Assembly: GCF_002240355.1 (NCBI RefSeq)
Contig: NZ_CP016353.1
Location: 4,813,001-4,877,000, forward strand
Reading direction: 5' to 3'
From: Prauserella marina
GTDB lineage: Bacteria; Actinomycetota; Actinomycetes; Mycobacteriales; Pseudonocardiaceae
Length of the DNA: 64,000 nt
In this document: positions 1 through 64,000 of the stretch, in pieces
Numbering within the stretch: the first letter of the stretch is position 1
Layout: each line of letters opens with the position of its first letter
Position numbers and translations under genes: made by a program
Notes under the pieces: model-generated
Databases searched by the model: none
What the model saw: the letters and a program-made list of their open reading frames with translations, nothing else
Told to the model about the DNA's origin: nothing

Positions 1-399
1 GGTAGCTACGAATACCTGATCAGCCGGGACAGCAGCAGGCTGCTGACGATCTCCAGGGCAGCGGAAGGCACTGTCCTGCGACTGTGGGACACCGCTAGCG
101 GGAACCAGATCCGGCAGCCCATCGACATCCACGTCAACCTGGACGCGATGGAAGCCCACAGCATCCTCAGCCCCGACGATCGCACGATCATGACCATCGA
201 ACGCAGCGAGGTGCGGTTGTGGGACGCGGAGAACGGGCGCGAGCTCGGCTCCATCGACGCTGACCACGCGCGAACCGACGAATCCGAAGAGGACGAAGAC
301 TCCGAAATCCACTCGGCGAGGTTCAGCCCCGACGGGAAGACACTGGCGACGGCCAACGACGACCACACCCTGCGGCTCTGGAAGATACCGGAGCGCTGA
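1..399 (+). CDS. WD40-repeat protein, C-terminal fragment (5' end outside window)
   Basis: The frame is open from base 1 to the TGA at 397-399 and gives 132 residues; the gene starts upstream of the window. Three blade-like units end in WD40 signatures: 'VLRLWD' near residue 37, 'EVRLWD' near 76 and 'TLRLWK' at the C-terminus. The last is preceded by 'FSPDGKTLATA', the usual inner-strand motif. An acidic insert (DESEEDEDSE) sits between the last two blades. WD40 propellers are protein-interaction scaffolds; in actinomycetes such tails often follow NB-ARC/AAA or kinase domains, but that part is not visible here. Two hairpins follow the stop. An internal ATG at 148 exists but would split a blade, so the whole open frame is taken. 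Confidence 0.88.
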   Translation, partial: GSYEYLISRDSSRLLTISRAAEGTVLRLWDTASGNQIRQPIDIHVNLDAMEAHSILSPDDRTIMTIERSEVRLWDAENGRELGSIDADHARTDESEEDEDSEIHSARFSPDGKTLATANDDHTLRLWKIPER

Positions 400-414
400 C
401 CCGACGAGGCGCAA

Positions 415-431
415 CCGTTGCGGCGCAACGG
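415..431 (+). terminator. Stem-loop after the WD40 gene
   Basis: Seven-base perfect arms CCGTTGC (415-421) and GCAACGG (425-431) enclose a GGC loop, 16 bases after the WD40 stop codon. There is no U-tract, as is usual in high-GC actinomycetes. Confidence 0.45.
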
Positions 432-433
432 AT

Positions 434-463
434 TCGCGTGGCCACGGCGCCGTGGCCACGCGA
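434..463. terminator. Perfect palindrome, bidirectional terminator between convergent genes
   Basis: Bases 434-463 form a perfect 15+15 inverted repeat without a spacer; the left arm is TCGCGTGGCCACGGC. It lies between the WD40 stop (399, + strand) and the methyltransferase stop (470, - strand), so it can serve both transcripts. Its position and symmetry are seen; termination activity is inferred. Confidence 0.7.
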
Positions 464-469
464 GCGCCG

Positions 470-1294
470 TCAGTTCTTGCGGCCGACTCCACCGGTCATG
501 AACCGCACGCCGATGGTGGTGGCGTCGGTGACGAGCTCGTCGGGCCGCCACAGCGGCAAGGGCACGATGCCGGGAGGCAGAATCTCCATGCCGTCGAAGA
601 ATTCCGCGAGTTCGGCCGGGGTGCGCACCCTGCCGGTGCCGAGCTGCGACAGCAGAACCCGTTCCAGCTCCTCGCTTTCCGGCGAGTCACTGAGCCTGGT
701 GAAGTTGGTGATGAAGAAGTAGGAGCCGGAGGGAACGGCGTCGAGCAGCGCCGACACGAGCCCCTTCGGGTCTTCCTCGTCCATGAGGTGATGCAGGATC
801 CCGCACAGCATCACGCACACCGGCTGGTCGAAGTCCAGCAACTCGCGCAGGTCGGGGTGAGCGAGCACCTCGGCGGGATTGCGAATGTCGGCGGTGACGA
901 CCTTCGTGTTCGGGTTGTCGGCGAGGATCGCCCTGCCGTGGGCGAGCACGATGGGGTCGATGTCGACGTAGACGACCTTGGCTTCCGGGTTGGCCTCCTG
1001 CGCGACCTCGTGCGTGTTGCGCGCGGTGGGCAGTCCCGAACCGAGGTCGAGGAACTGGGTGATTCCCTTGTCCTTGGCAAGAAAGCGCACCACCCGATGC
1101 AGGAGCGCCCTGTTGTGCAACGCGATTTCCTTGAGCTCCGGCATGACCCCGAGGCTGGCCTCGGCGACCTGCCTGTCGATCGCGTAGTTGTCCTTGCCGT
1201 TGAGCATCACGTCGTAGACCCGCGCGGCGGTCGGCAGGCCGTCGTCGAGCACGACGACCTCGGACTCGCTCGGTGTGGTGTGGTCGGTAGACAT
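470..1294 (-). CDS. SAM-dependent methyltransferase, DUF574/SAV2177-like family
   Basis: 274 residues with an ATG start. The N-terminal 'PTAARVYDVMLNGKDNYAIDR' region and the motif-I segment 'QFLDLGSGLPT' (near residue 100), followed by an acidic 'VVYVDIDPIVL' strand end, are typical of the actinobacterial DUF574 (Methyltransf_19) family. These are Rossmann-fold SAM-binding proteins that are common in Streptomyces and relatives, with mostly unknown substrates. The segment 'CVMLCGILHHLMDE' corresponds to the post-motif strand. Length is normal for the family. It is a single gene, convergent with the WD40 gene and sharing its palindromic terminator. Family assignment is firm; substrate is unknown. 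Confidence 0.9.
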   Translation of the reverse strand: MSTDHTTPSESEVVVLDDGLPTAARVYDVMLNGKDNYAIDRQVAEASLGVMPELKEIALHNRALLHRVVRFLAKDKGITQFLDLGSGLPTARNTHEVAQEANPEAKVVYVDIDPIVLAHGRAILADNPNTKVVTADIRNPAEVLAHPDLRELLDFDQPVCVMLCGILHHLMDEEDPKGLVSALLDAVPSGSYFFITNFTRLSDSPESEELERVLLSQLGTGRVRTPAELAEFFDGMEILPPGIVPLPLWRPDELVTDATTIGVRFMTGGVGRKN

Positions 1295-1450
1295 TTCTTG
1301 CGTCGTCTCCTCGTCATCCTCGGCGCATCGCGGTGCCCGACATCGTAGAGGTCACGATGCCACACCCTGTGTCGGGAGTCACCAGCCCTCCGTTTTCGTT
1401 GCCCCGTATGGCACCTTCGACAACGACCTGCGCCTACTGTCCGTGACATC

Positions 1451-1479
1451 GGCGATTACCTTGCGGCACAAGGGTCGCC
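1451..1479 (-). terminator. Terminator-like hairpin after the NAD(P)-binding gene
   Basis: Nested arms GGCGA (1451-1455)/TCGCC (1475-1479) and CCTTG (1459-1463)/CAAGG (1469-1473) lie just beyond the stop codon at 1487-1489, on the side the minus-strand transcript runs out of the gene. Confidence 0.5.
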
Positions 1480-1486
1480 GGATACG

Positions 1487-2128
1487 TCAGTAGGCCGCTG
1501 TGAATCTGGCTCCGCGCGAACGCGGTGTCTCCGCCTCGTCCAGCAACGCCACCGCGAAATCCTCCAACGAGATGACCGAGGATCCTTCGTCGTCGACGAC
1601 GAGTTCGTCACCGCCACGGCGGTACCGGCCCGTTCGCTGCCCTGGTACGAGGGCGGCCGGCGGGCTCGCGTAGGTCCAGTCGGTACCTTCGGCCTCCGCG
1701 CACACGTCGAACTGGGCGAGGCAGGCGAGCGCGATGTCGCGATACCCGGCCGACAGGTACCTCGGGTCGTCGAGCACCCTGCGTCCCCCTGTTCCCGGTA
1801 CGACGAGACCGGCGGCCCCGCCGACGACGACAAGCCGGGTACCGGCCTTCGCGGAACCCGCGAGCAGGGCGCGCGTCATCGCCACCAACTCTTGCTCGCG
1901 TCCCTCTGCCGGCCGGGTAGCCGCGACGACGACGTCGTGTCCCTCGCTCAATGTCGCGACGGCGTCGGGGTCGCTCACGTCGCCGACAGCGACGGCGACC
2001 TCCCCGGGAAGCACCGAGGCGCGCTCAACCGACCTCACGACCGCGGTGACGCGGTGTCCTCGCCGCACTGCCTCGGCGACGACCCGTCCGCCGACGTTGC
2101 CGGTCGCACCGAACACGATGATGCGCAT
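1487..2128 (-). CDS. NAD(P)-binding Rossmann protein (NmrA/atypical SDR-like)
   Basis: 213 residues from the ATG at 2128. The N-terminus carries the dinucleotide-binding glycine motif 'GATGNVGG', followed by an Arg-rich helix 'AEAVRRGHRVTAVVRS', typical of the NAD(P)H-binding family (PF13460-type). No Tyr-x-x-x-Lys pair of classical SDRs is seen, so it may be a sensor or an atypical reductase. The frame can be extended to a GTG at 2155, but the ATG at 2128 has an AAAGGAAC Shine-Dalgarno-like sequence about 9 bases upstream and places the Rossmann strand at the extreme N-terminus, so I prefer it. It lies 36 bases behind the EamA-type transporter stop and is probably co-transcribed with it. Confidence 0.85.
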   Translation of the reverse strand: MRIIVFGATGNVGGRVVAEAVRRGHRVTAVVRSVERASVLPGEVAVAVGDVSDPDAVATLSEGHDVVVAATRPAEGREQELVAMTRALLAGSAKAGTRLVVVGGAAGLVVPGTGGRRVLDDPRYLSAGYRDIALACLAQFDVCAEAEGTDWTYASPPAALVPGQRTGRYRRGGDELVVDDEGSSVISLEDFAVALLDEAETPRSRGARFTAAY

Positions 2129-2164
2129 CTGATCCGTTCCTTTCGTTACTGTCACCGGTCGCCC

Positions 2165-3091
2165 TTACCTGGCGACCGGAGTCGGGGTTTCCTCGGGAAG
2201 AAGGGGCGCCTCCCGGCGTGGGCGCCGCGCGATTTGGGTGCTCGCCAGTGCCGCGAGCACGATGACCGCGCCCACCGCCTGGAGCGGTGTGAGCGACTGA
2301 CCTAGCGCAAGCCAGCCGAGCGCGGTCGCCACCACGGGACTGAGCAGGCCGAGGAACGCGGCGCTCGTCGGCGACATCATGCTGATGCCCCTGAACCACA
2401 ACGGGTAGGCGATCACGGCACCGACGATCATGAGGTAGCCGTAGCCGATGAGGTTCTGCCCGCTCAGGTCCGTCGGCGGGGTTCCTTCGACGAGGAGCAT
2501 CACCGGCAGCAGCACGAGCCCGCCCGCCACGAGTTGCCAGCCGGTCGTCGCCAGCGGCGACGCCGGTGAGCGCCAGCGCTTGCTCAGCACGACCCCGGTC
2601 GCCATCACCAGCGCGCCGCCGAGCGCCGCCAGTACACCGATGACGTCGAGCCGCGCCTGCGCCCTGAGCACGAGCAGGCTCACGCCCGCGACACCCGCGA
2701 TCCCCGCGAGCAGCATCCTCGTCGTCAGCTTTTCGCCGAGCAGCAGGAACGACAGCCCCATCGCGAGCAGCGGCTGGATCGCGTTGACCGTCGCGGCGAC
2801 CCCGCCGGGAAGCCGGTACGCGGCAAGGAAAAGCAGCGCGAAGAAGGCGCCGATGTTGAGGGTTCCGAGTACGAGCGAGCGCCACCACCACGACCCGCGT
2901 GGCAGCTTCCTGGTGACGGCGACGAGCAACAGCCCCGCCGGAAGCGCCCGCAGCACTGAGGCGGTGAGCGGCCGGTCGGGCGGCAGCAGCTCACTCGTCA
3001 CGGCATAGGTGGTTCCCCAGACCATCGGAGCGATCGCGGTCAGCAGCACGACGTTCCATCGGTTGTTTAGCACTAAGCTAAAGTAGCTCAC
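2165..3091 (-). CDS. EamA/RhaT-family (DMT superfamily) transporter
   Basis: 308 residues made almost entirely of about ten hydrophobic helices in two halves, with the typical family start 'APMVWGTTY', a central 'IGVLAALGGALVMATGVVLSKRW' repeat boundary and 'PVVATALGWLALGQSLTP' in the second half. These are the two EamA repeats of drug/metabolite exporters. It probably exports a small metabolite or drug; substrate unknown. The GTG at 3091 lies inside an operator-like repeat and has no clear ribosome site; GTG codons a few residues downstream are possible starts. It is divergent from the MarR gene at 3167, the classic arrangement of an exporter with its local repressor, and is followed by the NAD(P)-binding gene. 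Confidence 0.88.
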   Translation of the reverse strand: MSYFSLVLNNRWNVVLLTAIAPMVWGTTYAVTSELLPPDRPLTASVLRALPAGLLLVAVTRKLPRGSWWWRSLVLGTLNIGAFFALLFLAAYRLPGGVAATVNAIQPLLAMGLSFLLLGEKLTTRMLLAGIAGVAGVSLLVLRAQARLDVIGVLAALGGALVMATGVVLSKRWRSPASPLATTGWQLVAGGLVLLPVMLLVEGTPPTDLSGQNLIGYGYLMIVGAVIAYPLWFRGISMMSPTSAAFLGLLSPVVATALGWLALGQSLTPLQAVGAVIVLAALASTQIARRPRREAPLLPEETPTPVAR

Positions 3092-3138
3092 TGCTAAGCT
3101 ACTTGGCCAGACCTGTCAGGTACCTCACTGCTAAGGTA
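3066..3138. promoter_or_regulatory. Three inverted repeats, putative MarR operators
   Basis: The divergent intergenic region holds three dyads: TTTAGC/GCTAAA with spacer ACTAA (3066-3082); AAGTAGCT/AGCTACTT with spacer CACTGCTA (3081-3104); and TACCT/AGGTA with the same spacer CACTGCTA (3121-3138). The last two share the whole spacer, as expected of repeated binding sites. Lower GC here than in the flanking genes fits a regulatory region. Binding by the adjacent MarR protein is inferred from position. I found no convincing -10/-35 pair on either strand. Confidence 0.65.
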
Positions 3139-3166
3139 TTGACATGCGCCGTTCTGGACTTCCCCG

Positions 3167-3652
3167 ATGACCGACCACGTCGACCGCATCCTCGACCAGT
3201 GGGCGACACAGCGTCCGGACCTCGACGTATCGCCCATGGCGGTACTCGGCAGGATCAAGCGGTTCGCCCGCGTCGCGGAGGCCGAACTGGCCCGCACCTT
3301 CGCCGCGCACGGCCTCGACGCGGCCTCCTTCGACGTGCTCGCGACCCTGCGCCGCAACCCGCCGCCGCACCGGATGACGCCGACCGAGTTGATGCGCGAC
3401 GCCATGGTCACCTCGGGCGCGATCACGCAGCGGCTCGACCGGCTCCAGGATCGCGGGCTGGTGACGAGAGTCCGCAACGACGCGGACGGCAGAGGCGTTC
3501 ACGTCAGCCTCACCAAGGCGGGCAAGGTACTTGTCGACAAAGCACTTCCCGATCACCTCGCCACCGAGCAGCGGGTACTCGCGGCGCTGGGCACGCGGGA
3601 CCGCGACGAACTGGCCCGCATACTGCGGACGCTGCTGGAATCCTTCGACTGA
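3167..3652 (+). CDS. MarR-family transcriptional regulator
   Basis: 161 residues with an ATG start. Helical dimerisation ends flank a winged-helix domain at about residues 45-120. The recognition region reads 'MVTSGAITQRLDRLQDRGLV', followed by the wing 'RNDADGRGVHVSLTKAG', the DxRG-like signature of the MarR family. It probably represses the divergent EamA-type exporter operon and itself through the inverted repeats at 3066-3138, with release by a small ligand. The gene ends only 9 bases before the stop of the convergent hypothetical gene at 3662. Confidence 0.92.
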   Translation: MTDHVDRILDQWATQRPDLDVSPMAVLGRIKRFARVAEAELARTFAAHGLDAASFDVLATLRRNPPPHRMTPTELMRDAMVTSGAITQRLDRLQDRGLVTRVRNDADGRGVHVSLTKAGKVLVDKALPDHLATEQRVLAALGTRDRDELARILRTLLESFD

Positions 3653-3661
3653 CCGCGAAAA

Positions 3662-4045
3662 TCACGCCGGTCGGCCGCGAAGGGCGAACACCTCGTCGAA
3701 GACGCTCCACCCGTCGAACTCCTCGGCCCCGTCAATCAGCCCACCCCTGGCCGATACGCTCTCCAGCAGCGCCCTGACCGTGCCGGGCAAGTGCAGATTC
3801 AAGGTTCTGTCCGGCGCGGTGCCGACGCGTCCCGACGGGATCAGCCCGTCGGGAACGATCCGGCCGGGACCTTCCCGGAAAACGATCCGGAGCCGTCTTT
3901 TGGCCCCGTCAGGACGGATGCCGAGAATTTCGCGGCACCCGGCATAGCGGCCGTCGCCCAGCGCGTCGTGGTCGTGACGCAAGGACCAGAGGAACAGCCT
4001 GCCATCGACCACGAGCCGTCGCGCGCTCTTCTCCTTGCGGGCCAT
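3662..4045 (-). CDS. Small conserved-looking hypothetical protein
   Basis: 127 residues with an ATG start. I do not recognise a family. The sequence is basic at the N-terminus (MARKEKSARR), has no signal peptide or membrane segment, and alternates beta-like stretches (RLVVDGRLFLWSLRHDHD; RRLRIVFREGPG; RTLNLHLPGTVRALLE), suggesting a compact beta-rich fold. Codon use is strongly G/C at third positions, which supports coding. It follows the vWA gene on the same strand, but a 15-bp hairpin lies between them, so it may have its own promoter. No clear ribosome site is visible before the ATG. Confidence 0.65.
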   Translation of the reverse strand: MARKEKSARRLVVDGRLFLWSLRHDHDALGDGRYAGCREILGIRPDGAKRRLRIVFREGPGRIVPDGLIPSGRVGTAPDRTLNLHLPGTVRALLESVSARGGLIDGAEEFDGWSVFDEVFALRGRPA

Positions 4046-4058
4046 TGCCCGATGTTAG

Positions 4059-4094
4059 CGGCCGGTGACTCGGCCGAAACCGAGTCACCGGCCG
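4059..4094 (-). terminator. Strong 15-bp stem-loop behind the vWA gene
   Basis: Perfect arms CGGCCGGTGACTCGG (4059-4073) and its complement (4080-4094) enclose the six-base loop CCGAAA. It starts 6 bases after the vWA stop codon (4101-4103) in the minus direction. A U-tract is absent. This is the clearest intrinsic-terminator-like structure downstream of a single gene in the window. Confidence 0.7.
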
Positions 4095-4100
4095 AAGCGG

Positions 4101-6011
4101 TCACCACTGCCGCGGTGGCTCCTGTGCCCGCGCGGCCACGCGACCACGGCGGATCAGCAACACCGCGCCGAGCCCGGCGCCGGCCACGATCGCGCCACCG
4201 CTGAGCCACAGCCACAGCGGATCGATCGAGGACCCGGTGTCGGCGGCGGTCACGACGTTGTCCTCGGAAGGACCGCCCGCGCCCTCACCCTGCTCGCCGC
4301 CGGAGTCGGTGATCAGCCCACCTGGCTGGCCCTCCGGCGGCGCCGCGTACTGCGGACCTTGCGCCTGCTCGCCGGCGACGTTCACGTACAGCCTGATCGG
4401 AAGGGTTCCGCTGAACTCCTTCGTTCCGGCCTGCACCGTGATGTAGTGCCAGCCCGCGATGGCGGCGGCACTGCTGTCGTTCCGGTTGTCGTAGAGCACC
4501 TTCGGCATCGTCAGTTCGTCGGTCGACTCCTGCTCCTCGTGGATCACGACCGAAGAGGTGCTGTTGCCGGACACGGGAGAGCGCACCGAATTCCGGGTCG
4601 CGACATCGACGCTCAACACCTCGTCGATGGCCCTGCCGTCCACATTGACCTGTGCGCCGAGACTCTGTCCCCAGTCGAGATTCACCTTGTAGGTCGCCAT
4701 CTCCCCCGGACCGAGTTCGTCGGCATAGACGCCGGTTCCGGACAGCTCGGTGGCATCGTTGAAACTGCCGCCGCCGGTCACCGGCCGCTCGTCACCGGTG
4801 GGGAGTTCGAAAGGCACGTTCGCGGTGTTGGCCTCGGGGCCAGGAGCTCCCCGCAGCGGCGGTTCGAGGGTCACCAGCAGTTCGAGGTCGTAGCTCCACA
4901 CCTCCGGGTCGTCCGGCCCGCTTCGCTCGACGGCGAGCAGAACCTCGTCACCGGCATTGCAGTTCCGTGCTTCCTCGCCCACCCACGACAGGGTCGAGGT
5001 GACGTGCGAAACCCACATGGCCTCGGTTTCGCTGGAACTCTCGCATTCCTTGCCCGCGGTGTCGAGCAGCCGGGTCTCTACGGACACCACACCGTTGCTC
5101 TGGCTGTTGGGAATCACTGTCGTCGCAGCAAAGTGGACGGTGTAGTCCTTGGGTACGTTCAGCCGGTAGTACTTGGTCTGGTTCGGGTCGATGCCGTCGA
5201 TGTACTGCCCCGCCTTGATTTCCGGCGCCTGCGGGTAGTCCTCGGTCCCCGTAATCGGCGTGCCCTGCGCCTCGTAGGTCCGCTGGGCCCTGCTGACCAC
5301 CTGCGGCAACTGCTCTTCGAGCGAACCGGCATCACCGGCGTCGGTGTAGGTGCCGTTGCTCTTCTCCGCGATGCAGGAGAGTTGTTCCCTCGCCTCGTCG
5401 TCTACCTGGAATCCGACGGTGTGCACGGAAAGGTCGACGCCCTCGTCGGCAAGTTCCTCGGCGACCTCGCACGGATCGGGCGGGGCACAGGTGTCGAGGC
5501 CGTCGGAGATGAGTACGACCGCGCGCGGTCCCTCGTCGGGCAGTTCGTCGGCGGCGGCGCGCAGGGCGTTGCCGATGGGCGTGAACCCGGACGGCTCGAC
5601 GCCGTCGACGGTGCGCTTGAGCGCGTCCGCGTCGACCGGCCCGACCTCCTGAGCGGTCACGATGTCCTGGCAGCCCTCGGCCTTCTCGCTCTCACTCTCG
5701 CCTGTTTGCGTTCCATAAACCTGCAAACCAAGCTGCGCGGTCGAGTCGAGGCCGTCGATCAGGTTGTTCAACGCGGTTTTCGCCGCGTCCATCCTGGTCT
5801 CACCCGCCGAGGTCTCCCGCGTCATCGACCCCGAAGCGTCCAGCGTCACCATCACGGGCGCAAGCTGCTCGTCTTGCTCTTGTTCTTGCTGTTGCTGGTA
5901 CCTGTCGGCGGGCGTGGCCTGCGCGGGCACCGTGGTCAGCGCCGTGGCGAGAACCACGCCGAGCAAGCCCGCTCTGGCGAGGTTCCGCCGTGTCCTTTCC
6001 CGATTACTCAC
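4101..6011 (-). CDS. Secreted, membrane-anchored von Willebrand factor A domain protein
   Basis: 636 residues. The GTG start at 6011 is preceded four bases upstream by AGGAGG. An Arg-rich N-terminus and hydrophobic helix (about 14-30) ending in 'VPAQA' form a Sec signal peptide. A Gln/Glu-rich linker (QQQQEQEQDEQ) follows. The vWA domain (about 52-230) has an intact MIDAS metal site: D58-x-S60-x-S62 ('LDASGS'), the Thr of 'GFTPIG' and the Asp of 'ISDGLD'. A beta-rich extracellular region of about 350 residues follows, then a Pro/Gly/Glu linker and a C-terminal transmembrane helix (LWLWLSGGAIVAGAGLGAVLLI) with a basic tail. It should sit outside the cell, anchored by its C-terminus, and bind protein or glycan through a divalent metal. 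Partner unknown. It lies 95 bases behind the regulator at 6107-8875 on the same strand. Confidence 0.9.
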   Translation of the reverse strand: MSNRERTRRNLARAGLLGVVLATALTTVPAQATPADRYQQQQEQEQDEQLAPVMVTLDASGSMTRETSAGETRMDAAKTALNNLIDGLDSTAQLGLQVYGTQTGESESEKAEGCQDIVTAQEVGPVDADALKRTVDGVEPSGFTPIGNALRAAADELPDEGPRAVVLISDGLDTCAPPDPCEVAEELADEGVDLSVHTVGFQVDDEAREQLSCIAEKSNGTYTDAGDAGSLEEQLPQVVSRAQRTYEAQGTPITGTEDYPQAPEIKAGQYIDGIDPNQTKYYRLNVPKDYTVHFAATTVIPNSQSNGVVSVETRLLDTAGKECESSSETEAMWVSHVTSTLSWVGEEARNCNAGDEVLLAVERSGPDDPEVWSYDLELLVTLEPPLRGAPGPEANTANVPFELPTGDERPVTGGGSFNDATELSGTGVYADELGPGEMATYKVNLDWGQSLGAQVNVDGRAIDEVLSVDVATRNSVRSPVSGNSTSSVVIHEEQESTDELTMPKVLYDNRNDSSAAAIAGWHYITVQAGTKEFSGTLPIRLYVNVAGEQAQGPQYAAPPEGQPGGLITDSGGEQGEGAGGPSEDNVVTAADTGSSIDPLWLWLSGGAIVAGAGLGAVLLIRRGRVAARAQEPPRQW

Positions 6012-6106
6012 CGGGCCTCCTCACGTGATCACAACCATGTGTCGGCCCGTGAGACCCGCCATCGCGTTTACTGGTTGCAGACGCATCGGTCGCCGCTACA
6101 TTCGCG

Positions 6107-8875
6107 CTACCCCCCTTCGGGGATCCCGATGGCGTCGAACAGCGTCACCGGCACGATCCGTTCTCTCGCGCCGATGGCCTCGATGACCTCACGAGCCCGC
6201 GCGGCGTGCTCGGCGGCCTCGGCCTCCCTGCCGAGCGCCCTCAGCGACCTCGCCGTTCTCGCGCGACATTCGGCCGTGCCGTATCCGTCACCCAGTTCCT
6301 CACACAGCGGCAGCAGCGTCATGGCACGCCGGAGCACGGCGTGCCGGTCTCCCCGTTCCTCGTGCACGCTCGACGCGAGGTTGGCGGTGCCGATCCTGCC
6401 GAGAAGGTTGCCGTCGTCGCGGTGAATCCGGTCCGATTTCTCCAGCAGGATCAGCGCGTTGTCCGGTTCGCCCCTGACCTGGTGGACGAGGGCGAGGTTG
6501 GCCAGCGCGGCCGCCTCCAGCCGGGAGTAGCCGTGTGCCACGGCGATGTCAGCCGCCTTCCGGCACGTCCGCTCCGCGTTGGCCACATCCCGTGTCAGCA
6601 CCAGCACGGCTGACTGGCTGAGCAGGGCCGTCACCTTGTCGAATTCCGCCTCGGCAAGCGTTTCAGCGCGCTTCGCCAGCCGCAGCGCCTCGGCGTGATT
6701 GCCTCGCTGCCGCTCGATGTCGGCGAACTGGGTCAGCGCGACCGGCTCCAGTTCGGGGCGGCCGGTCTCGGCGAGCGCGAGAACACGTGCCGCGAGCCGT
6801 TCGCGTTCCCCCCAGCGAAGGGTCAGATCGAAGTAGGGCGCGAGCGCGTGGACGAGCGGAGGGGCGAGTTCGGCTGCCCCGCGTTCGCGATGCGCCGTGA
6901 GCGCGGTGAAGACCTCGACGATGGGCCCGATCTCGGCGGCCAGCCAGTTCCGCGCCTCGCGGACCGAATCGAAACTCACCGGATCGAGAGCGGCGACGGA
7001 ACGGCCTTCCGGGAGACCGTACGGCGAGCGCGGTCCGGACAGCCGCTCCATCACACGTCTCACGGCGGCGAGATACCAGCGGCCCGCCCTCGACAACGCG
7101 TCGGCCATTTCCCCGTGCGGCAACGAGGACGCACGCTCCCTCGCCAGCACACCGGTGAGGTCGTGGAACCGGTAGCGGCCCGGCGAAGGGCTGAACACGA
7201 GCCGGGCGTCGGCAAGGGTTCGCAACGTCCGTTCGGCGCCCGTGAGCGGCACGCCGGTCAGCGCGGCGGCGAGCGCGGGCGTGTATTCGGGGCTTGGCAG
7301 CGCGCCGAGCAGATCGAACAGCGACCACGCGGCCGCGCTGTCGCCGCCCAGCCCGGCTTCCAGGCTCGTCCTCATGTCCATGTCGTCGTGGCACAGCTCG
7401 GCGAGCCTGCCGCGTTCGTCGCCGAGCAACTCCTCCCACGCGGCCAGCGACCAGTGCGGGTTCGCCGCCGCCCTGGCGCCGAGCACCCTGAGCGCCAGCG
7501 GGAGTCCTCCGCACAACCTCGCCATGCCGAGCGCGTGGCGCGGCTCGGCTGACACCGCGCGGGTTCCGATGAGCCTGGCGAGCAGGTCGACCGATTCGAC
7601 ATCGGACAACGGTTCCACCGGCACCCGCGGCGCCGAGGAGGGTCCGCCGCTCGGCGAGCGGCTGGTGACGATCGCGGCGCAACCGGGCTCCGATGGCAAC
7701 ACAGCGGCAACCTGGGAAAGACTGCCCGCGTTGTCGAGCACCAACAGCACCGGCCGCTCGCGAAGCCGTGCCCGGTACCGGCTCGCCAGGTCGTCGGCTT
7801 CCGCCTCGATTCCCAGTTGTCCCGCCAGCGACGCCAGTACCCCGGCTGAATCGACACCGCCGAGATCCAGGTAGGCGACACCACCGGGAAACCGGTCGGC
7901 GAACCGGGCAGCCGCGCGCAGCGCCACAGCGGATTTCCCTACCCCTGCCTGCCCGTGCAGCAGGCACGTCAGCGCGGCGCCTTCCGATTCGCGCAACGCG
8001 TCGAAGTGGCCGCCGAGTTCGGCGAGCACGTCGTCTCTTCCCACGACGTGCACCGGAGGCGGGGGGAGCGGGACCGCCTTGCCTTTCGCGACGGTGACCG
8101 GGGAGGCGACGCGATCGACCGCGAGGGCCTCGGTGTCTCCTCGCAGGATGGCCTGCTGGAGTTCCCGCAGCCGAGGTCCCGGTTCCACGCCCGATGTCGT
8201 GATGATGGTCGCGCGCATCCTGCGGAAACAGGCGATGGCCTCGGCAGCCCTCCCCGAGTGGTAGAGGGCGAGCATCAGCAGTGCACCGATGCGTTCGCGC
8301 CGGGGAAATTCCGCGTGCACACGTGCCAGCTCGGGGACGAGCCTCGCCGCTCTCCCCAGCCGCAGTTCCAGCTCGAAGCTCAACTCGGCAATGGGGAGGT
8401 AGCTCTCTTCGAGCCGGGGTCCCCACCAGGCCCGCAACGGAACGTCTCCGATGCCGAGCAGCGGAGGCCCTTCCCACAGCGCAAGCGCTTGCCGCGCGTG
8501 TTCGACGGCGGCGGCGGGCGAGGTGTCCGCCAGCACGTGCGCCCGCTCGCCGAGCCCGGCCAGCAAGGTGGCGTCGACCTGCCGGGGCGAGACGACGAGC
8601 TGATAGCCCGAGTGGGTACTGACGAGCGTGCCGTCGGGCAGCAGCGAGCGCAGCCTGCGGATGTAGTTGCGAATGGTCACCTTCGCCGACGAGGGCGGCG
8701 CGCCGCCCCACAGTTCCCCGGCGATGGCCGCGGTGGGAACGGGAGCGCGATCTCTCGACAGTAGTACGGCGATTACCGCTCGTTGCATCGGCGCGGTGAC
8801 GGGAACCGGAGCGCCTTCGCGCTCCACTCGTACCGGCCCCAGCACCGAGAAACGGAGCCCCGCCGGCCCGCTCAT
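6107..8875 (-). CDS. AfsR/SARP-type regulator: DNA-binding + BTAD + NB-ARC + TPR
   Basis: 922 residues; the ATG has GGAG 8 bases upstream. The N-terminal OmpR-like winged-helix domain (about 8-95, 'RFSVLGPVRVEREG...VTIRNYIRRLRSLL') is followed by a bacterial transcriptional activation domain (about 100-250), then a P-loop NTPase with Walker A 'GQAGVGKS' near residues 306-313 and 'RPVLLVLDNAG' as Walker B, then a TPR-rich C-terminus (about 620-920, for example 'EAALANLALVHQVRGEPDNAL'). This is the architecture of AfsR-like regulators, which activate secondary-metabolism or developmental genes after an NTP-dependent switch. The target is unknown; the same-strand vWA gene just downstream is a candidate for co-transcription. 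Confidence 0.92.
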   Translation of the reverse strand: MSGPAGLRFSVLGPVRVEREGAPVPVTAPMQRAVIAVLLSRDRAPVPTAAIAGELWGGAPPSSAKVTIRNYIRRLRSLLPDGTLVSTHSGYQLVVSPRQVDATLLAGLGERAHVLADTSPAAAVEHARQALALWEGPPLLGIGDVPLRAWWGPRLEESYLPIAELSFELELRLGRAARLVPELARVHAEFPRRERIGALLMLALYHSGRAAEAIACFRRMRATIITTSGVEPGPRLRELQQAILRGDTEALAVDRVASPVTVAKGKAVPLPPPPVHVVGRDDVLAELGGHFDALRESEGAALTCLLHGQAGVGKSAVALRAAARFADRFPGGVAYLDLGGVDSAGVLASLAGQLGIEAEADDLASRYRARLRERPVLLVLDNAGSLSQVAAVLPSEPGCAAIVTSRSPSGGPSSAPRVPVEPLSDVESVDLLARLIGTRAVSAEPRHALGMARLCGGLPLALRVLGARAAANPHWSLAAWEELLGDERGRLAELCHDDMDMRTSLEAGLGGDSAAAWSLFDLLGALPSPEYTPALAAALTGVPLTGAERTLRTLADARLVFSPSPGRYRFHDLTGVLARERASSLPHGEMADALSRAGRWYLAAVRRVMERLSGPRSPYGLPEGRSVAALDPVSFDSVREARNWLAAEIGPIVEVFTALTAHRERGAAELAPPLVHALAPYFDLTLRWGERERLAARVLALAETGRPELEPVALTQFADIERQRGNHAEALRLAKRAETLAEAEFDKVTALLSQSAVLVLTRDVANAERTCRKAADIAVAHGYSRLEAAALANLALVHQVRGEPDNALILLEKSDRIHRDDGNLLGRIGTANLASSVHEERGDRHAVLRRAMTLLPLCEELGDGYGTAECRARTARSLRALGREAEAAEHAARAREVIEAIGARERIVPVTLFDAIGIPEGG

Positions 8876-8940
8876 CCGGCGAACTCCGGATACGGCCCGC
8901 GCCCGGCCCGGGTAGCCGTCCCCCGCATCATGCCGGGACC

Positions 8941-9141
8941 CTAGCCGATCAGCCCACGGCGACCGGCCGATCGCATCAGGTGATCAAGGATCACCCTTGC
9001 CGGATGCGGCACGCCGAACGCTTCGAGAGTCCACAAAGGACGCCCGGTGCGGGAGCGAACGTCATCGCCTGCGGTTTCGACTGCCAGAAAGCCGCCGTCA
9101 AGCCCGTAGTTGACCAGTACCACACCCGACGAATCGGACAT
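8941..9141 (-). CDS. Possible small ORF of unknown function
   Basis: 66 residues from an ATG (MSDSSGVVLVNYGLDGGF...) to a TAG. Third-position GC is only moderate (about two thirds by eye), below neighbouring genes, and no clear ribosome site precedes it. The protein has no membrane segment and I recognise no domain. It ends 65 bases before the regulator start at 8875 on the same strand, so it could be a small first gene of that transcript, a remnant, or chance. Confidence 0.22.
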   Translation of the reverse strand: MSDSSGVVLVNYGLDGGFLAVETAGDDVRSRTGRPLWTLEAFGVPHPARVILDHLMRSAGRRGLIG

Positions 9142-9570
9142 GAGCTCTGTGACCTGGTAGTTTTCGGGTCAGCAAATGGAAGGAGGTGCCAATCAAGTGC
9201 CAGCGAGAGCCGCGAAGCTGGACCGAGCCGAGAGAGACCGTTCGCTGGACCGCTGTCCGACGAGCCGGACAAGGACTTGTGTGCCCATCACCGACGACCC
9301 TGACCCGCATTCCCGCGGACACCTCGGCCCCCAGTCGGCGCCGAATATCGTGAGCAAAGCAAACGATATCGCACAGGGGCCCCTCCCGCAAAGGAAAGAG
9401 CACCAGCGAAAACGCGAGCTCACGTGTCTCGTGCCGCCTCGAAGATCCTTCCCGTGATCAGCACGATCACCAGCACAGACACCATGGCCGGTGCGGCCGG
9501 AAAACCCGTTGTGGACATTCACTAGACTGCCCACCGCGAAGGGTCTCTCCGGCTGTCCCGGCGTCAAGCT

Positions 9571-9587
9571 CCCCGCTTCCTCCGGGG
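9571..9587. other. Small GC hairpin in the gene-poor interval
   Basis: CCCCG (9571-9575) and CGGGG (9583-9587) enclose CTTCCTC. The surrounding words resemble the subterminal hairpins of IS200/IS605-type elements, but no transposase or second end is visible. Confidence 0.25.
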
Positions 9588-9650
9588 CGTGGAATCAGTA
9601 CGTGCCATCACGACTGGCGCGTTCCAGCCCTGCTTTCATGATCGGATACC

Positions 9651-9672
9651 TCGCTGACATGTCGCTGACACT
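9651..9672 (+). promoter_or_regulatory. 11-bp-period direct repeats, candidate SARP-type binding site
   Basis: TCGCTGACATG (9651-9661) is followed directly by TCGCTGACACT (9662-9672): two identical heptamers TCGCTGA separated by four bases. SARP regulators are known to bind heptameric direct repeats with this 11-bp spacing in front of the promoters they activate. The site lies about 120 bases before the GTG of the AfsR-like gene at 9793, so auto- or cross-regulation by either neighbouring regulator is plausible. Confidence 0.45.
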
Positions 9673-9792
9673 CTTCTGTCACTTCGGGCCGGGCAGATCC
9701 GGCCCTCCACTCCTCGTCCAGGGGCGATCACTCAGCGTGCTACTGGACGGCTGTGGACAGAACACCGTGTCGGGTAGCCAGGGGCGGCTGCC

Positions 9793-12700
9793 GTGACCGG
9801 GCCCGCTGGTTCGCTGCGGCGGATCGACAAGCTGATTCAGGAGTTTCGCCGCAGGGCGGGGATGACGCAGCAGCAGGCAGCGGAACTGGCCGGGGTGAGC
9901 CTCGCCGGACTACGTGACCTCGAACAGGGCAGGGTCGCCAAGCCGAGGGTCGCGACGCTGCGCAGGCTCGCGACCGCGCTCGCGCTGTCCGCCGACGAAA
10001 CCGACGAACTCATCGGGCTCTCGCTGAACACTCAGATCCCGGGCTACGACCTGTGGGTCCAGGTACTCGGCCCGCTGTCGGCCCAGGTCGCCGGTGCCGC
10101 CGTCGATCCTGGTTCGGCACGCCGGAGGATGCTGCTCGGACTGCTGGCACTCGCCCCGAACGAACCCGTCGCCCGCGATTCGCTGCTGGAATGGTTGTGG
10201 GACTCGGAACCGCCGGAGACCGCGGTCGCGCTGTTGCAGACCGACGTGTCCCGGCTGCGCCGCAGACTGCTGCCCCGCAAACCGGATGCCTCAGCCAACA
10301 GGCTCGTGATCGCCACCCAGTCCGGATACCAGCTCACCCTTGGCGACCAGCAACTCGACCTGCTGGCTTTCCGCAAGCTGGCCTCGGCTGCCGCCGAGTC
10401 GCGTAAGCAGGGTGATCTGGTCGGTGCGTGTGAGCAGTTCAAACAAGCGGTGAACCTCTGGCGCGGCGAACCGCTGACGAACCTGCCCGCGCTGCGCGTG
10501 CACCCCGCCACGGTCGCCCTCGGCCGCGAACGCCAAGCCCTCGTCCTCGACTACGCCAGCACCGCCGGCGAACTCGGCCGCCACAGCGAAGTACTGCCCT
10601 TCCTCCGCGACGTCGCCGAATCCGACCCACTCCACGAAAACATCCACGCCGCACTCATGATCGCCCTCGCCGGCAGCGGACAACAAGCCGCCGCCCTATC
10701 GGTCTTCACCGACCTACGCAACCGCCTCGCCACCGAACTCGGCGCCGACCCCGGCCACGAACTCGCCCAAGCACACCAACGCGTCCTCCGCCACGACCTC
10801 ACCCGCAGCGAACAACCCGCCACCGCCACCCGCGCCCACCGCCAACTCCCCCGCGACATCGCCGACTTCACCGGCCGCGAAACCGAACTCTCCGTCCTCC
10901 AAGCCCGCGCCGCCCGCAACGCCGAACACCACACCGCCACCACCATCGCCAACATCGTCGGCATGGCAGGCGTCGGCAAAACCCGCCTCGCCGTCCGCCT
11001 AGCCCACCAACTCCTCGCCGCAGGCAAATACGGCGACCAGCAACTCTACGTCGACCTCCACGGCCACGCACCCCAACCACCCGCCGACCCCAACACCGTG
11101 CTGGCCTCCTTCCTGCACCTCCTCGACGTCCCCGGCGATCAGATCCCGCAAGACCTCGACAGCAGGGCCGCCCTCTACCGCGACCGCCTCCACGGCAAGA
11201 ACGCACTGGTACTGCTCGACAACGCCGCCACAGCCGAGCAGGTACTCCCCCTCCTCCCAGCCGGGGCAACCCACCTCGTCCTGGTCACCAGCCGCAGAAC
11301 GCTCGCCCTCGACGGCACCCACACCCTCCCCCTCGACGTCCTCAGCCCCACCGACGCCAAAGCACTCCTCGTCCAGATCGTCGGACCCCAACGCGTCAAC
11401 GCCGAACCCACCGGAGCCCGCGACGTCGTCGAACTCTGCGGCCGACTCCCCCTCGCGGTCGCACTGGTCGCCCACCGCCTCCAAGCACGACCCGCGTGGA
11501 GATTCGAAGACCTCGCCCTCCGCCTCCACGAAGCAAGCGACCGCATGAGCGAACTCGCCGCCGGAACCCGCCGAGTCCGCGCCGCCTTCGACCTCTCCTA
11601 CCAAGCACTCACCACCGAAGCACAAACCGTGTTCCGACTCCTCGGCCTCCACCCCGGCGAGGACTTCACCGCCGCGTCGACGGCCGCGCTGGCCGGACAC
11701 ACCCCCACCCACACCCGACGAGTCCTCGACCACCTCGTCGACGAACACCTCGTCATGGTCACCAACGGCGACCGCTACCGCCTCCACGACCTACTCAAGG
11801 ACTACGCCCGCGACCTCATCAGCGCCGAGGACATCGGCTACCGCAGGAAAGCGCTGCGCAGGCTGCTCCGCTGGTTCTCGCACTCCGCGGTAGCGGCGCG
11901 GGCGCGGCTGCTTCCCGACGACCCGCTCTTGTTGCCCGCGTGGAGTGAGGGCGCGGAGCATCTTCCCATCTTCGCCAACGAGGACGCGGCCTTCCGCTGG
12001 CTGGAGGCGGAAAGCGCGACGCTCGTGAGCGCGCTGCCCGCCGCGCTCGAACACGGGCTCCCCGGGGCCGCGTGGCGGCTCTCCGTCGCGTTGCAGGCTC
12101 ATTTCCGGTTCACGAGCGATCGGAGTGTGTGGCTGGACGTCGCCAAGACCGGGCTGGCGGCGGCGAGGGCTGCCGAAAACAAGCAGGGCGAGGGCTGGAC
12201 GCTCAACGACCTCGGCGTCGCCTATGCCGAGACCGGCGACATGGACAGGGCGGCCGAGTTGTTCGCCGAGTCGATCGCGATCCGCACCGAACTCGGGGAA
12301 TTGCAGACTCTCGGGCGGGTGCTCGGCAACTCCGCGATCGTGCACGCGTTCAAGGACGAGTTCGCAACCGCCATCAGCGAGTTCGAGCGGGCTCGCGAGA
12401 TCGCGAGGGACGTCGGCGACGTCTTCTTCGAGATCGGAGTGGTGAACAACCTCGGCGAGACCTACCAGAGAGCAGGCCGCTACGACGAGGCGATCGCACA
12501 ATTCCGCGAGGGCATCGCGATGTCCGACAAAGCGGGGCACACGCGCAACAGAGCGCTCAGCCTGCACGGGCTCGGTAGCGCGTTGGCCCGGCTCGGGCAC
12601 CACTCCGAGGCGATGGAGCCGTTGCGGGAAGCCATCGACATCCACCACAGGGCGAAGTCGAGGGCCGACGAGGCGGAAACCTTGCAGACGCTCGGCAACG

Positions 12701-12834
12701 TCCTGCGTGAACTGGGTGACGAGGCCGGCGCGATCGGCTGCTGGGAACAGGCGCTGACCCTGCTCGAACAGATCGCGCACTCCAGGGCGGCCGAGGTACG
12801 GAAGCTGCTCGACAACGCCGTGCTCAGCGCGTAG
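9793..12834 (+). CDS. XRE-HTH + AfsR/SARP regulator with NB-ARC and TPR
   Basis: 1013 residues from a GTG with AGGGG about 10 bases upstream. Domains: Cro/C1-type helix-turn-helix (about 10-70, 'MTQQQAAELAGVSLAGLRDLEQG'), an OmpR-like DNA-binding domain (about 80-185), BTAD (about 190-335), NB-ARC ATPase with Walker A 'GMAGVGKT' near residue 390 and 'NALVLLDNAA' as Walker B, a winged helix with 'YRLHDLLKDYAR', then tetratricopeptide repeats (about 790-1000; for example 'EGWTLNDLGVAYAETGDMDRA'). Compared with the regulator at 6107-8875 it has an extra N-terminal HTH. It should be a cytoplasmic, nucleotide-gated transcription activator. Bases about 10490-11815 have strikingly C-ended codons unlike the two ends, suggesting a mosaic gene. 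It converges on the giant gene, from which it is separated by 59 bases. Confidence 0.93.
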   Translation: MTGPAGSLRRIDKLIQEFRRRAGMTQQQAAELAGVSLAGLRDLEQGRVAKPRVATLRRLATALALSADETDELIGLSLNTQIPGYDLWVQVLGPLSAQVAGAAVDPGSARRRMLLGLLALAPNEPVARDSLLEWLWDSEPPETAVALLQTDVSRLRRRLLPRKPDASANRLVIATQSGYQLTLGDQQLDLLAFRKLASAAAESRKQGDLVGACEQFKQAVNLWRGEPLTNLPALRVHPATVALGRERQALVLDYASTAGELGRHSEVLPFLRDVAESDPLHENIHAALMIALAGSGQQAAALSVFTDLRNRLATELGADPGHELAQAHQRVLRHDLTRSEQPATATRAHRQLPRDIADFTGRETELSVLQARAARNAEHHTATTIANIVGMAGVGKTRLAVRLAHQLLAAGKYGDQQLYVDLHGHAPQPPADPNTVLASFLHLLDVPGDQIPQDLDSRAALYRDRLHGKNALVLLDNAATAEQVLPLLPAGATHLVLVTSRRTLALDGTHTLPLDVLSPTDAKALLVQIVGPQRVNAEPTGARDVVELCGRLPLAVALVAHRLQARPAWRFEDLALRLHEASDRMSELAAGTRRVRAAFDLSYQALTTEAQTVFRLLGLHPGEDFTAASTAALAGHTPTHTRRVLDHLVDEHLVMVTNGDRYRLHDLLKDYARDLISAEDIGYRRKALRRLLRWFSHSAVAARARLLPDDPLLLPAWSEGAEHLPIFANEDAAFRWLEAESATLVSALPAALEHGLPGAAWRLSVALQAHFRFTSDRSVWLDVAKTGLAAARAAENKQGEGWTLNDLGVAYAETGDMDRAAELFAESIAIRTELGELQTLGRVLGNSAIVHAFKDEFATAISEFERAREIARDVGDVFFEIGVVNNLGETYQRAGRYDEAIAQFREGIAMSDKAGHTRNRALSLHGLGSALARLGHHSEAMEPLREAIDIHHRAKSRADEAETLQTLGNVLRELGDEAGAIGCWEQALTLLEQIAHSRAAEVRKLLDNAVLSA

Positions 12835-12848
12835 TCCTCGACGAGGGC

Positions 12849-12875
12849 GTGCCCCGCGGATACCACCGCAGGCAC
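12849..12875. terminator. Hairpin between convergent regulator and giant gene
   Basis: Arms GTGCC (12849-12853) + GCGG (12856-12859) pair with CCGC (12866-12869) + GGCAC (12871-12875), nine pairs with a small 2/1 bulge and a six-base loop. It is the only fold seen in the 59-bp gap between the stop at 12834 (+) and the stop at 12894 (-), so it could stop both transcripts. Confidence 0.5.
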
Positions 12876-12893
12876 ACTTGTGTCTACAGTGGA

Positions 12894-15800
12894 CTAATCC
12901 GGCCTGCCGCCGATGCCGGGCGGCGTCAGGGGTGGTGGCCGCAGGAACGGCGGCGGCTTCTCCTCGCTCGCCGTGCGGAACGACCACGGGGTCCGGTCGA
13001 TCTCGCGGGAGAGGCCCGCCTTGTCGGCGAGCGCGACGTAATCGGGGTAGATCTTCTCGGCGATCAGTTCGTTCAGGCCGTCCAGGATCTCGTAGATCAT
13101 CTGGGCGCGCAGCGGCGAGATGGGCTTACCGTCCCAGTTCGCCAGCAGGTTCAGCAGGTCACCGACAAGCACGCCCCGCTTCTGGTACCAAGCTCGGGTC
13201 GCGGAAGTGGTGTAGGCCGATCCCGCGGCGATGGCGATAGGCAGCACCAGCCCACCCGGCTGGAAAGGGCCTTCCTTCGTGACATCCAGAATGCCACGTC
13301 GCACCACACCGGCAGCCCCAGCCATCCCCAATTCCCACGACGACAGCGTGGCCAGCCCCGGTATACCGATCGAGATCTTGTGGAACCCCTCGGCGAGAAC
13401 TCCCAGTGCCGCGAGCAGTTCGGGATACCCGGCGGCCGCGTCGGCGGCGCTGACGGCAGCGACCGCGTTCGAATCGACGTTGTTGGGCCACACCCTGGTG
13501 GGCTCTCCCGGAACAGGGGCGACGAACCGCACGAACATCTCGTGCGGATGCTGTCCCAGCAGGGCCGCGCCGATGTTGCCCGGACCCGGCCGCCGGATCT
13601 TGTCGACGAGCAGTCTCGCCTCCCTGTCCCCGATCAGCTCGACCTTCCTGACGTGGGGAATCTTGCCGGCCAGCTCACCGCTCTCGACGAGCTCACGGAA
13701 TCCTTCGATATTCCAGGACCCCTCACCGCTTTCCCGTTCGAGCAGATCGCGGTACCAGGCCCGGTCGGCTTCCGTGACGAACTCGGGATGCCGTTCATGC
13801 AGTTCGGCTGTCGCCCGCACGAACCGCAAAGTCCTGGCGATCGCGATCCGCACGTAGTCGTCCATCATGCGGCCGGTCGGGGTCTTGGTGTCCACCGGAA
13901 CGAGCCCGCCGTCGATTCCCTTCGCCGCACTCTCGCGGGGAGCCTTCGCGCCGAACGCGGCATCGACGAGTGCCTGCAAGAAGCGGAACGCGTCGCTGCC
14001 GGCGGAGGTCCGCGCCTGCGATCGCTGTTGTTCGGTCGCGGTGGGGTCCTGACCGGTGACGAGGTAGGAATAAAGCGCGTTGGGCCCCCCTTCCGGCAGG
14101 GTCGTCCAGCCTGCCTGCCTGACCACCTGGCCGACGGCGATCGGCTGTAACCTTCCCTCCCTGTCGATGATCTGGCCGAGCACTTCGCCGAGCCGGGCGT
14201 TGCGCTCGCGGGCCGTCGAGTAGCGCGGCAACGCCATCAGCAGCAGCCGGTCGCCCACCCCGTACGTCTTGTGCACGGTGGACGGTGAGAAATCAGTGGG
14301 AATATCGGGATCGTGGCTGAGCCGGATGGTGACCTTGACCGCACGATCGAAACGGAATTCCCCTTTTCGCCTTGGTTTGTGCGTCTCGATCACCACGTTC
14401 GGCTCACCGGTGGCGGCGTTTTTCTCGACCGCGACGGAACGCACCTGCCGCGCGGTCGCGTGTGCGACGAGGTCCTCGGCAGCCGATTCGAGCAAGGTGC
14501 CCGGATCGTCATCCAGCCGCCGCTCCTGCCCGTCAAGGCTCTCCGGGGGGAGGTGCGCCTCGGCTTCTCTCGACATGCGGTCCAGGAGCTCGGTAACGCC
14601 AGCCAATGCGGCAACGGCCCGCTCCGCGATGTCCTGCCCGGTCACCGGACCGTCCGGTTTCCCGTCGCCCAGCCGTGCTCTGCGGGCGTCCTCCCAGATC
14701 TGTCTCGCCAACGACCATTCACGGAAGTCCTTGTAGCCGGTGAGGGCGATGCTCAGCCGCCAGCCGAAATTTCCGCCGAGCGCCTGCATCACCAGATTGG
14801 CTGTTTTGGTGACCAGACCGAATGACAGCGTCACGAGAATCTGCACGAGGAACGGCCAGATCTGGACCAGCACCATCGTCTTCAGGATGATCGCCCGCCA
14901 CAACAGGCGCGCCTCGAACAATCCGGAGAGCAACTGACCTGACAACGTGTGCCACAGCATGTCGTCGTCGGCATCGGCCAGCCGCGACGAGTGCGGGTAC
15001 ACCACGGTGACCTCAAGTTCGCCCTTGCCACGAGCGAAACCGCGCACCATTCGCTGCGTCGCGTACAGCCCCGTTCCGGCCGCCACCCGGATGTTGATCC
15101 GGATCCCCGGCCCCAGAATGAGCCGAATCGTCTCGTTCTCGGCATCCCACCGCGCGTCCCGGGCACTCCCGATCAACTCGCGGTAGCTGCCCTGGTCCAG
15201 CAGGTCGGGGGGAAGCGGACGGCCAGGCGTCTCTTCCGCTCCCAGGGCGGCGGCCAGCTCCGGTACAAGCGCCCGGACCCGGGCGTCGATCCGTTTCCGT
15301 TGAGTGGGGGTGGCGGGTTCCGACAGCATCTCCGCGGTTTCCGGCAGGTTGATCCCGCGTTCCTCGGCGAAACCGTCCCACTTGCGCACGGAATCGTGTG
15401 CTGTCCTGGTGATCCTGCGTAGGCCGGGACCATGATGCCCGCCACGCCAACTCGCCGCCATCCTTCTGGCCTGATCGCTTGCGATGGCGAACTGCCCCTT
15501 GTAGGTGTGCGTGAGCGAACCTTGGACCAATGCCATATAACCGAACTGGCCGAGCGCCGCGAGCAGCAGCAGCGGGTCGGCCCCCAGGGTCATGTATCCG
15601 AGACCGAAGCCCGCGACGGTACCTGCTATTGCCCCGATGCCCTCATCACGAGCCATCTTGAGGAAAACCGCGGGTGACGGCAGCGGCATCACATATCCGC
15701 GGATCTCCCGGCGAATCAGGTCGGTGAGGGCGGCGTCGGCTTCGGCGATCGTCTCATGGCCGGTGTCCAGCACCAGCCTGCGGCTGCCTTCCACCCAGGC

Positions 15801-18800
15801 GGCGTCTTTGGCCAGTTCACCTGTCTTGACCGCCGCGTCGAATTCCTCAAGCTGGATCGAGAAGGCGGGTTTACGCCAGGGAAAACGGCCGTCGGAAGGG
15901 CCCTTCTTCTCCCCGAACCACACATACACCTGGTAGGAGTTGTAGTCGTCCGGTGTGTCAGAGAGCGCCGTGTCAGCCAGAGCGTGGTCCCGCGCGGTGA
16001 TGCGTCGTTCCGAGGTAGGAACGACGGACACCCACAGCACCGAGTCCTCAGCGGCACCATCGTCGAGCGAATCGCCGAAGTGGAAGTCCTTGGAGAACAA
16101 CATTCGCCGGGTGCCCTTGTGTTTGAGCAGCCACTCCAACCTGCCGAGCCTGGGATTGGGGTGCTGCTCCAACGTGGTGAGGTGCTCGACGAGCCCGCGG
16201 CCGGTGTCGGTGACACTGCCCGCGAATCGCGAATGCGACCACATCCGGTTGAGGAACCGGTGCCTGCGCTCGCTGCCGTAGGTCGTCTCGTTGAGCCCCA
16301 TGGTGTACAGCAGCCTGCGCGCCTTTTCCTGGTCGTGCACCAACTCCGGGGCATGCTCGGCCAGCACGGAATCGGCGAAGTCCTCCGGGACTTTCCCGTG
16401 GTAGCCGTTCTCGGCGAGCGTGACGAGGCCGGTTTCGATGTCGGCCAGCACCGCCGACAGCGTGTCGAAGTAGGCGATGTCGCCCTTCGAGGGCCGCAGG
16501 CGCAACGGTGGTTTGGGACGCCGGTCGAACAACACCGGCCATTCCCCCGAAACGCCGGTGTCGAGCAACCGCTCCGGCTGCTCCAGCTCCACCATCCGCT
16601 CGCCGTCGTTCTCGACCGAGGGCAGCAATTCCCTTACGTTGTCGGCGATTCTCGCGATGTGCGCGTCGAGGAACAACACCTCCGCAGCGTCCAGGTCGCT
16701 GCTCTCGTCGCGGGCCTGTTCCCCCAGCAGGTGCGCGATCTCCAGTGCCTGCCTGGCTTCGGTCAGCTCGGAAGCAAGCCGCCGCAGTCCCGCCGCGAAC
16801 CGCCGCCTGGCCACCATCCGGTTGTCACCGGCGGGAGCGTCATGACCTTCGGCCAGCTCCTCCAGCGCCGCCACCAGTTCGCGAGCCTGACCGGCCAGCT
16901 CCGTTGGCGGCGTGGTTCCGTCAGCACGCAGAATGTGGGCGCTCAGACTCGCGGCGTCGGCGAGCGCCCTTTCGGTGGCGGCCCACCGTTTCGGGAACTC
17001 GGTGAAGCGGATCGGTGGTGGCGCGTCCGGGTCGGCGGGCGGCTGTTCTTCCTGGGGTCGCGGCAAGGAGGTCAGGAAACTTAGCGCCGACGCCGCCGAC
17101 TCCTGTGCCCAGCCGTCCAGTGCGGCCGGAAGGGCGTCGACCGCAGCGCCCAGCATCGCGCCGATGAAACGCGTTGTCCCAGAAGGGACATCGGGAACGG
17201 GTGGCACCACGACCCGGACGGGGCTGCTGGGGACGGCGACGAGTTCGGTCGCTCCGGTAGCCAACGACAACCGCGACGACGGCGTGAACACCGGTGGCCG
17301 GATCGCTGCCTCCCGCGCGTCCGGATCGACGGTGATCTCGACGTCGACAGCGGTGCCCTGCCACCTGGTCCGCCACCGCAGCGGCGAATCCGTCGGCTGG
17401 TACTCCACATCGGAGCGCTCGAAGAACTCGGTCACGGCAGGGGCGATGTCGCTGACCACCGGGCCGTCCAGTCGTGGCAGAGCAGGCAGGGCGTGAGGTT
17501 CGAGGACGGCGGGCTTCGGCCCCTCTCGCGCCTCGGCGGGCGAGGGAGTCACGGCGCGTTCGGTCCTGAGCTTCCTCAATGCCGCCTTCGGTCGCGGTGC
17601 GCTCCCCAGCTCCGGCGTCGCGGCACCGACCGGTTCGCCGCCGAGCTCCGATACGGGCACGTAGATCACGACGCTGCCGAACCGCCTTCGCCGCTCGCTT
17701 GGAGCCGCGACGTCCCGCTTTCTCAACTCGGCGAAGAACGTGGCGGGAACCCGGAACGCGGCGAACTCGCCATCCTTGCCGGAAAGCCCGGTGACCCCCA
17801 GGAAATCGGCTTCGTCGACATGCTGTTCCATCCGCGCCGAGACCGTCATCGAATCGGGGCCGGAGAACAACCGGTGCTCCGGAACGGGCAGGGTGGCGTG
17901 GATGCCGTCGCGCACGAGGGCCCGGTAACGCTTTTCCAGGTTTTCCTTGCGGAACGTATGATCCAGCCTGGCCATGCTGTACAGCCGCGTCCGCCTGACG
18001 TGTCTGCTCCACGCCGTCTTCTTCTCGTAGACGGGGTCGCCGTCCGGCACGAAAGCCGCCGTGGGCACGAGACCGGCCGACTCACTGATGGCCATCACCA
18101 CTTCTCGCAACGCCGCCACCGCGTTGCCGCGCCCCCGCCGCCCCATCGGATGCCGGACGGTCAGGTCCCGCGCCACCCCGCCCCGCACGTCCGTCCTGCC
18201 CCCGCGCGTCAGCTCGCCCAGCCTGCGCACCGCCCATTCCGGATCGATGCCCCGCCGGAAGACCGGTGCCGCCATTCCCGAGGGAACCGGCACACCGTAG
18301 GCACGCGCGTCGTCCGCCCGCATCCGGGTCAGCATCGTGCCACGCACCTTGACGGTGTCGATTTCCTTGCCGAATTCGTCGAACGCCGTCAGCTCATGAA
18401 TCACACCCGGCCTGCGCAGCGGATCGCCGGGGTCACCCCACTGGTGCGTCAGCTCGCCGTCCGCGTCCGCGACCAGCGTCGCGTTGGCACGCTCGACCGT
18501 GATGACATGCCGGACGACGACAGTGGTCTTGCCGCCGCCCGCGACGAACACATGGCCGTATCCTCCGCCCACCGCGTCCGCGAACGCCTCGCTGTCGGGC
18601 AGTTCGCCGAGATACCGGTGGATCCGCTCACGAACGGTCGCCTCGACCGCGATACCTGACTCGCCGAGCTTGCGGATGAGCTGACGCGCGGTCCGATGCC
18701 GCTCAGTCAGCTCCAGCAGCTCGGCTTTGGGAAAATCCGGCGTTCCCACCACCTCTGCTCGAACCGGCTCGCCCGGCTCGGTACCAGCGCCGGTCAGCGC

Positions 18801-21135
18801 GACCCTTGCCCGTGCGGCCTTGTCGCCGACGATCACCGGTTCACCGAACCGGTTCGTCTGCCTGTTTCGCTCGCTGAGCTCGAACTCGATGGCGGTCTCG
18901 GCGATGCCGTCCGCGAACTCGGGGTCGGTCAACCGCATCCGCACCCGGATCTCGCTGCCGTCGACGTCCCATACGTCGCCTCCCAGTCCGGCGAGCCGGT
19001 GGAACCGCTCCCGCACGCGCAGTTCGACCTCATCGGCGTCGAACCGGCCACCGAAGTGCTCGTTGAGCTGTTCGGCCAGTTCGGCGATGAGCGGAAGACG
19101 GAGCGGAGTTCCGGTCAGCAGCGCGGCCCGCTCGACCGGGCCGAGCAGGGGCTCCCGCACCTTCTTCGGCTCTGGGAGCAGCGGAAGCGTCGCCATCGCC
19201 GACAGTTCGGGATCCCTCACCGCGAAGGCCCTGCTCAGCCATTCCACGTCGGCGAAATCGCGCCGCTGCTGCTTGGTGTACCGGCCGTGGATGTAGAGGT
19301 CGGTCGCGATGGCCCGCAAGACGTCGACGTCGTGGCTCGACAGTTGATCCGGAACGCCAGCGCTGAGCAGCAACCCCGCGAACGCGGCGAGGTCGTCGGC
19401 GTTGCCGCTGTCGTAGCCGAACAACTCGGCGAGGTCGTGGAACTCGCCACGGGGTTCGGGTTTCCGGAGGAAGGCAGGGAGCAGCCTGGCCACCGGCCGC
19501 ACCGTGGAGGCGACGCGCGACCTGGCAGCCTCGGCCTTGCGGTCCCGGCGCGACCGGAAATTCAGGCTTTCCGCGCTGATGTCAGCCGGCAACGTGAGCA
19601 CGTGGTCTTGTCCGCGCAGCGCGGCGAGCTTGGTCGCCGCGCCGAACCTTTCGTCGCCGAACCGCTCGTACAGCCGGGGCAACTCGACCTCGTGCTTGGC
19701 GAGTTCATCGACGTCGACGTCGAGGGCACGCACGGCCCGCTGAAAACCATCGTCCTGCCGCTCCTCGGCGATACCACCGTCGGCGTCGAAGGTGAGCACG
19801 ACGAACCGGGGAACGTAGATCCCCGCCCTGCCGTGGATGTCGGCCTTGTCCCGGCTGCTGACGTTGTAGGACACCACGAGCCTGCCGGGACCCCGGTCGA
19901 TCTCGGGATGGGCGTGCGCGTTGTAGGTGAACACGTCGTCGCTGCCGTACGTGCCCTTCGCACCCGCCTCCGGCGTCGTGTACAGGTGCGCCGGACCGGT
20001 GAACGGGCCGAACGGCGTCCGCGCCACGTAGCCGACGATGTCCGGACTCGACGGTGTCCTCGTGTCGTGCGTGATCAGCAGATACGTATCGCCGACCCTG
20101 GTCACGCTGAACTCGTTGGCGACCCCCGGCATCACCCTCGCAGCGTCGGACTCGAAGATCGACCAGCGCCGGTCCTCGGTGTAGAACTCCCACTGCCCCG
20201 CGAGACTGTCATCGGCTACCCGCGCCACGCGCAGGTACTTCGTGTCACCGAGGTCTTCGACCCCGTACACGTACCGGTAACCGTCGTCCGTGTCGTGCAG
20301 AACCGCCGCCGTCCAGTCGACGCCGGTCACCGAAGGCAACTCGTACACCTGCGCGGGAGCGCTCAGGTCCCCGTCGCGATACCGGGCGACGACGTTGCGC
20401 CCCCGGTTCTCGTCCGCACCTCGCTCGCGATAGGTGACCTCCGGCGTCCCGTCATCCCTGCGATTGAGATCGCCAGGCCAGTACCACCTGCCGTCGTCGG
20501 GATGCGGCATCGGCTCGACGGGGATCTCGCCGTCCCTGCCGAGGACGGTCTCCAGCTCGCCGTCGGGAGGGATACGAACAAAAGCGTTGCGCAGGAACGG
20601 AATCGTCTCGCCGTCCACGACGGCCTGCAACCGGCTCCCGTTCTCGTCGACGGTGCCGAGGAAGGCGTCCGAAAAGGACATCAGGTAGGAGCCGTCCGGA
20701 GCCGCGATGCCGTACGTACTGCCGCCGCCCGTGAAGGTCTCCGGATCACCGTTGCCGATGTGCCTGGCGAACGCGTCCGTGAGTTGTTCGTCGACGTCGA
20801 CGGACACGACCGAAAGAGTGGTGGCATCGCTGCCGTACCTGACTGCCACGGCATCGGCGACCTCCGCGAAACCGAACGGCTCCAGCGTGGTCCTGATGTC
20901 GGTGGCGACGTCGTCCCACCGCTCCCGCTGGACGGGGTCCTCGGCCAGCTCGAACAACGCCCGCCGGAGCGTCGCGACGACGTCCGGCCGCTCCTCCTCC
21001 GGTGTCGCGCGAAGCCGCTCCACCGCTGCGCTCAGCAGCACCTGATGCGGCTCGCCGTCACTGCGTGGCGCGCTCGCCGTCGCGGCCTCCGGCCCGTGGC
21101 CCTCGTCCTCGGCGACGGGGGGTTCCACGGGCGAG
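12894..21135 (-). repeat. Giant protein: tandem module M4 (C-terminal)
   Basis: About 2,747 residues, shortest because its N-terminal helical linker is cut down ('PHQVLLSAAVERLRATPEEE'). Landmarks: propeller 19770-20821, an extra Lys/Arg-rich 'RPKAALRKLRTERAVTPSP' linker, 'MGLNETTYGSERRHRFL', 'YQVYVWFGEKKGPSDG', hydrophobic zone 1 (about 15520-15665, 'IGAIAGTVAGFGLGYMTLGADP'), zone 2 (about 14740-14900, 'QIWPFLVQILVTLSFGLVTKT'), 'MALPRYSTARER', 'PTGRMMDDYVRIAI', zone 3 (about 13185-13275). It ends the protein with the same Pro-rich hinge that joins the other modules, as if one more module could follow. Confidence 0.8.
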
Positions 21136-24100
21136 CGCCGGTCACCGATGACCGGAGGCGCCACCGGCGGCGGCGAGAGCAGTTGCGGCGGCGCCTGCTC
21201 CGCACGGGGTGTGCGGAAGACCCACGGTGTCGTGTCGGGGTCGCGGGAAAGCCCCGCCTTCCCCGCGAGAGCGACATAGTCGGAGAACACTTTGTCGATC
21301 AGCTTGTACGTCGAGGTGACGACGCCGTAGCCGATCTGGGCGCGAGCGGCGGCCATCGGGCCACCGTCCCACGCCACGAGGCTCCGCAGCTTTTCGTCGG
21401 CCTGCACCTCAAGCCGGTCGTACCAGCCGTCCGCGGCGACCGAGACGTAGGTCGCGGCGGCGGCGAGCCCCAGTGGCACCGCCAACTGATCGACCCCGTA
21501 CGGCGCCGGTTTCAGCGAGTCCAGGACGATGCGCCGCACCGCCGAGGACGCCGCGCCTTCGCCGAGGTGGTACAAGGAGAGCGCGCGCAGCGGGGGGACG
21601 CCGGACGGGGCTTTGTGGTACGCCTCGACGAAACCACGGAGCAGCGAGAGCAGCTCCGGGTATCCGTTCGCCGCGTCGACCGGACTGAGCGAGACGATGC
21701 CCACCGAGTCGCCATCGTTGAATCGCAGGGTGGTCGGTTCTCCGGGAACCGCGGGAACGAACCGCACCTGAACCTCGTGCGGATACTTGCCGAACGCTTT
21801 GGCTCCGATACCGAGGGGGCCCCGCCGCGCGACGTTGTCGATGGTCAGTCGCACCTCCCGGGGTCCGGTCAGGTCGGCACGCAAGAGGTGGGGCAACTGG
21901 TCGACCAGCCCACCCGATTCGACCAGTTCCCGCCACTCCGTCAAGCTCTCCGGCAACGAACGGAACTCGGCGGGGTTCCACCCCCGGTACCACTCACGGT
22001 CGGTTTCCTCCGCGAACTCGGGGTACCGCTCGTGAAGAACGGCGGTCGCCGCGAGGAGGCGTTGCGCATCACCGACCAGGACGTCGAGATAGTCGTCCAT
22101 CATGCGCGGCGTCGAGGTCATCGTGTCGACCGGCGCCAGGCTTCCCGTGATCGCCCCTTCCGCGTTCTCCCGATGGCTGAAGACCTCCGTGCCGGCTTCG
22201 ACGGCGCGGAGTCCGACATCGATCGTGTCTCGGACCGCCGACACCCTCGCCTGTGTCCGAGCGGCTTCGGACACGGTCGGGTCCATACCGGGCCCGAGCA
22301 GGGAGTAGAGCGCGGTGGGCACTCCCCCCGCCCCTGCTTTGATCAGGCCCTCCAAAGCAAGCGGCCCCTTCCCCAGCGGGAGGATCGAGCCTTCTCTGTC
22401 GAGGATGTGATCCAGTTCCTCGGCGAGTCGCTCGGTTCGCCTTTCCGCCGTGGAGTACCGGGGAAGCGCCATTCGCAGCAGCCGCTCCTTGACCGCATAC
22501 TGCTTGTGCACAGTGGACGGTGAGAAGTCGTCGGGGATTTCGGGGTCGTGACCGAGCTGGATGATGGCGGTGATCGTCGGCGAGTCCCGCCGTTTCCACG
22601 CGTTCCCCGGCCTACCGGTCTCGATGACGACCTGCCGCCTGCCGGTGTCCACACTCGTCTCGACGGAAGCCGAACGCACGTCGTGCCGGGTCCGCGCGTG
22701 CGCGACCAGATCCTTCGCCGCGGCCTCGATCAGGGTTGCGGGGTCGTCGTGCAGCCGGTTCTCGCCTCCGCCTCCGGCATCGGCCGGAAGGTGCGCCTCG
22801 ACCTCGGTACGCATCCGCCTGACGACCTCGGCGGACGCGGCGAGCGTGCCCACCGCGTGATCGGCGTAGCGGTTCAGCGCGGTGGGGCCGTCGATCATCT
22901 CGTCCCCGAGCAGCACCTTGCGGGCACCGGCCCAGATCGTCTCGATGAGCTTTCTCGCCCGGATGTTCCGATATATGGCCACCGTCCCCGCGATCTGGGC
23001 CCCCAGAGCTCCGCCCACGGTCTGCATGACCAGACTCGCCATGTTCGTGACCCAGCCGAACACCCCGATGACGCCAGCCTGCAACAGGAAAGGCACCAAA
23101 CCGGTCCACAGCAAGGTCCAGAAACTCGCGAGCCGCCACACGACGCTCGCCCCATGCAGCGCCGACAGCAGTTCGCCCGAAAGGTTGTGCCACAGCGTTT
23201 TGTCGTCGGCACGGGCGAGATAAGCCGATGGCGCGTACGCCACCTCAACCTCGATTTCCTTCTTCACCGCGTCGCCATTCACGACACGCTGGCTGGAGAA
23301 TCGTCCTTCACCCGCGACGAACCTGACCGTGACCTTCTCGCCGGTACCAAGGGTCAGCGTGATTCGTTCGTTCTCGCTGTCCCACCGCACATCGGCGACA
23401 TCCGTGACCAGCTTGCGAAGGCTGCCCTGTGCCAGCAGGTCGGCGGGCAACTCCCGGCCGGGAGCCTCCTCCGCTCCCAAAGCGGCCGCGAGTTCCGGAG
23501 CGAACGCGCGCACTCGCGCGTCGAGCCGTTCCCGCTCGGCCGCTGTCGCCGGTTCCGAGGGAAGCTCCGGCGGCACCGGCAGCCTCACACCGAAGCCGTC
23601 GGCGTGCTCCCGCAACTGTTCGGCGGTCTGCCACGCGTCCTTGGCGAGCCTGGTCAGACCCGGACCCCCCAGTCCGCCTCGCGAGCTCGCCATCCACCTG
23701 CGGACCTCCTCCGTGGCCGCGTTCTTCCGCCCGACCAGGTTGTGTGCCACCGGACCGTGAATGGTGCCCCCATAGACGGCCTGCGACACCGCCGCGATGA
23801 GCAGCAGCGGGTCCGCACCGATGGTCGCGAGCCCCACGCCGTAGCCAGCCGTGGTGCCGACGATGTTGCCCCCGGCCGCTGAATGGCCCCATCTCAGGAA
23901 GTTCGCCGGTGGGGCGGTCCTCGTGGGGTACTCCGCGATCGCGGTACGGATGATCTCCCTCATCGCGTTCTCGGCATCGGTCATCGAGGCGTACCCGGCT
24001 CCCAGCACGATCCTGCGGCTGCCCTCGACCCACAGCACGTTCCCGGCGGCCGGGATGTCACCGGCGCGCTCCGGCTCCTCGATCTGGACGGTGAAACCGT

Positions 24101-27100
24101 AGGAGCGCCACCCGAGCCACCCGCCGGTAACGCCGTCTCTCTCGCCTGCCCAGAAGACCACTCGGTAGACGCCGTATCGCCGCGGCGATCCGGGCATGGT
24201 GGCGTTGCGGAGAGGGTGGTCCCTGGCGTCGATAGGTGGTTCGTCGGCGGGCTCGATGATCACCCGATGCACCGGGCCACCATAGAACGTGTCGTCCATT
24301 GGATCGCCGAAGTGGAAGTCCTTGATCAGGCCCAGCTTCCGGCTGTCCGTGTACTTGAACAGCCACTCCAGCTGGCCGACTCCGGGAATCGGATGCTGGT
24401 CCAGCGTGGTGAAGTGGGTGACGAGCCTCCGCCCGGTCTCGGTGAGCCTGCCTTCGAGCCGGGAATTCCGCTGAATTCGCTCGAAGAACTTGTGACGGCG
24501 TTCGCTGCCGTACGTCGTCTCGTTGAGCCCCATGGTGTAGAGCAACATGCGGGCTTTTTGCTGGTTGTGAACAAGGTTCGGCGCGCGAACGGCCAGCACG
24601 GGGCTGGGGACGTCTTCCGTCGTGAAGCCCTCGTACCCGAGTTCCGCGAGCCTGCCGAGGTCGGCTTCGATTTCGGCCAGCACCGTCAGCACGGTGTCGG
24701 CATAAGCGACGTCGCCCGCTGAAGGCCGGAACCGCAGCGGCGGCTTCGGACTCCGGTCGAACAGCACCGGTTGCTCATCCGCCGCGTCGGGGGCGAGCAT
24801 CCGTGCCGGTTCCTCCAGCTCCAGCAACCTTTCGGCCCTGCTCTCCAGCACGGCCAGCGTCCTGTTCGCCCTGGCCGCGCTCCTGGCGACGTCACTGTCC
24901 AGGAACAGCAACAACTCCATGACGCCGGCCTCGCCTGCCCGTTCTCCGAGCAAGTTCCCCATTTCGAGCGTCTTGCCCGCTTCCGCGAAGTCCGAAGCGA
25001 TAAGCCGCAGCCCCGCCGCGAAATCCCCTCGTGCCGCGGTCCTCGTGTCACCGTGGGGAGCGTCGTGCCAGGCGGCGAGTTCGCCCAGTCTCTCCGCGAG
25101 CTCACGTGCCCGCACCGCCAGTTCCGAGGGAGGGGCCTCCCATTCGGCGCGTAACAAGAGATCGCTCAGTTTCGCGGCCTCGGTGAGCGCTCTTTCGGTC
25201 GCGTCCCAGCGTTTCGGGAACGCCATGATCCGGGTCGGCGGCGTGTCGGAATCGACAACCTCGTCAGTGTGCCCAGCTCCCTCGGCCAGCGCAGCGGGGC
25301 GCGAAAGGGCGGTCGCGTCGGCACGGGCCGAGGACACCACCTCGTGCGCCCACCCGTCCATGGCACCGAAGAGCGCGTCGACGGCGGCTCTCAGCGGAAC
25401 GCCGACGAGTTCGGTGAGGCCCGAAGAAACATCCGGGAACGGCCTGAGCACGATCCGGACGGGACCATCGGGAACCGCAACCACGTCGATCAGCCCGGTG
25501 AGCCCCGAGGTCTGAGGACGCACCGTGAACGAGGGAGCTTCGATCCGCGACTCGCGCGCCAAGGGGTCGACCACGATGTCCACGTCGACATCGGCGCCAT
25601 GCCACGTGGACCGCCACCGCGACGGCGCGTCCCCCTTCCGGAACCCCTCGCCGTCACGCTCGAAGAACTCGGCGACGGCACCGGCGATGTCGGTGACCGT
25701 CCAGCCAGCCCTCGCCGGCAGCGTCGGCAGGCGGTGCGGTTCGAGCACGACGGGTTCCGGCGGTTCGCTGGCCTCGACCGGAGGCGCGGTCTCGGCGGGC
25801 TCGGCGCGCATCACCGGCTCATCGCCGAGTTCGGACAAGGGCACGTACACGACGGCATCGCCGTACCGCCGTCGCCGCCAGCCGCCCATGACGGTGTCGT
25901 GCTTGCGCAACTCGGCGAAGAACGCGACCGGTATCCGGAACGCGGCGAATTGCTCGCTCTCACCGGCAAGTTCCGTCACACCAAGGAACGCGGCATCGCG
26001 CACGTGCTGTTCCATACGCGTCGTCATCGACATCGCCTCGGTGCCGGAGAGGAAGCGCGTTTCCGGCACCGCCAGGGTCACGTCAAGACCGTTACGGACC
26101 AGCGGCCGGTATCGACGTAACAGATTCTCCTTCCGGAGTGCCCGGTCCAGCCTGGACATGTTGCCCAGCTGGGCGCGCCGCGCATGCCTGTTCCTCGGCA
26201 TCATGCCGTCCGCTGCGAATCGGGCACCATCGGGCAGGTAGTCGGCGGCGGGAACGAGTTTCGCCTGCCCGGCGAGGCTCATCGCCATTTCTCGCCCCGG
26301 CGCCACCGAGTTGCCGCGTTTCCGCTCTCCCGGGGGACGATGCACGGTCAGGTCCCGCAGAACTCCGCGCGGCGCTTCGATCCTGCCCTCTCGCGTGATC
26401 TCCCTCAGCCTGGTCACCGCCCATTCCGGATCGATGCCCTGACGCATCGCCGGTGTCTCGGCCCCTGCGGGAACCGGCAGCCCGTAGTCATGGGCGTCGG
26501 CCGCCGTCATCCGGGTCAGCATCGATCCGCGCACCTTGACGACGTCGAGTTCGGCGCCCGTGCCGGTGAACACGGTCAGTTCGTGCACAGCGCCCGTGGA
26601 GCGAAGCGGATCGGTCGGATCTCCCCACTGGTGGGTCAGTTCGCCGTCGCCGGAAACGGCGACCAGTTTCGCGTTGCCGTGCTCGATCGTGATCACGTGC
26701 CGGATCACCACGCTTGCCTTGCTTCCGTGCACGACCAGCAGGTGCCCGTCACCACCACCTACGGCCTCCGCGAACGCCTTGCCGCCGGTCAATTCGCCGG
26801 CATAACGATGGATCTGTTCCCGCATCACCGGCTCGACGGGGAGACCCGATTCGCCGATCTTGCGAATCAGTTGGCGCGCGATCCGGTGCCGCTCCGTCAA
26901 CTCCAGCACGTCGGCTCGCGGGAAGTCCGGGAAGCCGGTGACCTCCGGCCGCGCCACGTCCTCGAACTCTGGACGACGGCTGGTCAGCGCGACGGTGATC
27001 GGCGCGCCGTCCTCACCGACGACGACCGCTTCGCCGAACCGGTCCGTCTCCTGGTCCCGTTCACTGACCTCGAACACGGCGTCGACCTTCGCGATGTCGC

Positions 27101-30100
27101 CCTCGAACTCGGGGCGGGTCAACCTCAGCCGCACCCGTACCTCGCTGCCGCCGACCTCCCACAGATCGCCCTCAGGGCTCACGAGATCGGAGTAACCCCA
27201 CCGCAGCCTGCGCTCGACGTCGTCGACATCGAACCGGCCGCCGAACCGCTCATTGAGGTGCTCGATCAGTTCCGCGACGAGCGGAAGGTAACGCGGGGTC
27301 CCGATCAGTAGCGCGGCACGGTCGACAGGGTCGAGCTGAGGACCCCGCGGCTTCTCCGGCTCGGGCAGAGCGGGAAGGGCACTGATGGCATGGCGGTCCG
27401 GGTTCCTCACCAAGAAGGCCCTGCCCAGCCATTCCACGTCGTCGAACGCCCGCCGCTGCTGTTTCGTGTAACGGCCGTACACGTACAGGTCGGTCGCGAT
27501 GGCCCGAATCACGTCGATGTCCCTTGTGGACACTTGCTCCGGAACTCCGGCACTCAGCAGCAGGCGAGCGAATTCGGCCACCTCACCATCGTCGGTAGCG
27601 TCGTAGCCGAACAATTCGGCGACGTCAGCGAGCGGGCCCGGCGCCGGTTTCCTCAGGGAAGCCGGGATCAGCTTCGCGGCGGGTCGCACGGTGGACGCGA
27701 GCCGGGTCATGCCGCTTCGCTTCGCCTCCTCCGTGCGCAATCGAGCAGCCAGAGTCTCCGCGCTGATCTCGGAAGGAAGCGCGAGCACGTAGTCGAGGCC
27801 GCGTACCGCCGCGAGCCGGGTCGCCGTCTCGAAACTCTCGTCACCGAACCGCGCGTACACCGCGGCCAGATCGACCTCGTGCCTGGCAAGGGCTTCGACA
27901 TCGACCCCGCCCAGTTCCCGCAAGGCCCGCTGGAAACCTTCGTCCCCATGTGCCTCGGCGATCCCGCCGTCACCGTCGAACGTGAGCACGACGAACCGGG
28001 GAACGTAGATGCTCGCGTCGCGGTAGATGTCGGTTCTGTCGACGCTGTTGACGTTGTAGGACACCACAAGCCTGCCGGGACCCCGGTCGATCTCCGGATG
28101 GGCGTGCGCGTTGAAAGTGAAGACATTCGCGCTGCCGTAGGAACCGTCCTCACCGGACTCCGGCGTCGTGTACAAATGGGCCGGACCGGCGAACGGGCCG
28201 AATGGAGTCGGCGCCGCGTAGCCGACGATGTCGGGACTCAGTGGTGTCCTCATGTCGTGCGTGATCAACATGAACACGTCGCCGACCCTGGTCACGCTGA
28301 ACTCGTTCGCGACACCCGACAGCACCCGAACCGCATCGGACTCGCGCGGCGACCACGCTCCCCCTTCGGCGAAGAACTCCCACTCACCGACGAGGCTGTC
28401 ATCGGCGACGCGTGCCACCCGCAGGTACTTCGTGTCACCGAGGTCTTCCACGCCGTACACGTAGCGGTAGCCGTCGGCCTTCAGCGTCGCCGCCGTCCAG
28501 TCGACCCCCGTCGCCGACGGCAGCTCGTGCACCTCGGCCGGAGCACTCAGCTCACCATGTCGATACCGCGCGACGACGTTGGCACCGTGCTGTCCATTCA
28601 GGACCGGACCGTGTTCCCGGTAGGTGACCTCCAGGGTCTGCTCGTCGACCCGGTACGAGTCACCAGGCCAATACCACTTGCCGTCCTCGGGGTGCCGCAT
28701 CGGCTCGACCGGGGCGTCGCCGTCCTGCCCGAGGACGGTCTCCACGCTGCCGTCCGGCCGGATCCGCATGAACGAGTTGCGAATGAGCGGGGTCCGCCCG
28801 CCGTCCTGCACGGACCAGGACCGGCCGCCCTGTTCGTCGACAACTCCCAGTGTCGTGTCCGAGAAGGACAGAACATAGGAACCGTCCGGCAACTCACGGC
28901 CGTAGGTGGAGCCACCACCGGTGAACGTCGCCGGATCACCGTTGTCGATGTGCTCCGCGACCGCGTTCGTGAGCGCCTCGTCGACCTCGACCGACACCAC
29001 CGAGGGGATTCCCGCGACGACGGACCGCTCCTCATCATGCTGGGCATGCCTCGCGGCCAGCACATCGGCACCGGCCGACCCCAGCACGGATCTGACATCG
29101 GCCAGCACATCCGGCAGCAAACCATTGTTCCACCGCCGACGCTGCACCGGATCGTCGGCCAGCCCGAACAACGACCGCGTCAACGCGGCGACGACATCCT
29201 GCCGTCCCGAATCCGAAGCCGCCGCAAGCTGCTCCGCCCCGGCACTCAGCAACACCTGATGCGGCTCGCTGAACCGGCGCAACTCGGCCAGCCGGGCATC
29301 ATCCAGCCCGTGTACCGAAGGCAGGACTGGAACGCCCGAACCGTCCACTGTGTACCGCAACACCACGTCGCGCAACTCGTCGAGGTTCGTCACCTCGGCG
29401 TCGGCACGCGGCTCCGGCGAAACGGCTCCGCCCGCCCGCTCGTACGCCCCGGCCAGGACGCTCCGCAACACCCGCGCCCGCTCGTCGGGCAACCCCGCCG
29501 TCCGCTCCCTCAGCTCGTCGGCGAACGTACGGGGCTGGTCACCGATGACCGGAGGCTCCACTGGCGGCGGCACCAGCAGCCGTGGCGCTTCCCCTGCGTC
29601 GTCCTCGGCCTTGCGGAATGTCCACGGTGTCGTGTCGGGATCGCGGGTGAGACCCGCGTTGTCGGCAAGCTCGACGAAGTCGGCGTAGACCTTCTCCACG
29701 ATCAACTCGACCAGCTTCTCGATGGCGTGGTAGGCGATCTGGTTGCGCGCGGGCGCCGTCGGGCTGCCGTCGTAGTACATCAGCATGCGCATCATCTCGT
29801 CGACAAGGAACTTGAGCCTGCTGTACCAGGCCGCCGCGGCGACGCCGACGTATCCGGATGCCGCGGCGAGCGCGGCAGGGGCGGCCAGCCTTCCAGCCGA
29901 GAGAGGTCCGGGCTGGAGCGAATCCAGGAGGATGCGCCTGACCATCGCCGAGGCGGTTCCCGGCCCCAGTTCGTAGGTCGAGAGCACACCAAGCGGAGGC
30001 ACTCCGGACGGTGCCTTGTGGTATGCCTCGACGAAAGCGCTCAGCAGGCCGAGCAGGTCGGGGTAGCCGTTCGCGGCGTCGACCGGGCTCAGCTCGATGA

Positions 30101-33100
30101 TGCCCAGCGAGTCGAAGGCATTGAAGCGCAGCTTCGTCGGTTGTCCAGGAACAGCGGGAATGAAGCGCAGGATGACCGCGTGCGGGTGCTTGGCGGTCAC
30201 CCTCGCCTTCCAGCCGAGTGGCCCTGGCCGCTCGACCTTGTCGACGATCAGTCGCAGTTCCCTGTCGCCGATCAACTCGGCGCCCGCGAGGTGAGGAATG
30301 GCGTCGACCAGTTCACCGGATTCGACTTGTTCGCGGAGTCCGGACACGCTTTCCCACAGCGAGTGGTTCTCTTCCGGATTCCAGTCGCGGTACCAATCAC
30401 GGTTGCGCGCGGGTGCGGCGTCGGGATGCAGTTCGTGCAGCTTCCCGGTCGCCGCTATGATGCGTCGTGCCTCCGCGACGGCGACTTCGAGGTAGTCGTC
30501 CATCATGCGCGGGGTCGAGGTCGCCGTGTTGATGGGCCGCAGGTCTCCCGACAACGTCCGGGCCGCTTCCTGCCGGTACGTCCTGACTCCATAGGCTGCC
30601 GCGATCGCCGCCTGCAATACGTCGATCATGTCCCGCACCGCCGACGTCTTCGCCACCTCCCGCGAGGCCGCACTCGCGCTCGCGTCCATCCCGGGGCCGA
30701 AAAAGGAATACAGCGCGTTGGGGGCACCGTCCGCGAGACTGACGATGCCTGCCTCCAGCCCGAGATCGGCCCCGGAGACCGGCTGGATCTTGCCTTCCCT
30801 GTCCAGGGTCCGGTCAAGCGCTTCGGCGAGCTTGGCCGTTCTCCGCTCGTCCGTCGAGTAGCGGGGCAGCGCCATGAGCATGAGGCGTTCCCTGACGGCG
30901 TATTCCTTGTGTACCACGGAAGGCGAGAAGTCGTCGGGGATATCGGCATCGTGCAGCAACCGGATCGTGAGCCTGACCGCACGGGCTGACCCGCGAACCC
31001 ACCACTTCTTGGCGCCGCTGGTCTCGATGACGATCTCGCGCTCGCCCGTCTCGTTCTCCTCGATGACGGCCGACGCCACGTCGTGCCGTGCCAGCACGTG
31101 CTCGACGATGTCCCGCTCCGAAGCTGCGATCAAGGTCTCCGGGTCGTCGTTCAGGCGCTCCGCGGGCCGCTCACCTCCCCCGGCAGACAGGTTTTCCTCG
31201 ATCTCGACGCGCATACGCCTGAGGGACTCGGTGAGCGCGGCGAGGGCACTCACCGCGTCGTCGGAGTACGTTCTCAGCTTGACGGCCGAGTCGTTGAACT
31301 TCTCGTCGCCGAGCCGCTTCTTGCGATCGTCCAGCCAGATGGCTCCCGACAGCTTCCGCTGTCGCATGTTCACGTAATCGGCGAGTGTCGCGGCCAGCAT
31401 CCTGCCGAGCCCGCCACTCCACGTCTGCGTCGCCACGCCGAACGTCTTGGTGAGAAACGCGAAGACCGCAACGGCGACGGATTGCCCCCCGAACGGCACC
31501 AAGGCAACCTGCAGCATCGTCCGCAAGGAAGCCATCCGCCACACGATGGATGCCTTGTGCAGACCGGAAAGCAGCTCACCGGAGAGTTCTCGCCAGAGCA
31601 CGTCGTCGTCCGCCTCGGCCAAATAGGACGAAGGCGGGTACGCCACCTCGATCGCGAGTTCCCGTTTGCCGGCGTCACCGTCGACGAGGTGCTGGGTGGA
31701 GAATCTGCTCTCGCCCGCGACGAAGCCGACCGTCACCTTCTCACCGGTTTCCAAGGTCAGCCGAATCCGCTCCGCCTCGCCATCCCACCGGACGTCGCGG
31801 CTGTTCTCGACCAGTGAGCGGAGGCTCCCTTGCGCCAGCAGGTCGGCCGGCAACGGGCGGCCTGGTTTCTCCTCTGCGCCGAGAGCGGCGGCAAGCTTCG
31901 GCGCGAGCGCGCGCACCCGCGCGTCGAGGCGTTCCCGCTGACGTGGCATCGCCGGAGGTGAGGGAAGCTCGGGTGGAGCAGGCAGGGTGACGCCGTAGCG
32001 TGCGGTGACGTCCCGCAGCAGAGCGTTCACCTCGTTCGCCTTCTTGGTGAGCCTGGTCAAGCCAGGGCCGCCGAGACCGCCGCGACCGCTCGCCGTCATC
32101 GTCCTGACCTGGTTGGCGGCCGCCTCGTGATGCCCGAACACGTAGAACACGATCGATGGGTGGAGGAACATCGAGTAGACGGCCTGCCCCAGCGCGGCGA
32201 TGAGTAGTGGCGCGCTGGCGCCGATGGGCATACCGAGCGCGTATCCGGCGAGGGCACCGATCATGGCGCCCGACGCGGCCCACACTCCCCACCTGACGGC
32301 GTTGCTCGGCGGGGGAAGCGCCACCGTGTACTTGGAGATCGCCGTACGCAACAGATCGGTCAGCGTCTTGTTCGCGTCGGTCATCGAGGTGTCCCCGAGT
32401 TCCCACACGAGCCTGCGGCTGCCCTCGACCCAAGCCATGTTGCCCGCGGGTGAGGTTCCAGCGTCAGCGGGGTCCGGCTCTTCCAGCTGGACGGTGAAGC
32501 CGTAGCGGCGCCAGCCGAGCCGGCCACCGGTCGGCCCCTTCTTCTCGCCTGCCCACCAGAACACCTCGTAAGTGTCGTAACCCTCCGGCGAGTCGGAGAG
32601 CTTCGCGTCTTCGAGCTCGAAGTCCCTCTGGTAGACCGACACCGCCGTGGTGGCCCGCGCGGTCCCCCAGTGCACTGGGCCACCGTGGGCCCCATCGTCC
32701 ATCGGGTCGGCAATGTGCGAGTTCTTGAATACCAACAGCTTCCTGTTTTGGTTGTTCTTGAACAGCCACTCCATCCTGCCCTTACCGGGAATGGGGTGCT
32801 GCTCCAGCGTGCTGAAGTGCTCGACGAACTTCCGCCCGGTTTCGGTGAACCTCCCCTCGTACCGAGGCAGATTCATGGCCTTTTTCAGGAACCGGTGGCG
32901 ACGTTCGCTGCCGTGGGTCGTCTCGTTGAGCCCCATCAGGTACAGCAGCCTGCGGAGCTTTTCCTGGCTGTGCGCGAGATCCGGAGCGTGGGCTGCCAGT
33001 GCGTCTCCCGCGAAGTCCTCCGCGAAAACCCCTTCGTGCCCGTTCTCGGCCAGCACCTCGTGAGCGGATTCGATGTCGGCGAGGATCTTCACCAGGGTGT

Positions 33101-36100
33101 CCAGTTCGGCCAGGTCGCCGCGCGAGGGCCGGAACAGCAACCTCGGCCTCGGACGCCGGTTGAACAGCGATGCCCGCTCGGTCGCAGGGACGGAGTCGAC
33201 CAGTCGTCCGGGATCTTCGAGCTCCAGCAGCCGCTCACCTCCGCGGTCGATCGATCGCAGAAGGTTGTAGGCGCTGGCCGCGTTGCGGCCGACGTCGCTG
33301 TCGAGGAACAGCAGCAACTCCACGGCGTCCAGGTCTCTCGGTTCGCCTGAGCTTCGCTGCCCGACCAGGTGGGCGATCTCCAATGTCCGGCCCGCCTCGG
33401 CCAGTTCGGAGACCAGTGACCGCAATCCCGAGGCGAAATCCCTTCGGGCCGCGGTCCTGGCGTCGCCACCGGGGGAGTCGTGACCATCGGCCACCGTGTC
33501 GAGGCGGGCGGCCAGTTCCCTCGTCCGCGCGATCAACTCGACGGGCGGCGCGCTCCCGTCACCGTGCAGCAGGCGGCCGACTAGGACCGATGCGTCGGCC
33601 AGTGCCTCCTCCGTCGCGGCCCACCGCTTCGGGAACATGATGGCTCTGATCGGTGGCGGTGCGTCCGGTTCCGGTGGCGGCTTTTCGTCAGTTTCCTCCG
33701 GTGGCCGGAGACCGGTCAGCGCGCCCAGCACCGGCGAGACTGTCTCCCGCGCCCACTCGTCCAGTGTGGACGGAAGCGCGTCGACGGCGGCCCTGAGCAT
33801 CGCACCGACGAGATGTGTGAGCCCGACGGGGACGTCCGGCAACGGGGGCAGCACGACCTTGACGGGACTGCCGGGGACGGCGACGAGCTCGGTCAGCCCT
33901 GTGCCGGGTGATGTCCGCTCGTGCATCGTGAACGCCGGTGGGTCGATCCGCGCCTCGCTCGCCGTCGGATCGACCACGACGTCCACATCGACATCGGCGT
34001 CGCGCCACCGGGTCCGCCACCGCGCGGGAGTATCCGTCGACCGGTACCCCGCGCCTTCGCGCTCGAAGAAGCCGGTCACGGCGGCACTGATGGCGGCCAT
34101 GTCGGCGGCCTCCGCGCCCGGCCTCGGCGGAAGGCTCGGCAGGGAACGAGGGTCGAGTACGACGGGTTCCGGTTCCTCGCCCACGACAGATCGGGCGGCC
34201 TCGGCTGGTCGGGCGGGCTCGATGTATGCGGGAGGATCGTCGCCGAGTTCGCCCAGCGGCACGTAGACCACGGCGCTGCCGTACCGCTGCCGAACGGCCG
34301 TCGTGGTACCCCTTTCGGCGCGCTCGACGGAGAACGTGACCGGAACCTGGAACGCGGCGAACTCGGTGTCCTCACCGGGAAGCACGGTCCTGCCGAGGAA
34401 GTCGGCGGTCTCGACGTGCTGCGTCATCCGCGTCGTCAGTGTCACCGAATCCGGCCCGGAGAACAGCCGGTGCCCAGGCACCGGCAACGTCACCTGAATG
34501 CCGCTGCGCGTGAACGCCCGGTAGCGGTTTTCCAGATTCTCCTCGCGGAATACCCGGTCCAGCCTGACCATGTTGTCCAGCCGGGTACGACGCGCGTGCC
34601 TGCTCCACGTCGCCGTCGCGTTCCGGCCGGTGTCGGAATGGCCGTCCGGCACGAAAGCCGCGTCGGGCAGGAGTTCGCTTTCCCCGGCCACCGACATCGC
34701 CAGCTCGCGCAGCGGCGCCACCGCGTTGCCGCGTCGCGGCTGGCCGGGTGGCCGGTCGACGGTCAGCTCACGCAGGAATCCGGGGGCTTCCGTCCTGCCA
34801 TCACGGGTGAGGTCCCTGAGGCCGCGCAGCGCCCACTCCGGATCGATGTCCCTGCGGAACACCGGTACCTCGGTGCCGGCGAGCACCGGCAGCCCATAGG
34901 CACGAGCATCGGTGGCCGGCATGCGGGTGGTCATCGCGCCCCGCACCTTCACCGTGTTCAGTTCGACACCGGTACCGGTGAACAGGGTCAATTCATGGAC
35001 GACACCCGCGGTAGTCCGAGGATCGGCGGGATCGCCCCACTGGTGGGTCACGCCACCATCCACAGTGGCGACCAGCCGAGCACTGCCGGTTTCGGCGGTG
35101 ATGACGTGCCGGAGGACGACACTCGCCTTGCTTCCGTGCACGGCGAACACGTGCCCGTCGCCTCCGCCGACGGCGTCCACAAAGTCCTGTCCTCGCGGCA
35201 ATTCGTCGACATAGCGCAGGATCTGCTCGCGCATGACCGGCTCGACCGGAATACCGGACTCCTCGATCCTCCGGATGAGCTGTCGCGCGATCCGGTGCCG
35301 CTCCGTCAGTGCCAGGACCTCGGCCCGGGGGAAGCCCGGCGTCCCCTCCACATCGGTCCGCACGGCGTCGGCGGAATCGACGCCGGTACCCGCCATCTCG
35401 ATCCGCGCTCGCGCGCCTCGCCTGCCGACGACGACGGGGTCACCGAAGCGGTTGGTGTCCTGGTCTCGCTCGCTGATCTCGAACGCGGCGTCGGCCTCGG
35501 CGACTCCGCCGTCGAATTCGGGGTTCGTCAGCCGCAGGCGCACGCGCACCTCCCTGCCGTCGACGGGCCAGAGGTCGCCTTCGGCTCCGACCAGGCGGGA
35601 ATACCCCTGGATCAGCCGTCGCTCGACGTCATCGACCTCGAACTCGGTGCCGAACCGCTCGTTGAGCCGCTGGGTCAGCTTCGCGGTCAGTGGGAGGTAG
35701 CTCGGGGTTCCGGTCAGCAGTACGGCGTGCTCGACGGGTTCCAACCGGGCTTCGGCAGCTTGTTCCGGTTCGGGCAGTGGCGGGAGCGCGGAGATCGGAT
35801 GCTGATCCGGATCCCTCACCGAGAACGCCCTGCCGAGCCATTCCGCATCGTCGAAGGCCCGCCGCTGCCGTGCCGTGTAACGGCCATGCACGTACAGGTC
35901 GGTGGCGATGGCCCGAAGAACGGCGAGATCCCCGCCGTGCAGCGTCTCGGGAATTCCGGCTTCGCGCAGGAAGCCGACGAACTCGGCCAGGTCCTCGGCG
36001 CTGGTCCCGTCGTAGCCGAACAGCACGGCGACCTCTTCCAGCCCTGACGTAGCCGACCGCGTCGCGGAACCGGGAATCAGCCTGGCCATCAGGTTCGAGC

Positions 36101-39100
36101 GTTCCGTTTCACGCATCGTTGCCGAGCGGACCGCGGCGACGAAGTCGTCACCGGAGTTCCGGTACAACTCGTACAAGTGAACGCCTTGCGCGGCAAGGCT
36201 TTCCAGCGTCGTGACGTCGACGTTGTTCAGCTCCCGCAGAGCCCGCCGGAAACCGTCGTCCGAGTCCGCCTGAGCGATACCACCGTCGCCGTCGAAGGTG
36301 AAGACCACGAACCGGGGGACATAGATGCTCGCGTCCCGGTACACATCGGACTTGTCGAGGCTGTTGACGTTGTACGACACGACAAGCCGCCCGGGTCCGC
36401 GATCGATCTCGGGATGGGCGTGCGCGTTGTAGGTGAACACGTTCCCGCTGCCGTACGTACCGCTCTCGCCTGCCTCAGGCGTCGTGTAGAGGCGCGCGGG
36501 GCCGGTGAACGGGCCGAACGGAGTCGGCGACGCGTAGCCGACGATGTCCGGGCTCGACGGCGTCCGGGTGTCGTGGGTGATCAGCAGGTACCCGTCCCCG
36601 ACCCTGGTGACACTGAACTCGTTGGCCACCCCCGGCAGCACTCGCGCGGCATCGGACTCGTGCGGCGACCAGTCACCATCGGCGGTGCGGTACTCCCACT
36701 GCCCGACAAGGCTTTCACCGGCGACCCTCGCCACCCGCAGGTACTTCGTGTCGCCAAGGTCTTCCACCCCGTAGACGTAGCGGTAGCCGTCGGCCTTGAC
36801 CGTCGCCGCCGTCCAGTCGACCCCCGTCGCCGACGGCAGGTCGTACACCACCTCGGGAGTGTCCAGTTCGCCGTCCCGGTAGCGCGCGACGACGTTGCCG
36901 CCTGTCCGGAGTCCACCGTTACCCGTCGCGCTCCACTCCCGGTAGGTGACCTCGACGGCACCGTCCTCCGTGCGGTGGAGATCCCCCGGCCAGTACCATT
37001 TGCCGTCCTCGGGATGCGGCATCGGCTCGACGGGGATTTCCCCGTCCCAGCCGACCACGGTGTCCAGCTCGCCGTCGGGGTTGACCCGCACGAAGGCGTT
37101 GCGCACCAACGGTGTCGACCCGCCGTCCGCCACGACCGGTGACCGGCTGCCGTCCTCGTTCACCGTGCCGAGGAAAGCGTGCGCGAGCGACATGACCGAG
37201 GAGCCGCCGGATTCGGCGACCCCGTACGCCCCGCCCGCTCCGGTGATCGTCGCCGGGTCGCCGTTGCCGAAATGCCTGGCGAACGCGTCCGTGAGCGGCT
37301 GGTCGGGCTCGACCGACACCACGGACGGCATCCCTTCGGGCAGCCTCGCCGCGGTGGCGCCCGTGTCGTCGGTCCCCTCGTACCTCGCCGCTACCTCGTC
37401 GGCGACCTCCGCGAAGCCGAACGGCTCCAGCATCGTCCTGGTATCGGCGAGGACATCGGCGAGCAGTCCGTCATCCCAGCGCCCGACCTGGACGGGATCC
37501 TCACCCAGCTCGGACAACACCCGCTTCAGCTTCGCCGCGACGGCCTGCCGTTCCTCAGGCAGTGCCGCCCGAAGCTGCCCTGCCCCGACATCGAGCAGAA
37601 CACGGTGCGGCTCAAGGTAACGACGCAACGCAGTGGACTGCTCGTCGGTCAGCTCGCCGGACGACGGGACAAGCGGATCACCCGCTTCGTCCACCGTGTA
37701 CCGGAGCAACAGGTCGCGCAGTTCCTCGATGTCCCAGGCGCGGGCCTCGTCAGAACGGGCGGAAACCCACGCCGCACGCGCACCCGGGTCCGAGGGAAGG
37801 GCTCCGCCCGCACGCTCGTAGGCGGCAAGCGCGACGCCGATCAGGCCGTGCGACCGATCTCCCGGAACCTCGGCGAAAACCTCGGTCACGACATCGGCGA
37901 ACGTGCGGGGCCGGTTCCCGGCCGACCTTCCCCCGATGACGGGTGCCGTCATGGGCGGAGGCGACAGCAAATGCGACGGCGGCTTCTCGTCGCCCCTGTC
38001 CCGGAATTGCCACAGTGTCGTGTCGAGATCGACGTCGAGTCCAGCCCTCTCCGCGAACGCGACGATATCCGGGAACACCTTCTCGACGATCAGCGCGTGC
38101 AGCTTCTCGACGATGTCGTAGGCGATCTGATCCCTGGCCGGGGACGCCTGACTACCGTCCCAGTAGGCCATCATCTTCATCTTCTCGTTGGTGAGGAACT
38201 TCTCCCTGAGGAACCAGGAAGTGACAGCCACCGAGACGTACGCCGACAACGCCGCGATACCCGTCGGCAGTGCCAGCGCGCCCGCCTTGAACGGCCCGTC
38301 CTTCATCGAGTCCAGCAGAATGCGCCTGACCATCGAGGAGGCCGCGCCGGGCCCCAAGTCCTGCAGCGCGAGCGCGAGCATCGGAGGAGTCCCCGGTGGC
38401 GCCTTGTGGTACGCCTCGACGAACGCGGTCAGCGCTTCGAGCAGCTCGGGATATCCGTTGGCGGCGTCGACCGGACTGAGCGAAACGATCCCGAGCGAGT
38501 CGAATTTGTTGAACCGCAGCTTCGTGGTCTCCCCCGGCACCGACGGCGCGAACCGGAGCAGAATCTCGTGCGGATGCCTGCCTCGCACCTTGGCCGCGAT
38601 GTTGAACGGGCCCGGCCGGTCGACTTTGTCGATGATCAGGCGGACCTCTCTGTCCCCGATCAACTCGACCTTGGCGAGATGCGGGATCAGGTCCAGCAGC
38701 TCACCGGTTTCCACGAGCCGCCGGAATCCCTCCATGGTTTCCGGCAGCGAATGATTCTCGTTCTCGTTCCATTCGCGGTACCAGTCGCGAGTGGACTCAT
38801 CAGCCGCGTCGCCGTGCAGTTCCTGGAGTTCGGTGAACGCCGCGATGATCCGCAGGGTCTGGCCGACCACCTCGTCGGTGTAGTCGTCCATCATGCGCGG
38901 AGTCGAGGTCGCCGTATCGACCGGCAGCAGGTCCCCTCTGAGCCGCCTCGTGGCCTTCTGCCTGATGCCGGTGACCGTGGCGCCCCCCTCGACGCCGGTG
39001 GTCACCACATCGATGGCGTCCCGTGCGGCTGACAGCCGTGCCCGCTCACGCTGCTGGTCGGTCGCGTTCGGGTCCATACCCGGCCCGAGGAGCGAATAGA

Positions 39101-42100
39101 GCGCGTTCGGCCCGCCGTCCGCCGCCGCGACGACGACGGCTTCGATGACGAGCTTCAGCATCGAGATCGGCTGAATCCAGCCTTCCCGCACCAGTGTCTG
39201 GTCCAGCTCCGTGATGAGCCGCTCGACGCGCTTGGCGTCCGTGGAGTATCGCGGAAGCGCCATGTGGAGCGTGCGCTCCTTGACCGTGTACGACTTATGC
39301 ACCGTGGACGGTGAGAAGTCGTCCGGGATTCCGGGGTCATGTGAGAGCTGGATCGTGATCTCGACCGGACGGGCAGCGCGACCGGCCTGCTTGTCGCGTG
39401 GCTTGTCGGTCGTGATGACGATCTGCCGGGCCCCGGTTTGCTGGTCCTGACCGACAACGACCTTACGCACGCCCTGCCGGGTGCTGGCATAGGCGACCAG
39501 ATCCGCCTCCGCCGAGGCGATCACGATCGCTGGATCGTCGTCCAGCCGGTCGGCTAGCTCTTCACCATTCTTCTCAGGAAGATGCGCCTTGATGGCGGCT
39601 TCCATGCGATTGAGGACCTCAAGAACCGCGGCGAGCATGCCGACCGCGTGGTCGGCGTGTCGGGCCAGCGCGGTGGGTCCGTCGACTAGCTCGTCGGCGA
39701 GCAATGCCTTACGGACATCCGTCCACACCCACCCCTTGAGGGAGGTGCGCTTCTGGTTCCCGAACCCCGCGATAGTCGAGAACACAATGGAGCCAAGTCC
39801 GCCGAGCAGTGTCTGCATCACCAGGTGCGCCGTGTTCGTCAGCCAGGCGAAGAGCCCCACGACGCCGGTCTGGATGGCGAACGGCCACAGCCTGATCATG
39901 AGCAGGGTCCACAGGCGCTCCATCCGCCACACCAGTGATGCCTTGTGCAGTCCCGAAAGCAGCTCGCCGGACAGGGTGCGCCACAGGGTCGCGTCGTCGG
40001 CGCCCGCCAGGTAGGCCGACGGCGCGTACGCGACGACGAGGTCGATTTCCCTCTTGCTCACGTCTCCGTCGGCAAGACGCTGGGTGGAGAACTTCCCATC
40101 GCCCTCGGCAAAGCTGATGTTGACTCGCTCGCCGGTACCGAGGGTCAGCGTGAGCCGTCGCTTCTCCGGATCCCAGTGCGCGTCCTTGCTCTCTCTGACG
40201 ACCTGGCCGAGGCTTCCTTGCGCGAGCAGGTCAGGCGGCAGCGGGCGCCCAGGGGTTTCCTCCGCGCCCAAGGCCGCGGCCAACTCCGGCGCCATCGCCC
40301 GCACCCTGGCGCCGAGTTCTTTCCGTTGAGCGGGAGTCGCGGGAGGTGATGGCGGCTCGGGTGGGACGGGAAGCCTGACGTTGAACGAGTTGGCGATGGC
40401 CTGCCACAGTTCACCGACCTGGTGGCCCTTCTTGGTGATCCTGGTAATCCCCGGTCCGCCGAGTCCGCCGCGCCCGCTCGCCGCGGTCATCCGCTTGACC
40501 GCTTCTTCCGCGGCGGCCCGCCTGCCGCCGAGGTTCTGTGTCAAGGGCCCATGGGTCAACGTCGCGTAGGCGACCTGTCCCAGCGCGGCGATGAGCAGCA
40601 ACGGATCGGCGCCGAGGGTCGCGAGACCGATCCCGTAACCGGCCACCGTCCCGAGGGCGGTTCCCGCGTTCGAGGCGTTTCCCCATCGCAAGTAATTGCC
40701 CGGACGGGGTACCGAAGTCGCGTATCCGGTGATTGCCTCACGCAGTAGCTCGGTGAGCGTCGCGTCGGCCTCGGCCATCGAGGTGTTACCGGTTTCCCAC
40801 ACCAGCCTGCGGCTGCCCTCGACCCACGTTATTTTTCCGGCTGAGGATGACGGAACGCCTGTCGCGTGCTCGAACTCTTCGAGCTGAATCGTGAAGCCGT
40901 GACGCCGCCAGGAGAACCGGCCGCCCGAGAGTCCCTTTTCCTCTCCCGCCCACCAGAACACCCGGTAGGTGTCGTAGCCCTCCGACCCTTCGGGAAGCTT
41001 GGCATCCTCAAGGTCGTAGTCCCTCTGGCCGATGGACAGCTCGTCGGTCAAATCAACTGTCACGTGGTGCAGAGGCCCGCGATCGAAGGTGTCGTCGAAC
41101 GCGTCACCGAAATGGAAGTCCTTGAAAAAGCCCAGCTTCCTGGTGGGCTTGTACTTGAGCAACCACTGCATCCTGCCGAGACCAGGGTTCGGGTGCTGCT
41201 CCACCGTGGTGAAGTGCTCGACGAGCGCGCGCCCGGTTGCGGTGAGCCTGCCTTCGAGAGGCGGGTGCTCCAGGATGCGATCGAAGAACTTGTGCCTGCG
41301 TTCGCTTCCGTAGGAACTCTCATTGAGCCCCATCGTGTACAGCAGTCTGCGGACCTTCTCCTGATTGTGAACGAGATCTGGCGCGTGCAGAGCCAATGCG
41401 TGTGCTGTGAAATCGTCAGCTGTCGTTCCCTCGTGGCCCTGTGCCGCGAGTGCGCCGAGGTCGGTCTCGATGTCGGCCAACAGCCTCAGCAGGGTGTCGA
41501 CATGGCCGACGTCGCCCTTGGAGGGCCGGAATCGCAGCGATGTTTTGCGACGCCGGTTGAACAACACGGTCCGTTCGACCGCGAGGTCGGCTTCGAGCAT
41601 CCGCGCAGGCTGCTCCAGTTCCAGCAATCGCTGGCCCCTGCGCTCGATCGCGGGAAGCATGCCGTACGCCCTGCCCGCGCTTCTGGCGATGTCGATGTCG
41701 AGGAACAGCAACAGTTCCGTGGCGTCGAGGTCGCGGCGACCGCCCCGGAATGCCTGCTCGCCGACCAGATGCCCGATCTCCAGGGTCTGGCGCGCCTCGG
41801 CGAGGTCGGCGGCCAGCAGCCGCAGACCTGTCGACAGGTGTCGTCGCGCGGCGGTCCTGGTGTCGCCGTCGGGCGCGTCGTGCCAGTCGGCGAGTTCGCG
41901 GAGCCGGTCCACCAGAGCGCCCGCCTGCTCGGCGAGTGTCGCGGGGGGCGCTTCCCAGTCACCCCGCAGCAGGTGGTCGCTGAGCTGTCGCGCTTCGGCC
42001 AGTGCCCGCTCGGTGGCGTTCCACCGCTTCGGGAACGCGACGGCGCGGGTCGGTGGCGGCTCGTCCGGTTCCGGCGGCAGCGCTTCGTGCTCGTCGGCGC

Positions 42101-45100
42101 CGACGGGCGGGGCAAGGGAGGTGAGGGAAGTCAGCGCGGCCGATGTCGCCTCACGCGCCCAGCTGTCCATTGTGGCCGGAAGGGCGGTGATGGCGGCACC
42201 GAGTGTCGCGCCGACGAGGTGGGAGAGTCCCGCCGGCACGTCCGGGAGCGGGGGAAGCACGATCCGGACGGGGCCATCGGGGATCGCGACGGGTTCGGTC
42301 AATCCCGTCAGTGGCGACATCCGTGAGTCCGCGACGAAGGCGGGTGGCTGAATGTGCGCCTCGCGCGCCGTCGGGTCGACGGCGATCTCCACCTCGACAT
42401 CGCTGTCCCGCCAACGGGTTCGCCAGCGCGCCGGCGATTCCGTCGGCCGGTAGTCCGCTTCGGTTCGCTCGAAGAATTCGGCGACGGCTGGAGCGATGTC
42501 GGGAAGGACCGAGCCGGGCCTCGGCGGGAGGGTCGGGAGTGAACGCGGGGCAAGAGAAAGGTTAACCGGAACCAAAAAGGAGGTATCGGAAGAGGGATCC
42601 GATGCGGTAGAGTCGGTGATCTCGACAACATCGGAATTGGCCGGGAGCAACGCGGAATCGGGAATCGCTCCCATTTCGCTCAGGGGTACGTGCACGACGG
42701 CACTACCACGGCGCTTTCGTTGCCTGCCAGCGGAGATGGCGCCGCGTTCCCACATTTCGGCGAAAGCGACGACCGGTACACGGAACGCGGCGAACTCACC
42801 TTCCTCATCGGAAAGCGTCGTCACTCCAAGGAATTCGGCCTCGTCGATATGTTCTTTCAGTTTGACCCGCACCGTCATGGCTTCGCGACTTGGCGGAAAC
42901 CTCCGCTCCGGCGCCGAAAGGGTGATACTGAGGCCATCGCGGGCGAACGAACGGTAGCGGGCCTCCAGTTGATCACTGCGGATCGCGCGATCCAGGCGCG
43001 CCAGGTTGTCCAACAGGGTGCGGCGAACGTGCCTGCTCTTCCTCGCCACCGCGTTCTCACCGGCCGAGGGATCGCCGTTACCCACGAACGCCGCATCGGG
43101 CACGAGGCCCGCGTCGGCGTCCCCTGCCAGACCGATCACCATTTCCCGCAGTGGCGCCACCGCATCGCCGCGCTGCCGCTGACCGGGAGGACGCACCACG
43201 GACAGCTCGCGCAGGACGGCACCGGGTGCCTCCTCCGTGCCCTCGTGAGTGAGTTCCCGCAGGCGGCGCAGCGCCCAGTCCTTGTGGATCCGCCGTTCGT
43301 ACCGCGTTTCGACCGGCTCGTGGACCGGGAGCCCGTATGCGTACGCGTCGGCGGCCGCCATCCGAGTGAGCAGGGCGCCCCTGACCTTGACCGCGCCGAG
43401 CCGGGCACCTGCTCCACTGTAGACAGTCAGCTCATGGACGACGCCGGGGGTGTTCAACGGTCTGGCCGGATCGCCCCACTGGTGGATCACCTCGCCGTCG
43501 TCGTCGGCGATCACCGTCGTGTTGTCCCGGTGAAGGGTGACGACGTGCCGGATCGCGACGCTGACCTTGCTTCCGTGGACGACCAGCAGGTTGCCGTCGC
43601 CGCCGCCCGCGGCGTTCGCGAACGCCTGTCCTGACGGCAGTTCGTCGACGTAGCGATAGATCTGCTCGCGCATCGACGGCTCGACCGCGACACCCGATTC
43701 ATCGATCTTGCGGATCAGCTGCCGAGCGGTCCGGTGCCGCTCGGTCAGCTCCAGTATCGCCGCCGAGGGGAAGTCCGGGGTGCCCTGGACGTCGGCCCGC
43801 ACCGGTTCACTCGTTTCCCGGTCCACCTCGGCACGGGCTGCCGCGACGGGCTCGGACAGTGCGATGCTCGCGAACGCGCCGTCCTCGGCCACGACGACCA
43901 GTTCGCCGAAGCGGCTGGTTTCCGGGTCCCGCTCGGTGATCTCGAACCTCGCGGCCGCGGTCGCCACGCCGCCCTCGAACTCGGGGTTCGTCAACCGCAG
44001 GCGCATGCGTATCTCGCGGTCACCGACCCGCCACAGGTCGCCTCCGGCGCCGACGAGCCTGGCGAAACCGTCGTCGAGCCGCCGTTCAACGTCATCGAGG
44101 GCGAAGTCGGCACCGTAGCGCTCGTTGAGCTGAGCGGTCAGCTCCTCGGTGAGCGGAAGGTAGCGGGGCGATCCGGTGATCAGCGCGGCGTGGTCGGCGG
44201 GATCGATCCGGGACTCCCGTGGCTTTGCCGGTTCCGGCAACGGCGGGAGCGCGGCGATCGGATCGTGTCCTGGCTCCCGCACCGAGAACGCGGTTCCCAG
44301 CCATTCAGCGTCGTCGAAGGCGCGCCGCTGCTCCATCGACCAGCGGCCGTGGATGTACAGCTCGACCGCGATGGCCGTGAGGACGTCGAAGTCCCTGCCG
44401 TACAGCGCTTCCGGAATTCCCGCGCGAAGCAGGAAAGCGGTGAACTCGGCCAGGTCGTCGTCGGTGTCTTGGTAGCCGAACAGCGCGGCGACCTCGGTGA
44501 ACCGGTCCGGCTCCGTAGTCTTCAACGAAGCCGGAAGCAGCTTGGTGACCGGCTTGATCTTGTTGCCGACCGACTCCACCGCGCCGTGCTTGCGTTCCTC
44601 GAACCGCAGTCGCGCCTCAAGACTCCGCGTGCTGATGTTGCCAGGAAGCGCGAGTACGTAGTCGATCCCCCGCAGCACGGCGAGCCGGGTGGCCGTGCCG
44701 AATCGATCACCGAACCGCCTTGACACCTCGGACAGGTCGGCTCCTTGCTCGGCGAGGGTTTTCAGGCCCTCGGCCGAGACGTCCAGCCCGCGCAAGTCCC
44801 GTTGGAATCCCTCGTCGTTGGCCGTCGCCGCGATGCCGCCGTCGGCGTCGAAGGTGAACACGATGAACCGGGGAACGTAGATGCTCGCGTCGCGGTAGGT
44901 GTCGGTTTTGTCGAAGCTGTTGACGTTGTACGAGACGACGAGCCTGCCGGGACCCCGGTCGATCTCCGGGTGGGCGTGGGCGTTGTAGGTGAAGACGTTC
45001 TCGTCGCCGTACGTACCGTCCTCACCTGTCTCCGGCGTCGTGTACAGGTGCGTCGGGCCGGTGAACGGGCCGAACGGCGTCGGTGCCACATAGCCCACGA

Positions 45101-48100
45101 TGTCCGGGCTCACCGGTGTCCGGGTGTCATGCGTGATGAGCACGTAGCTGTCGCCGACCCTGGTCACGCTGAACTCGTTGGCAACCCCCGGCAGCACCCT
45201 TGCCGCGTCGGACTCGAAGATCGACCACCGGCCACTCTCGGTGTAGAACTCCCACTGCCCCGCGAGACTGTCACCGGCAACCCGTGCCACCCGCAAATAC
45301 TTGGTGTCCCCCAGGTCTTCGACCCCGTACACGTACCGGTAGCCGTCCTCGGCGTTGAGGATCGCCGCCGTCCAGTCGACCCCGGTCGCCGAAGGCAACT
45401 CGTACACCTCGGCCGGGGCACTCAGGTCACCATTTCGGTACCTTGCGACGACATTGGCGCCCTGCTGCCAGTCCCAGATCTCCCCGCTGAGGCTGCTCCA
45501 CTCCTGATACGTGACCTCGACCGCTCCGTCATCCATCCGATGCAGGTCACCCGACCAGTACCACTTGCCGTCCTCGGGATGCGGCATGGGCTCGACCGGG
45601 ATGCTCTCGTCCCTGCCGACCACGGTCTCCAGCTCGCCGTCTCGCGGGATCCGAATGAAGGAGTTGCGGAGGAACGGAGTCGGTCCACCCTCCTGCACGA
45701 CGGGGTCACGGCTGCCGTCCTCGTTGACCGTGCCGAGATAAGTGTCCGAAAAGGACATGAGGTAGGAGCCATCCGGCATGGCGAGGCCATAGGTGCCGTC
45801 GGCGCCGGTGAACGTCTCGGGGTCTCCGTTGCCGATGTACCTGGCGAACGTGTCCGTGAGCTCGTCGACCTCGACCGAAACCACCGACGGCATCCCGGCG
45901 GGGAAGCTGGTCGCGGTGGCGTCCTCGTCGCCGTACTGGTGATACCTCGCGGCGACCAGGTCGGCGATCCCGGCGAGGCCCACCGGGGTGAGCATCGTCT
46001 TGATGTCGTCGAGGAATTCCGGCAGCAAGCCGTTGTCGAGGCGGTCCCGCTGCACCGGGTTGTCGACGAGGTCGAACAGCGAGCGGGTCAGCTTCGCGAC
46101 GATGTCGTTCCACTCCCCAGCAGGGGCCACGCGAAGCTGGTTCACGGCGATTCGCACCAGGAGATAGTGGGGCTCGCCGTACCTGTTCAGCGCGTCGAAA
46201 GACTCGGTGACGTCGTCATCGGCGGGATCCACCGGATTCCGACGCACCAGCTCGCGCAGTTCCTGGATGTCGGCGGCGACGCTCTCCGCTGCCGCGGGCG
46301 ACAGCACTCCCGTCGATGCGGTCAGTTCCGGCGGAATGACACCGCCGGCTCGCTCATAGGCCGCGAGGAAGACGTCGACGAGCGATTCGCGTTGCTGCGC
46401 CGACATGTCTGGCGTACGAGCTTCGAGATCAGCGAGGAACGAGTGCACATCGGCGGCGGTCGGGGTCTTCGGCCTGTCCTCGGCAGGCTCGACGGCGGCG
46501 GGGGTGAGCGTGACCCGGTCGCCGTCGACGTGGAACGCGTCCAGTGTCGCCGCGCCGTGGATCGTCCCGATCCAGACGGGGCCCCATACGAAGGCGTCTC
46601 TGATCCGCTCGCTCAGTTCGCCGACATCGGCGAGAGCCGACAACGGCCCTGCGGACAGCAGCGTCCGGTACGCCTCTTCGGCGAGTTCAGAACGGCCGAT
46701 CTCCATCGGCGCAGTGTCGAAGAAGGACAGTTCGTGGGAGCGGTGCAGGGTGGCCAGCTGTGCCGCCGCTCCCTCCAGCGCTGTTTCGAGCGCGGCGATC
46801 GAGGCATCCGACGTACCTGCCTCGGCCGCCAGATCCGCGACGGTGCGTGGCTGCGGGCTTGGCGAAGGCAGGTTCGGTTGAACGCCTTCGTCGCCGGTGT
46901 AGTTCCACTTCGGATCGAAGAGTCGACCGAAAAGGCCCCTGCGCCGTGGTCCGGCTTCGCCCTCGACGGGGAAGTCGGGGCCGTGCTGCCGCACCGGGTC
47001 GGGGGCCGGAAGCTCGTCGGCCGCGTCGGCGACGGCCTGAGCGAGGTCGAACAATGCGGCCGCACTGTCAGCTTCGCTCGCTCCCAGCGCCTTGAATCGG
47101 GTCCACAATGCACCGACAGCGGCCGCGACCTCGCCGCGCACATCACCCGGGATACCGATTCCGGCCCGGTAACCGGCGAGGAACCGGGACTCCAGCAGGA
47201 CGCCGACGTCCTCGATGCCGAGGCTTTCGGTGAGCCGCTTCAGGTAGTCGAGGTGGTCGGCGACCTGGAGCCCGGGGTCGCCGGTCGGCTTGCCGTTCTC
47301 CCCGACCGAATAGCCAGCGGTGTCGAGGTCGATGAGCCCGGCCGTACCACCGTCGACATCGATCAGAATGTTGCCGGGATGCGGATCGCCGTGGGTGTAG
47401 GCAGTGCCCGACAGCTCGGCGTCGGCATCCGCGGCGGCCGCTGAGCGCACCCTGCTCGTCGTGTCGCCGAGTGCTGCCCTCGCCTCGGCGGAGAGCCCGC
47501 CGAGCGTCGCCGAGAGCAGTGTGGCGGAACCGGTAAGTGGGTGCTCGCCGTGCGCACCGAGTTCGGCGTTTCCAGCGCCCGTGTGCTGAGCGGCGAACGC
47601 ACGCCCGGTCAATTCAGCGGCGTCCGCCAGTCTGGTCAGCGCGTTTTCGACGTCCTCGGCGGACGATTCGCCGTCGAGCAGCGCCGTCCGGGTCTCTACC
47701 AGCAACTCGTGCAGCGAGGTCCCGGGGACGACGCTCTGCAGGACCAGTCCGGCATCGCCCTTGAGCTGCCACGAGCCGAGCACGTCGGCGGTCACGAGCG
47801 GGTGCGGCAGGCCGCCGAGAGCGTCGTGGGCGGCGAGCACCCTGGACAGGTTCGTGGTCAGGACGAGGTACGCGACAGTGTCACCGTTCTCGGCTCGGAC
47901 CCGCCACACCGGGTTGGTCGTGTCCTGGACCCGCTCGACGGTGACCCCCTCGCCGAACTCCTCGGCTGCCAGTGAGCGCGCTTCGCCGTCGTTCACCGTC
48001 ACCAGATTCGCGAACCGGCCGGTCCGCGAGTGGTACTCCACCCTGCGGTCATCGGCGGCCGCGGCGACGTCGTGGACGTACTCGGTGCCTTCGTTCGCCG

Positions 48101-51100
48101 CACGGGTCGCCACCACGTGCTCGTCGAGGGTGCGCGTCGCAAGCTCGACGATGTCGGCAGGCAACTCCTCCTTGCCGGGGAGGCCGTACAGCCACCGCGC
48201 GGCCAGCGACGTGATTCCCTCGACCGCGACCTCCTGCTCCAGCACATCGCCAGGGGTCAGCCCCTCGGGACGCTTGCCGAAGGCGGACTCGTGAGGACCG
48301 CGCAGATCGACAACGGTCCAATGGGCGACCTCGTGCAGCACCCGCATCACGAGGTGGGCGACGGTAACGTCGTCGCCGACACGCAGGTGCAGGCGGGGCA
48401 ACAGTTCGTTCGGGTCCCAGATCAGGGCCGCGTCAGGTCCTTCCGTCCCGACGGTCACCCGTGCTGGGTCGAGCAGCCACGCCACCATCGGCTCAGCCCG
48501 CGCGGCAAGATCGGCGGGCAGCACCTCGCCGAGCCCCGACGTCACCAGCGCCTCGACGTACGGGCCCAGAGCCGCGAAATCCCGCTCGGAAGCAACCGCC
48601 GCCGTGAGCCCTGCCGCGCCAGGGCTCGTCGGCAGTCCACGGCTCACCGCCGCCATCAGCGCGGCAACCGTCTCCAGTGCGATGTCGGCGCGGATCAACT
48701 CGTCCGCGATGGCTGGAGCCTTGGTGTCGCGCTGGGCGGCCAGCCGGTTCGCGGACAACTCGGCGTCGAGCGCGGCTAGCGCGGCTTTGGCCGCCCTCCG
48801 CAGACCCCGGATGGCAACAGCGATGCCTGCCCTGCGTTCCGCGTCCTTCAGTACCAGGTCGATCGCATCGTCGGAGAATTCCTCGACCGCGCTCGCCCAG
48901 TTCTCGACATCCCGCTGTACCAGTTCGTCATGCTGGACGATGTCCGCGCTCAGCAAGGACAAGCGATCGGTGAGACTCACCAGTTCCGAACTATCCACAC
49001 CGCGTACCGTCGCCGCCTTGTACTCGGCTTCGGTGTTCCGCCGGGCGGCGCGCAGCTCCCTGGCGGACGTGATCTCGCTGCGCGCGTCGTCCCATGTGGA
49101 CGAGAAGTCTGCCAATGCCGTCGCCCAGTCACGGATCGACCACGGCATCTCGTCACCCCGGCTGGCGCCGTCCTGTGGTGGCCTGCCTGCCGCTGCCGCG
49201 AGTCGCCGGAGCGCGATCTCCACCTCGACGAGGATCGCCCTCGCGCGAGCGGGGCCACTCGCCGCGAGCCGCCACTGCTCAGCCGCGTTGAGGTCGCCAC
49301 CACCCACGAAGGGAAGGAGGCTGTCGAAAATCTCGACATCGATATCGTCAAGGTCCGGCCGGGGCGTCAGCACGTCATCGTGCAGCAACGTGAGAAGTTT
49401 TTGCGCGGCGTCGTGGAGCAGATCCGGCCTTGTGGCTACCAGTTCAGCCGTCAACTCCGGGATCAGCAGGTCGAACTTGTTCAGCGACACAACCGCGTCC
49501 GAAAGAGCTGTCGCGACGTCGCGCTCACCACTTTCCGCGAGCCTGTTCACATCGCTGAGCAGATCCAACGTGGGAGTGCCAGAGGCCAAGACATGCCCGG
49601 GGTCGAAAGACGGCGCTTCGAAGCCCACGCCGACCCCGCTGGTGCGTCCGTCCGGTTCGGACTGCCTGCTGAACCGGACTGGCGTCGCGGTACCGAGGGT
49701 GACCTCCAGCTCGCCTGGCGCGGCCGAAGCCTCGATCCGTTCCGGGCCGCCCAGACGGGGCACGACGACACTGACCGGATCCCCGAGAACGGCGGTGCCG
49801 TCGTTATGGGTGATGGGCTGGGCGAAGCCCTCGTACTGGTCGTTCTCCTCGGAATACCGAACCCGCGCCCGCCACAGCACGTGCGGCGACGATTCCAGCG
49901 ACCTCGCCTCCACGATGGCGGTGTCCGGCCAGAACCCGGCCTTGACGACGAGGCTGTACCTGATGTCGCCGTTCTCGCTCTCGTAGCTCCAGCTCTCCCG
50001 CTTGGTGGCCATTCCTTCGAAGAACGTGTCGAGGTTCCGCTGCCACGCCGCACTCAGCCGCTGAAGCCACGACCCCTGATCGCCTTCGGACCGGAACGCG
50101 ATCTCGTCACCGGGGCCCCGCTCGGCCGCGTCGCCTACATACTCGGCGTCTTCGGTCCTCTGCCTTACCCGCTCGGCGATGTCACCAAACGACGTCCCAG
50201 CCAGCTCGTGAATATCCGTCGTCAAACGATCCGCTCCTGGCAGACTCGTCAACCACCGCGCCGTGACCTGTGACACCAGATCCGCGACAACCTCGTCCTC
50301 GACGACCCTTGACGCCGGCAACCCCTCTGGCCGAGAAAGACCAGCATTCTCCGCAGAACGCTGGCTTACCAAAACCCAGTGCCCCACCTCATGCAGAACG
50401 CGCAACACAAGATGGCCCACCGTGACATCGCGGCCGACTCGCAACTCCAGTCCGGGCACATTCGAGCCAGGCGCCCACACCAATCTCGCGTGAGGACCAC
50501 GGCGGCGACTCACGATCCTCACGGAGTCGAACAAACCCGAGATCATGGTGCCCGCGAAAGGCGCAAGATCCCCGAAGACCTCGTCGACCCCACGGACGAC
50601 CATGGCCTCCACCACCGCCGAGACTTCGCCCCAGTGGCCGACAGAACGAATCACTCTGCCCAGGTCTACGGTAGATTCCGCGTTCTCCGGTCCAGACTGA
50701 TCACGAATATTTCCTGCCCATGCCCGGAATCGATCACCAACCACCTCAGCTGTCTCGACGTCATCGTCAAGAAGCTTCCTGGTCGCATCGACGACGACAC
50801 GCCGGGCGAGATCGAACACGGTGGTCCCGTGGCCTTCCACGGTGTGGGGAAGGTTGTCGAATGCCTCGTTGAGCGCCCCCACAACCTCGGCGTCCGCAAA
50901 TGCCCCTCTCTCGCCGACATCGCCTGCCTGATAAGAACGACTGATCTTCACATATTGAGCACCCATTTTGGCGATATAGGCCACGGTGTCCGATACGTTT
51001 CCCGTCACGAAATCCACAACGCTATCACCGGGAAGCCACAAACCAGTCGGCAATGGTTGTTTCGTTCGATGCGAACTTATTCCGGCGCGCTCGGCCGTCT

Positions 51101-54100
51101 TGCCAATTTTAGCGAGGCTTTCACCAGACTCGACTCTGTCGTCGATAAGAGTAAGACCACGGATGACCTCGGCGTGATAGTCGAACCGCACCGACGGCCT
51201 TCCTGGCCGGAACAATCGCCAGTCTCCATACGTCGGCGAATCGGAATCCGGATCTTTGACAACCGCCGCCGGGTAAAAGCCATCGACGGGAGACCGACTT
51301 ATATCGGTCTCAGGCGCAAGTACCGACACTCCTAGCCGGTTCGCGAGTTTTTGAGCGTAGCTCGACCGTTCCATCATGGTCGCCACGTACTCGATTCCGG
51401 CACTCAACCACCGAAGGAAGCTATTGTCCCCGATCGCATTGCCGACCTGGCGCAGCGCAGCGGAACGGCCCATTCGTCTGCTCATCGGTGAATCGCCAGC
51501 GCGGCAGACGGACAAGATTATCCCTCTACCCGCGAGCGGTGTCGTTCTGAGAATCCTGGCCATGTCGGCCGCAGTTGGCGGCTTCTCGTTGCTGTCGTCG
51601 AAGTCCAACCCTACGAAATGGCCTTCGTCGTCGAGGACTCCGTGCGCATGGACGGTGTAGCGGGTCGGATGGTGGCCCAGGGGGAAAGCTCCCCACGGCT
51701 CCGCCCGGGAATAGAACCCGTCGGGGAGCGTATTGCCGCCGGTCTCTGCAAACCACCGCAGCCGTGACGGTAGATAGAGCATACGTTCGCGTAGCGCCTT
51801 CACCTGCTTGTGAGAAAGGGGGTAGCGAGCTTGATCAGCGGCCATAAGGTAACGCTTTTGCTCCAGGTACTTCACCCCTGCGGCGTCGGCAGCATCAGCG
51901 GCCGCGGCGTCGTCGATTTGTCTCACTCGCTCGTACAAGCCGGCGAGCGTCCCGACCTGGAAGGAAATATAGTCATTCAGTGGAACAACCTGATCCAACG
52001 CATACGGGCTGAACGGACCACGCGCACGCACATACAGGTCGAGTTGCGATTTCAGGTCAGCAGAGGTGTCGAATGGCAAGACAACCTTGTCATCTATCCA
52101 GGCGATTTCGCTTCCGAATGGTGTCAATAACACCTTCGTAACGTAATTGTCCGGTCGCGGCCACCGAAGACCCGCCACGATGCCATCGTCTCTGAAGACG
52201 TAAGTCTTGAACAGGGATTCGTAGGCGGGCTGGTGGAGAATCGCCAGCATCCGTTCCGTGAAATCACGGACGTTTTCCCCTGACGAAGACCGGAACGCGA
52301 TCTCGTCGCCGGGGCCCCGCTCGGTCGCGTCGCCTACATAACCGGCGTTGTCGGCACCAGCACGCGTCCCCTCCGCGACCTCACCAAACGACGTTCCCGC
52401 CCGCTCGTGGATATCCGCCGCGAGACGATGCGCGCCCGGCAGACTCGTCAGCCATTGCGCCGCGACCCGCGTCAGCAACTCGGCGGCGACCTCGTCCTCG
52501 ACCACCCGCAACGCCGACAATCCTTCGGGCCGCGCAACACCCGGGCCCTCGCTGGAACGCTGACTCACCAACGCCCAATGCGCCAACTCGTGCAGAACCC
52601 GCAGCACGAGATGCCCCACCGTCACGCCAGGGCCGATCCGCAACTCCAGCCTCGGCACATCCGAACCCGAATCCCACACCAGCCTCGCATCAGCGCCGCT
52701 GTCCCGAGCCACGAAATTCACCGAGTCGAACAAACCAGGAATCATGGAACTCACGGAGGGCGCGAGATCTCCGAAAACCTCATCGACGCCAAGGGAAACC
52801 ATCGCCTCCGCAACAGGCGCCACGGCTGCCCATCGTTCGACGGAATCGACAGTACGCTCGAAACCCACAGTGGACTCGGTGCCCACGGGTGCTTGCCCCG
52901 GTTCAACATGGCTCATCATCCGGGCGTGGAATCGGTAACCGGCCGAATCCGCGGTTCCTTCGTCTAGGCCATATTTTGTCTGTACCGCGTCGACGAGTAC
53001 TCGCCGAGCGAGATCAAGCACGGTTGTCTGTTCGTCTTCCACGACTTCGGGAAGACGAAGTACCGCGTCGCGGATCGCTTTCGCGAACTCCTCGGGCACC
53101 GCTTGCGCCGACTCGGCGGGGTAAGTCACCTCATAAGGAAGACTGTTCGCCACATCGAACCAGCCCTCCAAAGCGACATGGGAAACCGTCGCCGTTACGT
53201 AATTACTCATGGACTCCACAACGGCATCCGCAGGGAACCACACACCGGTCGACAGCGGCTGCCTCGTTCGATGCGAATGAATCCCGGCGAGTTCGGCTTC
53301 CGCACCGATATCGGCGAGGCTCTGACCGGAGTCCGGCCTTTCGGCTAGGAGCGTCCTAGCCGTATCGGTCTCGTTGCGAAGATCGAACCGACGCGGCGGC
53401 TCCCCCGGCAGGAACAGTAGCCAGTCGTCGTAGGTCGGCGATTCCGCTTCAGCCTCGTCTACGACCGACCTGACGTATGCATCGCTGTCGAAGGGGGTGT
53501 GAGTAGTCGACACGGGCGCCACCACCGACACTCCCAGCCGGTCCGCGAGCGTCTGAGCATAGTTCGTCCCCGTCGAAGTCGGGCCGCCCGCCCTGCAGGA
53601 CAACAGGAAAATACCTCTTCCCGCGAGTGGCATCGTCCCGAGCAACTCGGCCAGTTCGTCCGCGGACAGTGGTTCCTCACCGGAAGCACGGTGTCCCAGG
53701 CCGACGAAATAGGTCGCGTCCAACACCCATCCGTGCGCCTCGACGGTGTAACGGGTGGGATGGTGGCCGAGCGGGAAGTCCCGCCACGGTGACTCCATCG
53801 AGTGGAATCCGTCGGGCAGCACCTTGCCCTCGTCCCGAATCCACCGCAGCCGCTCCGGTAGAGCGCGGTAGCGGCTTTCCAGTACAGCCATCTCCTCTTG
53901 GGAAAGAGGGTGGCGCACATCCGCGGTCATCAAGTCATGCTGTCGCGCGTAGAGTTCCGGAAATTCCTTGTGCACCCTGGCGACGGCTTCCCGGACCGTG
54001 ACTTTTTCGACCCGTGCGAAGAGCTCGGCGAGCGTTCCGACACTGTAATTCGGGGAGTAATTCAGCGAAGCGAACTGCGCCAATGCATGGGGGCTCATCG

Positions 54101-57100
54101 GACCACGAGCACGCACATATCGGTCGAGCTGTGGCGCCAACTCCACCGAAGCGTCGAATGGCAGGACCAGCCCACCGCGTTTCCAGGCGATCTCCTTGCC
54201 GGACGACGTGAACGTCACCGTCGCGGCTACCCCGTCCGGCCACCGCACCGTCGCCGTGACGCCGGTTTCCCGCACCGCCGGACCGCTGAACAGAGAACGG
54301 AAATCAGGTTCCTCAAGAAGCCTCGCCATCCGTTCCGCGAAAGTACCGGCATTCCCTGACCGCGACGCGATCTCGCCGAGCGACGTCCTCGCCAGCTCAT
54401 GAATGTCGGCGGCAAGATGTTCCTGGCCGGGCAATCCCGTCAGCCACTGGGCGGCGAGCACCGAAACCAACTCGGCCACGACCTCGTCCGCGACCACCTG
54501 CGACAACCCCTGCGGCCTGGAAAGCCCGGCCACTCCGGTTGACCGCTGGTTGACCAGAACACGATGCGCCACCTCGCGCACGGCACGCAACACAAGATGG
54601 CCCACCGTCACGTCACGGCCGACCCCCAACTCCAGCCGCGGCACATCGGAACCCGGTACCCACACGAGCCTCGCGTCCGTACCCGGTTGTCCACTGAGGA
54701 CATGGAGCGAGTCGAACAGACCCGGAACGAGCGGCTCGACGGAAGAGGCGAGATCGCCAAGCACTTCGCCTAGTCCACGGGTCACCATGGCCTCGACAAC
54801 GGGAGCCGCTTCTTCCAGGTCCCTGCTGGAAAGCACCACCCTGTTGAACTCCACCGCCGATCCTGGCCGCAACGGCCTGCCGGAGCGGAAAATCCCGCCG
54901 GTGACCTCGGCGCGGAAACGGTCGCCGACGATCTCGGCCGTCGCGGCGTCGCCGCGAAGGATCGTGGTCGCCGCGTCCATCACGGCCTGCCGCGCCAGAT
55001 CGAGCACGGTCGTCCGGTGTCCTCGCGTGACCTCGGGAAGACGGTGGATGGCCTCCTCGATCGCGTTTTCCGCCTCACTGACCGAGACGAACCGCGCCCG
55101 AAGACCATTCCACGGCTGGAAGAAAGCACCCCGCGCGACGACTCGCGCACCCGCCATCGCGACACCGCGCACTGCTTGCCGGGTCAGGTCTGTCACCGTG
55201 TCGACAACAGTGTCGGCGGGAAGCAACAACCCGGTCGGCAACGGCTGCCTTGTCCGGACCGAATCCGTCCCGGCACGCTCGGCACGCTCTCCGATATCGG
55301 ACAGCTGGTTTCCGGTTTCGACCCTTTCCGCGATGAGCGACCTTCCGGCCTTGATCTCGGCATCCCGGTCGAATCGCGCCGAGGGCTTACCTCGCAGGAA
55401 CAGGCGCCAGTCCCCGCGTATCGGGGACAGACCTTCGAAATGCCGCTCCACCGCGCTCAGGTACGGATCGTCGCCGGGAACATGCGCGCTCACCGCGAGT
55501 TCGGGGGCGACGACGGAGACTCCCAGCCGGTCCGCGAGCTCCTGAGCGTAGGTTCCCCGTTCGATCATTCCGGCGACGTACTCAAACCCACCCGAAAGCC
55601 AGCGGGTCAATGCACTTCCGTCCAGCGTCTGGCCGAATTCGCGCAACCGGGTGGCGATCCCCGACTTCCGGGTCCCCGGACGGGGCCGTCCCGAATCCTG
55701 AAGATCGAGGAAAATGCCACGCCCTCCCACGGGGAAGGTCTCGATCAGCGCCGCGAGCTCGGTCGGCGTCAGCGGCTCCTCACCGGGCACGTCGTGCACG
55801 GTGACGGTGTACCGCGTGGGATGGTGACTGACCGGGAAATCGCCGCCCATGACGAAACCGTCGGGAAGGACGGTTCCAGCGTCCCTGATGGCGCGCAGCC
55901 GCTGCGGAAGCTGCTCATAGCGGATTTGCAGCTCGCTCATCTCGTCGGCCGACAGCGGGTAGCGCGCTTCGGCAGCCGACATGAGGTACTGCTGCCTTGC
56001 GTACATCGGCGTCCGCGGAACGTCCGCGGCGAAGGATTCGGCATTCCGGCCGGTCTGCCGAGCCGTGTACTCCGCGTAGGTCCCGACCCGGAAATCCTGG
56101 TTCATCGCGGCAAACCGCGCAAGTTCATGCGGGCTCAGCGGACCATCCGCCCGCAGGTAGTGACCGAGTTGCGGTTCGAGCTCGGCTGCCGGATCGAACG
56201 GCAGGATGAGCCTGCCTTTTCGCCACGCGAGTTCGTTGCCGAACGGCACGAGTGTCGCCGGAGCAATCACCCCGTCCTGCCACGACACGAGCGCTTCCAC
56301 GGAACCGTCCACTACGGACGAGACGGACAAGGCGTCACTGAACTCGGGATCGGCCGCCAACGCCCGTGCACCGGCCACGAAATCGGCATCCATGCGATCG
56401 GCAGGCGCGGTGTGAAGCGCGATCTCGGCACCAGGTCCCGACCCCGCGACACCGTCCACATAGGCCGACCCCTCGACCGCTTCCCGCGCATCGCTCGCGT
56501 GCTCGGCGAAGTCGTGCCCCGCCAGCTCGCGAAGGTCGTCAGGAAGTCGCTGGCCCTCCGGCAGCCGTTCCGCCAGCCAGCGAGCAGCCGACCGCGACAC
56601 CAACTCGGCGGCGACCTCGTCCTCGACGACCCGCGACTCGTCGAGCCCTTCGGGCCGGGTCGTCCCGCGCTGCTCAACCGAAAGCCAATGGGCCACCTCG
56701 TGCATCACCCAGGTGACCAGATGGGCCACCGTCACGCCGTCGCCTACTCGCACCTCAAGGCGCGGCAACTCCGCACCCTGGTCCCACACCAACCGTGCAT
56801 TCGGGGTGCCGCCTTCGGCGACCCGCGAGACCGACCGCAGCAACACCGGCACCAGTTCGGCGCCCCTCGCGGCAAGCTCGCCACCCAGAGCCTCGTCCAG
56901 GCCCGCCGTCACCATCGCCTCGACGAACGGACTCACCGCGACCAGGTCACGTCGCGAACGCACGGATGACAGCAAATCGACCCGCTCGCCTCTCGGCGGC
57001 TCCCCCGTCGGCATCCCCCGCCGGATCTCGGTCAGCAGCGTGGAAACCCTCGCGAACCCCGCGTCCGCGCCGGAAAGGGCGTCCGCGACCAAGAACGGCG

Positions 57101-60100
57101 AGCCTGTCTCGGTACCGGCGAACTCGTCGGCCCGAGACTCGCTGTGGATCGCCACCTGAGCGGTGATGGCGAGCCTGCGCAGGCCCGCCGCGGCGCGGGC
57201 ATAGTCGGCCTTGCCCTCGTCGGCCGCCAGCACGAGGTCGGTCATCCACTCGGCATAGTCATTGACCTCGGCGAGCCAGTCCTCGCCCGTCTGCCGCAGC
57301 AGATCGCGTCGCGATGCCAGCGTGGTCTCCAGCACGGCCCGGCGTTCGCCGCTGCGCTCGGCGTTGGCGAGGTCTCCCCTCGCCAACGCGGTCTTCTCGT
57401 CGCGAGCCGCCTCCCGCCAGTCCGCTCGCAACTCGCGCAGGGTCGCCGCGTCGCTGCGCCATGCGTCCCAGTCGAACGACAGCTCGTTGATTCGCCACGC
57501 GGTGGAGCGAACCGACGTCGGCATCGCCCCGTCGTCGCCCCAGCTGGGTTCGGGCCGCCCTGGCGCGGCCGTCGCGGCCACGAGCTGCCGCACGGCCGTC
57601 TCCAGCTCGACGAGCCGGGTCGCCGCGTAGTCCGCGCCCACGGCGGCCAACTGTCCTTCATGGACTCGGGAGAACAGTCTCCCCGATGCGGCAAGGGCTC
57701 TGCGGATAGTCAGCCAGGCACGGCCTTCGGCATCGGGCCGGGCAGCCATGACGCCGCTCAGGAGCGAGCGCAACCCGAGTAGGGCGTGTTCGAGTTCCAC
57801 GAGGTGTTCGTACGTCGGCTGTGTTTCGGCGATCGCCGATACCCGCAGATCCAGTGCCGCCACGAATCTCGCGACATCGGCCATCGCGGTCACGAGACCG
57901 GGTTCCGACAACGCGCGGACGTGAGCCACCAACTCCCGCGCGGTCACGCCGGAAGCCAACCGGTGGGCGGGATCGAAGTGACGTGTGGCGAAACCGGTGT
58001 CAGGCCGGTGGGGATGTTCGGCGACCAATCCGAACGGTCGAGGCTCTTCACCACCGACGCTCACGGAGACTTCGATGGGGGCGAGCTCGCCGAACCGGCT
58101 CGTCTCGCCCTGCCCCAGCACGGCCACCGTCACGGGAGTGCCCAGCGAACCGCCGTCGCTCACCCTGTCGTCGTCGACGAAGCCCCGGTAGACACCATCC
58201 TCTTCGGAGTATCGCAGTCGAGCACGCCACAGCATCCGTCCCGCCCCGTCGGGCGACCAGCCTTCGACGATCCCGGTGTGCTTGTGGAGATTGGGCCGCA
58301 CGGAGAGCGAATAACTCCTCTCGTCGTCCGCACTCCGATAGTTCCACACCACTTCACTACGGGTGATGCCTAGCCGTACCAGGTCGATATTGCGCGTCCA
58401 CGCGGCGATCACTCGTTCGCCGAGGGTCGGCTCGCGCCGTTCCGGGATTGGCGAGACCGGAGATTCGGACTGTCCGGAGTGGAAGGCGATCTCGGCATTG
58501 TTGCCCTTGCCCGCGATACCCGCGGCGTAGTCCGAACCCTCGGTCGCATTCCGCACGGTGTCCGCGTACTCGGCGAACTCATGTCCGGCCAGCCTGCCGA
58601 GATCCGCTGGCAACCGCTGCCCCTCCGGCAGTTTCTCCGCCAACCACCGAACGGCCAAGTGTGACACCAGTTCCGCCGCGACCTCGTCCTCGACGACCCG
58701 GGATTCGGGCAAGCCCTCGGGCCGCCCAGGACCCCGTTCACCCACCGTGAGCCAGTGCGCGACCTCGTGCATCACCCACACCACAAGGTGAGCCACCGTC
58801 ACATCGGAGCCGAGCCGCACCTCAAGCCGAGGCAAGTCCGCGCCCTTGTCCCACACCAACCGCGCGTCCTCGTCGACGTCATGCGGGGTGTCCGAAACCG
58901 AATCCAGCAACACCCGCGCCAGCTCCGCGCCGCGCGCCGCCAGGTCACCACCCACGACCGCATCGAGCCCGAGCGCCACCATCGCACCGACCGAAGCGCT
59001 CGACTCCTCCAGGTGCCACGGGGAAATCACCTTGGTCATCAGACCCGGCGTTTCCGGCCACCGCGGTTTCGGCTCCAGCAGATAGTCGCGGCTCAGGTTT
59101 CCATCGACACCGCGGACAGCGGAGAGCGCGGCGTCGGCACGTGACCGCGCCTCCTCGATCGCCGTACCGGTTGCGTCCGGCTCGCCCAACAGCCGGTCGA
59201 GCTCCCGTTGGGCTTCCGTCCACTTCGCACCGGCGCGGGCGTAGTCGCGGAGAAGCACCGCGGCGCGCACGAGCTCGCTCTTCCGCTTCGGGACGATCTC
59301 GACTGATCCGGCCGCGGCTGCGTGGGCGTCGGCGGCATGAACCGCGTCGTCGGCGTAGTCGGCCAGCCTCTCCGCGTCCGCCACCCAGTCCTCGGACGTC
59401 GGCAGCAAGCCGCGCCTCATCGCCAGAGTACGGTCCAGCGCGGTTCGCCCGGCTTGGATCCGGTCGACTTCGACGAAGTCGCCTCGGTTACGCGCCATCA
59501 GCTCGTCGAAACCGGCCTTCCGCCATTCCGTACGCAATAGCAGCAGGTACTTCAGATCCCAGCTCGTCGCCTGCCAGTTACGCCGCAATTGCTCGATCTG
59601 GCCGAGGAAACGCTCGGTCAACCCCGCCGCGCCCTCCTCACGCGGGTCGAGAAGCGAAGGGTCCACCGGACTTGCCGCGATGGCGAACCGCCGGAACGCG
59701 GTCTCCAGGGCAACCAGCCGAGTCTTGACGGCATCACCATCCGGTGGCCGCACCGCACGCCAAACGTGACCGGTTACAGGCTCTATGGCCGCAAGGGCAC
59801 CGCGCACTACCTGCCAGGCCTCGTCCTCAAGATCAGGACGTTTCACGACGAGCTGTTCCAGCATCACGCGCAGGTCATCCAGCCCTGTTTCCAGCATCTC
59901 AAGCGTAAGCTCCTCCGACGGGTCGTTCACGAAGCGGAGCAGATGCTTGTTAAAGTGACCGACCGTCCGGGCGATCCGTTCCGCCATGTTCCTGAATTCG
60001 GCAGTGCCACCGTCAGTCGAGTACGGCGAAATATTCCTGGCCCATTCGAGCAAGGCAGAAAGTGTATTACCCGAAGCCAACTCTTGTTCGGCTTTGACGA

Positions 60101-63100
60101 ATTTTGCAGCGTACCCGATAAATCGGCGTCGGGATGGAACCTCCCTGAACAACTCGAATCGTTGCTCGTCCTCGGAACCCACCCGGATCGATAGCGCTTC
60201 GTGCGCGGCGTCGCTGAACCGCTGCTTCCCTGGCCGCAGCACTACGGCGGCTCCTGGCGAAACACCGCCGCCACCCGATTCGGAAGTGCCGACCACACCC
60301 TCGTAGAACTGGCCGATTCTGGAGAACCGCAGCCGGGCCTCCCACAGGACCCGGCTCACGGCATCAGCCGATTCCGCCCGAACGACCAGCGTGTCCTTGC
60401 GACGAGGCCGCGTCACCACCAGCCGGTAGGACACGGCCGGATCAATACTCCGGTAGGCGAAGAACTCCTCGGAATCGCGTTTCCTCGACGCGGCGAACCG
60501 CTCCAGCGGGCCCGGGTTGCGCCGCGTCTGCTGCCGCGAGTTAGACCCTTCCGCGCCGGACACGCTGCCAGCGTCGGACTCCCCCGCGCCTCCAAGCCGG
60601 AGTGCGGGCAGTGCGGCCGGATCGAGCATCGAGTCCGGAAGGCTCGTCAACCACCGGGCGGCAAGATCCGACACCAGCTCAGCGGCATCCACAGTGGACG
60701 GTTCGGCGGGCTCGCCCTCGACCGGTGCCGCTTCCCGCCCTCCTTCCGACAACCAGCGGGCGACCTCACGCATCACCCATTCGACGAGGTGCGCCACCGT
60801 CACGAAGGCGCCCACGCGCACCTCAAGGCGCGGCAACGCCTCGCCCCGATTCGGCACGAGCCTGGCGTTCGCGTCCACCCCCTGCGCGAGCGGGGACACC
60901 GACGCCAGCAACGCGGGTACCAGCGCGGCTGCTCGCGCCCCGAGTTCGCCACCCACGATCTCCTGGTAACCCAGCGACGCGAGCGAACCGACGATGCCGG
61001 AGACCTCCGAGAGGGCATGCACCGAGGTCACGAGGCGACCGAGGTCGAAAGCAGGGAGACTGCTCGCGACCTCGTAGCCGTTCCTCCACTGCCACGGGAC
61101 GTCGACTGTCTTCCTGGACCGGGTTTCTGGCGATCGACGTGCGGTGACCGCTTGGTTCCTCGCTTCGGCGATCGCCTTCTCCGCGGCTCGCCACGCCTTG
61201 TCGGCGGCCTCGGCGTACCACGCGGGGTCGCCGTTCCCGACACCGGCCACGATGTCGTTGGCCACGGCCTCGGCGTGCAAGGCGCTGCCGATCGCCATCG
61301 AAAGCTGGTTCAACGCGCCGACAGACTCGGCAGAGCCTTCGCCGGCGCTGTCCGACACGGCCGATTCCATGGCCCTGACGTGCTCCGCCACGGCGGCCTG
61401 CAATTGCCTTGCCTGATCGGCCAGTCCGCGAGGCTCCCGCTCCAGCAGGTCGCTCAGACGTCGCGTCAGCGGACCTTCGCGCAACTGTGCGGCCTCGGAG
61501 GGCAGGCCCTCCTCTTCGAGTTTGGCGGCGATGTCGGAGAGTTCGCTCCACTCGGCCCGCCAGGTCCGGATCGACTCCGCCGCGCGACGCGAAGCCCGCG
61601 AGCCGGGAAGCAGGTCGGCGAACCGGGGCCGAGCCCCCTCCGGCGTGTCGGGGCGCAGGTACGGCGGAATACGGGTTGTGTGCGCGAGTCGCCGGACGGC
61701 GTGTTGGAGAGCGTCCACGCGGGCGCGCGCCTGCCGGACCCCAATCTCGTCGAGCAGTGCGGCCACCCGGCCTGGCAGCGCGTCGTCGGTCAGTTGCCGA
61801 CGGCGAGACAGCGCGTCGGCGACCGCGCGGGCCTCCGTCAGCACTCGTTCGGCGTCCAATGCCAGATCGGGGCGAACCGGTACTCGCGTGGGCCGCAGCA
61901 GCGCGCTCAGTTCGTCGGCGACCTCGCCTGCCTTCTGCCCGAGCAGCTCCGTTGACAGCCCGGAGGAATCCCGGGCAAGCTCGTCCAGCCTGGTCACGAA
62001 CTCCATGACGTCGGCAACGGTGACCGTGCGCTCCGGCCCCGAGATCACCGTCATCGCCGCCAACTCGCCAGAGACGAGTGGCTCAGCGGCTTCGGTGCCG
62101 GTCTTTTCCGGTGCGAGCACCACGCTTCCGGGGTGGAGGGACAGTAGTTCCGCGAGCCGGGACCACGCTCGGTCCGCGTCGTCACGAGCACCCGTCACCT
62201 CGACGAAAGAGCCCGGCGTCGATCGGTCCAATCGTTGCGTCGGACGAGTTTCCGCCGCGATGACCGCGCCGACCGCGTCCCGTACCGCCGAGAGCCGTAC
62301 CGCCAGTTCGGTCAACGATGTGGTGTCGGTGGGTTTCGCCGCGGCTACGAGACCGGCGGCCTTCGCCGCGGTCACGAGATCTGCGACCAGTGCGTCGGTG
62401 TCGCCGATCAGCCGTCCCGGAGTGCCCTCTGCATTGGATCGCATCGTGCTGAACCCAGCCAGCCTGACGTCGATGCGGGCCCGCAGCCGGTCCTTGTTGT
62501 CGCCAAGTTCGGAAACGAACGCGTGAGGCGCGTCCTGAGCACGCAGGTCCGCCACCGCGCTCTCGGTCGCCGACAGCAGGACCGTGTCCGCACGCAGCTT
62601 TTCGGCGACATCGCGCAGCGCCTGCCGCTGCCGGTTCAGTGCCTCGAACCGGGGCAGGACCGCCTCCAGTGACGGCTCCATCGTCTGCTCTGCCAACGGA
62701 CTTCCGACGGCAGCTGTGCCATCGGCCGTCCCGAGTCCGCGTACCGCCCGCTCCAGCTCAAGGCCCAGTTCCGCCGCGATGTTCCAATGGAGAACGGCCC
62801 GGTGCCGCGACGTACGGGCCGCTACCTCGTCGCCTCGGATCGACGCGTCGACAGCGCGCAGGGCATGTCCCTTCGCGCCTTGCGTGTCCACGAGAACGTT
62901 CCAGGGGTTGTCCGCATCGCTGCCGAGGTGGCCGGTGAGCTGGGACCGGTAGGCGGTCAGGACGTTCAGCACGTGCTCGATCCGGCCCGCCTGGCCCGGC
63001 GCAGCGGCCATCGCCTTACGCAGAAGTGAACCGAGTTCCATTGTGGACCGGTCGATCTCGTCCTCGACGGCACCCGGCACACCACGTTCGCCCCTGCTCG

Positions 63101-64000: not shown

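Follow-up and report, generated by a model that had tools for sequence, protein, structure and literature searches.

An open reading frame of 27,313 codons (81,942 bp; predicted product mass 2.96 MDa) in Prauserella marina begins immediately after a set of type VII secretion (ESX/T7SS) genes, on their downstream side, and it belongs to a family of giant frames whose linkage to such loci is near-universal. Judged from its sequence, the product is probably a modular effector that is linked to the T7SS and acts at the envelope or beyond it, with attack on neighbouring bacteria as its likeliest use.

Extent and coding signal of the open frame

The window, i.e. the whole stretch of DNA analysed (64,000 bp), corresponds to G000:C1:4813001-4877000; the contig measures 6.85 Mb and the whole genome 6.99 Mb (2 contigs, 99.96% complete). 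On its minus strand, the frame at 12894..63998 contains zero stops and passes the window edge. The initial annotation had described a single giant frame of 17,013 aa from the first in-window GTG, had suspected the start at 63935 of being false, and had proposed upstream extension for the true one. The length is as claimed, the frame is indeed single, with 10,279 codons beyond the stretch open in the window, and the neighbouring DNA yielded a GTG at window-scale 94,835, about 30.8 kb past the edge, together with an N-terminus of a WXG100-like family; since the frame stays open up to this GTG, 63,935 is a false start. The features are listed in Table 1, where positions beyond 64,000 continue the numbering of the window.

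Table 1. Positions of the giant frame, its modules and its neighbours on the window scale
Feature	Position	Strand	Remark
Convergent AfsR-like regulator	9793..12834	(+)	HTH, BTAD, NB-ARC, TPR
Giant ORF	12,894-94,835	minus	G000:C1:4825894-4907835
In-window part of giant ORF	12894..64000	(-)	residues 10,280-27,313
Large unit 4	12897..20756	(-)	first catalytic-type Asp to Ser; with core; reaches C-terminus
Large unit 3	21066..28943	(-)	propeller with first catalytic-type Asp to Ser; with core
Large unit 2	29466..37268	(-)	DUF4185-type propeller, catalytic-type Asp to Gly and His; with core
Large unit 1	37866..45833	(-)	DUF5005/DUF4185-type propeller (44862-45833), both catalytic-type Asp
APH-type motifs HGDPHPGN and LIDLD	47322..47393	(-)	inside Pfam APH match
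In-window HExxH array	48033..61154	(-)	seven units (five intact), spacer domains between
Second copy of Cys-bearing domain	51066..51863	(-)	Cys 14444
Spacer-type domain with Cys	53286..53954	(-)	Cys 13747, preceded by invariant His; caspase-like only in its motif
Third copy of Cys-bearing domain	55341..56018	(-)	without cysteine
First five of 12 HExxH units	64326-76784		beyond window edge
Set of amidohydrolase-like motifs with hydrophobic region	78636-81818		beyond window edge; motif reading
GntR-type winged helix (PF00392) and two Amidoligase_2 (PF12224)/HELLH units	83184-87626		beyond window edge
N-terminal WXG100-like region	93456-94835		beyond window edge
Upstream small genes	94878-96400		beyond window edge
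T7SS genes, EccC to SseB-like	96725-114625		beyond window edge

The giant frame is open far beyond chance: 0 in-frame stops precede the terminal one, against 424-452 in five shuffles in which every codon position retained its base composition. Each of the five remaining frames across the ORF carries 107-628 stops. Third-position GC is 0.815 overall and 0.70-0.86 per block in 27 tabulated 3-kb blocks, and the positional base composition along the giant is that of a coding frame. At window positions 50001-54000, GC drops to 0.61-0.63 and third-position GC to 0.70-0.74; this dip, which covers two copies of the Cys-bearing domain and nearby HExxH units, may mark imported DNA.

Selection was assessed by pN/pS, which covers relatives, no close orthologue of the giant itself having been seen; the genomes searched include three more of the genus. 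The ratio was below 1 in all windows of the three pairs of giants compared (28/28 for G046 and G078, 18/18 for G002 and G003, 17/17 for G001 and G002), reaching up to 0.77 in places in the relative pairs. Related pairs of giants are under purifying selection.

Repeated modules and loss of cysteine

Pfam scans of the giant were performed on overlapping pieces covering residues 1-24,279 and 24,280-27,313. Over the whole protein (E<=0.1), no ketosynthase, acyltransferase, adenylation, condensation or carrier domains were found, in keeping with the earlier view that it is neither a PKS nor an NRPS. Repeated units, from which growth by duplication had been argued, were recovered as well: 234 of 273 overlapping 200-aa windows have a match elsewhere in the giant (E<=1e-4), as do 166 of the 170 that start in the in-window part, compared with 0/273 in one block-shuffled control. 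Tandem Repeats Finder, covering only periods up to 500 bp, reported one short array in the frame (13601-13650). The self-matches support growth of the giant by module duplication, which in some copies, the HExxH array included, has been followed by loss of catalytic residues.

Behind the export-type domain, the modules follow in the order proline-/coil-rich stretch, GntR with amidoligases, amidohydrolase-like stretch, HExxH array, APH and four large units. Each Amidoligase_2 unit is followed by a HELLH motif, and the amidohydrolase-like stretch with its hydrophobic region is common to six other giants. The HExxH metallopeptidase-like units number 12 in total, 9 intact and 3 changed; their reading as metallopeptidases rests on the motif, since a PDB search with the HExxH alignment gave no meaningful match (best E 0.16). 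The APH-type match carries the motifs HGDxHxxN and IDxD. In an extracellular protein, GntR-type, kinase-like and amidoligase domains would be out of place if they did not work within a target cell; to that extent they count against an effector. With NCBIfam, residues 1-24,279 gave regulator-type matches to the GntR domain and one match at chance level, all far below cut-off and discarded.

Each of the four C-terminal units (about 2,600-2,900 residues) consists of a DUF4185/DUF5005-type propeller and a core of ~1,420 aa. As the units are only 53-58% identical to one another as protein, the assembler is unlikely to have collapsed or multiplied near-identical copies; the propellers alone are 72-78% identical to the first. 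Pfam DUF4185 was matched with 58.3 bits (cut-off 39.5) across residues 14,480-19,479, with its best stretch in unit 2, and DUF5005 with 32.1 bits (cut-off 29.6), with its best stretch in unit 1; unit 4 alone reached 29.8 bits for DUF4185, under the cut-off. In the PDB, the propeller profile matched 4hbs (E 2.2e-11) and, at E 0.0027, two entries for an endo-alpha-D-arabinanase, 8ic1 and 8hhv.

According to the parts of PMC10115798 that we drew on, the DUF4185 enzymes tested are endo-D-arabinanases, and two aspartates are assigned as catalytic. We located the corresponding pair, 18 residues apart, by spacing and by aligning 25 domains. Both aspartates are present in unit 1, in an orphan copy elsewhere in the genome (see below), in both propellers of a giant from another family of the order (G351) and in 18/18 aligned free-standing relatives. 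Units 3 and 4 are without the first aspartate and unit 2 is without both, which counts against the effector reading, and the propellers of units 2, 3 and 4 are not put forward here as active enzymes. The propellers give a hint of enzymes that could cut the arabinan walls of Mycobacterium relatives. The G351 giant (G351:C82:16936-79788) is a 20,950-aa frame with two propeller copies and, by eye, a WXG100-type gene upstream.

At E<=1e-5, none of the pieces that fall completely within a propeller matched any of the 11 other giants. The core profile matched 7 of these 11 (G001, G002, G003, G020, G294, G046 and G078) and left G208, the second giant of the same genome (G000b), G112 and G248 without a match; pairwise searches gave shorter core similarity in G208, G000b and G112. 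The core matched no Pfam family above cut-off. The same was found for the final 805-900 aa in each of 10 other giants (best Gln_amidase, 18.5 bits vs 24.1) and for the last 3,034 aa of the giant itself. The result for the 10 giants counts against the effector reading; absence from Pfam is weak evidence on a C-terminal toxin domain.

The giant contains two cysteines in 27,313 residues (Cys 13747 and Cys 14444), and 12 giants together contain 11 in 187,501. For comparison, 14 sequences of its own T7SS locus, a small set with two of them trimmed, hold 32 in 5,367 residues, and among three further neighbours one 308-aa frame is also cysteine-free. Cysteine depletion is not universal among such giants, since the G351 giant carries 24 in 20,950 aa, a further point against the effector reading. 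Both cysteines occupy the same place in two domain copies, after an invariant His, and the cysteines of other giants are located elsewhere. The domain was matched in 2/397 genomes of the order, namely its own and one with a weak partial match; given this rarity outside its own genome, the description as caspase-like rests on the invariant His and the Cys in 2/3 copies. The 'lonely Cys domain' named by NCBI was not among the NCBIfam matches of residues 1-24,279.

The N-terminal family and the adjoining ESX locus

As a single query, the first 480 residues found matches in 11/297 genomes of the bacterial family, its own included, the best besides its own having E 2.7e-29. A profile of the 11 N-termini (own included) found matches in 143/297 genomes at E<=1e-3, and because at most five candidates were scored per genome, the profile-search counts are lower bounds. 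Close members (E<1e-40) make up at least 30 loci in 29/297 genomes, with 11 of the 30 being rows of the query profile itself. Open frames of 7,316-29,663 codons were found for 23 of the 30, and frames of 3,777, 3,617, 3,486, 3,031, 2,976, 2,974 and 559 codons for the remaining seven. The frame of 3,777 codons (G248) is complete; by coordinates, those of 3,617, 2,976 and 2,974 codons lie inside contigs, and those of 3,031 and 559 codons touch contig ends. The initial annotation considered descriptions of actinobacterial proteins this large to be few; this needs two qualifiers, namely these 23 frames in 297 genomes, the giant's own included, and the giants of up to 13,652 aa already reported in a 2012 survey (PMC3482391, from the passages covered).

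The frame at G269:C112 (N-terminus at 88772-90151) is, with a computed length of 29,663 codons, longer than the giant itself. The second T7SS-linked giant of the same genome (G000:C1:241781-299560) has 19,259 aa and zero cysteine.

In a class-wide sample, the N-terminal profile matched 30/394 genomes, mostly weakly. Pfam WXG100_2 (PF25547) matched 7 of 11 members of the N-terminal family (best E 2e-14). The giant's own N-terminus matched no Pfam model at E<=1, which counts against a T7SS effector; it is placed in the WXG100-like family because of its similarity to the other members. A PDB sequence search with the N-terminal alignment gave nothing at E<=1. A YxxxD/E motif occurs within residues 1-300 in 8/12 giants, and 4/12 are without it there; that its position is not conserved may count against export. 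Scanning the contigs of the genomes with the single N-terminus as query gave zero relatives, and scanning them with an EccC alignment listed 30 loci, 11 of which have a giant-type N-terminus in the flank.

Directly upstream of the giant lie small genes, in order one for 108 aa, one of YbaB/EbfC type, one for 98 aa and one that is WXG100-like, and further upstream EccC, two more genes, mycosin, EccB, EccD, an EccE-like gene and a gene for an SseB-like protein. EccC contains both EccCa and EccCb domains (TIGR03924, 942 bits, cut-off 509; TIGR03925, 885 bits, cut-off 347), and EccB (TIGR03919, 281 bits, cut-off 154) and EccD (TIGR03920, 177 bits, cut-off 95) are likewise above cut-off. Clear matches under cut-off were obtained for EccE (TIGR03923, 63 bits, cut-off 108) and mycosin (TIGR03921, 240 bits, cut-off 279), and the SseB-like gene matched NF033532 ('lone7para_assoc, type VII secretion system-associated protein'), likewise with a score under the cut-off.

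Using the proteins of the giant's own locus, we searched the flanks of 29 close members (own, 11 and 17 relatives); the thirtieth (G279), which starts 504 bp from a contig end, was left out. EccB, EccC and EccD are found together upstream in 28 of the 29 loci, within about 3-15 kb. The exception is G269, whose contig ends 10.8 kb upstream; this stretch holds YbaB-like, mycosin and WXG100-like genes and gave no EccB, EccC or EccD match. The distance from the giant to an upstream YbaB-like gene is about 350-710 bp in the 28 other loci and ~360 bp in its own. As the genome has just four full-length EccC genes, a chance neighbourhood of giant and T7SS is remote; two of the four adjoin the two giants. 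A different WXG100-like N-terminus heads a 5,134-aa frame lying ~8.8 kb from the third EccC (G000:C1:4445646-4461050), and the fourth EccC is found at G000:C1:666575-670570.

SseB-like genes lie downstream of the giant, 35-3,840 bp away, in 10/11 relatives (G208, G294, G000b, G112, G046, G078, G002, G001, G003 and G248), with two such genes in six; in G020, the SseB-like match is upstream instead. They are candidates for a chaperone, immunity or T7SS role. Beside the giant itself no immunity gene was recognised, its 3' neighbour being the convergent regulator, and this counts against the effector reading. A second AfsR-type regulator (BTAD, NB-ARC, TPR) is encoded near the giant's 3' end at window 6107-8875.

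The orphan copy is a 3,289-aa frame at G000:C1:3,999,039-4,008,908, in which part of an amidoligase, a linker and a single large unit recur, with 52% identity over the stretch holding unit 1. The 1,015-aa regulator adjoining it (region G000:C1:3995984-4008908) is 84% identical to the convergent regulator of the giant. With giant-type frame and regulator paired twice, the arrangement resembles the orphan cassettes of polymorphic toxins.

Interpretation and comparison with known systems

From the N-terminal family, the T7SS linkage, the small partners and the loss of cysteine, we infer that the giant, probably translated as one chain from one transcript, is exported by the adjacent T7SS. It would be a dedicated partner of the ESX locus immediately upstream, with the WXG100-like N-terminus as probable export or docking signal, aided by the small upstream proteins. 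The almost cysteine-free cargo, multiplied by duplication, would act at or beyond the cell envelope and would comprise arabinan-type propellers, metallopeptidase-like domains, amidoligases, a kinase-like domain and cores with hydrophobic segments. Outside the cell, the propellers and peptidase-like domains would work on the envelope of neighbours, the likeliest targets being nearby bacteria, in the first place relatives whose walls contain arabinan. The giant shows traits of polymorphic toxins, namely a conserved trafficking N-terminus with variable downstream modules and an orphan C-terminal cassette elsewhere in the genome, and would work like one; membership is not claimed. We know of no T7SS substrate of such size, and this counts against an effector. 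A bolder version, which we regard as doubtful, has the 2.96-MDa protein threading through the T7SS as one chain, poor in cysteine to avoid disulfides, and then cutting itself outside into a kit of enzymes by means of its metallopeptidase-like units (9/12 intact, plus two beside the amidoligases) and the two Cys-bearing domains.

An unlikely but credible alternative is that the giant is exported by the T7SS and directed at the cell itself, as a surface scaffold or as a remodeller of its own arabinan wall in growth or branching. Conserved mycobacterial DUF4185/GH183 enzymes are proposed as modifiers of their own wall in the consulted parts of PMC10115798, and the degenerate catalytic copies would suit a structural role. 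The hydrophobic segments along the chain and the missing sign of an immunity gene beside it also agree with self-direction. A housekeeping part, however, would hardly range from under 3,000 to 29,663 codons across a family, its propellers would not be expected to go unmatched in the 11 other giants, and the orphan C-terminal copy looks like a toxin cassette.

Amidoligase_2, APH and GntR-type domains are usually intracellular. Their presence in the giant, together with hydrophobic segments that could anchor it in the membrane, would fit a protein that is not secreted at all, either a part of the T7SS residing in cytoplasm or membrane or a giant modification enzyme, which regulates or loads the machine; the WXG100-like N-terminal family, the near-absence of cysteine and the propellers of wall-glycan type speak against this, and we consider it quite improbable. 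There is very little likelihood that the long frame encodes several separate proteins from internal promoters or starts: the orphan copy of the C-terminal modules does stand alone in the same genome, but separate genes need no shared frame, the same N-terminal family heads 23 frames of at least 7,316 codons, and selection acts along whole frames of relatives. An assembly or annotation artefact, for which one could cite that one assembly of the species was seen, is largely refuted already by independent genomes with the same type of locus and by the divergence of the large repeat units, and is hardly credible.

If the giant is exported, it would to our knowledge exceed every other type VII cargo by far, and estimates of what an ESX machine can move would go up. 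Its size raises the question of how such a chain gets exported; 28 linked loci in public genomes are available for testing this, and it becomes testable whether export of so large a protein by a T7SS comes at the cost of its cysteines. In the open-access literature, no T7SS-paired giants of this size were recognised among the matches listed.

LXG effectors (T7SSb, Bacillota) are, in the sources as covered, like the giant in placing a T7SS export domain before variable cargo, with small partner genes, and differ in phylum and secretion subtype; they are far smaller. For the giants of Omnitrophota, predation or wall attack has been proposed, and we know of no T7SS link. They belong to another phylum and are likewise encoded by single bacterial genes of extreme length, as described in the covered portions of PMC10066038 and PMC11573180. 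CpnT of mycobacteria, in the passages covered of PMC8092274, is a T7SS-exported toxin that needs two upstream Esx proteins and shares with the giant an N-terminal helical T7SS-substrate domain (EspB-like in CpnT), upstream Esx-type genes and cargo behind; it differs as a two-domain protein with one toxin, and is likened here by description. The DUF4185/GH183 endo-D-arabinanases (PDB 8ic1, 8hhv; PMC10115798, in part) are of the same Pfam family, and unit 1 keeps both of their aspartates; unlike them, the giant holds four copies in one chain, three without one or both.

On a larger scale, and by description, the giant resembles the giant multi-toxin proteins of the 2012 survey (PMC3482391, as far as its covered passages go), e.g. 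SACTE_5178 with 13,652 aa, the greatest length reported there. Like the giant, they are actinobacterial, very long and equipped with several enzyme domains per chain, and the survey names the T7SS among the export routes of polymorphic toxins. They are about half as long, no dedicated ESX locus is described beside them in those passages, and the ADP-ribosyltransferase, lethal-factor-like metallopeptidase, caspase and MCF1-SHE domains of the survey were not identified in the giant by Pfam or NCBIfam. Giant multi-toxin proteins as such were known; a family of giants, up to twice 13,652 aa in length, each with its own ESX locus, was not found among the open-access matches listed.
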